DNA from: Phanerodontia chrysosporium
Taxonomy: Eukaryota > Basidiomycota > Agaricomycetes > Polyporales > Phanerochaetaceae
Direction: 5' to 3'
DNA: 64,000 nt
Assembly (NCBI GenBank): GCA_001910725.1
Contig: MJGA01000037.1
Span: 124,001 to 188,000 of the forward strand
The position numbers and the translations under genes are program-made. This document shows, piece after piece, positions 1-64,000 of the stretch; the stretch's first letter is position 1; each line of letters begins with the position of its first letter. The notes under the pieces are model-generated. The model had not been told where the DNA came from. It searched no databases and saw only the letters and a list, made by a program, of their open reading frames with translations.

Positions 1-734
1 GGAATGGCCTTCGAGTCTATCGCCAACACGGGCGACCCGCCGGTGTTCCAGACGCTTGTCTCGCAGGGCAAGACGACTTCCTCGGTCTTTGGCTTCACGC
101 TTCTCGACGATGGAGGCGAGCTGTTCCTCGGCGGCACGGACACGACCGCCTTCACCGGCAGTCTGACGTTCGCCCCACTCATTGTGACGAACCCGCCAGC
201 CTTCTGGGAAATCTCGGTCAGCAGCGCTTCGGTCGGCAGCACTCGCGTCGTCACGCGGGCACAGGATGCGATTGTCGACACCGGCACCACTCTCCTGATC
301 GTCGACCCGACGAGCGCGACGGCGATCCACAGACAGATCCCCGGCGCAGCAAGCGCGGCTCGCACGATCGGCCAGGGCTTCTTCACCATCCCGTGCAACG
401 AGATCCCGAGCAACGTTGGGTTCACCATCGCAGGCAAGGAGTTCACACTCTCTGCCGACACGCTCAACTTCGGCCCTATCGAGGAAGGCTCGAACTCGTG
501 TGTCAGCGGTATCATGGGTGCAAACGAAGGTAAGCACAAGACGCGAAGCTGTAAGCTCCAGATACTCACAATGAGCCTCAGGCTTCTGGATTTTGGGTGA
601 TGTATTCCTGCGCAATCTCTACACCGGTAGGTCCTGGTGTCCAGGCTGTCTCCGTTCTGGGCTCATACTTCATCGTTCCAGAATTCGATTTCGGTGGCGA
701 ACGGGTTGGCTTTGCGCCCGTAGTTCTGAAGTAA
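1..734 (+). CDS. Secreted aspartic protease (A1 family), 3' part, cut by window start
   Basis: Exons <1..529, 582..626 and 682..734; stop TAA at 732-734. This is the C-terminal two thirds of a pepsin-type endopeptidase. It keeps the second catalytic motif (DTGTTLL) and ends in a GFWILGDVFLRN block followed by VGFAPVVLK, as in the two complete paralogs downstream. The first catalytic DTGS, the propeptide and the signal peptide lie left of the window. Both visible introns (GTAAGC...CTCAG and GTAGGT...CCAG) sit at the same positions and phases as in the paralogs. The protein is very close to the copy at 1839-3354, which suggests recent tandem duplication. It is probably secreted and active at acid pH, as is usual for the family. 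The frame is unbroken in the visible part. Confidence 0.93.
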
Positions 735-1783
735 TGTGCACTGTCTGTATTGTAATATACCCATGGATTCAAGGGGAACATATCCGATGAATAAAGATAT
801 AGGGGACTCGCCAGTATTACATTCCACGTTAGAAACAGCAGCCGTTAGCATCTTACAGAGGTAACAAAGACAAGCTTACCAAGTAAGCACCCGTCTGTAG
901 CACGCCCAGTAAATGATTGTTACTCAGTAACACTTATAATCCGAAGTAACATTGCAGAGGTTGATCTTAGCCACGTCGGAGCAGCGACTGTACGCCAGAC
1001 TACTCGTCTTCAAGGTACACTATAGGGAGTGGTGAACGGGATGCGCTGGCTTACTGAAGTTCATTCTCATCGCGTGATTCAAGGGTATCGCTCTTTTCCA
1101 TCGAGCGAGTGTGGGAAACAGTGAACATCGTCATCCAGGGCCCTCTCAACGCCAAGGCTGGTTTCACTAGGGCTGCGGCTGGCATTTCATGCAGTGCAAT
1201 TGCTCAAGCCTGCGGTGAGGGAGGGCAATGAATCCGTTGCTCAGGCTAGTGTGATGCCTGGCTCCGGAGATGCCTCTGGAATAGTCAGGAATCGTGGGTT
1301 GTCACGTCATGGTGGGTGCAATACCGTTCTTCCGTCTTTTGGCTTCTCAGTTCACCTCGTTCGAAGCCGTCAGGGAAACGCTTCCCCGAGGACATCAGTA
1401 GAATCGTGCTCCCACTTCCACATGCCGAGCAATGCCTTCACAAACCTGCATGGGGATCTTCTAGTATTCACTCACGTAGGTGGCATGTGCGTCTCGACCG
1501 TTCTCTGTGGACATAAACCTATTTTTATTCGCAGACATGATCACCGTGGGTGCTCTCGAGTCTTGTAAGGATGAAGCGATGGCGTCAACAGAGATAGCAT
1601 TACGCAGCAACTACTTCCAGCATACACTTCGAGCAGGCGCGGGAATACCAGCCCACAGTGGCGGGCTATGCCCCGCTCATGCGTGCCCGCCATTCTCACC
1701 GACGCACAGCATGCTCTGCAGCTACATGCGATCTATTCAAGCGTACCACATCTGAGGATGCAGTCCCGCTTCGCGCCAACTAG
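735..1783. other. Intergenic, nothing recognised
   Basis: About 1 kb between the first and second protease genes. Open frames here are short, lack splice-joined partners and resemble no family I know. The last part is the upstream region of the second protease. Confidence 0.5.
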
Positions 1784-1791
1784 CATAAATA
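1784..1791 (+). promoter_or_regulatory. TATA-box candidate of second aspartic protease
   Basis: CATAAATA lies about 48 bases before the ATG. The third protease has the identical octamer upstream of its start, so the element is shared by the paralogs. No other core element was identified. Confidence 0.5.
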
Positions 1792-1838
1792 GCACCGGCG
1801 ATTTCGACAAGTGAAGCAGCCAGCTGCCCAGTCTCGAC

Positions 1839-3354
1839 ATGCAGATCAAGCTTTCCATCGCTCTCCTTGCGCTCGTGCCTCTTCTGGCCGCTGCATCCCC
1901 GACTCCTGCATCGTCGGTGACGAAGGTGCCATTCGCTCGCAAGCGCTCCTTCAAGACAGAGGACGGGCTTGCGGACATTGATGCACTGAAGCTGCACATT
2001 GCCGAGGTCAAGACGTGAGCGCAGAACACAAGTATGCACGGCCAGGGAACGACACGCTAACACTTTGCATTTTACAGGAAGATCGGACGCGGCTTTGATG
2101 CGTTCAAAGCCAACACCGGCAAGACTCACCCGAACGATGCTGGCGTCCGGGAACCACCCGTGAAGCGGAGCGCAAAGGCCGAGAAACGCGCCACGGGTAG
2201 CGTACCACTCACAGACGACCTCGAGGGTGACCTCTGGCAAGGCGGAGTGTCCGTTGGAACGCCCTTGAGCGCATTCACTGGTGAGCCTGACGATAAATAA
2301 AGACTCGGTGGTGGAGCTCATATGCTTGATAGTCGACTTTGATACCGGCTCGAGCGACTTCTTCCTGCCTGGACCGAACTGCGCAGTTAACTGTGAAGGA
2401 CATAAGACGTTCCAGACAGGCTCAAGTAGCACGGCAGTTGATCAGCGCAAGACGTTCACGACTGAGTTCGCGGACGGCTCCACAGTCCAAGGCGAGGTCT
2501 TCAAAGACACTGTCAGTCTAGGAGGCCTCGTCGCGACGGGACAGGCCGTTGTTGCCGCGACGCAGTACTCCACCGGTTTCGAGATTGACGAGTTCCCGCC
2601 TGACGGTCTGCTCGGCATGGCCTTCGAGTCTATTGCGCAGACGGGCAGCCCACCGGTCTTCCAAACGCTTGTCTCGGAGGGCAAGCCGACGTCGTCGGTG
2701 TTCGGCTTCACCCTGCTTGACGACGGTGGCGAGCTTTTCCTTGGTGGCACGGACACGACCGCCTTCACAGGCAGTCTCACCTTCGCGCCCCTCATCGTGA
2801 CGGACCCCCCGGCCTTCTGGGAGATTGATACCAGCAGCGTCAGTGTCGGCACCCGCCGCGTCGTTACGCGCGCCCAGGATTCCATCGTCGACACCGGCAC
2901 CACTCTGCTCATCGTCGATCCGAACAGCGCTACCGCGATCCACAACGCCATCCCCGGGGCGAGGAACGCCGCACGCACCCTCGGGCAAGGCTTCTTTACT
3001 ATCCCTTGCAATGAGATCCCGAGCAACGTCGCGTTCACCATCGCTGGCACATCATTCACGCTCTCGCCGGATACACTTAACTTCGGCGAGGTCTCCGCGG
3101 GATCGAACCAGTGCGTGAGCGGTATTGTGGGTGCCAACGAAGGTGAGCATGGTGCCGTTCCGACTCATGTGAGAGAGCAATGTCTCACGTTTTTCTATAG
3201 GCTTCTGGATCCTGGGAGACGTGTTTCTGCGCAACCTCTACACAGGTGAGAGATCTTGAGCATGTTTTTCCGAAGCACTGACTCATTGGTTAATTCGGCA
3301 GAATTCGATTTTGGTAATCTGCGTGTTGGCTTTGCTCCTGTCGTCCTCAAGTAA
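1839..3354 (+). CDS. Secreted aspartic protease (pepsin-like, A1), complete
   Basis: Exons 1839..2014, 2078..2280, 2333..3142, 3201..3245, 3302..3354; 428 residues. The start is the ATG opening a signal peptide (MQIKLSIALLALVPLLAAAS). A basic, Lys/Arg-containing propeptide of roughly 90 residues follows. Two catalytic aspartates are present: DFDTGSSDFF near residue 130 and DTGTTLL near residue 313. The protein ends in GFWILGDVFLRN and VGFAPVVLK. Known family role: secreted acid endoprotease made as a zymogen; autoprocessing of the propeptide is inferred. All four introns have GT-AG ends. The long third exon is exactly 810 bases in this copy and in the next one. It sits in a same-strand array of three paralogs. 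Antisense and shifted frames over exon 3 are shadows. Confidence 0.95.
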
Positions 3355-4898
3355 ACAAGGGTGTAACTCTGTACTACTCTGCAGATTAGAAGGCAAAAGT
3401 CATACAAAGAATGTAGAACATATACCATTCTTACCACGTGAGAACCAGCGGCATGAGGCCTGTCTGTTTAAGTAGAGTGGAGTGGGTAGTAATGTTACCG
3501 TGAGAAAAAAGTGACTCTGGATGCTTACGTTCAGGTTCGTCGTGCGAAAGCTAGTAAGAATTGATCAGGATGTGAGTAACAACTGGCACTTATGGGTATT
3601 CACTTGGTGTGTTATTCATTTGAATTGGGTAAGTTCAGTGAAGTATGTGGTAAAGCAAAGCAGCCTAACAACAGCCATTCAGTCTGAGCGTGACCCGGCA
3701 TCTGTCCACCAGAGCAACGAAGCGACATGCTGCAGATCGTGCATGACCTGCGAATCAGCCACTCTAGACTTGTTCAATAAAGCGGCCTCAATTGCAAGTC
3801 AAAAGTCTGTTTTCAGAGTTTCAATGCAAAGCCACAATATATAGTTGACAGCCGTCGTGCACGTCGACCTCTCCTCCAACCCTCTCCCGCATCCCCCGTC
3901 ACAAAGCGACGTCCACGCCGTGTCGCGATGCATACTTCGGCGGTCGAAAGTCTTCGGACCGAGCTCGCCGTCTCTCAGGTGTAGTGCGTGGGTACGCCCG
4001 CGGGGTTGGTCGACCAGCTGCCATCATATATGATGCTTGACATGTCTAATCTCCGTTACATAGTCGTAGACTTTAGAACCGAAGGAAGGGTCATGCTAGT
4101 CGTCGCTATCGGATTTGGACTCCACTCCAGTTGAAGGCCTAGTCAGAATAATCAGGGTGGGCGGGCTACGCTTACAGATCTCTTTCACACTGACCTTAGA
4201 TTGCGATTTGAAGCTCAGCACAACACCGTAACAGTTTCGGCCTCGAGCGCACACGAGCCTGAGACATACGACGGCGACTCCCTCAGAAACTGGTACGGTC
4301 CCTGACGACGCCCATGTGGCGTCCCAAGGCAAGACGGCTCTCCACGACAATGAATCCCTGCTTGTTACGCCGATGTGGGTACCTTGCCACAGTTCCGTTA
4401 TCGTATTCACATTTAACATCATGCGAAGCGTACCGGGATGCGCGCGTCCCGTATCCCGTCTCGTGAAGTCAGGAAAATCGCAGGATTTATGCTCCCACCA
4501 GCACATGCTGCACGGCGGGCCCGCAACCAAGGTTGCGGATCGAGCGCGTTCGGTCGCGCGGGGACCCTGCGTGCTTTAGCCACCTTGGGCAGGCGCGCAC
4601 CCGTCGCCTCCCTGCAGCCTCGGCCAGCGTGAGTACACCCGCGTCTCGTATAGGCCGCTGCAGACGCACACCAGGGCAGCCGTGCAGCAGAATGTCTGGG
4701 CATGCAGGACAGAAGACAAGATAGGCCTCTCCGGAGCCGATGCCGCGCACGCAGGCCCCGGTGGGCGCAGGAACGCAGAGCCAGCACTGCGGGCCATGCC
4801 CATTGCGCGGTGTGCGTCGTTCTCATCGACGCGGGCGCGGACGCGGCGCGTCCAGTCGCGCTGCGATTCCGCTGCACTGGGTCGCGCGGCGGCGAAGG
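3355..4898. other. Intergenic; one possible small minus-strand ORF
   Basis: About 1.5 kb between protease genes. A minus-strand frame from about 4480 to 4096 ends in an acidic tail (ESKSDSDD) and is the only stretch with a gene-like composition. It has no recognisable domain and no convincing partner exon, so I do not call it a gene. The remaining open frames look random. Confidence 0.4.
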
Positions 4899-4906
4899 CA
4901 TAAATA
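4899..4906 (+). promoter_or_regulatory. TATA-box candidate of third aspartic protease
   Basis: CATAAATA, the same octamer as upstream of the second protease, lies about 62 bases before the ATG. Confidence 0.5.
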
Positions 4907-4967
4907 TCGTGCAGCGTCGTACGGCAGAAGACACAGCGACCTTGCATCCACCGACCGTCGAGCCAGC

Positions 4968-6472
4968 ATGCAGATCAAGCTCACCACCGCCCTCCTTGCG
5001 CTCGTGCCCCTCCTGGCCGTGGCCTCGCCTGCGCCACAGCCCATCGCCAAGTTGCCGATGCGCAGGCGCACGTTCCAGGATGCCAACGGTGTCGTGGACT
5101 CGCAAGCGCTTCTGGCACACGCCCAGGATGTTCAGGCGTAAGCAGCTGAGGCATTTGGTGCACCGTGTATTGCAGCTAAACACCATGGTACCAGGAAAAT
5201 CGCTGCCGGCTTTGCCGCCTTCAAGAAGAACACGGGAAAGACGCACCCGAACGATATCGGCTCTGGTCCGGCCCCAACAAAGCGTAGCCCGGTCGAGCGC
5301 AGCCCTGTCAAGCGTGCTGGTGCAGGTGCCATAGGGCTGAGCGACGACTTGGAGGAGGTGCTGTGGCAGGGCGCCGTCAACGTCGGCACACCCCTGAGGG
5401 GCTTCACCGGTGGGCCTCAGCAAGTTTGCACGCCTGCGCAAGCAGCTGACGCACCTCTGCAGTGGACTTCGACACCGGCTCGACTGACTTCTTCCTCCCG
5501 GGCCCGAACTGCGTGGCAAACTGCCAGGGCCACCGGACGTTCAACACGGGCGCGAGCAGCACCGCTGTCGACCAGAAGCAGTCCTTCTCGACCACGTTCG
5601 CGGACGGCTCTGCGGTCTCGGGCGAGCTCTTCGCGGACACGGTGCAGCTCGCGGGGCTCACCGCGAAGGGCGCGCCGGTTGTTGCCGCGACGCACTACTC
5701 GTCGGGCTTCAACGTGAACGAGTTCCCGCCGGACGGCCTCATGGGATTGGCATTCAGGTCGCTCTCGACGGTCGACCAGGAGTCCGTCTTCGTGACGCTC
5801 GTCAACCAGAGCCAGACCGCCTCGCCTATCTTCGGCATGGCGCTCGTCGACGGCGGAGGCGAGTTGGTCGTTGGCGGTCGCGACACGAGTGCGATCCGCG
5901 GCTCACTGGCCTTCACGCCGGTCAGCATCCGGAACCCGCCCGCGTTCTGGGAGATCGAGGTCGCCTCTGCGACCGTCGGCTCGCGCACCGTCATGTCGGG
6001 CCCCCAGGACGCCATCGTCGACTCCGGCACGACCCTGCTCATCGTCGACACCGAGTCGGCGCGGGCCATCCACGCGGCCATCCCCGGCGCGGAGGACGCC
6101 TCGAGCGTGCTTGGCCCGGGCTTCTTCGTCATCCCGTGTAATGCCGTGCCTAGCAACGTCGGCTTCAGCGTCGCGGGCAAGACCTTCGACCTCTCTCCGG
6201 ATTCCCTGAACTTCGGTCTCCTCGAGGCAGGCACGAATGCGTGTGTCAGTGGCATCATGGGTGCCGACGAAGGTAAGCAGTCGCTTTGCAATGGCGGACC
6301 TGTTATACACATCGTGCTTCGCAGGCTTCTGGATCTTGGGCGATGTCTTCATGCGCAACCTCTACATCGGTGAGGAATACCATTTGGCGCCTCTTCAGAC
6401 CTTTGTTGACCTGTTGTCATCGCAGAATTCGACGTCGGCAACCTGCAGGTTGGCTTCGCACCGCTTGCATGA
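4968..6472 (+). CDS. Secreted aspartic protease (pepsin-like, A1), complete
   Basis: Exons 4968..5137, 5195..5409, 5463..6272, 6325..6369, 6426..6472; 428 residues and a 1287-base CDS, the same total as the upstream paralog although individual exon ends have shifted. It has a signal peptide starting MQIKLTTALLALVPLLAVAS, a basic propeptide, first catalytic motif DFDTGSTDFF and second catalytic motif VDSGTTLL. The second motif is DSG instead of DTG, a common and still active variant. It ends GFWILGDVFMRN then VGFAPLA. It is more diverged from the other two copies than they are from each other. Introns are GT-AG at the same positions and phases as in the paralog. It is predicted to be a secreted acid endopeptidase. 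Confidence 0.95.
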
Positions 6473-6706
6473 TCTGAGTCAGTGTCTATTACAGTCTGCT
6501 GCTAGAGAACATTATGTATATTAGAGGACGATACGGCTTACTGGGCATATAAGTGCTTCTGATTACACGAGCGAAAGCCAAGGCCTGAGGCTCATTGCGC
6601 GGATGCTACCCTCGTGGTGCTGGGAAGAAGTCGCTCGATTGAACAGGTAGTGGCTACAGGCGGTGTGGTACAGGGTGAGAAGGTCCTTGAACAGAAGATG
6701 AGGGTA

Positions 6707-7521
6707 TCACTTGAGCAACTCTTCTACTATTCTGTCGTCATTGATCTTCGGTACATTGGCTCCCCGGTAGTTCAGTCGCCGGAGGACATCGATCTGGGAA
6801 ACAGGTGAGCAGGACGCGGCCATGAGAGGTTTAGGACACGCACGACTTTGCTTCGCTCGAAGCCCAGCGCCTCGAACTTGTCTACATGGGCCTTCTCGAG
6901 CCCCGCCATCGCGACCTCATCATCGACATCCCTCGGTCCCGTCTTTCGTGGTGCACCGGCATACGTGATCGCCCAGTACCGCGCGGTCTCCTCGAAACTG
7001 CTCCGGCTTGTCATGTAGTGCTTTGCGACCTCGGCGTCCTGGGGGTCATTTGGCTCAGGAGAGCAGAGCAGCGATTGCAGAGATATGAGGGTTGACTTGA
7101 GCGTCAATACGGGTGACCAGGCGTCCTTGAGGATGTCGAGGCAGATGGCGCCAGATTGCGAGGAGACGTTTGGGTGGTAGACCTTTGTGATGAACTTCAT
7201 CTTCACGGGCTGGAATGGATACGACTCTGGGATGACGATGTCCTAGACAATGTCAGGCATGGTGGAATTAGATAGTCGTGCGATCGCAGGGTAGAACTGT
7301 GGGACGTACGACTTTATAGTGTCCGCCCTCGTAGGGGGTGCCCTCGGGACCATCGAATGATCCAATGAGATGGTAAGGCGAGTTGTCTACCAGCTCGATG
7401 GAGACCTTGGAGGCCTTGTCATTTTTGCAATCTGCACGGCGATGAATGGACGAATGCGAGGATGTTTGCCACACTGCTCACCAGCAATCTCCTTGTTTAC
7501 GCGACGAAGACGAGCGTCCAT
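6707..7521 (-). CDS. Ubiquitin-conjugating enzyme E2, UBC1 / E2-25K type with UBA domain
   Basis: Exons (minus) 7482..7521, 7310..7431, 6844..7242, 6707..6793; 215 residues, the same length as yeast Ubc1. It starts MDARLRRVNKEIA. The UBC fold follows with the HPN motif (YHPNV) and active-site Cys88 in SGAICLDIL. After a linker, a C-terminal UBA domain (VDKFEALGFERSKV, then IDVLRRLNYRG) ends VEELLK. The UBA is split by a 50-base intron, so an unspliced reading gives a false C-terminus. Known role: accepts ubiquitin from E1 and builds Lys48-linked chains; the UBA binds ubiquitin. It is transcribed towards the third protease, and the 3' ends are about 235 bases apart. It looks like a conserved single-copy housekeeping gene. 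Confidence 0.95.
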
Positions 7522-8551
7522 GTTGTAGGCTGTGCAAAATCTTCAAAACTGTTGTCTGTAGGTGTGCAAGGCTGCAGGAGAGACGAAGGGTCGTAAAGAT
7601 TGAGCTGAAGGGAAACAGAGGAGATATCGCGCCGTCCGAGGAGAGGTCTCAATACTTCGGCAACAGCCGACGCCTCCGTGCCCTCGACCACCATCCTCGT
7701 CTGTCCGCGACATAGCGATTCCTGCAAATTCGAGATACATGTCCTGCGTCCAACGATTTTATCGCGAATACGTTGTTGGCTTCATTACTTTGGTTGACTT
7801 CATCGGCCCGTGCCCCGAGACAAGTGGCGAATCTCTCTCCATGTGAACTCTCCGCCCCTCACCACAGCACGGAAGAGTTTCTCGCCTGCACTTCGATTAC
7901 TGAGCACAGGTATTCATGAGCTGGTGTAGTTCCACTTGGCTGAGCCTCCAGAGTCATGTCATTTTTTCTGGCTTAGGTATCGTGGCCCGGCAGCTCTCGA
8001 TGAGTACGTCGGTCTTATGCTTCTATGGTCATTGAACAGATTTTTGTAGGCTGTGACCGCTAGTCGAACATTCCCTTACCAGTGCGAATTCGTCATGGTA
8101 CCTTCCGACTCCGAAGTTTTCGAGTCCTCCGATTATTCTTGGGGACGATGCTCCCCCGTTAACCAGCACCGTCTGCACTCCTGGTGTACATGACGGATCA
8201 TCTGGTCAGGCTACCATGGTTCCTTTGTCACCTTGCGATGATCACACGTTGGCTATTCGGCAACATCGATTGCGTCTGGCCATTCTTTCGGGCGTACGTC
8301 GGGTTGCGAGCATATATTCAAGGATCACGACCCGCGCCTTGTTGTGCCCTCGAGCGCAGACATGCTGCTGGGTTCGGCCAAGGCCTCGACATCTGCACTC
8401 CGCATGTTGGCGTAGGCGTGATCCTGGAGAAGGCTTCATCAGGAGAGAAGTCCTCAGCTCACGTTTACGGTGTCAACTATGTTTTGCATTTTCCCGTGCC
8501 CGTCCGAGGTTGAAGCTGCATTTCTTCCTTATTCATAGCCATATGGACGCG
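7522..8551. other. Intergenic between divergent E2 and GH12 genes
   Basis: About 1 kb that must hold the promoters of the leftward E2 gene and the rightward GH12 gene. No coding exon was recognised; the short open frames do not join across splice sites. Confidence 0.5.
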
Positions 8552-8559
8552 TATAAGTA
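8552..8559 (+). promoter_or_regulatory. TATA-box candidate of GH12 gene
   Basis: TATAAGTA lies about 55 bases before the GH12 start codon, a usual spacing for a highly expressed secreted-enzyme gene in basidiomycetes. Confidence 0.4.
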
Positions 8560-8613
8560 CGGCGCGCAGGCGTGCTTGCACTCTCAGTAGCATTGACGGG
8601 ACCTCCCTTCGAC

Positions 8614-9738
8614 ATGTTCAAGGCACTGCTGGCAGCGGGTTTCGCCATTGCCCTGACCTTCGCGTCAGCGGCACAGACTATCACAGGACAGTACGACTGC
8701 ATTCCTGCGGGAGCGTACACGCTCTGTCAAAACCTCTGGGGCGAATGTGAGTTGTGAAGTTTGGTGTTCGCTGTACGGCTTGCTGACTGGTATCGCAGAC
8801 GCTGGAGTTGGCTCGCAGAACTCGACTCTGATCAGTACAAATGGCAACGCCGTGACTTGGCAGACCAACTGGACATGGGCCAACAATCCCAACAACGTAA
8901 AGAGCTGTGCGTCGCACTCCTTCCCTATAGCGAGCTCGTGACTGATCGCCGGGTCAGACGCGAACCTCGAGCACAACACCGCGAAGGGCATGCAGGTATG
9001 ACTGGCCTTCTGGATCGCCTCAAGTAAGTCGACTTGACCCAAGCTCCACTTGCGATTGAATAGCTCGGGACTATCACGAGCGCGCCGACCGCGTGGAACT
9101 GGACCTACGTTACCGAATCTCAGGGCATCCGCGCCGACGTCTCCTATGACATCTGGTTCGGCAAGGCCCAGTCCGGCAACCCAGCGACGTCTGCCTCTTC
9201 CTATGAGATGTGAGTCCGCTCCCTGAAGCGGCCTGTGAAACGCAGCTAACCGGACTCGACAGCATGATCTGGCTGTCCGGCCTCGGCGGGTAGGTCGCAG
9301 TTCGTGCGCGCACGGAGCCGCAGCTCACGGTCAATTCAGCATCCAGCCTGTTGGTCACCAGATTCTCAGCGGCCTCAACATCGCTGGACACACCTGGAAC
9401 CTCTGGAGCGGCCCGAACTCAAACTGGCAGGTCTTCTCGTTCGTCATCTCCTCCGGCGAAGTGAGGAACTTCAGCGCGGACCTCAACGAGTTCTTCCGTG
9501 AGTTACAGCCTTGCTCTGGAAGCTGTCATCGGCTCACATGCAATTCACCAGAGTATCTCATCCAGAGCCAGGGCGTGGCCTCGACCCAGGTTTGTGTTTC
9601 TCAATTGAATCTCGCGGTTACACGCTCTGAATGTCCAATGCTACGCAGTACCTCCAAGCTATTCAAGTCGGCACCGAACCCTTCGTCGGCTCTGCAAGCC
9701 TGCTGACAGAGAGTTTCGCAGTTGCAGTCAACGTTTGA
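8614..9738 (+). CDS. GH12 endoglucanase / xyloglucanase, secreted
   Basis: Eight exons: 8614..8746, 8799..8906, 8958..8995, 9064..9209, 9263..9289, 9340..9497, 9552..9589, 9649..9738; 245 residues. It has a signal peptide (MFKALLAAGFAIALTFASAA) and then the glycoside hydrolase family 12 core. The likely nucleophile is the Glu of YEIMIWL (about residue 141) and the acid/base the Glu of GTEPF (about residue 226); both positions match the family. Other family marks are WQTNWTW and WNLWSGPN. There is no carbohydrate-binding module, so it is a single-domain enzyme of normal length. Known role: cleaves beta-1,4-glucan or xyloglucan outside the cell during plant-wall decay. Two exons are only 38 bases and one only 27, and all junctions keep frame. 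Confidence 0.95.
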
Positions 9739-9999
9739 GGGCGGAGGCTTCGGGGGAGATTCGCGTAGCGGAACTATGTATTCGGGCTCTCCGGCCCCCG
9801 CTGATGATGTATTTACGGTCCGGCGGCACTCCTGTATATATCAAATGATTACACCTTCGTCCGGAAATAGGCAGGGACAGCGTCGACGGAGCGTGCTCAT
9901 ATAGCGGGATCTGCTGCGACTTCCGCCCAACCTACGCTCTACACCCACAACGCAACAGCCTCCGACGTATATTATTACGAGGGCGACGACAGCCTAAGA

Positions 10000-12091
10000 A
10001 TGATCACTACTGCCTCCGTGTTCTTGGACACGCTTCGGAAGGCGGGGGTCACCCACGCCTTCGTCAACTGGGGCAACGACCACCCTGCGATCCTCGAGGA
10101 GCTCGAGCGGCAGCGCGTCGAGGAGGGCGACACCGCCCTCCAGATCGTCACGTCGCCGAACGAGATGGTCGCGCTCAGCGCCGCGCAGGGCTTTGCGCAG
10201 GTGACGGGCACGCCCGCGCTCGTCATCGTCCACGTCGACTGCGGCACCCAGGTGGGTGTCCTAGGCGCTGCGCTGCGACAGAATTGACACCGGTGCCCCA
10301 GGCTCTGGCGGGCGCAGTACACAACGTCGACAGGGGCCGGACGCCCGTTCTCATCTTCGCGGGCATGGCGCCGTTCTCGGCACAGGGCGAGCTCAAGGGC
10401 TCGAAGAACGAGTGGCCGATGTGGCCCCAGGGTGCGTTTCCCTGCCTGAGTGCCCTTGGCGGGCGCAGCTGACGGGCCAGCAGACGTCCCCGACCAGGCT
10501 GGCATTGTGCGGCAGTACATGCGGCACACGGCGCAGATCATGAGCGGGAAAAACGTCTCCAAGACGCTCCTGCGGGCTCTCCAATTGTGAGCGATCCCCT
10601 TTCTCGAAGCTTGTGTCTGTGCTGACGCGGGGTAACAGCGCGACGAGCGAGCCAAAGGGCCCTGTGTACGTTTCAGCACGCAGGGAGATCCTCGAGGAGG
10701 AGCTCGACCCTTCGCTAACGACCAACGCGGTCGACGTCACAAAATGGCCTGCGATTAACCACACCGCGCTGTCTAGTGATGGTGAGAAGGATTATGGTAT
10801 CCAAGAGGATATTTGCTAATGAATGTGGTGCAGCCGTCGATGCTATTACTGACGCCCTGTTGTCCGCGAAATTCCCCCTCATCCTCGCGGGCCACTCCGG
10901 ACGGGACACCAAGACCATCGAGCCCCTCACCAAGCTCTCAGACACGCTCGGCGTCGCCCTCTTTATGGTGGGATCGTCCGCGGTCTCCGTGCCGTACAAT
11001 CACCCGCATTTCTTGGGAATATCATTTGGAGGCAAGAACCCGCTGCTCGACGAGGCGGACGTGATACTAATTCTCGACGCGGACGTGCCCTGGATCGACA
11101 CGCAGGGCAACGCGCCGCGCCCCGGCGCGCGTGTCTTCGTCATCGACCCCGACCCGCTCAAGCAGACGTACGGCTGGTCGCACGTCGACGCGGACATTAT
11201 CTGTCGCGCAGACCCAGCACTAGCCCTCCGGCAGTTGCTCGACGCTGTCACTGGCGCATCCGCAAGCGTCGATAAGGCCGCGGTCAGCGCACGCTCGGAC
11301 GCTCTCCGAGCGCGGCACGACAAGCTTCTGGCGGAACTCGTGCGCACAGAGTCTACACTGCAGGACCCCGCCGTCGCCGAGTCGCCCTTTGTGCTCGCCG
11401 CGCTCCGCAACGCGGTCGTGGCGCTGACGCCAAGTCGCGGCGAGCGCACCCTGTGGCTCAACGAGGCTATCAGCAACTACCCCGCGGTCTTCGACCACAT
11501 CCGCCCGAGCGTGCCTGGGAGCATGATTGCGTCCGGGGGGTCGAGCCTCGGCTGGGCGCTCGGCGCAGCCGTAGGGACTGGTCTAGGTGGCCGAGGGAAA
11601 TACGACCTGACGGTCGCCATCGTCGGAGACGGGACGTTCCTCTTTGGCGTCCCGAGCACAGCGTACTGGATGGCAAGACGATACGACACGGTATGCCCCC
11701 TCAGCCCTGCCTCGCGTGTGATCAGGATCTGAGTCGCGCCTCTAGCCCTATCTGACGGTCATCCTGAACAACGGAGGCTGGGCGGTCAGTTCCCCCGTCT
11801 TCTCTCTGTGGAAACTCCGCCCAACTCACCTGCCCCTGTCTAGTCGCCCAAAAACTCTATGCTGGGCATCTACCCCAGGGCCTCGGCAGCAGGGCTGCTG
11901 GCTCCCGTCTGTCAGTCGGTTTCGGTCCTGACATGCCCGACTACTCGCAGATCGCGGCGGCCGCGGGCGGGGCGTGGGGCGCGCGGGTATCGGATCCAAG
12001 CCAGCTCGAGGAGGTCCTCACGAAGGCGATACGAGTCGTGCTGGAGGAAAAGCGGTGCGCGGTCGTTGACTGCATTGTCAGATCCATTTGA
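10000..12091 (+). CDS. ThDP-dependent decarboxylase / acetolactate-synthase-like enzyme, with apparent frameshift
   Basis: Exons 10000..10251, 10302..10431, 10484..10586, 10639..10781, 10834..11690, 11746..11784, 11844..12091; about 590 residues. The N-terminal Pyr domain has the ThDP-activating Glu55 (SPNEMVAL). A central domain follows, and the C-terminal PP domain has the cofactor motif GDGTF through ILNNGGWA. This is the architecture of the benzoylformate decarboxylase / acetolactate synthase superfamily; the exact substrate cannot be read. In the last exon the frame reads SPKNSMLGIYP, then must gain one base near 11873-11880 to continue GLGSRAAGSRLSVGFGPD and end CIVRSI. Either a base is missing from the CCCC run in the assembly, or the allele is broken. 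Everything else looks intact. Confidence 0.85.
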
Positions 12092-12320
12092 GTCCTGTGT
12101 TCTCGGGCATTTGCCCCGGCCCTGCTGTTGCACACGATTGTCACGCCATGACAGGGGAATTCTTGGATTCTTCGGGAGAACTTGGTCAATATACGAGATA
12201 CAAAGTCCAGGCAGGAGTATGGATACATTGTGGTGCTATCGCGCGAATTATGTCATTACTATTCTGTGTAATGCAATAAGCAAGCGATGAAGAGGACGTA
12301 GATACTAGTCATACCTTCAT

Positions 12321-13556
12321 TTACAGATCTCTCCAGATAGACTCTGTGGCGGCATCGGCCTCCAGCACACAATTGCCGTCTACCACGGACATCATTGCCC
12401 GATCGAAGTCGTACACAAACACCACCTGGTTTATAGAGGGGCAATAAATGCGCAATTCGTAGGTGAGCGCCCGCAGGGCCGCAGGTGTCATCGGCGGAGG
12501 CTCCCAGCCGGAAACCTCCAGTTCGACACACAGGAGCTTTGGAAACTTCATCAGGCGGCCGTAAAACTGCAGCCTCTTTGGGAGCGCCAGGGCGCAGAGC
12601 AGCATTAGCACCGCGGGTACAACGCAAAGTCTAAAAGGGACGCACCTTACGACCGTCGATGGGAGGACAAGCGTCCCCAGGTACCGCAGCTCCGCGAAGC
12701 GCAGCAGCGCGTTGCCCATCGCAGAGAGGAACTCGAGCGAGAACTCCTCGGTGTACGACTCGTCCGCGAGGTCGAGGGCGCACAGCGGCTTGCGCGACGC
12801 CTTAAGCTTCATGAGCAGCTCGCGCATCTCGGTGCGCTTCTCGTCCTCGTCGCTCCGCGAGAAACACGTCTTGATGCGTGTCACTGGCCGCCCGGGGACG
12901 AGGGCGACGGCCGCCTCGCTGAACGTGCATTCGAGGACGGCGAGCCGCGGAAGCGCGCGGGGCGGCGGAAGGACATCCGGCCGCAGGTGAGGCACGTCGA
13001 GCAGGATGTCCTTGCGGTAGTCTGCAAGGTAGAGGTCGGTTATGTCTGACTGCGTACGCAGAAAGGCCACGAGGTGCTCGTCCCACTCGAAGTCGCAGTG
13101 GAAAGTCTGCAGGCGGAACTTGCTGCCTGACAGGACCCAAGCATGCGCGGCCGAATCCTGCGCCTGTTCAAAGTACACGCTGAGGAATCGCAGTTTGTCA
13201 AGTCCGCGGAAGGCCGCGGCCACGACCTGCCAGAAGCCGTGCGGGGGTCCTGCGGGCGGGTCTTCGTCTTCTGAGTCGCTCTCGTCTTCGTCTTCAGTGT
13301 CGGTGTCGCTGGCGCATGGCCGCTCGTCTGTGAGGAAGAGGGATAGTGCCTCGACCAACAATGACAAGCGACGATGGGAACTGATGAGGCGACATACTGC
13401 AATAATACGCGTGTAGCCGCGCAGATGCAGGGTGTTGTACAGCGCCTTCTGTGCCTCCTGGCGAAAACACCGTGAGACGAGGCAAAGCGATAGGAGGTCC
13501 GCTCGGGTAGTAACATGCTTGACGATGAGGCTGTAGACCTCTCGCGACAGTTCCAT
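12321..13556 (-). CDS. F-box-like protein
   Basis: Minus-strand gene; probable exons 12651..13556 and 12321..12575. The start chosen opens directly on an F-box-like helix set (MELSREVYSLIVKHV...LLSLCLVSRCFRQEA). The frame stays open up to another ATG at 13679, which is the alternative start. The middle carries an acidic stretch (EDEDESDSEDED) before a region with the leucine spacing common in fungal F-box proteins. Bases 12576-12650 form a 75-base in-frame segment with GTAAGG and AAAG ends and an internal GCTAATG. It is most likely a spliced intron, because read as protein it adds a Cys-rich insert. Expected role: substrate receptor in an SCF ubiquitin ligase; the target is unknown. It converges with the ThDP enzyme gene. 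Confidence 0.75.
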   Translation of the reverse strand: MELSREVYSLIVKHVTTRADLLSLCLVSRCFRQEAQKALYNTLHLRGYTRIIAVCRLISSHRRLSLLVEALSLFLTDERPCASDTDTEDEDESDSEDEDPPAGPPHGFWQVVAAAFRGLDKLRFLSVYFEQAQDSAAHAWVLSGSKFRLQTFHCDFEWDEHLVAFLRTQSDITDLYLADYRKDILLDVPHLRPDVLPPPRALPRLAVLECTFSEAAVALVPGRPVTRIKTCFSRSDEDEKRTEMRELLMKLKASRKPLCALDLADESYTEEFSLEFLSAMGNALLRFAELRYLGTLVLPSTVVRCVPFRLCVVPAVLMLLCALALPKRLQFYGRLMKFPKLLCVELEVSGWEPPPMTPAALRALTYELRIYCPSINQVVFVYDFDRAMMSVVDGNCVLEADAATESIWRDL

Positions 13557-13679
13557 GCGTTTGTAGGGAGGGCTGCGCAGTGGGAATAGGTGAGCATGGA
13601 GGTCGCTGGCTACTTGAGAAGGCTGTTCAGACAAGGTAATAAAACAGACCTCTGATCCGCTCGGTACCACCGCACCCAC

Positions 13680-15245
13680 AGTAGCCTATAAAGCGGGTGA
13701 AAGCTGGAGAAATACAAGCCATTCAATGTCGTTGTCGACGCTCAGTGCTGCATGACGTACGAAGGAAAATAGAGTCGATGCGTAATACACCGGAGGCGAT
13801 TCGTATCTATCTCGGTAGATGACTGTGGGCCGTCTCCTCAGTAAGCCATCGCCTCGGACATCATCACTTACCTCGAGGGTGGTGGTGTCAACAATTTTGG
13901 ACACCCTCAGCGCAAGATGGCACGCCGTCTCCGCCTATGAAGAATACGTCGTGAGCCACTTTCTCCCAATATAGCCATACAAAAGTCCGACCAGTCTGCG
14001 AGACAAAGTTACGATCCTATGTCGTGGACGACCTGCAGCCCTGCTCATTTCCCGATGAGAGTTAGTTCCCTCTGTCAGACCCACGAGCATCAGATGCCAC
14101 ACCTTTCGCCGCGTCCTGCGAGAAACTCGTCGTACTTTCGTGCTGTCGTAGCACTCGGCTGTCCGAACGTTCCCGAGTTGCACCCTGGCGAACCCCACGG
14201 CGAGACGTGTTGCTCGTCAGCCACAGTGGTGGCCTATTTTTATTGCAGAGCCGCAGTGTGCCTGTGCCGGTGCATCTTGAAGTCCTTGCCTAATCGAACG
14301 AGCCCGGAATCTGTGTGCTGGTTGACGCAGAAACACTGTCTCCAAGGAGCTTGCCGGAGGACCGGACCAGGCACTTTGTACGTCTCGGATGCAGTTTGCA
14401 TCGCTAGCAACGGTACAGGCACTTAGAGCTGGAGTGAGCCGATTCGAGGCCAGTTCTCGTAATTGATTGTTGGGGTCGCCTCGAACACATGGCAGCCATG
14501 CTAACACCGCTTGCGGCATATCAGAGCCGACTGAGATACCTCTGGAACGTCCGCATCGCGTCAAACAGGTCCTTCGAATATTCTGCACCGGGGTCCTTGG
14601 GTCCCGCCTAAGATGGAGTGAAAGGTAAGCTAGATCTTACGTCCGATGCATGCTGCAGAGCTGAGTCACTCTCGCGCGCTGACTGCGATTGTGGGAACGT
14701 ACAGACCCATACAATTGGCTAAAGCGAGCCTGAATTTGAGTGATGGCACAAAAGGGATGAGCTGTAGAGGACGCTGATGGCGTGGGGAGATAGGCACGTA
14801 GATGGCCGAGCGACATTACCCATGGAAGTGGTCGGTTCCGGATTGTCTCAGGAGTCTGGGAAGCAATGCGCGTAAGGAGAATACACAATGTTGCCTAAGC
14901 ATAGTCATGCGGGGTAACACGTGAGCGTGCCAGTAGACGTACCATTATCGTTGACCCTCGACGACCGCTACTGCCTTCCAGAAGGGTTAGGCCGAGCCTG
15001 CAGGCCATGTACGTCAGAGGTACGACCAGGCAGCAGCCGAGAAGCTGGGCCGACAGAAGACGTCGCTCCCAAGTCATTGAGAAGTCAATCAGAGTCGTAG
15101 GTAAAAATATCCCCATTAAGTTGGCTTGAGCGAGCATTAAGTGTACAACATAATCCTGACCGAGCTGTGGTCCTGTTAGACCATCCGGGGCTAGAGGACG
15201 ACAGATACGAGGCCACGCACGCAATAAGACAATCCAATCCGTGTT
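13680..15245. other. Gene-poor stretch, nothing recognised
   Basis: About 1.6 kb between the F-box gene and AP-2 sigma. Several open frames exist on both strands, but none shows a family motif or joins across good splice sites. AP-2 sigma itself is almost invisible as an open frame, so another gene with tiny exons could be hidden here. I looked and could not support one. Confidence 0.4.
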
Positions 15246-15943
15246 TCACTCCAACTTCTCCAGTTCTTCCAACCTCGCAAGCACCACATCCTTGCTTGTT
15301 TCTTCTATCTCGCCTGCGAGGAACACTTCGTCCAAGATGGCATAGACCTTTGTGGACATTCAGCATGGCCGTCATGAGATCAAGGAGTGGACGGACCTTG
15401 TAGAAGTTGAAGACAAGGTCGAGCTCACAAACGTTGTCAAAGAACGAGTCTGGTCAAGGTAAGACTCTGAGTTGCCCGTGAACGTATAGGTGACGCACCA
15501 AGGACTTCGACAAAGAGATGAATAGCCTCGAGATACGCTAGTTCGTTGTCATTGGCATCGACACAGATGCAAAAGAACAGGCCGGCATATCGCCTGTATA
15601 CGATCTTGTGGTTGCGGAACTGCGCGATTCCGTATAAGACTGGTTGCAACAGGATACAGAGCACTCGAGAGCACACCTCGACAAAATTCGATTGGTATTT
15701 CTGGTCTCTAGGCGCGACTAGACGGTGCACTTCTCCTCGAAGTCGGACCTGACAGGCAAGCTCAGCTGCAATAGCGACCGGTAGCACGGGTGCGGCCTAC
15801 TTTCTCGTCGTCGTCATACGGGACGTACCACTTCGAAAGACGAGTCTTTCCCTGTCTGTTCTACAAACCGACATGGGACCGGTATAGCTGGCGCGGCAGG
15901 CATCTGAAGACGTACCGACCTGTACCAAGATGAACCTGATCAT
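15246..15943 (-). CDS. AP-2 clathrin adaptor complex, sigma subunit
   Basis: Six small exons (minus): 15920..15943, 15801..15860, 15677..15748, 15499..15619, 15397..15449, 15246..15347; 143 residues, about the usual length. It starts MIRFILVQ, continues [20 protein letters not shown], and contains [20 protein letters not shown] and [15 protein letters not shown], then [18 protein letters not shown]. These blocks match the small chain of AP-2 closely, including the YRRYAG and [12 protein letters not shown] signatures that separate it from the AP-1 and AP-3 sigma chains. Known role: part of the heterotetramer that links cargo and membrane to clathrin in endocytosis. All introns are GT-AG and every junction keeps frame. 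With exons of 24-121 bases, a simple ORF scan misses the gene. Confidence 0.95.
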
Positions 15944-16308
15944 GGTGGGGGTCAACCTGATACTTACTTCGCTACGATGACGTTTCGAGACGGTTAGGGA
16001 TCAATTACACTTGTTACTTACCTTGGTAAGAACTACTTGACAAGATCATAATGATGAATTAAAGTTGCCCTTCAAAGTTTGACTTACTCTGTATTTGGCC
16101 GCCTTCATCCACACCTTCAATCTTGCCACATTCCCCCGACCTCGGAGATACTACAACACTGCCATCGGTCTCTTCTCTACCTGCCTATATCATTATAACA
16201 GACAGGAGAATGTTTTACAGACGGAACGATGGGTGTGAGAGCCGGAAATAGAAGAACATGAAGCGTGAGTCAGGTCAGAGCAATTCTCCATCTCTTTCTC
16301 CGTCCACC
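15944..16308. other. Divergent promoter region of AP-2 sigma and trpD-type gene
   Basis: About 365 bases between two divergent start codons, AT-richer than the flanks. It presumably holds both promoters. No specific element was identified. Confidence 0.5.
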
Positions 16309-17456
16309 ATGTCCGACACACACACACCGGATACGTTCAAGCCCCTGTTGAAGAAGCTGGTCCACACACCAGAGTACTTCAGCCCGGATGATCTCCGACT
16401 CGCTTTGGATCACGTTTTCACACCAAACGCTGTGCTCCCCGAGCAAATTGGCGCATTCCTGACCGCTCTGCATGTCAACAGGGTTGAGCGAAGGCCAGAG
16501 TCGCTTGCCGCGGCTGCAGATGTCCTCAGGCAGCGCTCGCTGAAGGCAGCAGTGCAGGATGCAGATACCGACTTCGTGGTGGACATCGTTGGGACAGGCG
16601 GAGACGGGCACAACACCTTCAATGTGAGCACGACAGCGGGCATAGTTGCAGCTGGTGCAGGAGCCCGTGTCATCAAGGTGCGTTTTGTCAAGTTTCTATC
16701 GCTTTGAGTGATCCTCACGAATGTATTCAGCACGGAAGCCGCGCCTCGACTTCGTCCTCAGGCTCAGCAGATCTCCTCCAGTCTCTGGGGTGCCTCTTCA
16801 CGCCTCCGACGCCTGACACACCGATGCCCATCGCACGCGTACCCTTCACATTCATCCTCGCACCTCACTATCACCCCGCTCTGGCTATGATCGCGCCATA
16901 CCGCAAGGCGCTGCCGTTCCGCACAATGTTCAACGTCCTTGGGCCAATCATCAACCCCGCACGCCCGCGGGGAATGGTTGTCGGTGTCGCAGAGCCCGAA
17001 CTCGGCTACACTTACGCGCAGAGTATACAAGCGGGTGGTGTCGAGCGTGCACTGGTCGTTTGCGGCGCGGAGAAGCTCGACGAGATCAGCTGTGCGGGCC
17101 CAACGCACGTCTGGGAACTTCGCGACGGCCAAATTACGGAGCGCACCATCAGCCCCAAAGACTTCGGCCTCGAGCCGCACCCGCTCGCGGATGTCGCCGG
17201 AGGCACGCCAGAGGAGAACGCAGAGACGTTCAAGCTCCTGCTCACCTCTGGTGCGGCCATTCCGGCGCGGCTGAAGCCCGTGCTCGACTTCGTCCTCATG
17301 AACGCAAGTGCGCTTCTCGTCGTGGCAGGAGTAGCGAAGGACTTCAAGGAAGGAGTGGCTTTGGCGCAGGATAGCATCGAGTCGGGCAAGGCTTGGGAGG
17401 CACTTGATATGTTCAGGGAGGCTGGCAAGCTTGCGGCGGAGAAGGTGTCGTCCTAG
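16309..17456 (+). CDS. Anthranilate phosphoribosyltransferase (tryptophan biosynthesis)
   Basis: Exons 16309..16677 and 16731..17456; 364 residues. It catalyses transfer of phosphoribose from PRPP to anthranilate, the second committed step of tryptophan synthesis (TrpD / yeast Trp4). The PRPP-binding glycine motif DIVGTGGDGHNTFNVSTT is followed by VIK|HGSRASTSSSGSADLL across the single 53-base intron, then FNVLGPIINPARP. The ATG at 16309 (CCACCATGTCC) has the better context; an in-frame ATG at 16258 would add 17 residues. The C-terminus is complete. In fungi this enzyme is usually separate from the trpC/trpG multifunctional protein, as seen here. Confidence 0.95.
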
Positions 17457-17852
17457 TTTTTCTTCCTGCAATCAACGAGTCCTTGCATTTACTTCAATTA
17501 AAGCTAAAAGAAATGTATCACTACCCATGCAAAGGCGCTTCCATACCTCGATAAGCCTCTGTAGCTCTGTCTACGGTGAGCGATGGTCCAATATTTCTTT
17601 GCTCGTGAAGTAGAGCCAAATAGTGATTGTCGCTGCGTGGTCATGACTATTTGGCTTTAACTCAATGTGCAACCTGAAGTCGAAAGTAATTTATGCTCCG
17701 TCGAATGTAAGCGAGGATCGGTTCATTCATGCTACGCCAGTATGCCATGGGCGACGTCCTGGAGAGACGCTGCACGGGTATCCGAATCTGAATCAGATAC
17801 AGCGGCATCGTTACCTCTACAAGCACGCTCACCACTTCCCAAGCTCGTTGAC
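17457..17852. other. Intergenic, nothing recognised
   Basis: About 400 bases, AT-rich, between the tryptophan gene and the broken BTB copy. It probably holds the terminator of the former and the promoter remnant of the latter. Confidence 0.5.
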
Positions 17853-18559
17853 ATGGTCCAACCGTATATATCTTCGGAATATCCTGTTGAGGGCTTGCGC
17901 GAGGCTCTCATAGCCTCTACCTTCGAAGGCACTTTCGCTGACGCCGCATACTACTTTTTCTCACCAAGGACCGCAGACGGTGCTGCCGGATACCCGCGCG
18001 TGGTATATGCCAATAGCCATGTCATGCGGGCCACCGCAGGCCATTTCAGTGCTCGTGCATCCCGTCGATCCCTCTGTATTGGGATGTGGTAATGATGTCG
18101 TCTTTCATCCTGCAGAATTGAGCGGCCACTTCTCCATCAATACCAGCATCCCTAGCCAGACCATGGAATATGGGTACGAGTCCAACAGTGACCTGCTCTA
18201 TGGCAGTGGAAAGGAATGTCGAGCACATCCTGTCCATTCCGGACGTCGCCGCAGTAACGTATATAATCGCCTCTACTCTCTCTGTACACCCCCTCCTACC
18301 GATGTTCATACGCAGCTGGGAGCCCCTCATTTGCTTCGTCTACAGCGGACGGGTCTTCTTTGCGCTCCTGCGCTCGAATGGTTTGGAAGCCAGGCGTGCT
18401 GCGCAAGGGGAGCATCTCTGCGAGCACCCCGACCTCCCCCCGCTTTGTTCACCGAAAGCGATGTCTGCGTCGTCAATCGTAGTGCATCGGAAGGCACGAC
18501 CCGTGGCTCGTATCATGGGAATCAAAGAGCAGCTGTATCTCCCGCAAATGCAGCAGTGA
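17853..18559 (+). pseudogene. BTB/POZ-family gene, degenerate copy
   Basis: Exon 1 (17853..18054, 202 bases, the same size as in the 23667 paralog) encodes the family N-terminus with AYYFFSPRTADG. The next piece (from 18116) starts QLSGHFSINTSIPSQ like its paralogs. Near 18190-18210 the frame breaks: the downstream block VEHILSIPDVAAVTY is in another frame and there is no room for an intron. The WEPLICFVYSGRVFF block and RSNGLEARRAA follow after the conserved intron. The 3' half of the family protein (VGL...YPDVL...) is missing apart from a vestige, and the reading ends at 18559. I call it a pseudogene; a truncated expressed protein is possible. Confidence 0.75.
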
Positions 18560-18684
18560 TGGGATTCCCAATTCCTCCAAGTCGCAGGACCTCAATAGCA
18601 AGGGTCCTGATACGCTCTCCGTGATACAATGACCCGGCCTACGATGTCGCATGAATACTCATTCGAATCTCCACAAGAGAGACG

Positions 18685-18822
18685 CTCGCACCCTCAACGC
18701 GAACAGTAGTTTTACTGACAAGACTGCCTACCTGTTCTTCAGACGCACCCCAGACAGCTGCGGCGAGCGCATCACAGAGCGCTCAGTACTATATCTCGGT
18801 CAATATCGTTTCCTAATGAGAT
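18685..18822 (+). pseudogene. Relic of BTB-family N-terminal exon
   Basis: The frame reads NANSSFTDKTAYLFFRRT then PDSCGERITERSVLY, which aligns with the family block TGTFTDTAYYLFSRRT then ADGGVGHPRVVY at 22000-22100. There is no start codon in register, no downstream exon, and the similarity ends after about 40 residues. It is a decayed fragment about 130 bases beyond the broken copy. Confidence 0.65.
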
Positions 18823-18899
18823 AAAAGAGTGTTACAGCCATTATTTGGAAGCAGGTGGCTCTCTGAGTGAACATGAAGACTGACCCCAAATAGGCGTGA

Positions 18900-20147
18900 C
18901 TAGTTGGTAAAGCGCTTGAGCAAGGCTGGAGGGAGCAGTGTGTCGTCGTCCTCGCGTTGCATAAGCAGCAGCTCGCCCTTGTGACAGACGAGGCTGAGCT
19001 GTGCACCCGGCCCACGTTCCATGACCGCACTCTGAATACCCTCGAGGAGCCGGCGAAGGCGGCGTAGCGGCGAGCGCGCTTTCTCTCGCGCAGAAGAGAA
19101 GCGCTCCGAATCGTACGACTGGACGTCAACAGCGTCGAATGAGCCATTGCCGTTGTGTATGCCGATGCAGAGCGCGGGGATCTGCCCTAGGTGCAATTGC
19201 AAGTAGGAGTTCGCAAGGTCATGTGAGTTCCTCGCTCGGGAGCGGGACTTCACCTTCAGCAGCGAACTCTGTGATACCATCTGGCCCGCGCGCTGCACCT
19301 TGACAATGTTCGAAACGTCGCACACGGAGTTGGCAGGGGTTGAGGCTACACCCAAGGTAGACAGCTGTGTGGCCAGGGCGTCGACAGAGGGCTCTGACGG
19401 TACGCGGTACGCATCGACTTCGTATCGCACGACCATCTTCAACCCGTCAAAGTCCTGCTTGGATGTGAGTGCCGACCCTCTAAAGCGCGACAAGTGAATA
19501 CACACGCACATATGACACCACCCTGTTATGTCCTGTTAATGTGCCCTTGACCTTGGGGCCAATAGCATTGCACGAGAAGGCCTGCTCGAAGCCGTCACCA
19601 AAGGCGGTGCCGCCGTACACGACAGACCGCTCCTCCCAGCGGCGCATGAGTAGCGTCCACGGGCCGGCGAGTGCGACGTCGATGCGGAATCCAGAGCGAT
19701 GCCGAGATTTGGCACAGCCGGGCTCAAGCCAGGCGATCAGCTTGAGGAGGTTGTTCCTGTCCGTGACCACGTCGACCGTGCCCCACTCCAGTGCCGCGCC
19801 GCACGCTTCTGCAGCAGCAAACAGTGGGGCAAGTGCGTGCTTCCCAAGGCGGAAGCCGTTCTGGTCGACGAAAGATCGGCCTTGGTCAGGCTTCACCGTG
19901 ACTGGCAGAGATGGCGGTGCCCATAGACGTGGCGAACCTGGGAACAGTGAGTTGCGATATGACGGCGAGGTGAAGGAGATTGCTCACCTGGTACAACGAT
20001 AGTCGGTGTCTTGACATCTACCCAGCTGTAGGATGCGACTTGCTCGACGCCGGTGATCGCTGCGTCGTCATCTGCATTTTCAGGGGTAGTCTCTTGTTCT
20101 TGCGGTTTGGATATGGTGGCCAAAGGCTCTGGGAGAAGTCCCTCCAT
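18900..20147 (-). CDS. Conserved fungal protein of unknown role (often labelled geranylgeranyl pyrophosphate synthetase-like)
   Basis: Exons (minus) 19988..20147, 19510..19937, 18900..19454; 380 residues from the start MEGLLPEP. Recognisable blocks are YSWVDVKTPTIVVPG, FVDQNGFRLG, VDVVTDRNNLLKLIAWL, FRIDVALAGPWTLLMRRWEE and FEQAFSCNAIGPKVKGTLTG, then FDGLKMVVRYEVDAY. From memory this is the basidiomycete family frequently annotated as GGPP synthetase, but I see no DDxxD prenyl-synthase motif, so I do not accept that function. Introns are GT-AG. Upstream of the chosen ATG the same frame continues through a Gly-rich, Lys-rich stretch (KKKRDI), so an extra 5' exon is likely and the true N-terminus is uncertain. 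Confidence 0.75.
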
Positions 20148-21918
20148 GATATCTCTCTTTTTCTTTGCCGCCGCAAAGTCTCCTTGCCCTGGCCCACCCG
20201 CGCGACCATTCCCTCGACTGCCACTGCACCGTTTCCACCTACTTTCCCTCTCCCTCTGCTCGTGCCTCGTGCCGACATCTTGCGTGGGGTCAGCGCTGCT
20301 TCATAACGGGCCAAGCACAATATACGCACATCGATAGAAGTCTAGAATGAGTTGGGCGAGGGATAGGGGTTAGTTCGCAAACCTCGGGGAGGACAATAAT
20401 GTCGTTGAGGCGCGTATAAACATGGCGTCTGTGAGGAATGCGTGGGACACTCCTCAAATTTGATATCGAGGCGTCTCCAATTGGACTCAGATTTCGAAGA
20501 ATACATAATGTACAGCCAAATAATCACGACTACACGAGACAGCAGTCATTTGGCTCCACACTATGTAGACATCAGCGAAGAGAACCAGGCAATCGTGCAA
20601 GTTCCTAGCTCGACTCCGCTGCCGGGGCTCAGGATAACGCTGAGCTCACGCAGGGCTACCGCAATGTTGCGGATCCGGAAGGGACTCAAAAGCGCAGGTC
20701 ACATACAGCTGTCTGTGATCAATTGCAATCAGCACAGACGACACTTGGCCGGAATACGACTCACGACAAAGCTGGTAGTCTGTCGGACACGAGCCTCCGG
20801 GTAGTTTCGGTGGGGCCGCAATATCATAGTGCACATCTCTTGGCAATGGGGTGCGAAGATGAGGTACCAGCAGAGAAGGCTGGTCAAGGATTGTCCTCGC
20901 TAGGCCTGTCTTGCGGTAGGGACCAGGGTTAAGCACCCTGTCACCGCGCTAGAGTAAGGGCAACGCACCGTAGCCGGTGTAGGGCGCCGCACGGGGCACA
21001 TGAAATGCTGTACGTCGCTGCTTCAGCAGCAGCTTGATTTCGGATGTGAAATTCGACCTGGAGCTTTGAGGGCGACTCAGGCCGTTCCTACGGTCTTAGA
21101 TTAGGCCTTGTTCTGCGAATTCATCTAGAGCATGGTCTGCTCTGGAGAAACAGATATAGGAGGCAACGGAGGCCATTCCCAGGATCGTGTCAATGTCGCG
21201 TCGGCCATGAAGGTTGTGACGAAGTTGTAGCGAGAGGCAAAAGGGTAAGCAGTGTTACATCGTTAGCCGCAGTAAGTGTTACTAATTACGCACTGATTAC
21301 TTATCGTGTGAATGCGATTCCGCAACAACAGTTACCGTGGGAATTCTGACAAAACCTCCTCTGAACAGGATCCAAACCGCCTCCCGCCTCCCGCCTCCCG
21401 ATGATAGTCGTTCGATCCACACTTCTATGAGTTGAACAAGAAGACATGTATGGTCCCAGCATGGCGGAGTTACTGTGGGAAAAACCTCTTCGCTTCCCAG
21501 GTCCCGTCAACTAGCTTCTGGGAGGCAATGCACAGGTATGTTTTTCCTCAGTATGGCTCGTCTCGCCATAGACCCTCGCTATAGACCCTCGAGTGCTCAC
21601 CATGACTATATAGGTACTTACTCTTCACTTCGACGAATATACACCCCTTCTTTGAATTGGAAGAAGCCCGTTAGACAGCGCACTAGTACTGCAAGATTGA
21701 CGGGGTGAAATTCCGCCCGGCGAGTGGTCATGAGTCACGAAATCTGCCATGGCTGGAGGCGAACACGACTCCAGCACGTGTTGCTCTCCATACCCAGGGG
21801 GTACCCAAGCTGAACCTTGCGACCCGCCGCCGATAAGCCCACGAGGCATCGCAAGGCTTAAGCCAAGTTGTGTTGAAGCCGACTATTACCTGCTCGACAG
21901 GCATCCTATCCACTTACG
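20148..21918. other. Gene-poor stretch with a short CGCCTCC tandem run
   Basis: About 1.8 kb. The left end (to about 20330) probably contains the 5' exon or UTR of the minus-strand neighbour. Around 21370-21400 a C-rich run repeats CGCCTCC-like units about three times. The plus-strand frame 20442-20804 has no recognisable domain and I do not call it. Confidence 0.4.
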
Positions 21919-23378
21919 ATGAGCTTTTCGACCGGTACTACGACGTCCCAAGTGATTGTCTCGAACGAATATCCGCTCGCACGTGTGCGAGAGGCCCTGG
22001 CGGTGTCAATAGCGACTGGAACCTTCACCGACACCGCGTACTACTTGTTCTCGAGACGCACTGCGGATGGCGGGGTCGGTCACCCGCGCGTCGTGTACGC
22101 CAGCAGCCGCGTCATGCGGGCAGCTGCAGACCATTTCGAAGCGCGTGAGAAGCTTTTCTTTCCTGTACGCCTGGTTGAAGCTCATGATATTGCTTCAGAA
22201 CTGAGCGGCCACTTCTCGAAGGACGACAAAATCCCAAGCGAGACGAGCGATTATGCTTATGAACTCGACAGCGACCTCGACGAGTCAGAGGCCGAGGAGG
22301 GGCTCGAGGTGGTGACTGATTTAGCGGAGGATAGGGTATCTGCCTCGTGGAAGCCGTGTGTGCTGGTACTGATTTACACAGGACAAGGCCGCAGCATCGG
22401 AAGAGGATGTCAGTGTACCCTCGACTTCCACACCTGACAAACCTCAGGAAGAGGCGCTACCCCGCCAAGCGGTCAAGCATACGCTTTTCATCCCAGATGT
22501 CGCGGCTGTGACGTACGTGGACTAGTTGCTCCCGCTTCTTCTTCTTTTAGCTGGGATGTAGCTGGAATGCACTCGTATACTTCATCTATACTGGCGACAT
22601 TCACTTCGCGCCACTGCGCTCGAACGGCCTCAAAGAGCGCCAGGCCGCAGTCGAACGGCACCGCACAGAGAATCCTGATCTTCCAGCGTTGTGCTCGCCC
22701 AAGTCGATGTACCGTCTCGCAGACATGGTATGTAACCGCTCCGTCCCACCCGAACGCATTCGCTGGCCGCGCAATTGACGTCCGCCACAAAGGTCGGGCT
22801 CCCGAAGCTGAGGCGTATCTCACTTCAAGAGATTAAGCGGCAGCTCTCGACAAAAGGCATCGCTACTGAGGTGTTCTCGCACTTCTCGTCCACGTGCATC
22901 CGTTGCTGGTAATATGCATTTCGCTAGGCTGATTGAGCACATCAGGTACCCCGACGTGTTATCCGCGGAACTCCGCTTCCTCTATGACAATACGCACATG
23001 GCGCAGGCTTTGAAGGACGTGCAGCACCACGCGGTGGAGGTTGTGGCGGGTCGTGTCCCGCATGCAGAAGGCGTGATATCTGCGCTCCTCGCGATGCTTT
23101 CATCCCTGCTCGCTGCGCATCCGGAGCACCCCATGCCACCACTCGGCATAGCCTGGGAGTCTACCTCGGTAAAGTGCGCCCTTACGTCCGTTCGCCAGAC
23201 CTTACATCTTCCGCGCGCACAGGAATCTTCGAAGGCCAAATCTCCCAATGAGATTAGCGACAGCTTTGAGAAGAAAGCGACAGATAGCCTCAGCGATAGC
23301 AACAGGAATGCTGCATCCACCAATACCACCGTAACCCGCACGGTCCCTGGAGGTCGGAGGGGACGATTGTTTGGATAA
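21919..23378 (+). CDS. BTB/POZ-domain protein
   Basis: Exons 21919..22144, 22199..22335, 22382..22512, 22562..22727, 22793..22908, 22946..23168, 23223..23378; about 384 residues. The N-terminal BTB part reads FTDTAYYLFSRRTADGG, then RVVYASSRVMRAAADHFEA and LSGHFSKDDKIPSE. An acidic insert (ELDSDLDESEAEE) follows, then HTLFIPDVAAVT, the core WNALVYFIYTGDIHFAPL, RSNGLKERQAA, and a helical C-terminal part with YPDVLSAELRFLYDNTHMAQ. The last intron (54 bases, in frame) is inferred from the paralog. BTB proteins commonly dimerise and act as Cul3 ligase adaptors; no partner can be inferred here. It is closely related to the next gene and in the same orientation. Confidence 0.85.
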
Positions 23379-23666
23379 CTGTCGTCAACACCGTCATGCG
23401 AGTTAGGTCAAAGGGGAACAATCGCGCAAGGGGCGATAGTAGGGCGGACTGTATGATACGCCGGGACGAAGGACCGCATAAGCTTGTACGATGTTTCCAT
23501 GGAGAACCCTGAGAGGCATCATCGCAGAGCATGTCATGTCCAAGTCCCATAGAGTTCAATGGCGCGCTTGAGGTGTCCGCGGGTAGATCCGCAGCTTCAT
23601 TCAAATATCACAGCAGGCTCGTCTCTGCAGCGTTACTTGCGAAGCCCTTTGCACCTCACCTCCAAG
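23379..23666. other. Short intergenic region between BTB paralogs
   Basis: Upstream region of the next BTB gene. No feature recognised. Confidence 0.4.
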
Positions 23667-25479
23667 ATGACACACCTTTCTGTGTCGAGCGAGTACCCCC
23701 TTGCAGTCGTGCAGGACGCCCTTGCAGCATCCATCGCGAGCGGGTCTTTCACCGACACTGCATACTACCTCTTCTCACGGCGCACCGCAGACGGCGGCGT
23801 GGGGCATCCCCGCGCGGTGTACGCCTCCAGCCGCGCCATGCGCGCTGCCGGCGACCACTTCGATGCGCGTGAGTGCTTCGACGGTCCGTCTGTATGCTCA
23901 TGGGGCTAACAGGGGGTTGCTCAGAGCTCAGTGGGCGCTTCTCCACGCGCGACGCAGTTCCAGCTGAGACCGCAGACTACGGATACGAGGGCGATAGCGA
24001 CATCTATGACGCGGAGCCCGTAGAGGACGACCATTCGAAGGCTGTGGAGGTGTCTAAAGGCAAGGTGCGTACTCGATCGCCCGTTGACGTGTACCGCCAA
24101 TGACTGAGTTGCTGGTGATGTGTCCACACTTTCTGGACTGTACAGAACACAGAATGCGAGAAATTAGAGACTCTGTGCCATCCTCGAGCCGTTGAAATCT
24201 CCAAAGAATTGACTGGGTGTACGATGGACACATACAGTGACGCAAAACCACCAGACGAGCCGGAGGAGGCCGTATACGACCACGGAAAGGCCAAGGAAGC
24301 TCCGATCCCAAGTGCATGCGAGCAGGGGAAAGCTGTTGCTGTAGAGGTGGGAAAAGAGGTCGAATATGATCGCGGAACGGCCCAGCAAGGTCCAGAGGCT
24401 GCATGTGATGACAAGGATGCGCAGGCTGCGGAGCAACCACAAGAGGTGGGATACGAGGACGGAAAGGGCAAGGGCGTGAAACACACCTTGTTTATCCCAG
24501 ACGTAGCAGCTACAACGTACGCCTTCAGGTTCTCTTGCGGTGCACCTTGCTAATGGTGCACACAGCTGGCATGCACTCGTCTTCTTTATCTACACGGGCA
24601 AAGTCTACTTCGCGCCGCTGCGCTCGAACGGTCTGGAGGCCCGCCGCGCTGCGCTGGAGCGGCATCGCGACGCGCATCCTGACCTCCCCGCGCTGTGCTC
24701 GCCTAAGTCTATGTACCGTCTCGCAGACATGGTGTGTTCGACCGCCGCAAGGCTTTCGCGCTGCTGACCACTCCGCGCAGGTCGGGCTCGCGCCGCTCAA
24801 GGCGCTCGCGGAGCGGGAGATCGAGCAGCAACTCTCGCTCACGAGCATCGCAACGGAGCTGTTCTCGCACTTTTCCGCGACGTGCGCGTTTCCCTCCCTT
24901 CTGCGTGGGGCTCTGCGCTCACGGCCGTCTAGGTACCCGGACGTGCTCGCCGCGCAACTGCGCTACCTGTATGGCAGCGGGCACATGGCGCAGGTGCTGC
25001 ACGACATGCAGCGGCAGCTTACGGGCATCGTCGGCGGACAGGTGCCGCACGCGGAGACGGTGCTTTCTGTGCTCCTGGCGGCACTCTCGGAGCTGCTGCT
25101 CGCGCACCCGGCGCAGCAGAACCTGCCTGTGCTGCCCGGTTACTATGGTGCCTCTACGGAATTGCGAGTGCGTCCATATATCCGAGAAACACACGAAGGC
25201 TGACGAGTCTGATGTTGCGCGGGATAGCTGACACGCCCCACGGTTAGGCCCCCGATAGGACGTGCGCTCCCGCCCTTCGGGACGAGAGACACAAGAAGCA
25301 GCGCCCAATATACAGGCCTTAAGGCGGGAGGCTCCGTGATAGGCCTGCAGATGCCTGAGGTCTTGAGCGATGAGCAGTTGGCAGCACTGGGAAAAAGTGC
25401 GCGCAAAAAGTACAGGCTCAGAATGAGAATCATGGCAGAGCTACAGAGCCAGCAGACATCCGCTGGCCCGAGTCGCTGA
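23667..25479 (+). CDS. BTB/POZ-domain protein with long acidic insert
   Basis: Seven exons: 23667..23868, 23925..24064, 24146..24516, 24566..24731, 24781..24887, 24933..25167, 25228..25479; 490 residues. The family order is the same as in the neighbour: FTDTAYYLFSRRTADGG, QLSGRFSTRDAVPAET, then a third exon of 371 bases encoding an acidic, Glu/Lys-rich insert, HTLFIPDVAATT, WHALVFFIYTGKVYFAPL, RLADMVGLAPLKALAERE and YPDVLAAQLRYLYGSGHMAQ. A frame-keeping splice at 25167/25228 adds a last exon with a basic tail (LGKSARKKYRLRMRIM); without it the protein would appear to stop at 25203. Probable ligase adaptor or transcription-related BTB protein; no DNA-binding domain is visible. The insert accounts for most of the length difference from its paralog. 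Confidence 0.85.
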
Positions 25480-25491
25480 TCATTTGCGTTG

Positions 25492-25720
25492 TCATTCGAA
25501 CAGCGAGTCGTCGAGGCGAACCAGGATGGCTTGGAGGAGCTCTTCGGGAGCTCTGTGCCGATTGACCTCGCCATGCTTGATGTCTGTCCGTCTCAAGATA
25601 TCCTCGTGTAAATAAATGCCCTGTAATGTCTTTACAATGTGATCTGAACGTTGCAGCACTTGAGAGGTGGTGTATCGTTGCAGAGCAAGCGATCTCGAGC
25701 ACACCGTGCGCATGCTTTGC
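25492..25720 (-). pseudogene. Relic of F-box gene start and upstream region
   Basis: On the minus strand, MARSIGTELP followed (after a one-base shift) by EELLQAILVRLDDSLFE matches the first residues of the F-box gene at 33602 (MSRSVGTELPNELLQAIL...). About 100 bases upstream also match its promoter region. The reading ends at once and the rest of the gene is absent, so this is a truncated copy broken just inside the F-box. It lies immediately 3' of the BTB gene. Confidence 0.75.
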
Positions 25721-26502
25721 TGGCCGCACCGGACCGGCGCCTATTCCGCTTTGGTGCTTTGCTCCGTCCTCCGTGCATGGCTCGACCATCTGTGCAGAAC
25801 TACGACCACTGTGCAGGATGCGTGATTCTCATCGGCATCCTGCCCCTTGCAATTTTATTTCAAACCTCATATCTTATCGTTTTATCCTGAATGTCGAGAA
25901 AACACTCAGCGTGTGTACTCGCTCACGGGCCGTTCGGCGTCCTGTCAGATGGGCGATATCGGGGACAGTGAACAGCGCGATCAACACTGCAGGTCGGAGG
26001 TATGGGACCAAGGAGATACCCGAGGTGCGCTGCCTCGTTTGTCACACATATTCAGGCGTGCTGATGAGCAAAGACAGAGAATGTACCGCACGATAGTTGC
26101 CAGTCGCAGCGTGGGGCTTCTCGTGCTTGAATCTCTTGGCTACAGGCCACCGCCCCGTGCTCGTCTCACCACGGCACCATCGTGGCAACCTGAGCAGAGC
26201 CCTGGACACGACAAGGGCTAGCCTAGCCTGGAATTCGATGCTGCGGGAGTACTATGTGCGCGAACTTAATCTTTGGGTTAGTTCTGCTTGGATAACTTTG
26301 TCCGTGTAGCTTATATCGTTGGTAGCCGACACAGACCGCGCGCTCAGGCCCTGGACGGCGGGAGCGTGTTGATTGCTTACCCAACCAGATGCTTACGCAT
26401 GCTCTGTAGACGCACCGCGGCATGATGCGTGATGCCTAATGGCCCCAGCACAGGTTGCCTCACAATACACACCGTTATCCTTCCATCCTTACCACCGTCA
26501 CA
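25721..26502. other. Upstream region of kinase-like gene 1
   Basis: About 780 bases with no gene. The right part carries blocks conserved with the upstream region of kinase-like gene 2, listed separately. The left part shows nothing recognisable. Confidence 0.5.
26388..26446 (+). promoter_or_regulatory. Conserved upstream block shared by kinase-like genes 1 and 2
   Basis: The sequence runs from GATGCTTAC through GTAGACGCACCGCGG and TGATGCGTGATGCCTAA to GGCCCC and lies about 60 bases before the start codon. Nearly the same string occurs at the equivalent place before kinase-like gene 2. A second conserved block lies at about 26205-26330. The likely function is promoter or 5' leader; recent duplication alone would also explain it. 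Confidence 0.45.
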
Positions 26503-27842
26503 ATGTCCGGCGACGAGGAGGTATACAGGCTGCTCAGAGAGAACTACGCCGAGCTCGGCGAGATCGGGGAGAAGCTGCTGACGCACGAGCGAAAGTGGCG
26601 CAGCCGCTATCACTTCCTCTTGTCTCACGGCTACAGGCTTCGTCCGCGCTACCATCCAGACTGGGAGCCCTCGTGGAGAGCGCACCCAAATAGAATTCCT
26701 CTCTGGTTTGAGGACTACTGGCCATGGCGTGTGAGTTGGATTGCGTCTGACAATTGCTTGGAGGTGGCATTGACTATGGATAGGAAGCGTTGCTGATCGA
26801 CGCCACACGCGAAGACGATGGCCAACACGTCTGTCTGAAAATAGTGCCAACGAGCAGCAGTGAGCTGGCCATAGCACGGTACTTCTCTCGCCCTGAAGTA
26901 CAATCTGATCCCCGAAACCACTGTGTACCCCTTCTCGACTCTTTCGACGATGAGGACAACGGCATCTCCTACCTGGTAATGCCACTTCTCCGAGAACCGA
27001 CGGACCCTGACTTCCTACATGTGGACGATGTCCTGGAATTCACGGATCAGGTCCTTGAGGTAAGTGTTCGTCTACATTATGTCGATTTGAATCCGTTGAA
27101 CCTTTGTCCAGGGCTTGGCTTTCATGCACGAGCATTCGATCGCTCATCGGTCAGTGAACCTCTCTGTAGCGTCCGCACGGTCCTAACCCCATCCTAGGGA
27201 CATCGCGATATCCAACATTCTCATGGATGGGCGGCCGCTTTACCCCGACGGCTGGCATCCTGTCCGCACCGGCACTAAACGCGACTGCACTGCCCGTTCG
27301 ATACCCATCTATCGGATCGCTTCAGGCGAGAAAATCCGATACTACATTATCGACTTTGGCATGTCGGTGTACATTCCACCAGGCGTCCCCAGGCGCATCC
27401 TTGGCAACCGTGGCGCAGATCGGGAGGCTCCCGAGCTCTCGGTGCACGTACCCTACGACCCCTTCCCGACAGACGTGTTCATCCTTGGGAACGCGCTTCG
27501 CAAAGCGATTGACAGGGTCAGAGCGTAAATCACCCTCTACAACCCCGTTCTGACGACCGTGGATAGCCGTACTTCCGTGTCAGCTTCCTGCGTCCACTAA
27601 TATCGGCAATGGTCGATCCGGACCCCGGAGCGCGACCGACAGTGGAGGACGCTCTGGGCCATTGGCGCGAGATTCGCAAGCAGGTCTCGGTGTTCCAACG
27701 CTATACACGGCTTCGATTGCGCGGTGAGGATTTAGCCACGGCGCTCGTGCTCGACATTGTCATGATGTACAAGATCGCTCTCATTTTTGTTCCTCGCTTG
27801 TTCTGGCGATTGGTGCAATGGCTTCAGCTCGCGACTGCCTAG
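26503..27842 (+). CDS. Protein-kinase-like protein 1 (expanded basidiomycete family)
   Basis: Exons 26503..26730, 26784..27059, 27112..27149, 27198..27516, 27567..27842; 378 residues. The N-terminus is a non-kinase leader with SRYHFLLSHGYRLRPRY, then DATREDDGQHVCLKIV with the candidate ATP-contacting Lys. The catalytic loop reads HRDIAISNIL, the metal motif DFGMS and the APE-like motif REAPEL. There is no clear glycine-rich loop. The C-terminus has a hydrophobic segment (VLDIVMMYKIALIFV), possibly membrane-associated. The 38-base third exon ends inside the Arg codon of HRD, a feature shared by all intact copies here. It is probably a catalytically capable but atypical kinase; substrate unknown. 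Confidence 0.85.
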
Positions 27843-28428
27843 GCTCTTCTGCTGCATGGCTATTGTCGCTGTACATCCCTAGGCTTAGTATTCCACCCGC
27901 AGCGCGGTAACTCTGTGAACCTCGATCATTCGTTCCTCAAAATTGGACAAGCCGCGATGCACCACGGCGACTACAATATGTCAAAGTCTGAAGAGATAGT
28001 CGACGATGAAGCAAAGAGGCGGGACGCGGTCACAGGGATGAGGCGCGAGCAGCGGTTGCTATACGAGGAAAGTGCTTGGTCTTATTTGGCATAGCAGACC
28101 AGCGCTGGTGCTTACACAATCTGCTCTCACCCTCGCGCTCCGTCTTTCCTCGATGCTTGTGGACCGCTGTCGTCGACATCATCAACTCAGCGCACAACTG
28201 TTTCTAGTTTGTTGTTTACCTGCCACATATGTCCTGGAATCTTCGTATAGCACCATCAGGTGAGGGCGACGGCGGAAGCGCGGTATTGCACCTCCCCACG
28301 GCTCGTGGCATCCAGTCAGAAGGTCCTCATCGTGGAAGCCTGCGACGAGCTCAGCCGAGATTAATTCACCCTCGTGAGCGTTTGTGGCCAGCTGACCCTC
28401 CCTTTCGGGGGTTACAACCGGGTGCAAT
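27843..28428. other. Intergenic, remnant promoter of broken C2-helical gene
   Basis: About 590 bases. The part from about 28230 still matches the upstream region of the intact minus-strand copy (near 37460-37690). No gene recognised. Confidence 0.45.
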
Positions 28429-30016
28429 ATGACGTGGACGTCTTCGAGCAGCAGCGAGGGGGTAACGGGCACGATCTCTCGTGAGTGACATTTCCAGCTG
28501 TACATCCTGTGCTGAACATTCAACCTCTCAAGCCGTCAATAGAGCTATACGCGCAACTTCATGAAGAAGTCCGGTATCTTATCACACTCGCGCCAAACGA
28601 CTCGAGAGGTTCGAAGGTGAAGCCACCTCCGCTGTCCTTCGGCGAGACCGCGCAGAGCACGGCCAAACCAGTCTGGCACACGCCGTAATGCTCGATGTGA
28701 GCAATGCCGATCAAGTCGATCCCAGTGCCGATCTGACGAGCTCCGCAGTACCCTCGAGCCACATCCTCCCTCAAGTTCAAGGTTCACCGCCACGCCGCTG
28801 GAGAGAAGGAGAAGCTTGCGGGGGAGGCGCGAGTTTTATTGCATGAGCTGGCGTTAGGTGCGTGTTTTGCGGCTATGTATCCGCCAAGCGACTCACGAGT
28901 GGCCCAGAGCGCAGCTCGGACATAAGGCTCAGCTCACCCGCCGGTCACCAGGACGTCGGCGTGCTCACCCTATATCTGCGCCCCCATGTTCCTCAAGAGC
29001 ATGGCGTTGTCGACCTCTCGCCAAACCGCCAAATACAAGGCACGTCTGCGCTGGTCTCCTCGCTCCTCACCATAGCGCAGGACCTGCGATCGCTGCAGAA
29101 GACGCTCAGCGCCCGATATACAGCCATAGTACGTGCTTCAGGCTCTCTACAACGCGCCTCACAGCCTCGCAACATCAGTCTAGGGTATTTCCACCGCATA
29201 TACCCTGTCTGTTCTGCAGTACATTGCCCGGGACCACGCTGCCAGACCTGATGAAGCCCCTGCCATGCCTACGAACAGCCCCATCCGGGACCTCGCCCTG
29301 CAGGTCGAGCTCCAACTGCACCACTTTACGACCCGTTGCTTACCCGACGCGGTGCGCCAGCGCAAGCACGCCGCCTCGCCGCTCGCATCCGCGCTCCTGC
29401 CCGCCCTCGCACAGTCCCTCGCCCTGATCTTCGGCTTCGCGGACTGCTACACCGGTGCGTGCCCTTCGCCCTTTGCTTTCCCCGCGCGCCGTGCGATGCT
29501 GAAGGGACACCTACAGAGTCGGGCTACACCGCGATCGACACGCGCTCCCGCACGTGCGGCGCTGCGTTCCGCACGCTGCTCTTCCGCCTGCTCGCGCTCG
29601 GCGCGCACATGCGCGGCGTGCACACTGGGGGCGCGTCCGCCACGCGCGCACTCGGCGATGTCGCCCCGCGCGAGTCCCTGCGCGACCTTGCGTGGGCGTA
29701 TGCGCATCGCTTTGCGATAGCGGAGGAGGATAGTGCGCCCTGGGTGGACTATCTGGATTGTTTCCGTGGACGGCTGGCGGGGAGGATGGGCAAGGTGTTG
29801 AAGAAGGTGCGTTTTTGTGTTTAGCGAGGACGCGATGGTGCTTATGCGCGCGATAGGTGGCTGAGGAAGCTGAAGATGGGGGCGTCAAGCGCGCGGCTCT
29901 ACATCTCATGAAGCGGTTCGAGGTTGAGATGAGGATGGGCGTGCCGTCGGCGATGCAGTGGTCACAGACAAATGATGGTGTGCAGCAGAGCAGCGAGAGT
30001 GACACACTGACTTGAG
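28429..30016 (+). pseudogene. C2-like / helical protein gene, broken copy (inverted paralog of 35881-37462)
   Basis: Matches the intact minus-strand paralog along its whole length. The exon 1 start is at 28429 (MTWTSSSSSEGV), exon 2 from 28543 reads LYAQLHEEVRYLITLAPND, and later blocks are GVLTLYLRPHVPQEH, DLALQVELQLHHFTTR, GYTAIDTRSRTCGAAFRTLL and WVDYLDCFRGRLAGRMGK, with a C-terminal exon ending at 30016. Two lesions are visible. In exon 2 the Glu codon after HTP is TAA (28685-28687), and in exon 3 about four bases are missing, which shifts the frame before FKVHRHAAGEKEKL. The downstream exons keep clean frames and splice sites, so decay is recent. An alternative donor at 28685 avoids the stop but does not restore the frame. 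Confidence 0.75.
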
Positions 30017-30242
30017 TTCAGGTCTGGAAAAAGAGCGAATCTTGCACTCCAATACTGATTTATACCACAATCGTTATATTTCAAGGACAAGACAAGTGGT
30101 CTTTCATGAACAGTATAATGTGTCTCAGTACTGGGACCTATGTCTGTCCACGGCAGATGGTCCTCGCCCTACCCCCTGTTCAATCATCAGAGCTCCGAAA
30201 GACACTCCAGAAGGTCCCGAGCAGTCCGCTGCGCGACATGAG

Positions 30243-32515
30243 TTACCTGTCTGGCACCTGCCCGCCCTCTGCCCGCACGTGCTTCTCCCAAGGATTGACG
30301 TGCAGTGGGGGGAGCAGCTCGGCCGCCTTCGCGTCCGATGCAGTCCGGTCTGCCGATAAAGTGTTGTTGCCAGTAGATCGCGAGTCTCTTGCTCTTACTG
30401 GGTCTTTACGTTCTGGTGTGGCATTGGTCGCTGGTGCTTGCTTCGTCGGCGGTTCACCCTTTGTCCCAGTTCCCAATGCGGTGACTCTGTCCTCTGCTAA
30501 CGCGGAATGCATTGCTTCTGCTGCTACCTTCGAGAACATAGAGGACCAGCCTGGTCTCGGTTGAGGCGGTGTGCCGTGCTCGGGCCTGCGCGACGTCTCC
30601 ACCATGATATGCGTGCCCTGCCACGAGCTCCTCGGCTTATCCAACGATGCAGGCGCGCCTGCGGGTTGTTCAGCGGTCTTCCGTATCTCCATAGACCGCT
30701 TTTTCCGCTTCGCCTGGTCTGACCCGTGGTGCGCAGGCACAGACGCGGAGATTGCAGATGCTTCGCCACCGACCCTCGTCGCATTTTCGCTGCTCGCCTC
30801 ACGCGCTAGACCATCAGGGGGTGCTGGAGTTGGCACAGGGGCACAGGTGGTTGATGTTCTCTCGGAAGGTGTGGAAGCGGGCACGGTAACAGGTAGCGGG
30901 ACGGTCGCGTTGGTGTCGGACGGGGCGCTTGCCGTGGCGCGCGAAGGGTCCACAGCGGGTTGGACAAATGGTTGGACAGACGCAGCGCGAACAGGCGCTG
31001 CGCTGGCAGCAGCCGGCTGTGCGTCCTTCGGCGAGTCCTGCGCGGCGGTGCGCGCAGCGCCCTGAGCAGCGCAAGCAGAGGGTGGGTCCAATTTAGCAGA
31101 GATTCCGCGTTGCGGCGTGGCTGGTGAGGTGGCGTCCCGAGATGCAGACGATGCGGCGACCGGATCGTGAGCAGCTGCTCCTTCCTGCGCAACATCGACT
31201 GCGTCCTTCCGCGGCGGCTCCTCTAAGGTGGGTCCAGGAATGTGCTCAGGGATCGCACTCAAGAGCAGCATCAACGCAGGTGCAGCATGTGGCATTTTGC
31301 CTTGCACGACACGCTCCACTAGGGGGGCGAGCGCGGCCCTCGCCGCGGGCGTCCAGTAATCGCGTAGGAGGAGTGCGGCCTGGCGCTGCAGGATCTCCGG
31401 GTGCCTGGACGCGGGTCAGAGTCGTTGAGGATGGTGAGGTACAGAGAGAAGATGAGAGACGCACCGCGCGGAGAATCGCGAGAATAGCTCCGGGAGGATG
31501 GTTTCCCCGTCGAGCTGGGCAAAGAGGTGCGCTTCAGCGAGTGCCTTCAGCTCGTCGAGCCCCGCCTGGTGCCCGACGTGTCAGTGTGTCTGTGCCCGAA
31601 CCGATCGAGCGCCGCGCACCTCGCACGCAAAGCGGTACATCGACTTGGACGAACACGCCGGTCGATGCTGGTGTGTCTTGCGGTGCTTGGACAGTGCCTC
31701 CTTGCGCATCTCGGGGCCTCGCGAGCGCAGGGGAAGGAAGTAGACCTGTCCGGTGTATAGGTAGAATATTGCAGCTTCCAGGCTGGAGAGGATAAGATCA
31801 GCCAGGGAAGTATTATTTTCGGTGTCGCTCACGTGTCGGCTGCTACGAAGTCGAGGTGAAGAACTCCTGTACCACGATGTGCACTGCTGGATGGCTCCGT
31901 TGGATTTATGCGTGCTGCATCTAAGTCGTCCGGCTTGCGTGTAGTCGGCGTATCTGCCTAAATATTCTCAGACCGTGAAGGGATGTATATTTGTTTGATT
32001 TGACTTACGGGCAGCTCCTCAAGCGCTTCGAACTCCGCCAGTGTGAAGTCGCTCGGTGTTCCTGGAAAGGATTCCAAGTCGTCTTCGCGGTCCTGGTTCT
32101 TTGCCTCTTGAAGCGGAAGCTCGTCGTCATCCTCGATGTCGCTATCGTCGTCCTCGTCATCTCTAAGACGCGCAGGTCCCCTTACACGGCTTGAATCTCC
32201 TGACAACACTGCACATCCTTAGGCACGGCGTGTCGAGACCAAAACAACGGACTCACGTTGACTAAAGTACGGCGAGACGGCCTTTAAGATATGGCTGTTC
32301 GCGCGAACGGCACGGCACGAGGCAGAGGGACCGCGTCTGGTGGGTGCATGGAACGCTATGTCCGCAAACGAAACACCGGCGAGCGAAGCGGCGAGTGCGT
32401 CCTCGAGCGCGCCACACGCAGGTACCGGCGCGAGGGTGTGTAACGGCGACATTGAGTTGTGGTGGTCAAGCTTGGGGTGTGCTGACGTGTCGCCGTATGG
32501 CGAAGAAAGATGCAT
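30243..32515 (-). CDS. BTB/POZ-domain protein with long low-complexity C-terminal tail
   Basis: Exons (minus) 32257..32515, 32009..32208, 31833..31957, 31620..31782, 31465..31565, 30243..31404; 669 residues. The order follows the family: ALEDALAASLAGVSFADIAF, an acidic stretch (DDEDDDSDIEDDDE), LEAAIFYLYTGQVYFLPL, SSKSMYRFACE, AGLDELKALAEAHLF and HPEILQRQAALLLRDYW. Unlike its relatives it carries a last exon of 1162 bases. That exon encodes a tail of about 390 residues rich in Ala, Pro, Ser and Thr, with a basic cluster (AKRKKRSMEI) that could be a nuclear signal. Intron positions match the plus-strand paralogs, so it is the same family but older. The start at 32515 has a fair context; the frame is open to an ATG at 32593. 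Confidence 0.8.
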
Positions 32516-33601
32516 CGTGGCGGGCTCGTGTGCCTCGTCAATACCGCGCGCCGCACGGAAACAGCGTGTCACTGACAAACAGCACGTGGCCACGTCCGAT
32601 ATCGTTGCAAAATGAAATCAGACTGGGACTGTGGAGAGTTCTTGAGCTCACATGCCATAACACGTGGTAAGTCATATACTGGCACGCCTTCCTCAATGGC
32701 TACAAGTGTGAATGGTAGCGCAGACGAATCCTGTGCTTGCGAGACGCCAACGATATTAGCTACACGCAGAAAGCCATCGAAGCAGGACTTACCAAAAATT
32801 GAGCTCGCGCGCGTAGGAGGCTCATAGGAACCATCGTCTTGTTGTCTGCCCTGGCGCTGGTCGTGGCCATGGGCTTGCTCATTGTACCGTGTCGGTGCCA
32901 TGCGAAACGAGCAGAATGCGTAGCCTGAACCCTCGCAGGCGAATCTACGCACGGGATGGCCCATTCTGCGTCAGGCAACGATCTTGAGGTACTGTCCCTT
33001 TCGCTGTTTATCAGAGCACCTGAAAGGCCGTCATAATGGGGCAGCACACCTCAAATGTCCCGTGCGCCTACTGCCTTCGCGATGGGTCTACCGCGTCGCT
33101 TACTATGTATCCACAACGTCGACCATCTGACGTCTGCGTTCTGGCCACCGTCCCCGTTCTACTGCGTTCCAATGTCGCCCATATTGCACATGTTTCAGTC
33201 CGACGAGGAGCCCTGACGGAAGCCGATATGCACGCTGCATGCGCCGAGAGCGTTCTCTCGACGTTGTTGGGGAAAAGAATTTGGTGACTGAGGTTTACGA
33301 CGTTTGAGCACAGCAAGCGGGGCCTTCCCATTGCTTATGGAGAGGTTAGGTGGAGTTTCTGCAGGATGCACTTACACCGTGCTAGACACCGATGGTCGAG
33401 TCGTGCGTGGCCAGTGGGGACAAGCACAGCATCATGCACAGCTGAACAGCCCTCCGAAAGCGCCGCGCCCTATTATCGATTTGCTCTGCTACGATCCACC
33501 ACCTCCCAAGTACTACAACGCCCACAGCACATTCGACCACACACAACGGACCATTGTCCTTCTCGCGCACGACCGCATCCTACGTCGAACGGATGCCAAC
33601 C
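32516..33601. other. Intergenic with an orphan kinase-upstream block
   Basis: About 1.1 kb between divergent BTB and F-box genes. On the minus strand, 32738-32815 matches part of the conserved upstream region of kinase-like genes 1 and 2, but no kinase exon follows. The right end (from about 33475) is the F-box promoter, shared with 42230-42328. Confidence 0.5.
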
Positions 33602-35061
33602 ATGTCGAGGTCTGTCGGCACAGAGCTTCCCAATGAACTCCTCCAAGCCATCCTAATCCGCCTCGACGACTCGAAGTTCGGATGGCGAGACGAACGCACG
33701 TCCAAGCGAGGCCTCACATCCTGTAGCCTGACATGTCGCCACTGGGCGCGACACGTGCGTCCGCTGCTCTTTACCCATTTGGCACTCCGTAGTCGCGAGG
33801 ACGAGGTTCAGCTCCAGGACTTCCTGGCAACTCCTGACTTCCTCGGGCGCAGTATTGGAGACAGCATGCGCTACCTGACACTCATTTATGATGGAGCGGC
33901 GTCGGGCTTTCCATGGACAGTGCTGCGGCCGACGCAACCCGCGATCCCGTCCCACGTCCGGGTCCGCGTCGAGTGGCGCATGGTGGGGGAGGAGGATCGC
34001 TCTGGGCAAAAGTGGCCGACCTACCTGCTGACCAGGGTACTCCCGAGAACCCCACCGCCCTCGGCACTCCAACATATAGCTCGTCTCACATTCTGCAATC
34101 TTGCCATTCCTATCCGTGGCCTCCTACGCTTCCTCCGATGCATTCGGTTTGAACGACTCGACATGGAGAAGGTCACCTTTGTCGAAGGTGAAGACCTAGC
34201 CCTCCTAGAGGCATTACCTGTGCTCCCGTTACGCGTCAGCAACTTCCTGTCAATTGGATGCTCTATTCATTTCCGTGGGCTCAGCAAAAGTGGACTGTTA
34301 TACTGGACAACTGTCGGAAGACTTGCGCTTTCTGGGCAGGTCCGACTGATGAACGGCACCAGGGTCCCAACATCAATATCCAGCCGCCTCCTGATTTGTA
34401 CAGACACACATGATACCGATCACGCTACATATAACCTGGCGATTATATCCCAAGCACGCTGGTCGAGGTGCAGTAAGTGGCATGTTTCTGCTCAGAGTCA
34501 GGCCTTCATGTAGTCCCAGGCACTCGGTTATCGTACGATTGCCATTATCACATCTCCGACAGCAGGGGCATACTGGCAGCTATTACAGAAGGGACGCGGA
34601 CCAGGGGCCATCCTCGTACTACCGTGGCCGTCACCTTCACCCAGCTCCGCTGCCCTGAGCTGAAGGACGATGCCTGTGGATTTGAAGCCCTCGATCGACT
34701 CTGTCGCACGCTGGGCGACATTGAGACTGCTGATACAGCCAGTATTGCGATTGTGTGCTCCTCTGCAGAGGAAACGCATACTCTTCTGTGCGGAATCTTG
34801 CAGAAACGCGTACTTGCGGATCCAAGGGACAGATACGTACACCTCCAGACTAATTTCTGGGATATGTGGGGTGACGCCGTATGCGACATCCTGGAAGCAG
34901 GGCCGGCAGAGGTGACCTTACACAATCGAACAATGTTGTCGCGGATTACCACGCAGGTCGCGCGGCAGAGGTTTTTCCCCGAGAATGTGCAGATGAGTCT
35001 GCCTGAGCTTCGGGAGCTGTGGGAAGTTGTAGACGAACTCAGGAAGGGCACAGAGGTATAG
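33602..35061 (+). CDS. F-box protein (family copy A)
   Basis: Exons 33602..34472 and 34520..35061; 470 residues. The N-terminal F-box reads LPNELLQAILIRLDDSKF...SLTCRHWARHVRPLLF. The long family region follows with LQDFLATPDFLGRSIGDSMR, YLTLIYDGAASGFPW and TYLLTRVLPRTPPPSALQ. After the 47-base intron (phase 1) come CPELKDDACGFEALDRLC and a C-terminal part ending RKGTEV. The start MSRSVGTELP was chosen because it opens on the F-box; the frame is open to 33554. F-box proteins are receptors of SCF ubiquitin ligases; the family-specific C-terminal region is presumably for substrate and I recognise no LRR or WD repeats in it. The closest relative is the copy at 42329. Confidence 0.85.
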
Positions 35062-35212
35062 GGATAATATGCAAGTCGAGCATTCCCCATGTGTGTACAG
35101 TCTTTGTTCATTTGACATGTCTCTGATGCTTGGCAAACCAGTACAATAATGCTAGGTTTTGTAGGGAAGTTTTACACAATGCAGAATGCGACGGGGTAGT
35201 CGAATGGCCCTT

Positions 35213-35650
35213 CTAGCGCAGCAGGTTTTGCATCATCTGTTGGAAATCAAACGATTGGCTACCAACGGCACGTGCGACAAGATGCACCAGGGTTGTCGTA
35301 TAATCGTCGACCACCGCGTGCCTTCGGAGAGAGCCTGCGGAAGCTCCGTACATCTGCATCACGACCTGGCGCATCGGCAAACGAATAGACTCCCTCATAG
35401 AGGCCACCACACACCGATCAAGGCGCTCTGCATTGCGGTCGAGCTTCTCCGAGGGGCAGACGTCTAGGTGCGCACGGCGCACGGCGACGAGCCGCTTCGC
35501 GCTTGCACCGAAGCTCTCCCCAGTCCAGACAAGCAGGGCGTTGAGCTTGATAACGCGTCGGGCGGGCCCGTCGTCCTCGCGATTGCGAGCGTGCGGAATG
35601 TGATGCGCAGGAGCGAGGTGCTGACATGACTGTGTAGCGAGGTCGAGGAC
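35213..35650 (-). pseudogene. Relic of small gene Y
   Basis: On the minus strand, VRRAHLDVCPSEKLDRNAERLDRC... matches the intact gene Y at 44333-44659 (VRRAHPDVCPSEKL...), and the acceptor site and ATG (about 35625) are recognisable. The middle of Y is deleted, frames shift between blocks, and the last exon is gone. It faces the F-box gene exactly as intact Y faces the other F-box copy. Confidence 0.7.
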
Positions 35651-35880
35651 TCAGAACGTGTGCAGAACATTCTGGAGTGCGTCTCGGAGTTCTGACCGTA
35701 CCTTGGCAGCCGTGGGGTGTTAACTGACTTCATGGTCGACCCCACTCCCATGGGGCGATACTTTGGGCTGTATTGCAACTTTCTCTGTATTTCGAGCAAT
35801 ATGATGCAGGGCAGGGTGTGCAGAAAGACTGCTATTGTGTTATCTATGTTTACAGTTCGCCTATTGTATTGGCTACGAAC

Positions 35881-37462
35881 CTAGCTCGATGCCTCGCTCT
35901 CGCCGCCGTCCTGCACAGAATCCTTCGTATGCGTCCGCTGCACCGCTGGCAACCCATCGTTGCCCATCACACCTTCGAACCGCTTTGTGAGACGTCGGGC
36001 TGCGCGCTTGACACCATCGTCTTCAGCTCCCTCAGCCACCTGTTGCACACATGAGCACCATCTCATCGTCCTCGCCAAATCCAATTACGCACCTTCTCCA
36101 ACGCCCTGCCCATCCTCCCCGCCAGCCGTCCACGGAAACAATCCAGATAGTCCACCCAGGGCGCACTATCCTCCTCCTCTATGGCAAAGCGACGCGCATA
36201 TGCCCACGCAAGGTCGCGCAGGAACTCGCGGGGGACGACATCGCCGAGTGCGAGTGTGGCGGACGCGCCCCCGGTGTGCACGCCGCGCATGTGCGCGCCG
36301 AGCGCGAGCAGGCGGAAGAGCAGCGTGCGGAACGCAGCGCCGCACGTGCGGGAGCGCTCGTCGATCGCGGTGTAGCCCGACTCTGTAGGTGTCCCTTCAG
36401 CATCGCACGGCGCGCGGGGAGAGCAAACGGCAAAAGGCACGCACCGGTGTAGCAGTCCGCGAAGCCGAAGATCAGGGCGAGGGACTGTGCGATGGCGGGC
36501 AGGAGCGCGGATGCGAGCGGCGAGGCGGCTTGCTTGCGCTGGCGCACCGCGTCGGGCAGGAAACGGCTCGTAAAGTGGTGCAGTTGGAGCTCGACTTGCA
36601 GGGCGAGGTCCCAGATGGGGCTGTTCGTAGGCGCGGTAGGGGTTTCATCAGGTCTGGCAGCATGGTCCCGGGAAATGTACTGCAGAACAGACAGGGTGTA
36701 TGCGCTGGAAATACCCTGAATTGATGTTGTGAGGCTGTGAGGCGCGTCGACTACAGCCTGCGGCACGTACTATGGCTGTATATCGGTCGCTGAGCGTCTT
36801 CTGCAGCGATTGCAGGTCCTGTGCTATGGTGACAAGCGAGGAGACCAGCGCGGACGCGCCCTGGATCTGGCGGTATGGCGAGAGGTCAACAGCGTCGTGC
36901 TGTTGGGGAACATGGGGGCGCAAATACAGGGTGAGCACGCCGACGTCCTGGTGCTCGGCGGGTGAGCTGAGCCTTATGTCCGAGCCGGGCTCTGAGCCAC
37001 TCGTGAGTTGCTTGGCGGGATACACAGCCGCAAAACACGCACCTGACGCCAGTTCATGCAATAAAACTCGTGCCTCTCCCGCAAGCTTCTCCTTCTCTCC
37101 AGCGGCGTGGCGGTAAACCTTGAACTTGAGGGAGTATGTGCCTGCATCGAGTGTGCTGCGGAACTCGTCAGATCGGCACTGGGATTGACTTAATCGGCAT
37201 TGCTCACATCGAGCGTTCTGGAGTGTGCCAGACTGGTTTGGCCGTGCTCTGCGCGGTCTCGCCGAAGGTTAGTGGGGGCGGCTTCAGCTTCGAGTCTCGG
37301 GGGTCGTTGGGCGCGAGCGTAATCGAATACCGGGCTTCTTCATGGAGACGTGCATACAGCTCTGCCTGTATTGTTACAGGCTGAAGACATGAAGACACAA
37401 ATGCACTCACGAGATACTCTGGCTGCTACTCCCTCGCTGCTGCCCGTGGACGTCCAAGTCAT
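35881..37462 (-). CDS. C2-like plus helical-domain protein, stand-alone (intact copy)
   Basis: Seven exons (minus): 37411..37462, 37208..37361, 37043..37155, 36771..36991, 36445..36715, 36093..36382, 35881..36039; 419 residues. It starts MTWTSTGSSEGVAARVSQLY. Residues about 20-120 look like a C2-type beta sandwich (ARYSITLAPND, then TYSLKFKVYRHAAGEKEKL, ARVLLHELAS), followed by GVLTLYLRPHVPQQHDAV. The rest is helical (DLALQVELQLHHFTSRFLPD, FRTLLFRLLALGAHM). Intron positions at ELAS|E, YTAI| and CYT|E match those in the N-terminal half of the kinase at 51343-53950. No enzyme motif is present. It is likely a binding or scaffold protein; the C2 assignment comes from strand pattern only. An inverted, broken copy lies at 28429. 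Confidence 0.8.
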
Positions 37463-38204
37463 GTTGAAGCTGGTCGCGGTCCCCGAAAGGGATGGCCGAG
37501 GCGTCGTTAACGTTCATGTTGGTGGATCATTCTCGGGCTTGCAATGCTTGTATAAAGCTTCCATGAGACCATCTGGCGACCGTGTCGAGCGATGCCACGA
37601 GCCGTGGGCAACACAAGTCGGGTGCAACGCCGCTCTTCCGCCGGCCCTATCTGCACGCAAGCTGCGAGATACTTGGTGCAGGTGAACAAAGATCAGGCTG
37701 AGCTAGACGTTGGGATGAAGATTTCGACGACGAGTGGTCCACAGGAAGACAGAATGGACGGTCTCTCGCAAAGGGTGAGAGCCAATTATGTAAGCATCAA
37801 CTCTGTCAAATATAACCAAGCACTTGCCTCGTATAGTAAGCGCACGGCATTGCTGAGGTTCGTGTCCCATCCTGACCTGCGACAATGCACATGGTATATA
37901 TAAGGTACACTACATAAGCGACATACTAATCTTACATACATGCTACAAAGACCCTGCTTCTGTACATGTCTGTTGAAGCGGAGAGATAAATGGTAACTCG
38001 TTAATCTTCGTTCAAGTACTCCTCCTGCCCGATGAAACAACTGTCTGTTTCTTCGACGCGCTTCAAACCTTCGATCAATCATATAATCACCTAAGCTGGT
38101 GCTTTGACGCCTGTCTTACACTGCTCATTGGGTTAGACATGTTGAGCCTTCACCAAAGCGCGGTAACGCACCTCAAACCCACATCGATCCTACCGTACGT
38201 CACG
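37463..38204. other. Intergenic, upstream of C2-helical gene
   Basis: About 740 bases holding the promoter of the minus-strand gene to the left and the 3' end of the F-box gene to the right. The part to about 37690 is shared with 28230-28428. Otherwise nothing recognised. Confidence 0.45.
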
Positions 38205-39694
38205 TTATACCTGGCCGGTGCCTCCCTGCAGCACACCCATGCGCTGCTCATGCACCTCCCTCCGCAGCTTCTTCATGAAACGCTCCCTTCCACCCAATGG
38301 GCCGCAGTAAAGCAGCTCCCGGCGCTGCTCCGTGGTAAGGTCCACTGTGGTTCCGTCGCCGAGGTCTACGGTCGTCGGAACAGAGCGGATCCGGCTCGCG
38401 GGGTCGCACCCGAACAAGGTTGTGTAGCAAAATGAGACATGATCTGGCGAGTCATGCGGCAGGATGCGATGTTCGAGGATGGCGCACACAATGGTGCGCA
38501 TGTCCTTCTCGTCCCAACAATTCAGGTAGATCGGCTTCTCGAGCTCGCCGGGAGCGTAGAACCGGGGGAGACTACCTATGATTGTGTTGAACCTCTCCAT
38601 GTCGCTAGGGGACTTGATCGCAGGGACATGAATCCATGTCTGGTGGACGCCTGGATGGACATTCAACCAGAAGTACACATCTACCGATACGATTGTGCGT
38701 TCCGTATCTCCGATTGGAACGGAGAGATCGTATGCCCAGGCTGACGCTAGCTCTAGTGTTTCTTCAGCCTCGATGATTTCGTAGAAACGAAACAGAAAAG
38801 CGTACGAGGATGGCTGCTCCGGCCGTCCCGCAGTTGCAAGGACATGGTGGAGCCGTGGCACTGGTGCAGATCTAATGCGATGCGGAATTGCCGCAAAAGC
38901 CTGGCCTCCGTTGGGCTGCCGGCGAGTACATAGGGCAAGCGGAAGCCCGCCGCCACGGCGTTGATCAGCCGGACCCAGAACACCAGTTCGTCTGCGCCGC
39001 GGACACAGCGCATGCAGTCGATCTTGTACTCCCGCATCAAGAAATACTCGCGCAGCGTGAGGAACGGGCGGGGTATCGCCTTGACGTCGGTCCCCTCGAC
39101 GAAGCGGACGTCGTGCAGCTCGACATGGCGCACGCCCAGGGACCGCGCGTACTGCAACAAGTCGCGGACGCGCACGTCGTGCAGGTCGCGGACGACGAGG
39201 CTGTGCACGGTCATGACGGAGGGCGGGACGGACCGCGGCCTGCCAGCGCGAAGCCGCGCGAACACGTTCTTCTCCCCGGGCTTGCCCTGCACGATCCACT
39301 TGACGAACAGGTTGCGGTGCCTCTCGAACCCGCCGTAGGACGGGATGTCGTGCGCCCATGGGATCCCCACCGGCGGGGGGTCGTAGGTGATGTTAAGGTC
39401 GCGTACGCAGCGCTCGATACTGTACCCGAGGCAGTCGGGCACGGCGTTGAACGCGGCGAGCTCCCTGAGCTCGTCGTGGCTCCGGAGGTTGAGCTGAAAG
39501 AAGAGTATGTCGCGGATGACCTTCGCCCAAAAGCGGCAGACGAGAGCGCAGTTCGTAAGCCCCGCCTTGAGATTCCTTTCCCTGGACAGCAGCTGCTGGT
39601 AGGTCAGGCACTCGAGGATCTCGATGAGAACTTCGGGTGGTATGCGCCACCCTGCGCTGTACGAGATGCGCGTGCGTTGCGGGTTAGGGAACAT
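38205..39694 (-). CDS. F-box protein (diverged member of the same family)
   Basis: Exons (minus) 38806..39694 and 38205..38752; 478 residues. The F-box reads WRIPPEVLIEILECLTYQQL...CALVCRFWAKVIRDILF. The next segment, CLGYSIERCVRDLNITYDPP then VGIPW, aligns with GRSIGDSMRYLTLIYDGA...GIPW of the copies at 33602 and 42329, so it is the same family but older. The exon plan is also the same: one long first exon, then a phase-1 intron in the C-terminal half (53 bases, GTACGC...CACTAG). The C-terminal exon reads ASAWAYDLSVPIGDTERT and ends near LQGGTGQV. The start at 39694 (MFPNPQ) is preferred; the frame is open to an ATG at 39778. A long plus-strand frame across it is a shadow. Confidence 0.82.
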
Positions 39695-40068
39695 ACTCTG
39701 GAGAGAATGGGTGCGACGAGCTCTTGGAAGGTGGAAGATTGTAATCGGATAGGTGTGCACGAGGCAGTGTGCGTCCATCAGCGTGGCCGGTTTGCGAAAA
39801 TGGCAATGTTTATGCTATGTTTGGTGCTATGTGTGCTTATGTCACCCGCTCCCAGGGTCTCTCTGCGGCACGGCTTTACGGGGAAGCATGGATGCCTATA
39901 GATGGATATGACTTCAGCGTATTTCTCCTTCTCGCAGAATGATTGCAACTACGTCCATGGACGAATAACCGAGCTTCGCAGAGCCGGCAAGTGCGGGGCT
40001 GAAACAGCAAGTGATGCCGAATGCATCAAACAAGCCTAGGAATGCACAGGGACGATGTTCAGAGAAGG

Positions 40069-41424
40069 CTAGACAGCCATGAGCCGCATACGAGCCTGCA
40101 ACCATCCCACAAGCCTCCAGAGCACCCGTGGAGCGAAGATGAGACAGATCTTGTACATCGTGACGATGTCGAGCACAAGGGCTGTGGGCAGATCCTCATC
40201 GCGTCTCCGGAGCCGTAAGAAACGTCGGAACACCGATATACGCTTACGGACCTCCCGCCAATGGTGCAGCGCTTTTTCAGCAGTCGGTCGCGCCTTGGGG
40301 TCTGGGTGGACCATCGCCGATATGAGCGGGCGGAGGAATTCGGTGCGGGAGTATGGCTAACCACGGCTGTCAGCATAGGGATGCACGAGAGCGGGTTACC
40401 ACGCTCACCTTGTCTATTGCCTTGCGCAGCGCATTACCAAGGATGAACACATCTGTCATGAAGGGATCATACGGCACATCGAGTGAAAGCTCGGGGGCTT
40501 CTCGATCGGCTCCAGCTGTGCCGGTGACACGTCTCGGAGTACCTGGCGGGATGCGAACCGACATTCCAAAGTCGACGATGTAGTATCTGATCCTCTCTGG
40601 GGAGGCAATGCGCCATATTGGGATCGAACGGGCAGAGCCGTCGCGTTTGGTTCCAAGGCGGGAAGGGTGCCAGCTGTCCGGATAAAGAGGCTCTCCGTCC
40701 ATGAGAATGTTAGACATGGCGATATCGCTACGATAGAATCAGTATATTGCACAGGCTTCAAAGCAGAGACAGGCTGACCGGTGAACGACGGAATGTTCGT
40801 GTATGAACGCTAGGCCCTGCGAAAAGGTCGGTTAGAGATGTGTAGACATGACGTGAAGGAGCAGCTACCTCTAGAACCTGATCTGCAAACTGTACGACAT
40901 CGTCCACATGCAGGAAAGGGGGATCCGTCGATGCTCGAAGGAGCGGCATGACTATGTAAGACATGTTGTTTTCTTCGTCGTCAAACGAGTCAAGGAGAGG
41001 CACGCAGTGGTTTCGAGGATCTGCTCTGACTTCGGGGCTAGAAAAATAACGAGCAATAGCCAGCTCCTCACAGCCCATCGGGACCGTCTTCAGACAGACG
41101 TATCGGCCATCCGCTGTGCGTATAGCGTCGATGAGATACGGTTCCTACCCATGCACGATCAGTGCCAGCGTCACCTCACAACGAAGTAGTACTCACGTTG
41201 CATGGCCAGTAGTCTTCAAACAGGAGAGGCAGTCTGGATGGATGCGCCTTCCATGACGGCACCCAGTCCGGCGAGTACCGCGGACGAAGCCTGTAGCCAT
41301 GGGACAGGAGGAACTGGTAGCGGCTGCGCCACCTAAGCTCATGCGGCAGCACCATCTCGCCGACCTCACCGAGGTCCGCGTAGTTCTCTTTGAGGAGCCT
41401 CCATGTGTCCTCATCATCGGACAT
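40069..41424 (-). CDS. Protein-kinase-like protein 2
   Basis: Exons (minus) 41197..41424, 40869..41144, 40779..40816, 40409..40727, 40069..40356; 382 residues. Exon sizes 228/276/38/319 are identical to kinase-like gene 1, and only the last exon is longer by 12 bases. Motifs: YVCLKTV (candidate Lys), HRDIAMSNIL, DFGMSVRIPPG, REAPELSLDVPYDPF and a C-terminal hydrophobic stretch (VLDIVTMYKICLIFAP). No clear glycine loop. The start MSDDEDTWRLL aligns with the other copies. Its upstream region carries the conserved block also seen before gene 1. It is in inverted orientation relative to gene 1 and appears intact. Confidence 0.85.
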
Positions 41425-42328
41425 GGTGGTAATGGAAGGGGGAGGAAAGGGGGAGGAGGAGCAGGTGACGGTTTTTGTTGTGATAAATCTGCGCCGGGGC
41501 CGTTAGGCATCACGCATCACGCCGCGGTGCGTCTACATAGCGATTGTAAGCATCTCATCGGGCATCCGTGTGGTATGATCTCACCGTACCGGGCCTAAGT
41601 GCCGCATTATACGGTCTGCTTCGGCTACCAACAATATCAGCCACAGATAGAGATCCAGCGAAGCAGAACGTACCCAAAGATCTAGCTCGCGCACGGTAGT
41701 ACCGCGATAGCATCGCCTTCCAGGCCAGCCTATCCCTCATCGTGCCCGGGAGCCTACTTAGGGTACCATGACAGGACCATGAGCACAAGGCGATAGTCTG
41801 ACATCACGTAGGTGAATCCGGGCGCGAGATAGCACGCTGGGTCATACGACAATGGTGAGGTGTCAACACATCTGAAGGGAGACGGCAAAAGGGCCAGCGC
41901 AGCTTACATGCTTCCTGGGCTCACTGCGTCTGTGCCGCTGCTTCCTCAGCGTTCCAAATCGAACGACTGTGTTTCGGCTCGCACCCCGTCCTGACATGCA
42001 GCGATGTCGGTCAGACTACTCAAGCTAGGTTGCCGCGAGGACTCCGGACGAAAGCACGTACATGAGAGTGTCCCCTCAAGATCCGCGAGAATCTGGTGGT
42101 GTATGAGGGTTGTCGCAGCATTAATGTTGATAAACGTGGGAGGCCGGAGAGCGGTCAGAGGCAGAGATGGTTGAAGGGTGCAAAGCACCGACACGGCGTC
42201 AGGTCAATCAGCAAAGCGCCGTGTGATCGATAACTTTGCTCTGCTACCGTTACCATCGCCTCGCAAACACTGCAACACCCACAGCACAAGGATTTCGAAG
42301 ACTGAACAGACAGATTCCCTGAGCGGCC
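41425..42328. other. Divergent promoter region, kinase-like gene 2 and F-box copy B
   Basis: About 900 bases. Besides the conserved kinase upstream blocks, the right end (about 42230-42328) resembles 33475-33601 before F-box copy A. No gene seen. Confidence 0.5.
41496..41554 (-). promoter_or_regulatory. Conserved upstream block before kinase-like gene 2
   Basis: On the minus strand it contains GATGCTTAC, GTAGACGCACCGCGG and TGATGCGTGATGCCTAA in the same order and spacing as upstream of kinase-like gene 1, about 70-130 bases before the start codon. A further conserved stretch lies at about 41610-41720. Confidence 0.45.
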
Positions 42329-43806
42329 ATGTCATGGCACGCACGAATGCCAATGTCCGCCAGCACAGCGATCCCCGACGAGCTCCTCCAAGCCATCCTA
42401 GTTCTCCTCGATGACTCCTTAATCGGATGGGAATTCGGGATCCTGCCCAAGCATGGCCTTACATCCTGTAGCCTGACATGTCGCTACTGGGCGCGACACG
42501 TGCGTCCGATGCTCTTTACCCATCTGACGCTCCGTAGTCGCGAGGACGAGGTTCAGCTCCAGGACTTCCTGGCAACTCCTGACTTCCTCGGGCGCAGTAT
42601 TGGAGACAGCATGCGCTACCTGACACTCATTTATGACGGAGCGGCGTCGGGCATTCCATGGACGCTACTGCGGCCGACGCGATCCGCGATCCCGTCCCAC
42701 GTCCAGATATACGTCCAGTGGCGCATGATGGGGGAGAAGGGTCGCTCTGGGCAAAAGTGGCCGACCTACCTGCTGACCAGGGTGCTTCCGAGGACACCAC
42801 CGCCCTCGGCAGCTCAGTGCATAACTCAACTTTCACTTTGTAATCTTGCCCTTTCCATCCGGGACTTCCTACACTTCATCAGATTCCTTCGATTCGAAGC
42901 ACTCTACATGGAGAATGTCACCTTCATTGAAGGCGAAGATCCAGCCTTGTTGCATGCCTTACCTGCACTACCGTTAGGAAGCAGCAGGTCCTCACCCCCA
43001 AAAGGATGTTCCATCCACCTTCAAGGGTGCAGCAGAAGAGCACTTCTGTTCTGGACGATTATTGGTGGTTTCATACCCTCTGGGCAACGCCTGCAGATGA
43101 ATGACCGCAGGGTCGTGGCGTCAATATACCACCAGCTCTCCCTTTGCGCAGACGTGCATCATACCGAAAGTGCTACATGTGACCTAGTCATTATAGCTAC
43201 TGAAAGTCATAGGGGATCGCGTGAGTGGCATATCTATTTGCAGATTAGTCAAGCCTTCACGCAATTCTAGAGATATCCCGGTCTTGGCGATATCAGCTTT
43301 GGGGCCGTGGCCTATGGGACAGACAACTTGCAGAAATTGAAACAGAGGACATGGGTACCGGCACAGTACACATCTGCTCCACGAAGACTCTCTGTCCTGA
43401 CCTGGGGGATAGTGGATTCACAGCCCTCGATCAACTCTGTCTCTCGCTGAGCAACACTTACCATTGTGCTGTTGTATACAACTCACCAACGGCAGGGTTT
43501 ACCCTTCTAGGCGACATTCTTGAGGGACGCGTGCTAGCAGACACCAGCTTCAGCCGCATATTTCTCCAGACCAGTTTTTCGACTTTCTCTGGTCACACTG
43601 TGCACGACATCAAGGCAGCACCAGCAGAGGTGGTCTTGCACAATGGAGCGATGCTGCCATTAACAACCATGCAGCGTACACGGTGGCTAAAGTGCGACAA
43701 CAACATGGAGAGGGAGTCATATCTTGCAGATCTGCGAAGGGATGTAACAGATCCGGAAAGGGAGCACGGGCAGAACAACATGCAAGACAAGTATTCCCAT
43801 ACATAA
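42329..43806 (+). CDS. F-box protein (family copy B)
   Basis: Exons 42329..43220 and 43271..43806; 475 residues. The F-box reads IPDELLQAILVLLDDSLI...SLTCRYWARHVRPMLF. The region LQDFLATPDFLGRSIGDSMR through YLTLIYDGAASGIPW is almost identical to copy A at 33602, while the C-terminal halves have diverged (CPDLGDSGFTALDQLC here). The phase-1 intron is at the same place. An ORF reading without the splice stops early at 43270. The strong contrast between the near-identical N-terminal two thirds and the diverged C-terminus suggests selection on, or conversion of, one part. It faces gene Y on the minus strand, about 300 bases away. Confidence 0.85.
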
Positions 43807-44103
43807 ATGCCCCCATTCCACTATCCAGCCTGGACAGGTTTGTCTGTACACCTTACCATAGGCTCACATCTAATGTTGTAACTGACAGACCAGTTATCAA
43901 ACCAATAAATATATGAAGTAAGAGGTCGGTGAACTTCCGGACGGACAGGTCTGCCATGTATGCGAAGTCTTCGTTCATTTTGATTCGTCTTAATACTGAG
44001 TAAAGCGACAAAGTTATTCTGGGTTCTAGAGGAAAGCTCTATGCAATGGCGTATCGGATGGGTCGTTGAGATGGCCCTTCTCTCGTAGCAAGTCTCGGAT
44101 GGT

Positions 44104-44659
44104 CTATCGAGAATTAAATCTTTGGTGACCTGAAGCAAGCATAGTACGACGTACCAGTAGCGTAACATAAACGTCAACCACTGCCTGCCAAAGCTTATTG
44201 CCCTCGCTCGCTGTACGAAGTCTGAGCACGCCCTCGCGCTGTGAAGGCTGGTCTTGCGGTACTTGCGGAGGGGTGACCTGCGTCTGCATATCTTCTGAGA
44301 GGGCCTTCAACAGCTCCCTACATCTGCATTACGCCCAACCGCGTCAGCAAACCAATAGATGCTCCTCCAAGTGCCGTGACGCACCGGTCAAGCCGCTCTG
44401 CAACGCGGTCGAGCTTCTCCGAGGGGCAGACGTCCGGGTGGGCACGGCGCACGGCGACGAGCCGCTCGAGCAGCTTCGCGCTCGCGTCGAGCTTCTCTCC
44501 AATCCGCGTAAACAGGGCGTCGGGCTTAATAACACGCTCGGCGAGCCGTGCTGCGAATGCAGCAGCGCCGCGCGGCATGGGGCGTCCGTCGTCCTGACGG
44601 TCGCGTGCGGCGGTTGCGAGCGTGTGCAGGGCTACACCGAGGAGTAGAGGTGCTGGCAT
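44104..44659 (-). CDS. Small helical protein, gene Y, unknown function
   Basis: Exons (minus) 44333..44659 and 44104..44283; 168 residues. The start MPAPLLLGVALHTLATAARD gives a hydrophobic leader-like segment. A helical, charged region follows (PSEKLDRVAERLDRC), then after a 49-base intron (GTAATG...TGCAG, phase 0) TPPQVPQDQPSQRE and a tail ending RTMLASGHQRFNSR. Without the splice the frame stops after RLGVMQM. I do not recognise a family. A possible upstream exon set exists at about 44680-45000 on the same strand, with an acceptor (GAAACAG) directly before the ATG, so the true protein may be longer. A decayed copy lies at 35213-35650. Confidence 0.55.
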
Positions 44660-47600
44660 GACTGTTTCGCAAGGCTAAGAACTGAGGGGGTGGGGGACTA
44701 GAAATTGTAACGACGGCGGGTGCATATATGCGCGGAAATGCTCTTCGTTGCCTCGTTCTCGCTCACTGTAACCCTGCAAAACAAAGTCGAGATACCATTT
44801 CGGCAATGCGTACGACGGCAGGGCTCTGATAGCGTACCTCGTATCCGTCGCCTCCTCTCACAACCTTCGTTCATACGCGCTGTCACCCGCACGGAGAACA
44901 AGGCTTTCCGTGTTGCGCACGACGTCTCTTGGCAGCTCGACTTCGTGCTTCGCACGCGAGGGCGTGGCGGCTTGGCGAGGCGAGGGCAATGTTAGCGGCG
45001 ACATGTCCAGACGGAGCGTAAAAGAGCAACAACAACAGCTGTGAGGAAAGATGGGTCATGGCTACATGTTGAACAAGTCATCCCGTATCGTCTCTCGGGC
45101 GTCTCTCACGCTAAGCTCGCCTGGTGTGACCATGTCATCAGACCGAGGACAGAGACACCCCGATATGCCAACTGGTAACGTATCGCTGCACACCGTAAGT
45201 CTAAGATGATAATCGCTACATTGCATTAAAGTCGGAGACTTTCGACTACGCGGGGTAATTGCTGCGGGAAGGAGATCCCGCCATATCGAGAATTTGTTTT
45301 GCTATATTTGACGGTATGTGCGCTTACATAATCAACTCTCACCTCCCTGCGCGAACCGTGGCAGGGCTAATCTGACAACTGACCGCAAATCCCTATCGAT
45401 ATCCTTCCGAATTCCGGCTAATAGACAGTTGAGCAGTTATCACATTCCATTGATGACGTATCCTCTCTCTGACCCGAGAAACACCAGGTAGCATATATCC
45501 AAAGCTGAGACTTTCCACCCACAGCAAGGTGATGAGCATATATCCGTACGTCGTTGAGCAGCAGCACACTTGGCTGAGTATAGAAACTCCACTGTCAGAT
45601 ATTGTGTCAATGCAATATGGCAGGCTTGGTTAGGCATAAGCGCGTACCTCAAGTACGAAGAACATTGACTTGAGAGAGTTTATGGACAGCGTCGAAAATC
45701 CCGAATAATCACCTTCTCCTCCAGTATCTTCAGCTGCTGAGCAGCAACGCATCACATATCTGAGCGTCGGGGAATTCGCCCCAATCAGGATCTACGGCGA
45801 GGTGTGACGCCGAGATTGTAGAGGGGTTGGGTTGCTGCTGCAGGAGTCAAACCAACTGAATTCACATTCCTCTGACTTGTTCTAACCATTAGTCAGTAGT
45901 GGTGAAGGCACTCTATGAAGCGTACCAGCAAACGATGTTGTGTTCAACCGTGAGCTCTTCGACCAGCCGTAGAATTCTTGGTCTAGGGTAGGGACAGACA
46001 GCTGAGATATACGAGCTATAGTAGAAACGAGCCACGCACCCTGGATATATCTGATGAGCACGCCAGCTTTCGTGCGGCGTGAAATTTCTAGGTGTTTGAA
46101 GCTGCATGGCGGCGTAATGCTCAGTTGACGATCAAGTGATGAGAGGGCCGGACGTACCTCAGAGACATCGACCCCGTTGAGACACGCAAAGCGTCCTCAA
46201 CTTCCCGCGCATACCTCTTGCACCCACTGCATGGAGTGGACGTTTGTTGAGCGAGGTCGAAGTAGGGCGCAAAGCGACAAGCCCCGGGACAGCGCCGGCG
46301 ACCCGGAGCTGGGGTCCTGATGCTGACGTAAGCGCCCTGGCACGGCCTCTCGGCGCAGAGACTTTCGATTTCATTTCCCGACCATCCGACCACGACTACG
46401 TGGCCCTCGAATATATACATCCCGGATTTACACGCTTGACACACTTGTTACTCGAGAGAGATCGCGTGCAGCGTCTGGCTTACCACTTCGGAGGCTAACG
46501 CCTAAAGCACCGGGAATTAATGGCCTGCAGAGCCCCAGGTCAAGGTGAGTTGATCGCCGTCTCGTAACTTCCCCCTCGCGCCCATAAGACGCTTTCAGTT
46601 GCTGTTACAGCTATTGCAGGCCATACGAAGCTCACAATGGTCATACAACGTCATAGGCTGCTGAAAAGCCATGACGAACACGGCTTGCCTATGTCGCGCG
46701 AACCTCGCACATAGCGGGGACCGTGAGTTTAGTCCTTGGACGTGATCAGATGAAGTGCAACCGCTCTGTTGAAGCTCTAAGCGGTTATTCGTGAATGTAC
46801 GCCTTCCGCAAGAAGGGTGCCCATCCACTGATTACAGCATCGACATAGGACCGCAGCAAGATTAGGCCCCTACGCGGTATTGTTCAACGCAGCGAGAAAC
46901 CTAACACAAGCTCGGGGCAGGGGCTGAGGGTGCACAACTAGCAGACAATCAGCGCCTTGCGTCACGACAACTATAGTCGCGGATGTACGTCGGGAGAGCC
47001 TTGGCAGCTCTCTCTCCCATTCGACCCATCTCGATGGGCCATCTGGACAACATGTTACCCCCTCCCAGAGTCCATCCACACCGTCGCTCTCTCCTTGATG
47101 CGCTTCTCACCATTCCTCACTTCCTGCGAGCTGGCCGCCGCTGAGATGAGCGATGTCGCAGAGTCGGGGTCGAATATTACGACCCAAATTCGGCTCTATG
47201 CTCATTTGCAAAGGGGACCCCACGATACTCGATGCGCTGCGCAAATATTAGGCTTTGTAGTAGGCACGCACTGCAAGGCGTACGCAATGCGGCGACATTC
47301 GCGACTCACCCTTTGACCTACTGGTCCTTGAATTATTCTGTGCAAGGCTTTTCGAAGGCCCACTGGCACGGTATGCATCGCTTCGAAGCCGCCGTTCAGC
47401 GACGCCGGTCTACCAGAGTACCTGGTGCGCGTTGTCCGTCCACCTTTCGCAGGGTGATCCTTGTCTTCTCGTTACAATTACTCGCTATTCAACCAATCCA
47501 GCGAGTCCCTATGAGAGGATGGCGCGGCGACTGACCTTGCAACTGGGTGCTGTCAGGTTAGTCTCACATGGCTACTGTTGAAGCTCTGGCTAATGTACAC

Positions 47601-48478
47601 ATAAGGGACTCGACCAGTTAGGTTAGTCTGCGATCATATCATTGTCCTACAAACGTGGATACTGTTGCGGCTCCGCGGTTTGAATGAGCATCGCACCAAC
47701 GTCTTGTGTTCTGAATGCTATCAATTGGATGTAGATGGAGCAGGTCGACGGCGTTGCGCAGCGTTCATCGGAAGCAGTGAGGCAGCGTGCGAAGAGGCGG
47801 AATGGAACCTGCCTCGAGAATCAACACCACTTGCGAGCACTAGGCGCATAACGGAGAGTGACATGACCTCATAAAACAACTGCGACTTTACGAGTGCCTA
47901 CGCGCTATGTAGTCGTTGTACTTTCCGGCGGAGATTCAGTGTGTAACCCGTTTCGATCGTCAACTCTGAATGATGATTGAGTGGCCTTATCTTGCATGAC
48001 GAGGGCACCTCGCGACGGAGCTCAATTTCCTTCTATTTCGACGTGTTTTGTGGCGTAGCCAGCACAGCCATGATAATGACAAGGGGCAGGATCGCTTGTA
48101 TCGTCCTCGTGATACTCCGCGATCACGAAAGGTCTTCTCGACAGCTGCCGTTGTGCGGACATTCATGGTGTTGTCGCACCCTACATAGTACACAACACTG
48201 TACGTGGATTTCCAATCTTCCACAGTAGTCCTAGACATATCTTGTTGTCAGCGTGCTATCCGCCGTGTCCCGGGCTTGAGACAACTCCTATCAAGAACAG
48301 AACGGAGCACATTTCTCGCAAGCCAACACCCTGTTCTGTTGATTCAAATTTACTATGATTCGATACAATGTGAATACATATTGGCGATACGCTTCGATTA
48401 CAACCGCAACCTGAAATTTCGTGAGGCAGCAGCCGTGCTAGCGAAGAAGAAAGATAGCGGATGTACTACATGGGTTAT
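44660..48478. other. Long gene-poor region
   Basis: About 3.8 kb. The left end may hold 5' exons of gene Y. The rest has only short open frames; those at 46244-46498 (plus) and 46957-47316 (plus) are the longest with some protein-like composition, but no domain or splice partner was found. No repeat array, tRNA or transposon protein seen. It could be decayed sequence. Confidence 0.45.
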
Positions 48479-49818
48479 CTATCCGAAAACAAGACGCAAC
48501 CATTCTTTCGACCACCTGAGGAAGCGCCGCGCAACGATGAAGCTGATCTTGTACATCATGACTATATCAAGCACAAGCGCGGTAAGGAATGTCTCATCAC
48601 GGCCCCGAAGGCGTGCAAACCGTTGGAGCACTGTGACCCGTTTGCGAATCTCATGCCAATGGCGTAGCGCACCCTCAGCTGTCGGTCGCGCCTCGGGGTC
48701 AGGATGGACCATGGCGGAGATCAGTGGGCGTAGAAATTCGACGCGGTAGTACGGCTGCCCAGGGGCCTTCAGATTTAAAGTGTCATAGGAACCTGAGCGA
48801 CACACTCACCCTGTGGATTTCTTTGCGAAGGGCGTTCCCGAGAATAAACACATCCGTCATAAAGGGGTCATAGGGAACGTCCAGAGAGAGCTCGGGGGCT
48901 TCTCTGTCTGCACCTCGGTTGCCAACGACGAGTCTGGGAGTGCCCGGCGGGATGCGCACAGACATTCCAAAGTCAGCAATATAATATCTGATCTTCTCAG
49001 GCGAGGCCACCCGCAATATAGGGATCGAGGGGGCAGTGCAGTCGCGCTTGGTATTAGTACGGACAGGGTGCCAACCGTCCGGGTAGAGAGGCCTGCCGTC
49101 TATGAAGATGTTGGACATTGCTATATCGCTAAAACAACGTCAGACAGGATAACGCAAGGTAGAGAGAATAGCTAACCGATGAGCTACGAAATGTTCGTGC
49201 ATGAAAGCCAAGCCCTGGATAATGTACGGTCGGAGACCCATATCGTCGAGGTAGAGGGCACTTACCTCGAGGACCTGGTCGGCAAACTGTATGACATCGT
49301 CCACCAGTGCAAAGGGGGGATCCGCTGCGTCTCGAAGGAGTGGCATCACCATGTACGAGATATCGTTCTCCTCGTCGTCGAAGGAGTCAAGGAGGGGTAC
49401 GCAGTGATTGCGAGGATCAGCTCGAAGTTCAGGAAGGGAGAAGTATCGTGCAATGGCGACCTCCTCGCTACCTCGTGGAACTATCTTCAGACAGACGTAT
49501 TGACCATCATCACGAGTGGCGTCCATGACCAGCGCTTCCTGTTCGCCCTCAATCAGTAATAGCGCCTGACCACATCGTACAGCAACTCACCCGCCATGCC
49601 CAGTAGTCCTCAAACCATAGGGGGATTCTATTCGGATGCGCTTTCCACGATGGCTCCCAGTCCGGATGGTAGCGCGGACGCAGCCTGTAGCCGCGGGACG
49701 CGAGGAACTGATAACGGCTTCGCCACTTTCGCTCGTGCGTGAGTAGCTTCTCGCCAATCTCGCCAAGTTCGGCGTAGTTCTCTCTGAGTAGCCTGTATGT
49801 CTCCTCGTCGTTGTGCAT
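48479..49818 (-). CDS. Protein-kinase-like protein 3
   Basis: Exons (minus) 49591..49818, 49266..49538, 49177..49214, 48810..49128, 48479..48754; 377 residues. It matches kinase-like gene 1 closely in the leader (ENYAELGEIGEKLLTHERKW) and later in YVCLKIV, HRDIAMSNIF, DFGMSVRIPPG and REAPELSLDVPYDPF. It has one codon fewer in exon 2 (DATRDDGQ); otherwise exon sizes are the same. The exon-2 acceptor appears to have slid to a later AG compared with the paralogs. C-terminal hydrophobic stretch VLDIVMMYKISFIV. Intact. The conserved upstream block of genes 1 and 2 is not found here. Confidence 0.85.
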
Positions 49819-50249
49819 GACAGGAAAGTGGGTGGGGGGTAGAGAAAGAGTTGATGGCGATTCGAACAAGGACCCATCTGCTTATGTAATTCCTGTAGGT
49901 GCACGTGGATCTCCACCAAAGCGCGCACACCTTCAAACCTCCACTTCATCGCCGTGGACTCGGAACTCGTGGTACTTCCCTGTCGCAACGTTGTTCTCGT
50001 TTTAGCGATCGATTCTACCCATGCGCTCAAACAAATGTTACCGTCTACGTGCGTGCAATCTAGCAGGTGCTGTGTAGCGGCTTCGTCTATATAATCTGGT
50101 GCAAATCGCTCAGTGGATTGGTCAGTACCCACGTTCTCTCACAAAACCGAGATACCTGTCCTCGCAGTTCTAACTTCTCCGCTACTAAGTTGCTGGTCAA
50201 CTACTATCATTATCCATACCCATATCATACTATTCGTAAAGTCAGAAAC
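49819..50249. other. Divergent promoter region
   Basis: About 430 bases between the starts of kinase-like gene 3 and the next plus-strand gene. No element recognised. Confidence 0.4.
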
Positions 50250-51026
50250 ATGGTGCGTCGTTTTCCTTCGTTGATGTTGTTGGCACCCCTTCTAATCAAT
50301 GTCACGTTGGCACAGAGCGCTGCAGTCCAGCTGGTGGTTGCGGATTCGTCCTCTCAATCTCTCGTCAGAGATGCTGCACTTCTCCTCATCGGTGGCGTTG
50401 TAGCGCTGACTGGCAAGACGCTGCTCTGGGATAGATACTTCGCGAGGGTTGAGTCGATGGGGGATCTCATAGACTCATTGAAGCGATTTCTATCTGCCGC
50501 ATGTCAAACTCTCAACAGGACTTTGGACGATCTCTCACGCAGGTTTGATCACCGAGAGGCCTCCATTAAGCTGTTCTGCCAGCGCCATGGGTTGGAAATA
50601 CCAGATGGATTCCGCGAGTTAGCTGGCAGGTGAGTCCGTAGTCAATCATCCTGTCGATCTACTGCTTAATGTCATGCCAGCGTAAATGCCATGGTCGTCC
50701 GGCTGGAGCGAACTTACAAATTCACCTTCACAATCTTGGATGCTCGAGAGCAAAAGTGTCTCCTTGGCGAACTATCCTTCATGTACGAGGACACCCGGTC
50801 GAATGTCAAGAAATTCGACGTGCGCGTTACGGTGAGACCAACCACGCAACCTGAGATATTCAAGTCTAACAGGTATTCTTAGGTCTACTCCGACCAGGTT
50901 TACTCCGCCCTATATCCCAATGAACATCTGAGGCAGGTAGCGCGAGCCCTTCAACACTCCACGGACGTCGACAATAGACCTGTGCCAATGTACACGGGTG
51001 CCAACCCCTCGGGGTATAGGCGATAG
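50250..51026 (+). CDS. Small protein with signal or membrane segments, unknown family
   Basis: Exons 50250..50629, 50681..50831, 50883..51026; 224 residues. The N-terminus MVRRFPSLMLLAPLLINVTL looks like a signal peptide or anchor. A second hydrophobic stretch (DAALLLIGGVVALTGKTLLW) follows, then an amphipathic helical part (LIDSLKRFLSAACQTLNRTL) and a C-terminal region with RTYKFTFTILDAREQK, ending NPSGYRR. Both introns are GT-AG and keep frame. I do not recognise the family. The layout (hydrophobic, then coiled, then a short C-terminal domain) loosely resembles the two genes at 59851 and 61844, but sequence similarity is too weak to claim homology. The start was chosen at the signal-like Met; the frame is open upstream. 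Confidence 0.65.
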
Positions 51027-51342
51027 CACTGTAACGACCATGTGTTGCACCCCTTCATTTCATCCATATGCTACGTACATAGCTTGCAATAGGTCGATAC
51101 CTCGTACACTCCTTACAACGTGCCAATGTTTGCTGCTCACTTGTTTGTACGATGCGTTCACGATTGCCATGCATAATCTACACTAGATCTTATAATCATT
51201 GGTCAAGAAACGTTCATGACAAAAAGTGCCAGTGTCACTGCTCGTGCTAAGTACGTACACCGCCAGTCGGTGCGATAGCAACTGTGACAGGGCAACGTTA
51301 AGCCACCAAACATGAATTCGTGGAATCCGAATGTGTGGCGAT
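51027..51342. other. Short convergent intergenic region
   Basis: About 315 bases between convergent 3' ends. Nothing recognised. Confidence 0.4.
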
Positions 51343-53950
51343 CTACAAAGCTACCTTGACCATCTCGTCATACAGCCGCGAAGCATCCCCCCTCCTCCCA
51401 GGGACCATGTCCGAGCATCGCTGTACCAAGTCCCACAAACGTTCATCTTTGAGGAGCGCGGGTCGGCTAGGACGTTTGCCCTCGAGCAGTGCTCGCTCTA
51501 GGTCCTGATTAGTAATATCGCCCCATGGTGCGTGACCGGAGTACAACTGATAACACTTTAGTTTGGCCGCGTGCAAAGCATGGGTGGACGTACCTCGAAC
51601 GCTACCATTGCCCACGAATACACATCCCCGGAATATGTCGGGCGCATTGACACAGGGCTTCGGCACCAGAGCTCCGGGGCTTGCCATTGAGGGTTGCCTT
51701 GCCGCGTCGACCAAAGCTGCTTGCTCTTAGACTCCACATAGACAGCTAGTCCAAAGTCTGTCAGCAGAGCGTGCTCGTTGTCGTCTACCAAGACGTTGTC
51801 CTGCAAAGGGCCGTGACCGTGAGTGGATGATCCATTGTAAGCCGCACATGGGCGTACCCCTCGTAAATCGCCGTGACACATATATTCTGTGTGGAGAAAC
51901 CGGAGGCCTTCCGCAATCTGCTTCAGCTACCACCGATGTCAGAGTTCGGCATGATTCTGTCATATGTACACTCACCCATACGTTGAGCTGGCGCACGAAG
52001 GCGCCATCGTCCTGTAATTTAGCCCTAGTCTTGACCGCAAACTTTCCCAGGTCGCCATTGTGGGCCCATGGCGAGACGAGCGCAAGACGGTAGTCGGGCG
52101 ATACGTACGTGATGCCGAGCATGGGCCATATTCGCGGATGACTCATGCTCCAGCTTGCGACTATCTCCAAGTACAGTTTCTGTCCCCGCTCATTAGCATG
52201 CCTTCGGCGGTTCGCAAACCAGGCCAGCGCACCTTGAGCGTCTCAGGTGTCCATTGCCCGCGTACGGTTTTGACCGCGACCTTGACGGCCTCCAGCTTGG
52301 CCGGGCGGACGTCGGCATAGCCACCCGCGCTCTGCTCTGCCATGCTTGCGCGCCCTTCGTACTGCAGGCGCTGCGCCGCGATGAGGACGCCCGACGGGAG
52401 CATATGGACCTGCTGCATGAGCCACGTCATGAGCGCGCGTGCGGCCGTCCGACGACGACCGTCGTGTTCATCACAGGGCGTGTCAACTATCTGCAGCACT
52501 GAGGTCAGCAGAGCATGGGCGGAGCCAACGTTGGTACGCACGCGCTTGTATTCGTCGAGGAGGTCAAGGGCAACGTGTCCACGGAGGCCGCCCATGATGT
52601 CAACAAAAGGCCCGACATAGGATCCGTTCCCAGGGCCGAGCCAATAGTCCACCGAGCGCCGCGCAAGGCAGCCTGCAAACTCCTGCCTCGACCCCTGCAC
52701 AGCGAGCTCGTCGAGTGCGCCGGGCGCTGCAGCATGCTCAAGGCGAACGCGGCACAGGACGAGTTCGAATTGGACCCGCATGATCTCGTCGAAGCATGAC
52801 TTGTCCTCCATGCGGATATGGTCGTACGTTGCAGCTGTAAGCAGTGTCAGCGACCAAGGTCTGAAAGACTTGCGCGGATGCCCGTACCTGTGTACCACGC
52901 CGCAAATGTATACGCAGCGACAAGCCCGCGCGCAGCCCATTGGAGAAGGGTCTCCGACCGCCTAGCATATTCCTCGGCTTCGACGGCGTTCTGCACTTCC
53001 AGAAGGTATATAACTGTACGTGCAACCATATACAGGAGATCTTCCACGGCGTAGTGTTCGCCCACAGTATTGCGATGTATATCTCGTTGGATCTCGCCGA
53101 GCGCAATGGCCAAGTGGTTCATCATCGCGCACGCGAACGGCGGTATCGCAGACTACGACACGATGGTAAGCTCACAACAAGAATTGCGTCTGCAGGCGTT
53201 GACTCACCAGGGCGACCGTGCGGTTGACGCAACGTTCATGTTTCGCGAGCCTATCCACCATCGTTCGCACATCCACAAGCACCTCAAATCCCCGACTGAT
53301 GGCGGGGCCCAAATCGATAGCGGGGTGCTCTTGAAGCGGCCACGGAGAGAGTTTGATGTACAGAGTCCCACGAGCAGGTAACGGATTGCGATACAACACG
53401 ATGGGTGCTTCTAGAGAGACAGCCACTTCGCGACCTGACAGTTTCAAGGCGAAGAGGCGAATGAGACGGAGTCCTGAAGGCAGCGATGCAATGGAAACGT
53501 GCCCAATACAAGCTCGGAGAGCTTGACCCGTGCAGTCGCCCACTCCTGACTGCTCGTGCGTGTGTGTTTGTATATCTTGAGCTGCACTAAGGATATTCCA
53601 AGCTCTAAAGAGCTAGAGATCATGTCAGCAGGTCCGCCGTTCGTCAACATGAGTCGTACATACATTTCCGCTGGAGGGGCATCAGGAAATACCCAAGCTG
53701 GCTCTTGCGATGCTTTGGACGTAGTTGGAAACGCGAGGCACGGTTTACTGCCCGTCCCCAGGAATATGCGCGCCGAGTATATGTTCTTCTCTTCTAGAAC
53801 AGCTCGTAAAGCTGAGCGTAGAGAGCTAGACGTAAGCGAAACGCTACGAGGCCAGAGTTGGTGTCGGCCGTACCGCAAATCCGAAGCGGAACCCTGCCAT
53901 TTGCCGGCGCCGTCATATTCAGAGGGGATTTTGACACTTGTGGGTAACAT
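51343..53950 (-). CDS. Tyrosine-kinase-like protein kinase with N-terminal C2-helical module
   Basis: Eight exons (minus): 53503..53950, 53208..53434, 52888..53152, 52233..52834, 51976..52179, 51858..51926, 51594..51800, 51343..51546; about 741 residues. The N-terminal half repeats the stand-alone module: ISLVQLKIYKHTRT, ARVKLSELVLG, GTLYIKLSPWPLQEHPAI, then helices. The kinase domain starts near residue 478: SAGGYADV (loop), VAVKTV (Lys), CHGDLRGDNVLV (catalytic loop with HGD instead of HRD), DFGLAVY and APELW. The Asp and Asn of the loop are kept, so activity is plausible. The first intron (53435-53502) has a GC donor (GCACGT) and CTGTCAG acceptor. Its place and phase match an intron of the paralogs. 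The start at 53950 is tentative; the frame is open to 54061. Confidence 0.8.
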
Positions 53951-54080
53951 TCGAACGGTGGGATATATTGCTAGAAGGCAGAACGGGATGCTCATGACCC
54001 CTGACACGCAGTCTGTACCAATGAGGGAGATGTGCGTTAGGGTACCGCATCGAGGAGACAATGCTGAAGTTGTTCACACC

Positions 54081-54912
54081 TTATTGTCGCGACATTCCCG
54101 CAAAGTCCTCCCTTGACAGGTTCCCCATGCGGAACGCTCGATAGTCACCCTGCCGGAGATTGTGTCGCCGCCGTGAGCTGAACAAGGCGAGCGACCATGA
54201 TCTCGTAGCGATGTTGCCGGATTCCAAAGCCTTGTCTTCGCGAGCTGGCAAGATGATGGTAACGGAGAGACAATGTGAGCGCGGGGCAATGCTAGCAGAT
54301 GTTTGCTTGGTGCTGGGATAGATCGACTGAAGTACAAGGGCGGAAAGGCGGCATGTGGAAAGAGCTAAGTCGCGCAGCGCAATTGGGCGTCGAGCCTCGT
54401 CCAAATCGCGAAGCGCTACCAGATCCTCTGGGAACTTCAAGGACCCCAGCTCCACGAGGATAGCTTTTTCCCCCTTCAATAGCTCAGAAGACTAGTCCGG
54501 AAGTGTGACGCGTAGAGTACATGCAGAAGCAGCTGTCTCATAGACCGAGATAGAATGACTGGTGGTATACGGTAATAACTCCATTTTCTACTTCACTACT
54601 GCCGTCGATACCCAACAGGTAGAACTCGACGACGTTCTCTAGAGTAATGCAGGCCATGCAGAATTCCGGGAGGCCGCACAGGTTTTCGAAGGACGGACGC
54701 CACGTACACACCGGCAGGATCATGCACACATCCGCAACCGCCTCACAGGCCTCGCTGCCCTCGCTCGCAGCCCAGACAAGGCGAAGGACGTGGGTTGCAG
54801 CAGTGAGCACCGCGGTGCCTACAGCAAAACATGAAGGTCTTCGCTTTCCAAGACAAATGGTGCCTGGCACCGTCCTGCATGAAAGGCGGCCCCGAGTGAC
54901 AGCACGACACAC
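54081..54912 (-). CDS. Hypothetical protein, two exons, uncertain
   Basis: Two minus-strand frames have coding-like composition: 54592..54912 (TAATHVLRLVWAASEG, then CGLPEFCMACITLENVVEFY) and 54081..54482 (GEKAILVELGSLKFPEDLVA, ALRDLDEARRPIALRDLALS, ending EDFAGMSRQ). They join in phase 0 across GTAGAA...TCTGAG. I do not recognise a family; the first exon is helical. Start, 5' exons and even the join are uncertain, and the 3' end lies only about 130 bases from the kinase start, so part of this could belong to a longer kinase transcript. Confidence 0.35.
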
Positions 54913-56079
54913 AACTGAACAAGACGCTGCCGGATATATCGAGCACGAAGACAGGCCAAACGTTGGCTCGGTAGGGTGGTCCTGAGTTGAATGTGCTGCC
55001 GCGATGTGCGAGTGGGGCGCGGGGCATGGTTAGCTACCCGACGCGTCGACGCGGGAAGTACGCTGGCTGCACGCGATGTAGATCTATCTTCGTCGTCGGG
55101 TGCGCGGGTGGCAATGCAGTCGCATGAAGGGCTACGTCTAGGAGTAGTGGTAGCGGTGTTGGTGCAAGGTAGGGCGAGATGAAACCCTGGGAGTCAGGCC
55201 AATGGCGGCATTTCACGCATGTCCTTGCGACTGTGGTTGTCGTCTTATAGTCGTATGCTATAGCTTTGGTGGGCCATAAGGGAGGGATGATCAGCGACAC
55301 GGTTAAAATTTTCGACGACATACCTCAAGCTTATGCTCTCCTCCCGAAGAACGCACTGCGACCCATATCCCTCGAAAAGATGTAGTAAGAGATCGGCTTC
55401 TTCGTTGTTCCCGACCCCTACCGGCCTGTACAGATCACCCGCTAGATGTGGACATTGAGGTAGAGGACGCAGTTGCAAGGGCGGAGACATGAGCTCAGAC
55501 AAAGGGAAGACTTTGCTAGCGTGTTGAACGTTGGAAGCCGAGACAGTAAGCTTACTCTAAGCGAAGGTAAGTAAGGTACTGTTATCTGGGCGTCTCTTGT
55601 CCAAGTCTTTCGAAACCCGCGAGGCGACAAACCTCTCTGTTCGTTCTCCATTCGTTCCTCCTACATCAAACAGCTGTCTACGCCGGTAACTACTTCATGG
55701 AGCAAATCTACACACAGAACCGCCTGCCATCCCATCGCAATTGCCATATTGGGAAGTTATTGTGCCATATTTGACATTGTGTGTGATTACGTAATCCTGC
55801 CTTACTGCCAGCGAAGGATTCAGGGAGTCGCCCGCCGCCCGGTGCAAATCTCTGCAATAGTCTCGATTGCCCACGGACTAGAGAGCTCTTGTGGACCGCA
55901 ACAACGGCTTGGCGCCGACTAGCCCATGCAGTATCGAGCTCCGCGAACAGCGCAAAAGGGTCGAAAGGGTCTCCCTGGTCGCAGTAATCTTGCCTGGCGA
56001 GAGCATTGCTTCAGTGCAATATATGATGGTGCATGGCTTTGATCAGTAAAAGGATCTCATGTTGAAGCTCTTATTGCGC
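54913..56079. other. Intergenic, nothing recognised
   Basis: About 1.2 kb. Possible 5' exons of the hypothetical gene to the left; otherwise only short unconvincing frames on both strands. Confidence 0.4.
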
Positions 56080-56803
56080 TCACGTAGATGTACAGCTCGC
56101 TGCAAAGGCCATACCCGTTTCCTGATGTCTCGAGACTCGCCAAGACTGCAGAGCCCCCTCCGCGGATGGACAGGCCGTTGAGCTGTGCTGCATTATTGAT
56201 TCTATCAAGGGGGCTCTAATGTGCATGTGCGTGAGCACTATATAAGATAGAAGGTAGACAGCCAACCTCGAGAGCCTGCTCGCGAAAGTCAAAGACATAG
56301 TTGACGTGATCTAAGAGCACATGAGGCCTGACGATATAGGACGTATCAGGCGCCTTGCCGTCGTGAAAGCTGTCCAGAATCACGACGCAATGGTACCGAG
56401 GGTTGCACGAGGGTGGGGGCAAGGACAGGTACGTGGCAATCTGCGTTTCCGACCCGTCTCTGAAGACCCGCTTGATACAGACGAGGCGGCCGTCCGAATC
56501 TCGCGTAGCATCGATGATGTTGTACGTACCAGCCCTGCGCACGACGTGACGACAGTGCACCGGGAATGCAGGGGGCAGACACAGGAAGGCGCCAGTGGTA
56601 TTCAAAGTCCATAGCATCCTGGTCGGGCTGCAGCTCCCAGGGCGGCTGCCATCCCTGACGGAAGCGTGGCCGGAGCGAGTATCCGCGCGACGCGAGGAAC
56701 GGCTGCTTGTCGCGCCAGAGCTCTTCGTGCTCGAGCAGCTTCGCACTGGCGCGGCCCACGGCCTGCATGTTGGCCCGGATGTCAGTCTATATCTCTGCCA
56801 CAC
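56080..56803 (-). pseudogene. Kinase-like family copy with catalytic exons lost
   Basis: On the minus strand the leader exon survives (LLEHEELWRDKQPFLASRGY, SLRPRFRQGWQPPWELQPD), followed by the second exon (IIDATRDSDGRLVCIKRV, then YHCVVILDSFHDG...FREQALE). The 38-base HRD exon and the whole 319-base exon with DFGMS and APEL are missing. About 80 bases later a fragment of the last exon remains (PSAEGALQSWRV, compare PTAEGALRHWHE). The frame between leader and second exon is also off by one. It resembles kinase-like gene 5 more than genes 1-3. Confidence 0.75.
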
Positions 56804-56884
56804 GTGTGGGGTCTGCGAGGGGCGATGGGAGTCTTGGTGGTAGTGAATATGCGGACAGCGGGGGCCATCGAACGAGCTGCTGTG

Positions 56885-57660
56885 ACCTCATGACGTAAGC
56901 GTCCATAGTGCCAAACACGGTACAACTACTGCCAAATACAGACGCCGTGCGCCGACGTGCTGGCGGATCAGGTTGATCAAAGCGCATTGTCTCGCTGGCT
57001 TTGCGCTGCACCACGCCCTAGTCCTGGGCTTTTCTCGTTGCCGTCGCGGTCTTGCCTGCGCATTGCCATGCATCCTCCAGACTCGGCCTCGCACGTAGCA
57101 CGGAGCTCCGTCGTCCTCACTGCGCCGGGCATCCTCACCGCCCAACGACAAACCGTGATCCGAAGATGACGGCGCCGTTTCTGTCCTTGTTCTCAAAGCC
57201 TGGCCAACACACCGACACAGCCCCCCACCGTCCATCACCGCCACGCACGCACGGACCGCCGTCCTTGTACTTTTCCTCGCGGAGTCGCAGGACGGTGCAC
57301 CGCGCGGCGGCCGGAGTTGGAACTGCTGACGTGAGCTGGCGTCGAGCCTGGCGGCAGCGACGGCGAGGCGAGTACAATATTCATTCCAGGGCCTTGATCC
57401 ACGTTGTTCCCGTTGCTTTGCAGCTCGCGACACTGCTCGGGTCCACACCTGACGAACCTGCAAGCGCACCCGTCTCTCCCGCTCACGCATCCGCACGCGA
57501 CGTCTGCGTTGCCTTGGAAGTCGTGTCGTTTTGTGACCGGGTAGCTGGCAGTCGAACCTTCCGAACGACATGCACACACGCCGCTCCAGGGCTATCGATG
57601 GCTCACCCGTGTCGTGCCCAGCTGGGAAGGCTGAAGGATCTCCGCGTGCCATGAGAAGCG
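56885..57660 (+). repeat. Dispersed diverged repeat, copy 1
   Basis: Shares ordered blocks with 60818-61440: GTAAGCGTC(C/T)ATA.TACCAAAC-type start, CGACAAACCGTG / CGACAAATCGTG, GTCCTTGTACTTT, CCTCGCGG, GAGTACAAT and CGCGTGCCA. Identity is patchy. The long minus-strand open frame across it is Arg-rich and not supported as a gene. Confidence 0.5.
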
Positions 57661-58038
57661 GCCAGGGTGCATCGCACTATTGTCTTTGCTGCGCGACGCC
57701 TCCCACAGAGTTGGCTGTTACACATTGCGTCCCGAGATGAGCACCATTGCTCTGGCACGAGCCTACTGCATGTGTGCTCCGTAGCCTTTCGTCGTTGGGC
57801 TCGGACGGTGGCGGGGCCGACTTCAGGCCTGCACGGCAGCTGTCACATTACGTGTTGTCCAGCACCCTCGTTCTTGTCAAAATGCATCCGACAGGCTCTC
57901 ATGAGCAAGAAATGAACTCCAATGTACACCTCGTGTAGCGATGAAGCAGATAATCCAATAGATTCCAGCACTAGTACATCCAGAGCAGATCCCTCCGTCC
58001 GACGATCGGGGTGCGCACGGCCGGCGCGGGCACCACGC
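57661..58038. other. Intergenic, nothing recognised
   Basis: About 380 bases at the 3' side of kinase-like gene 5. No feature recognised. Confidence 0.4.
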
Positions 58039-59390
58039 CTACACAAACAGCATCGCGAGCCAGCCCAGGGACCAGCGCGCGAGCTTCTTCGAGAGAATGT
58101 ACACCACCTTGATGAACGAGAGCACGTCAAACAGCACGGCGTACACGAGGCCCTCGTCGCGCCCGCGCAGGCGCGCCGCGCGCTGGATGAGCGACACGCG
58201 CGTCTTGATGTGCCGCCAGCGCTGCAGCGCCTCCTGCGCCGTCGGCCGCGCGGCGGGGTCGCGCTGCATCATCGCCGCGATGAGCGGGCCGAGGAACTCG
58301 GTGCGGAAGTATTTCTGGGGACAGACGCGTCAGTGCGCGCGCGCGCGAGCGAGAACCGCGGAAAAGGGGGCTCACGTCGTGCACCTCGGTCTTGAAGACG
58401 TTCCCGAGCACGAAGATGTCGAGCTTGAACGGGTCGTACGGCACCACGTCGGACAGCTCCGGCGCGTCGCGGTTCGCGCCGTACGCGCTCGTCACGAGGC
58501 GCGGCACGCCTGGAGGGAAGTGCGTCGACATGCCAAAGTCGGCAAAGTAGTATCGCACTGGACGAGGTGCACTCGTGCGCGTGTACCGGGGTGCGGTCTT
58601 GGGCCAGCCCGGAGACGGGAGACGGTCTTGTTGTACAGGATGGTAGCCTTGTGGGTACATGGGCTCCGCATCCATGAGTATATTAGTTGCTGCCGCGTCC
58701 CTGGTAGTAATGAGTAAGCTGGTGCGATAGATCACTCTGGTGCGAACCTGTGTGCCACGCCGTGTCCGTGCATGAAGGCCATCCCCTGTTTACCAGCAAT
58801 GAACGGCGCGTCTTATGAGCAGCTCGGTTCAAACACGCACCTCTAAAAGCTGTTCCACGAAGTCTAGGATCTCGTTGACTATCTCGAAAGGGGGGTCACT
58901 CATCCTTCGCATATGCGGCATAACAATGTATGAGATGTTGGGATCCACGTCGTCGGTGAAACTATCGAGGATGGGAATGCAATGATTGTGAGGCTGGTCG
59001 ACGAGGGGTGGTGACGAGAAATATCTTGCAATCTGTATCTCGGAGCCTGCGGTTTCTACACGCTTGACACACACGAGCCGTCCATCCGCGTCTCGCGTCG
59101 CGTCGATGACCGCTTCCCAGGGCTAGTCCACGATCAGAGCAAGGAAACATGGCAGACTAGGGCCCACGTACCGGCAGTGATGCGTAGTCCTCAAACCGCC
59201 GCGGATTGGCACCTGGGTGCAGCTCCCAAGAGGGCACCCAGCCCTGGTGGAACCGCGGTCGAAGCGAATATCCTCGAGACGCGAGGAACGGCTGCTTGTC
59301 TCTCCATGGGATCTCGTGGTCGCGCAGCTGTGCGCCGCGTTCACCCGCCTCTTGACGGATGGAGGCGAGGAGAGCTTCAGATTCGTCCAT
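58039..59390 (-). CDS. Protein-kinase-like protein 5 (diverged subfamily)
   Basis: Exons (minus) 59172..59390, 58841..59122, 58748..58785, 58376..58700, 58039..58314; 379 residues. Same five-exon plan, including the 38-base exon that ends inside the Arg codon of HRD. The leader differs (WRDKQPFLASRGYSLRPRF). Motifs: LVCVKRV (Lys), HRDAAATNILMD (catalytic loop), DFGMSTHFPPG and RDAPELSDVVPYDPF. The C-terminal hydrophobic region is present (LFDVLSFIKVVYILSKK). GC content is higher than in genes 1-3. All required catalytic residues apart from a glycine loop are visible. It is transcribed away from the plus-strand gene at 59851. Confidence 0.85.
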
Positions 59391-59795
59391 CGTGTCTAGC
59401 AGGGCTCTGGCAAAGTGGCAAGCCTGGCGGGAGCGCGTTGTGTTGGGAGATTACATAATTAGATGGCCATCCCACGTGGACCCACAGCGTGCATCAACAG
59501 GCGTCTATATCCATCCCGCGGTGTCAATGTGCCTCGCAACAATTGTCGTGAGCCCATCTCATCCGCACAGTCCTTGTACTCTGCAAAGCGTGGAATCACA
59601 GCATGCGCATACCCACATTTTTTTGCTGCTCATCGTTCACTTTTGGGAGGTACACCTCGCCAGCCTGGGGCGCTCGGGGTATGGCTAACACCCTACATAA
59701 GCCCCTGACATGGCGCAACGACAGGCTGTTCCTGTGACTCGTCCCTTCCTTACTCACAAAGTGCTGGCACTCTTATCTTATTTTTCAACATCACG
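59391..59795. other. Divergent promoter region
   Basis: About 400 bases between kinase-like gene 5 and the leader exon of the next gene. No specific element identified. Confidence 0.4.
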
Positions 59796-59848
59796 GTATG
59801 TACTCTACCCCCATGCATTGCTTCGGCTTGATGCTCACTCGCTCGCAG
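59796..59848 (+). other. 5'-leader intron two bases before the start codon
   Basis: ACG|GTATGT ... CTCGCAG|ACATG. The paralog at 61844 has the same arrangement, with ACG before the donor and AC then ATG after the acceptor, so it is an ancestral leader intron. An upstream ATG at 59710 in the leader may be a short upstream frame. Confidence 0.55.
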
Positions 59849-59850
59849 AC

Positions 59851-60648
59851 ATGTCTATGGTCAACCAATGCACCGAGAGTGAGGCCCTCCTTACGCTGAT
59901 GACGAATACAACGGCTGTGGCCGTTGGCACCACATTGCTCGGGATAGTCAGGTCCGACTTGTCGGGCAAGGCCCTCGGGATCTTGTACCACAGCGTGATC
60001 CCCGATGTCGAAAAGCTGCTTGAGGCGGTTGATGCCCTGATCAAGGAGATAGCGGAGAAGATTAAGCACGGCATTGATGCTCTGGTGTCGATTACGGGCC
60101 ACAGCGACGCCAATGTGCAGGGAAAGCGTTACAACTACTGCAAAGTGACACTGAAGATCGACGACCCTTTTGCGCTGGATAAGGAGAGACAGGCGTACGT
60201 CGTTTTGCTATGCTTCGATCGTATCTCACCGGTTTCCTCCAGAGTCCTTGCGGAGCTATGGAATCACCGTAAGGAATGGCGGGTTGTCAAGTCGAAGTTC
60301 ATGTCGTACTCCAAGATACAAGAAGCTCGCGGAATTGCCGAGGACGTCAAAGCGCTTCACAAGCATTGCATAGAGCTCGATAATAAGGCCACCGTGAGTC
60401 TACTTATTGGCTCAGGCCTGGTTCTTTCTTGGTGACGATAAGCTACCAGTCCTCCTCGACCCGCCTTTTGACACATAACAGCATGCCGACCGCGTCGTCC
60501 ACCACAACCCACACTCTGCTCCATGTGGAACCAGGAAAACCGGTGCAGAGAGTGGCAGTTGGTACGATTGTGTGTTCAGCATTCGCGTACTTGCGCTAAC
60601 CATTCTTCAGAACGCAAGGCCCACGACGAACCTATGGTTTGGGTGTAA
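59851..60648 (+). CDS. Small helical protein, paralog 1, unknown function
   Basis: Exons 59851..60194, 60243..60393, 60482..60542, 60611..60648; 197 residues. The N-terminal part has a hydrophobic segment (TTAVAVGTTLLGIV) and an amphipathic coil (LLEAVDALIKEIAEKIKHGI). It is followed by YNYCKVTLKIDDPFALD and, after the first intron, LAELWNHRKEWRVVKSK, then KALHKHCIELDNKAT. Introns 1 and 2 match the paralog at 61844 in place and phase. The last two exons are chosen by alignment with the paralog's 3' region and are less certain. No known domain was recognised. It may be membrane-associated. Confidence 0.7.
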
Positions 60649-61787
60649 AGTCAGCAGCGAGCTGGGGCTGGATCCCTGTCTCATTTGTTTGTCCGATCCA
60701 ACTCAATACACTCGTTGACCTAGTACTATATCGTGGAGTTCGGAGTATTGTTACCAGTCATGAGCGTGAACGACGCTCGCATTGCATACAGCATGGGCTT
60801 TGACATCGAACCATGCTGCGAGCGTATTATGTAAGCGTCTATAATACCAAACAAGGCACAACCACTACCATGTACGGTCACCGGGAAGCGACAAGCGCCC
60901 GCTGTCCGACGACAAATCGTGCGCCGAAGTCGACGGCGCGTCATCCTCTCTCAGTCTGTCCTTGTCGTCAGCGTCGCGGCGTCGCCAACGCACCAACACA
61001 TGTCTTCACCAGTCGCTGGCCTCACTGTACATCAATACATCACATGCATTGACCGCTGTCCGAGTCCTTGTACTTTCCTCGCGGCGTGTAGGGTGGTGCA
61101 GAGTGCGGCATACGCTCTGAAACCCCGAGGTAGCGAGACATCGGAGGTGAGTACAATGCTCGTTGGGGTACTTTGATGTGCGTCGTGCTGCTGCCTTGAA
61201 GCTCGCGACACGGACTTGAGTTCCATACCTGGCAAAGCTGCAACCCATGCCCTCGTCACCAAGTCTGCACACGGGGAGTCGGCATTGACCTGGCAGTCCT
61301 AGCACAATACTTGGTGATCAACGCCTACTCAAAGATTTGGGTGTTCTCAGTCACCACGCTGCGATGCCCCGGGCGTGCCGGACCCCAGCTCAGAAGACTG
61401 GAGGATCTTCGCGTGCCACTGGAAGCGTTCAAAGTCGCAACCTCCGGCCTGCTCGACAGACACGGGGTCGTGTTCCTGTAGGCACCACTCTTGTTCTCCC
61501 CAAGGCGCACCACAATGTACGTTGCCTGGCGTCCAGCTATTTTGTCGCGACGCCCCCCGCAACAACCGCCTTGATCCTGCTTATTCGTGGAACCCCTTGT
61601 ACTGTACAAAGCATACCATCAGGGAGTACAGAGTCTCGTGCTCCTTGTTAGACTCACGCATGGAGCGTCCAGCGCAGTGGAAGCCGACTATATAGGCCCT
61701 GCCCGCAGGTCAACGGTGGACTATCTTCATAACCTGTTTACCTCCAACTACCCCCCAGCACTCACATCTTCCTACCTATCAGCTACG
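60649..61787. other. Intergenic containing repeat copy 2
   Basis: About 1.1 kb between the two small-protein paralogs. The middle is the dispersed repeat; the right end is the leader of the next gene. No other gene recognised. Confidence 0.45.
60818..61440 (+). repeat. Dispersed diverged repeat, copy 2
   Basis: Direct-orientation partner of 56885-57660, aligned by several blocks in the same order. It may be the remnant of a duplicated gene or non-coding segment; no terminal signature of a transposon was seen. Confidence 0.5.
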
Positions 61788-61841
61788 GTACGTCCCATAC
61801 GCGCTGCGGACTGCCCTAGCATGATACTGACTCGCGCATAG
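61788..61841 (+). other. 5'-leader intron two bases before the start codon
   Basis: ACG|GTACGT ... CGCATAG|ACATG, positioned exactly as in the paralog at 59851. Confidence 0.55.
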
Positions 61842-61843
61842 AC

Positions 61844-62444
61844 ATGGCATCCATCACCGAGGTCGGCAATGGTCTGGCGCAGCCTATTCTCCTGGCAGGC
61901 CAGGTCCTCGGATCGCTGTACGAGACCGTTGTCCCGAACGTGGAGGCCAGCCTCAAGGAGGTCGAGACCCAACTCCGGGATGTCTCAGCCAAGCTCAAGG
62001 ACTCGATTGCCGCCTTGAATGCCATCGTTGTCGATAGTGAACCCGACGCGAAGAAGAAGCGCACCGCCTACTGCAACGTGGTGCTGAAAGTCCAGGATCC
62101 TCACACTTTGGAGAACCAGTACACGGCGTATGTCAGACTCTGACAGGCAGTGTATGTGTGTCTGACCATGTCTCTAGTTTGTTGGCAGATTTTTGTGTGC
62201 GTCGGCAGCAGTGGAAGGACATGAAGTCGGAGTCTGCGTACGGGAGGATAGGAGTGACTCGTGCACTCGCCGAGAACCTCAAGCAGCTCCAGGACCGGTG
62301 CATAGAGCTAATGTATGAGGCCACCGTAAGTTGGGCGTAGCTTACTCCTGAGATATCGATGCTAACCGTTGACATCAGGAAACTTCCTCTCGTATTCTGA
62401 AGAAGGGAGCGCCGCAGCCGAACGTAACGCACACTCCCCTCTAA
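61844..62444 (+). CDS. Small helical protein, paralog 2, unknown function
   Basis: Exons 61844..62127, 62178..62325, 62379..62444; 165 residues. It starts MASITEVGNGLAQPILLAGQ, then a coil (ASLKEVETQLRDVSAKLKDS), AYCNVVLKVQDPHTLE and, after intron 1, FCVRRQQWKDMKSE with LKQLQDRCIELMYEAT, ending NVTHTPL. The blocks YCNVVLKVQDP and RCIELMYEAT align with YCKVTLKIDDP and HCIELDNKAT of paralog 1. The sequence beyond its stop still resembles paralog 1's last exon (to about 62660), so the protein may have been shortened by a new stop. Function unknown. Confidence 0.7.
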
Positions 62445-63470
62445 GCGACACCAAGAGAGCCGGTGAGAGCAGCAATAGTTAGTTAGCTTCATACTTCTAT
62501 ACGCATGTGTTTGAACTGACAACGCCCCAGGCTGTCCGCGCAAAGGCCAAGTCGATCTGCCGGTATAATGCCGCGCTTAGTACACTCAGCAGATACCCGG
62601 AGCTGGATCCTATGTCGCTTGTCTCTGTAGTCCTCAGCCCAATACAATACACTTGTTTGTCATGATACTACGTCCAAGAGTGCTGTCGTCCTGCATGCGA
62701 GCATAAACGACTGTTGGCATGTTTGACTGCTCGCGGGTACCCAGGGTCCGGCACGGACGGGCGCCTGTGCTTTTCTCGCCCGCATCCCGCCTCCACGGCT
62801 CCCAGCGACCACGTACCCTTCCGTCAACAGCGTTTTCTCGCATTACTCGATGCCTGCAATTATTCCCTCCGCAAAGAAACTATCTGGGCTTCCTCAGGCG
62901 ACATGGACGTTGGCTATAAACACTGCGAAAGCGGCACCGCAGAAATTCGCAGACGCACCCGCTCGACCTCGCCGTAGAAACCGGTAGCCTCAGCCGTTAA
63001 CTGGACATGAGCATCAGGACTACAACGCCCACCGCCTAGAGACAGGTACAGCAAGATTCAGACGAATCTTCCGGCTGACATGCCGGGCACGCGACCGGCA
63101 GCAGATAATCAAGGGTCACGCTCATTGCAGACCATTGCCCGGTCTTTGTTTTCTGCGCAGAGGCCCGCTTGTATCACCACCTTGAAACACACGCTCTGCT
63201 TCCGATGAGAACCACCCAGGGTAGTCCTTGTCTGCCATCCGGTCTCGGGAACTGCCCAGGTGCAAAGAACACAGCCGCCTAGGTATTGTCAGGTCCTTCG
63301 CCGTCTCTACATGGTCGACATGCAACCACCCCTCGTGCTGATCTTGTTTCTCGCGGCTGGTGCGTGTTTCTTGAGAATCTATCCTCGCTCTGTCGCCGAT
63401 ATAACCCGCCTAGGCATGCTTTCCTGCCATCCAAAAATCCAGCTACGGCACCCGAAAGCGTCGATCCGAT
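62445..63470. other. Intergenic, nothing recognised beyond remnant 3' exon
   Basis: About 1 kb. The first 220 bases retain a remnant of the paralog's last exon (AVRAKAKSICRYNAALSTLS, ending at a TGA about 62660). The rest shows no supported feature. Confidence 0.4.
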
Positions 63471-64000
63471 ATGGCCTTGGAGTCGCTACTAGAGGAAGAC
63501 AAAGTAGGTCCTCTGGAGATCACTTTCACCCGTGCGTCCGATCTCCTGCCTGATCCCATGCTTCCCTCACCACCCGCCCGCCCGCAGACCTCCGCGGCAA
63601 CCTCAGCCAGAAGGGCGTATACACTCTGTACTTCAAGCATAACACAGACCGAAATGCGTTCTGCAAACGGCCGCCGCCGCCAGACCCGACATCGACGCCG
63701 AACTGGATGCCCAGCCCGCCCTCGCCACCGTTCAATCTGTAAGCGCGCCTATCGCCCGACCTCCCGCTGCCCATCGCTGACTGTTCAAGCAGAGTGCTGA
63801 CCGTCGGAACATTTGCCCTGCAGCTGGAGGTATTTGGGGGGCCGAAACCCGCGTTTGGGGCGGTATCCCAGGACTTGGTGGGATGGGTGCAAGTGCCGCT
63901 GTTCGAGCTGTTCTCAGGTGCGCAGTACACCACCTCACTCCAGGAAGGGGCACGTACAGATGAGCCGCGCTGCAGAGATACCACGTCCCTTCAAGCTCGC
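63471..64000 (+). CDS. C2-like module gene, 5' part, cut by window end; apparent frameshift
   Basis: Exons 63471..63531, 63588..63738 and 63792..63917, continuing past the window. It starts MALESLLEEDKVGPLEITFT, then GVYTLYFKHNTDRN and VLTVGTFALQLEVFGG. The introns before VLTVGTF (phase 2) and after ELFS (phase 1) fall exactly where the stand-alone C2-helical gene has them, so this is another family member; a kinase domain may follow outside the window. In exon 3 a run of seven G (63835-63841) puts the downstream family block (DLVGWVQVPLFELFS) in a different frame from the upstream block; six G would join them. Sequencing error and a broken gene are both possible. Confidence 0.65.

Follow-up and report, generated by a model that had tools for sequence, protein, structure and literature searches.

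Paralogous genes with and without a kinase domain share a C2-like and helical module in a gene cluster of Phanerodontia chrysosporium

The stretch of DNA analysed here, called the window in the following, comprises 64,000 nucleotides (contig C77, 124001-188000; a window coordinate is the contig coordinate minus 124000), and it includes genes, lettered by us, that encode a common N-terminal module (Table 1). Gene A encodes this module alone, its introns lie in phases 1, 2, 1, 0, 1 and 0, and no kinase domain was detected downstream of it (35881-37462). A relative in Phanerochaete sordida (P0002) has 418 residues and is 57% identical to A over 92%. In gene B, exon 2 is interrupted by an in-frame TAA (28686-28688); position 28429, where the finding of an earlier sequence-only reading of this DNA begins, is the ATG of this gene. 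Open frames are retained in A and in A33b, which lies on a second contig, C33, and dN/dS between the two is 0.45 (own script).

Table 1. Genes, gene parts and neighbouring genes in the window (window coordinates).
Feature	Position	Strand	Remarks
Gene B	28429-30003	+	second A-type copy
Gene A	35881-37462	-	stand-alone C2-like and helical protein, 419 residues, 7 exons
Gene A exons	37462-37411, 37361-37208, 37155-37043, 36991-36771, 36715-36445, 36382-36093, 36039-35881	-	last exon includes the stop
Gene A intron 3	36992-37042	-	phase 1, after HELAS; common to modelled family members
Gene K	51343-53916	-	module then kinase, 675 residues, 11 exons
Gene K intron 1	53812-53873	-	phase 1; missing from the sequence-only model; common to A and E
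Gene K intron 2	53613-53663	-	phase 2 (PPAE|I); common to A and E
Gene K intron 3	53435-53502	-	phase 1, after ELVL; GC-AG borders; spliced form found in P0001
Gene K kinase domain	51382-52331	-	introns included, edges approximate; VAVK, HGDLRGDN, DFG, APE
Gene E (edge gene, copy E77)	63471-64000	+	5' part; continues past the window
Gene E intron 1	63532-63587	+	manual reading; the spliced aligner picked another donor, same phase
Gene E intron 2	63739-63792	+	
Gene E intron 3	63918-63975	+	
Repeated gene	26180-27827	+	translation looks like a kinase-like family without the C2 module
Repeated gene	40096-41771	-	strand inferred from alignment
Repeated gene	48478-50059	-	translation looks like a kinase-like family without the C2 module
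F-box-like gene	33446-34513	+	PF12937, E 1.3e-6
F-box-like gene	42323-43270	+	PF12937, E 1e-5
Aspartyl protease gene	2269-3246	+	PF00026, E 4.4e-56
Aspartyl protease gene	5450-6370	+	PF00026, E 3.6e-52
Glycosyl transferase family a/b domain gene	16488-17453	+	PF00591, 2.7e-56

In gene K, the module is followed by a kinase domain. The sequence-only reading had placed the start of K at 53950; it is replaced here by 53916 (MTAPANGRVPLRIC|A), from which the protein begins MTAPANG. All 679 residues of a database protein, P0001 (source 'lgn', contig 3332), agree with the C33 allele of K after splicing. This supports the new start, the additional phase-1 intron and the GC-AG intron, and the introns of K in the window fall at the same residues as in that allele. 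P0001 most likely comes from a transcript assembly, because its 679-residue frame runs without a break on a contig of 3.3 kb although the gene has ten introns. Its residues 416-667 match PF07714 (6.5e-33) and PF00069 (8.2e-30). The dN/dS between the K alleles is 0.28 (own script). In the last exon of K (window 51346-51546), the final ~65 codons diverge strongly from the C33 allele, with a dS of 0.62 against 0.06-0.09 upstream, which points to a break by conversion or recombination close to the 3' end.

The edge gene requires a different description. E77 matches two other copies, E77b (94.6%) and E33 (91.0%), both only up to C77:189043 (window 65043), just before the kinase, while E77b and E33 remain alike through the kinase; thus, E77 is a newer truncated duplicate of a kinase gene. 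The sequence-only reading treated it as a third form of the module, which this truncation replaces, and an ancestral stand-alone gene is ruled out, as the sister copies bear the kinase. The dN/dS is 0.11 for E77/E33 and 0.10 for E77/E77b (own script). Downstream of the truncated copy, at C77:189200-189900, translations resemble remnants of another kinase-like family (VKYYFIDRGIPV, FLRPPITNMTMRDPEARP).

Genes A, K and E are paralogues over ~400 residues. A and K33, the C33 copy of K, match in BLASTP at 5e-9 with 22% identity. A profile HMM built from A, P0002, A33b and F33 finds D (5.5e-46), C (1.8e-43), E (4.6e-40) and K33 (5e-18), and its best value against 1,000 shuffled sequences is 0.21; the earlier remark that identity alone would be too low to convince is overtaken by these values. 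The motifs and introns that the sequence-only reading quoted are all present, including the phase-1 intron after the ELAS-type block in its three genes (GC-AG in K), and its central claim, one C2-like and helical module of common descent in the three genes, is borne out by the introns. The shared set is larger than it described. The phase-2 intron assigned to A and E occurs in K as well; the phase-0 (YTAI|/TVAL|) and phase-1 (CYT|E/WYT|A) introns that A and K share belong to six common to A, K and E, with phases 1-2-1-0-1-0. Added to the earlier list are the phase-1 intron exposed by the revised start of K and a phase-0 intron near the module end.

In an alignment of eight modules, these introns lie at columns 21, 76, 119, 206, 301 and 400, with phases 1, 2, 1, 0, 1 and 0 in A, A33b, D, E and K33, and column and phase are identical in these five of the seven rows examined. 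In C, one of six introns is displaced by one column; in F33, all five modelled introns match, and the first, also of phase 1, was read by eye from the DNA. Some intron borders in C, D and E were hand-picked with the expected pattern in view; unaided, the spliced aligner gives the expected phases for six of six introns in K of the window, in K33 and in E (there with another first donor), for five of six in the C77 copy of D (D77) and for four of six in C. By simple arithmetic, two genes with six introns each, over ~400 codons and 3 phases, would be expected to share ~0.03 positions by chance. Paralogy is anchored by the intron positions even where identity to A is down to 22-29%.

Single-protein searches of the genome (39.0 Mb, 145 contigs) with K, A, E, C and D placed all matches at E<=0.05 on C77 and C33; elsewhere, matches were at 0.09 or weaker. 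At least 13 module copies were counted, at least seven on C77 (B, A, K, E77, C, E77b, D) and at least six on C33 (A33a, A33b, K33, E33, F33, D33), besides a kinase-only fragment of K at C33:197543-197902. Eight of the 13 carry a kinase domain after the module, namely K, C, D and E77b on C77 and K33, E33, F33 and D33 on C33; none was detected after the module in the four A-type copies or E77. PF07714/PF00069 scored above cut-off in all four proteins scanned (P0001 and partial models of D, C and F33). The catalytic Lys, HGDL...N (HGD instead of HRD) and DFG are present in the five genes inspected (K, C, F33, E77b, D), and APE is in frame in four of them, D77 shifting frame at this motif. By these features, the domain is classed as TK/TKL type; CTR1, RAF (B-RAF), TNNI3K and Eph receptors are among the 60 top-ranking solved kinases listed for P0001, and PKC is not one of those 60.

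Stops or frameshifts occur in B, A33a, E33 (one in-frame stop in the module), D33 (a one-base difference in exon 6) and D77, and these could still be assembly errors. The two D alleles seem to shift at different places, D77 at C77:219.3-219.5 kb, in the kinase, and D33 at C33:235.8-236.1 kb, in the module, upstream of an APE that it reads; these shifts are either real or assembly errors.

The module tree reads ((C,K),((D,E),(F33,(P. sordida,(A,A33b))))), with all five inner branches starred and the placement of K, on a long branch, the least sure. When E is scored as kinase-bearing, the absence of the kinase requires one change on this tree. Two separate kinase losses had been considered (AU p 1.65e-5 against one kinase-less clade); this result arose from scoring the truncated E77 as kinase-less and was rejected. 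The sequence-only reading pictured a module that moves between a free protein and a kinase, which finds no support here. The stand-alone clade is nested among genes that bear the kinase (F33, D, C, K and the sister copies of E), so that one loss suffices. Loss is preferred over gain by parsimony, which is not proof; common descent combined with kinase loss is, in our judgement, nearly certain. The loss in the A-type lineage appears to be earlier than the truncation of E77, as P. sordida has the 418-residue relative.

The first ~139 residues of the module, its beta part, look C2-like in structure models that are weak (pLDDT 44.5 for the kinase form). PF00168 reaches 13.5 bits in A, below the gathering cut-off of 22, and it appears at E<=1 in three of eight members scanned, the best E being 0.017. 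The calcium-binding loops of C2 domains usually carry acidic clusters of aspartate; judged by eye, the loop segments of our alignment are without the usual clusters. Helices come after the C2-like part in both models, and in the better model, the structure-match rows mostly end at residue 139, leaving the helical part largely uncovered. The fold comparison suggested with the sequence-only reading reaches as far as the C2-like N-terminus, found in both models; the kinase model is too poor for superposition of the whole module. The free form had also been called receptor-like; hydropathy of A and K gives no clear receptor feature. A hydrophobic N-terminus is absent in both (for 19-residue segments that begin in the first 22 residues, the highest mean is -0.03 to 0.67). 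A has one marginal internal stretch (1.87, residues 247-265), which falls within a predicted helix of P0002.

C77 and C33 are 93.2-96.7% identical across the flanks and a number of blocks (110.5-120.1, 142.9-152.4, 159.9-169.4 and 211.3-239.5 kb of C77), and 87-92% identical in other blocks. Between the contigs, a segment of around 60 kb (C77 152-211 kb) shows inversion and duplication and carries a different set of genes; C was detected on C77 only and F33 on C33 only. A further inversion of ~35 kb (C77 107.8-142.6 kb, in the window up to 18.6 kb, corresponding to C33 127.5-162.3 kb) ends near the start of the cluster. The two contigs are probably two haplotypes; they could also represent a segmental duplication. 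A mating-type locus is rejected for the lack of STE3 or an HD1/HD2 homeodomain pair at the locus: STE3 matches lie on C59, C54 and C57 only, and the homeodomain matches that pass the cut-off are on C69 and, some 450 kb distant from the locus, at 682 kb of C33. An NLR cluster is likewise rejected, as none of the 20 NACHT matches in the genome is on C77 or C33 and none appeared in the Pfam scans, the one search to cover NB-ARC too.

Several neighbours accompany the module genes. The three repeated genes are interspersed with them and have 71-74% DNA identity to C33 relatives; the translations of the first and the last contain IDFGMS/ADFGMS...APEL. The F-box-like genes adjoin module genes and have C33 relatives. 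The aspartyl protease genes form an array, and a similar one is inverted on C33. The PF00591 gene is presumably of the anthranilate phosphoribosyltransferase kind.

As the best explanation of the whole, we propose that in this local kinase family the branch without the kinase supplies a regulatory free form, and we give this reading an even chance. In such a scheme, the C2-like part would recruit the protein to the membrane or to a partner, and the helical part may mediate assembly or restrain the TK/TKL-like kinase. The stand-alone form would keep the docking surfaces and could thus scaffold the kinase forms or compete with them; its part would be to tune the signalling response, not to act as a receptor. 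The free form may pair with a kinase form; the competitor or scaffold role is a tentative proposal, somewhat more apt to be wrong than right.

If an expanded mushroom kinase family simply undergoes birth and death, the kinase-less copies would be functionless by-products of truncation. This would account for the five broken copies and for E77 being cut where its likeness to the sister copies ends, and expansion of mushroom kinases is known (PMC3937382, PMC2838846). However, a P. sordida relative of A-type length at 57% identity and the open frames of A and A33b, at their dN/dS of 0.45, fit poorly with functionless copies, and we regard this explanation as unlikely. The helical part could instead be an MLKL/HeLo-like executioner bundle. 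The kinase forms would then be akin to an MLKL-RIPK3 fusion tagged with C2, and the free form would be an effector that permeabilises membranes. The helices of both models would suit such a bundle, and MLKL-like N-termini are common NLR effectors in basidiomycetes according to PMC9815663; but a four-helix bundle would be shorter than the helical region (~250 residues), most structure rows of the better model end at residue 139, and no HeLo, MLKL-like or Goodbye match at E<=1 appeared in the Pfam scan of eight members, in which HMMER filters drop most matches above 0.1. We consider the executioner bundle very improbable.

It is also conceivable that this is a polymorphic locus for self/non-self recognition or biotic defence, where haplotype-specific module kinases and kinase-less forms trigger a growth or death response to non-self. 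The flanks of C77 and C33 are 93-97% alike, yet the ~60 kb segment is rearranged and carries different genes (C versus F33), different copies are broken on each contig, and the ~35 kb inversion lies at one edge. However, tandem gene clusters often vary in content without a recognition role, and the sample is two haplotypes from one assembly; moreover, the K and E alleles are under purifying selection, not diversification, and NACHT matches are absent from both contigs. A few basidiomycete NLRs are listed with C2 as their N-terminal effector domain (PMC4986451); even so, recognition or defence seems distinctly unlikely to us. A more specific version, a basidiomycete recognition locus of C2-helical kinases with a derived kinase-less decoy or inhibitor that sets the tolerated combinations, the haplotypes differing in kinases, is a long shot; if true, it would be an immune-type kinase/decoy system outside the NLR world.

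This local kinase family, with its kinase-less branch, can be set beside known systems. PMC3937382 describes TK-related kinases as retained and expanded in Agaricomycetes, with an extra domain in 16 of 241 FslK members, and PMC2838846 reports an excess of TKL kinases in Laccaria. The family here resembles these FslK/TKL expansions in its TK/TKL-type kinase domain with catalytic motifs, its local expansion and its mushroom-forming lineage, a likeness drawn by kinase type; unlike them, it has an N-terminus of ~400 residues, C2-like and helical. With C2 proteins (PF00168; C2 kinases such as PKC), it shares the C2-like N-terminus, whereas the Pfam score of A is below cut-off and a helical region without a family match follows. 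As in the NLRs with C2 or MLKL-like effectors, an N-terminal C2 part occurs in a variable fungal gene family, whereas the module locus is without a NACHT match and its output is a kinase or nothing. A literature search combining C2 domain, tyrosine kinase-like and Basidiomycota found no paper.

According to PMC3937382, it was yet to be established what exactly the expanded TK/TKL-related kinases of mushrooms do. A defined N-terminal module whose gene structure is conserved, a transcript-like full kinase product and a kinase-less derivative that P. sordida shares may provide a handle on the inputs of these kinases. The same gene set would offer a way to ask whether truncated paralogues regulate TK/TKL-related kinases.
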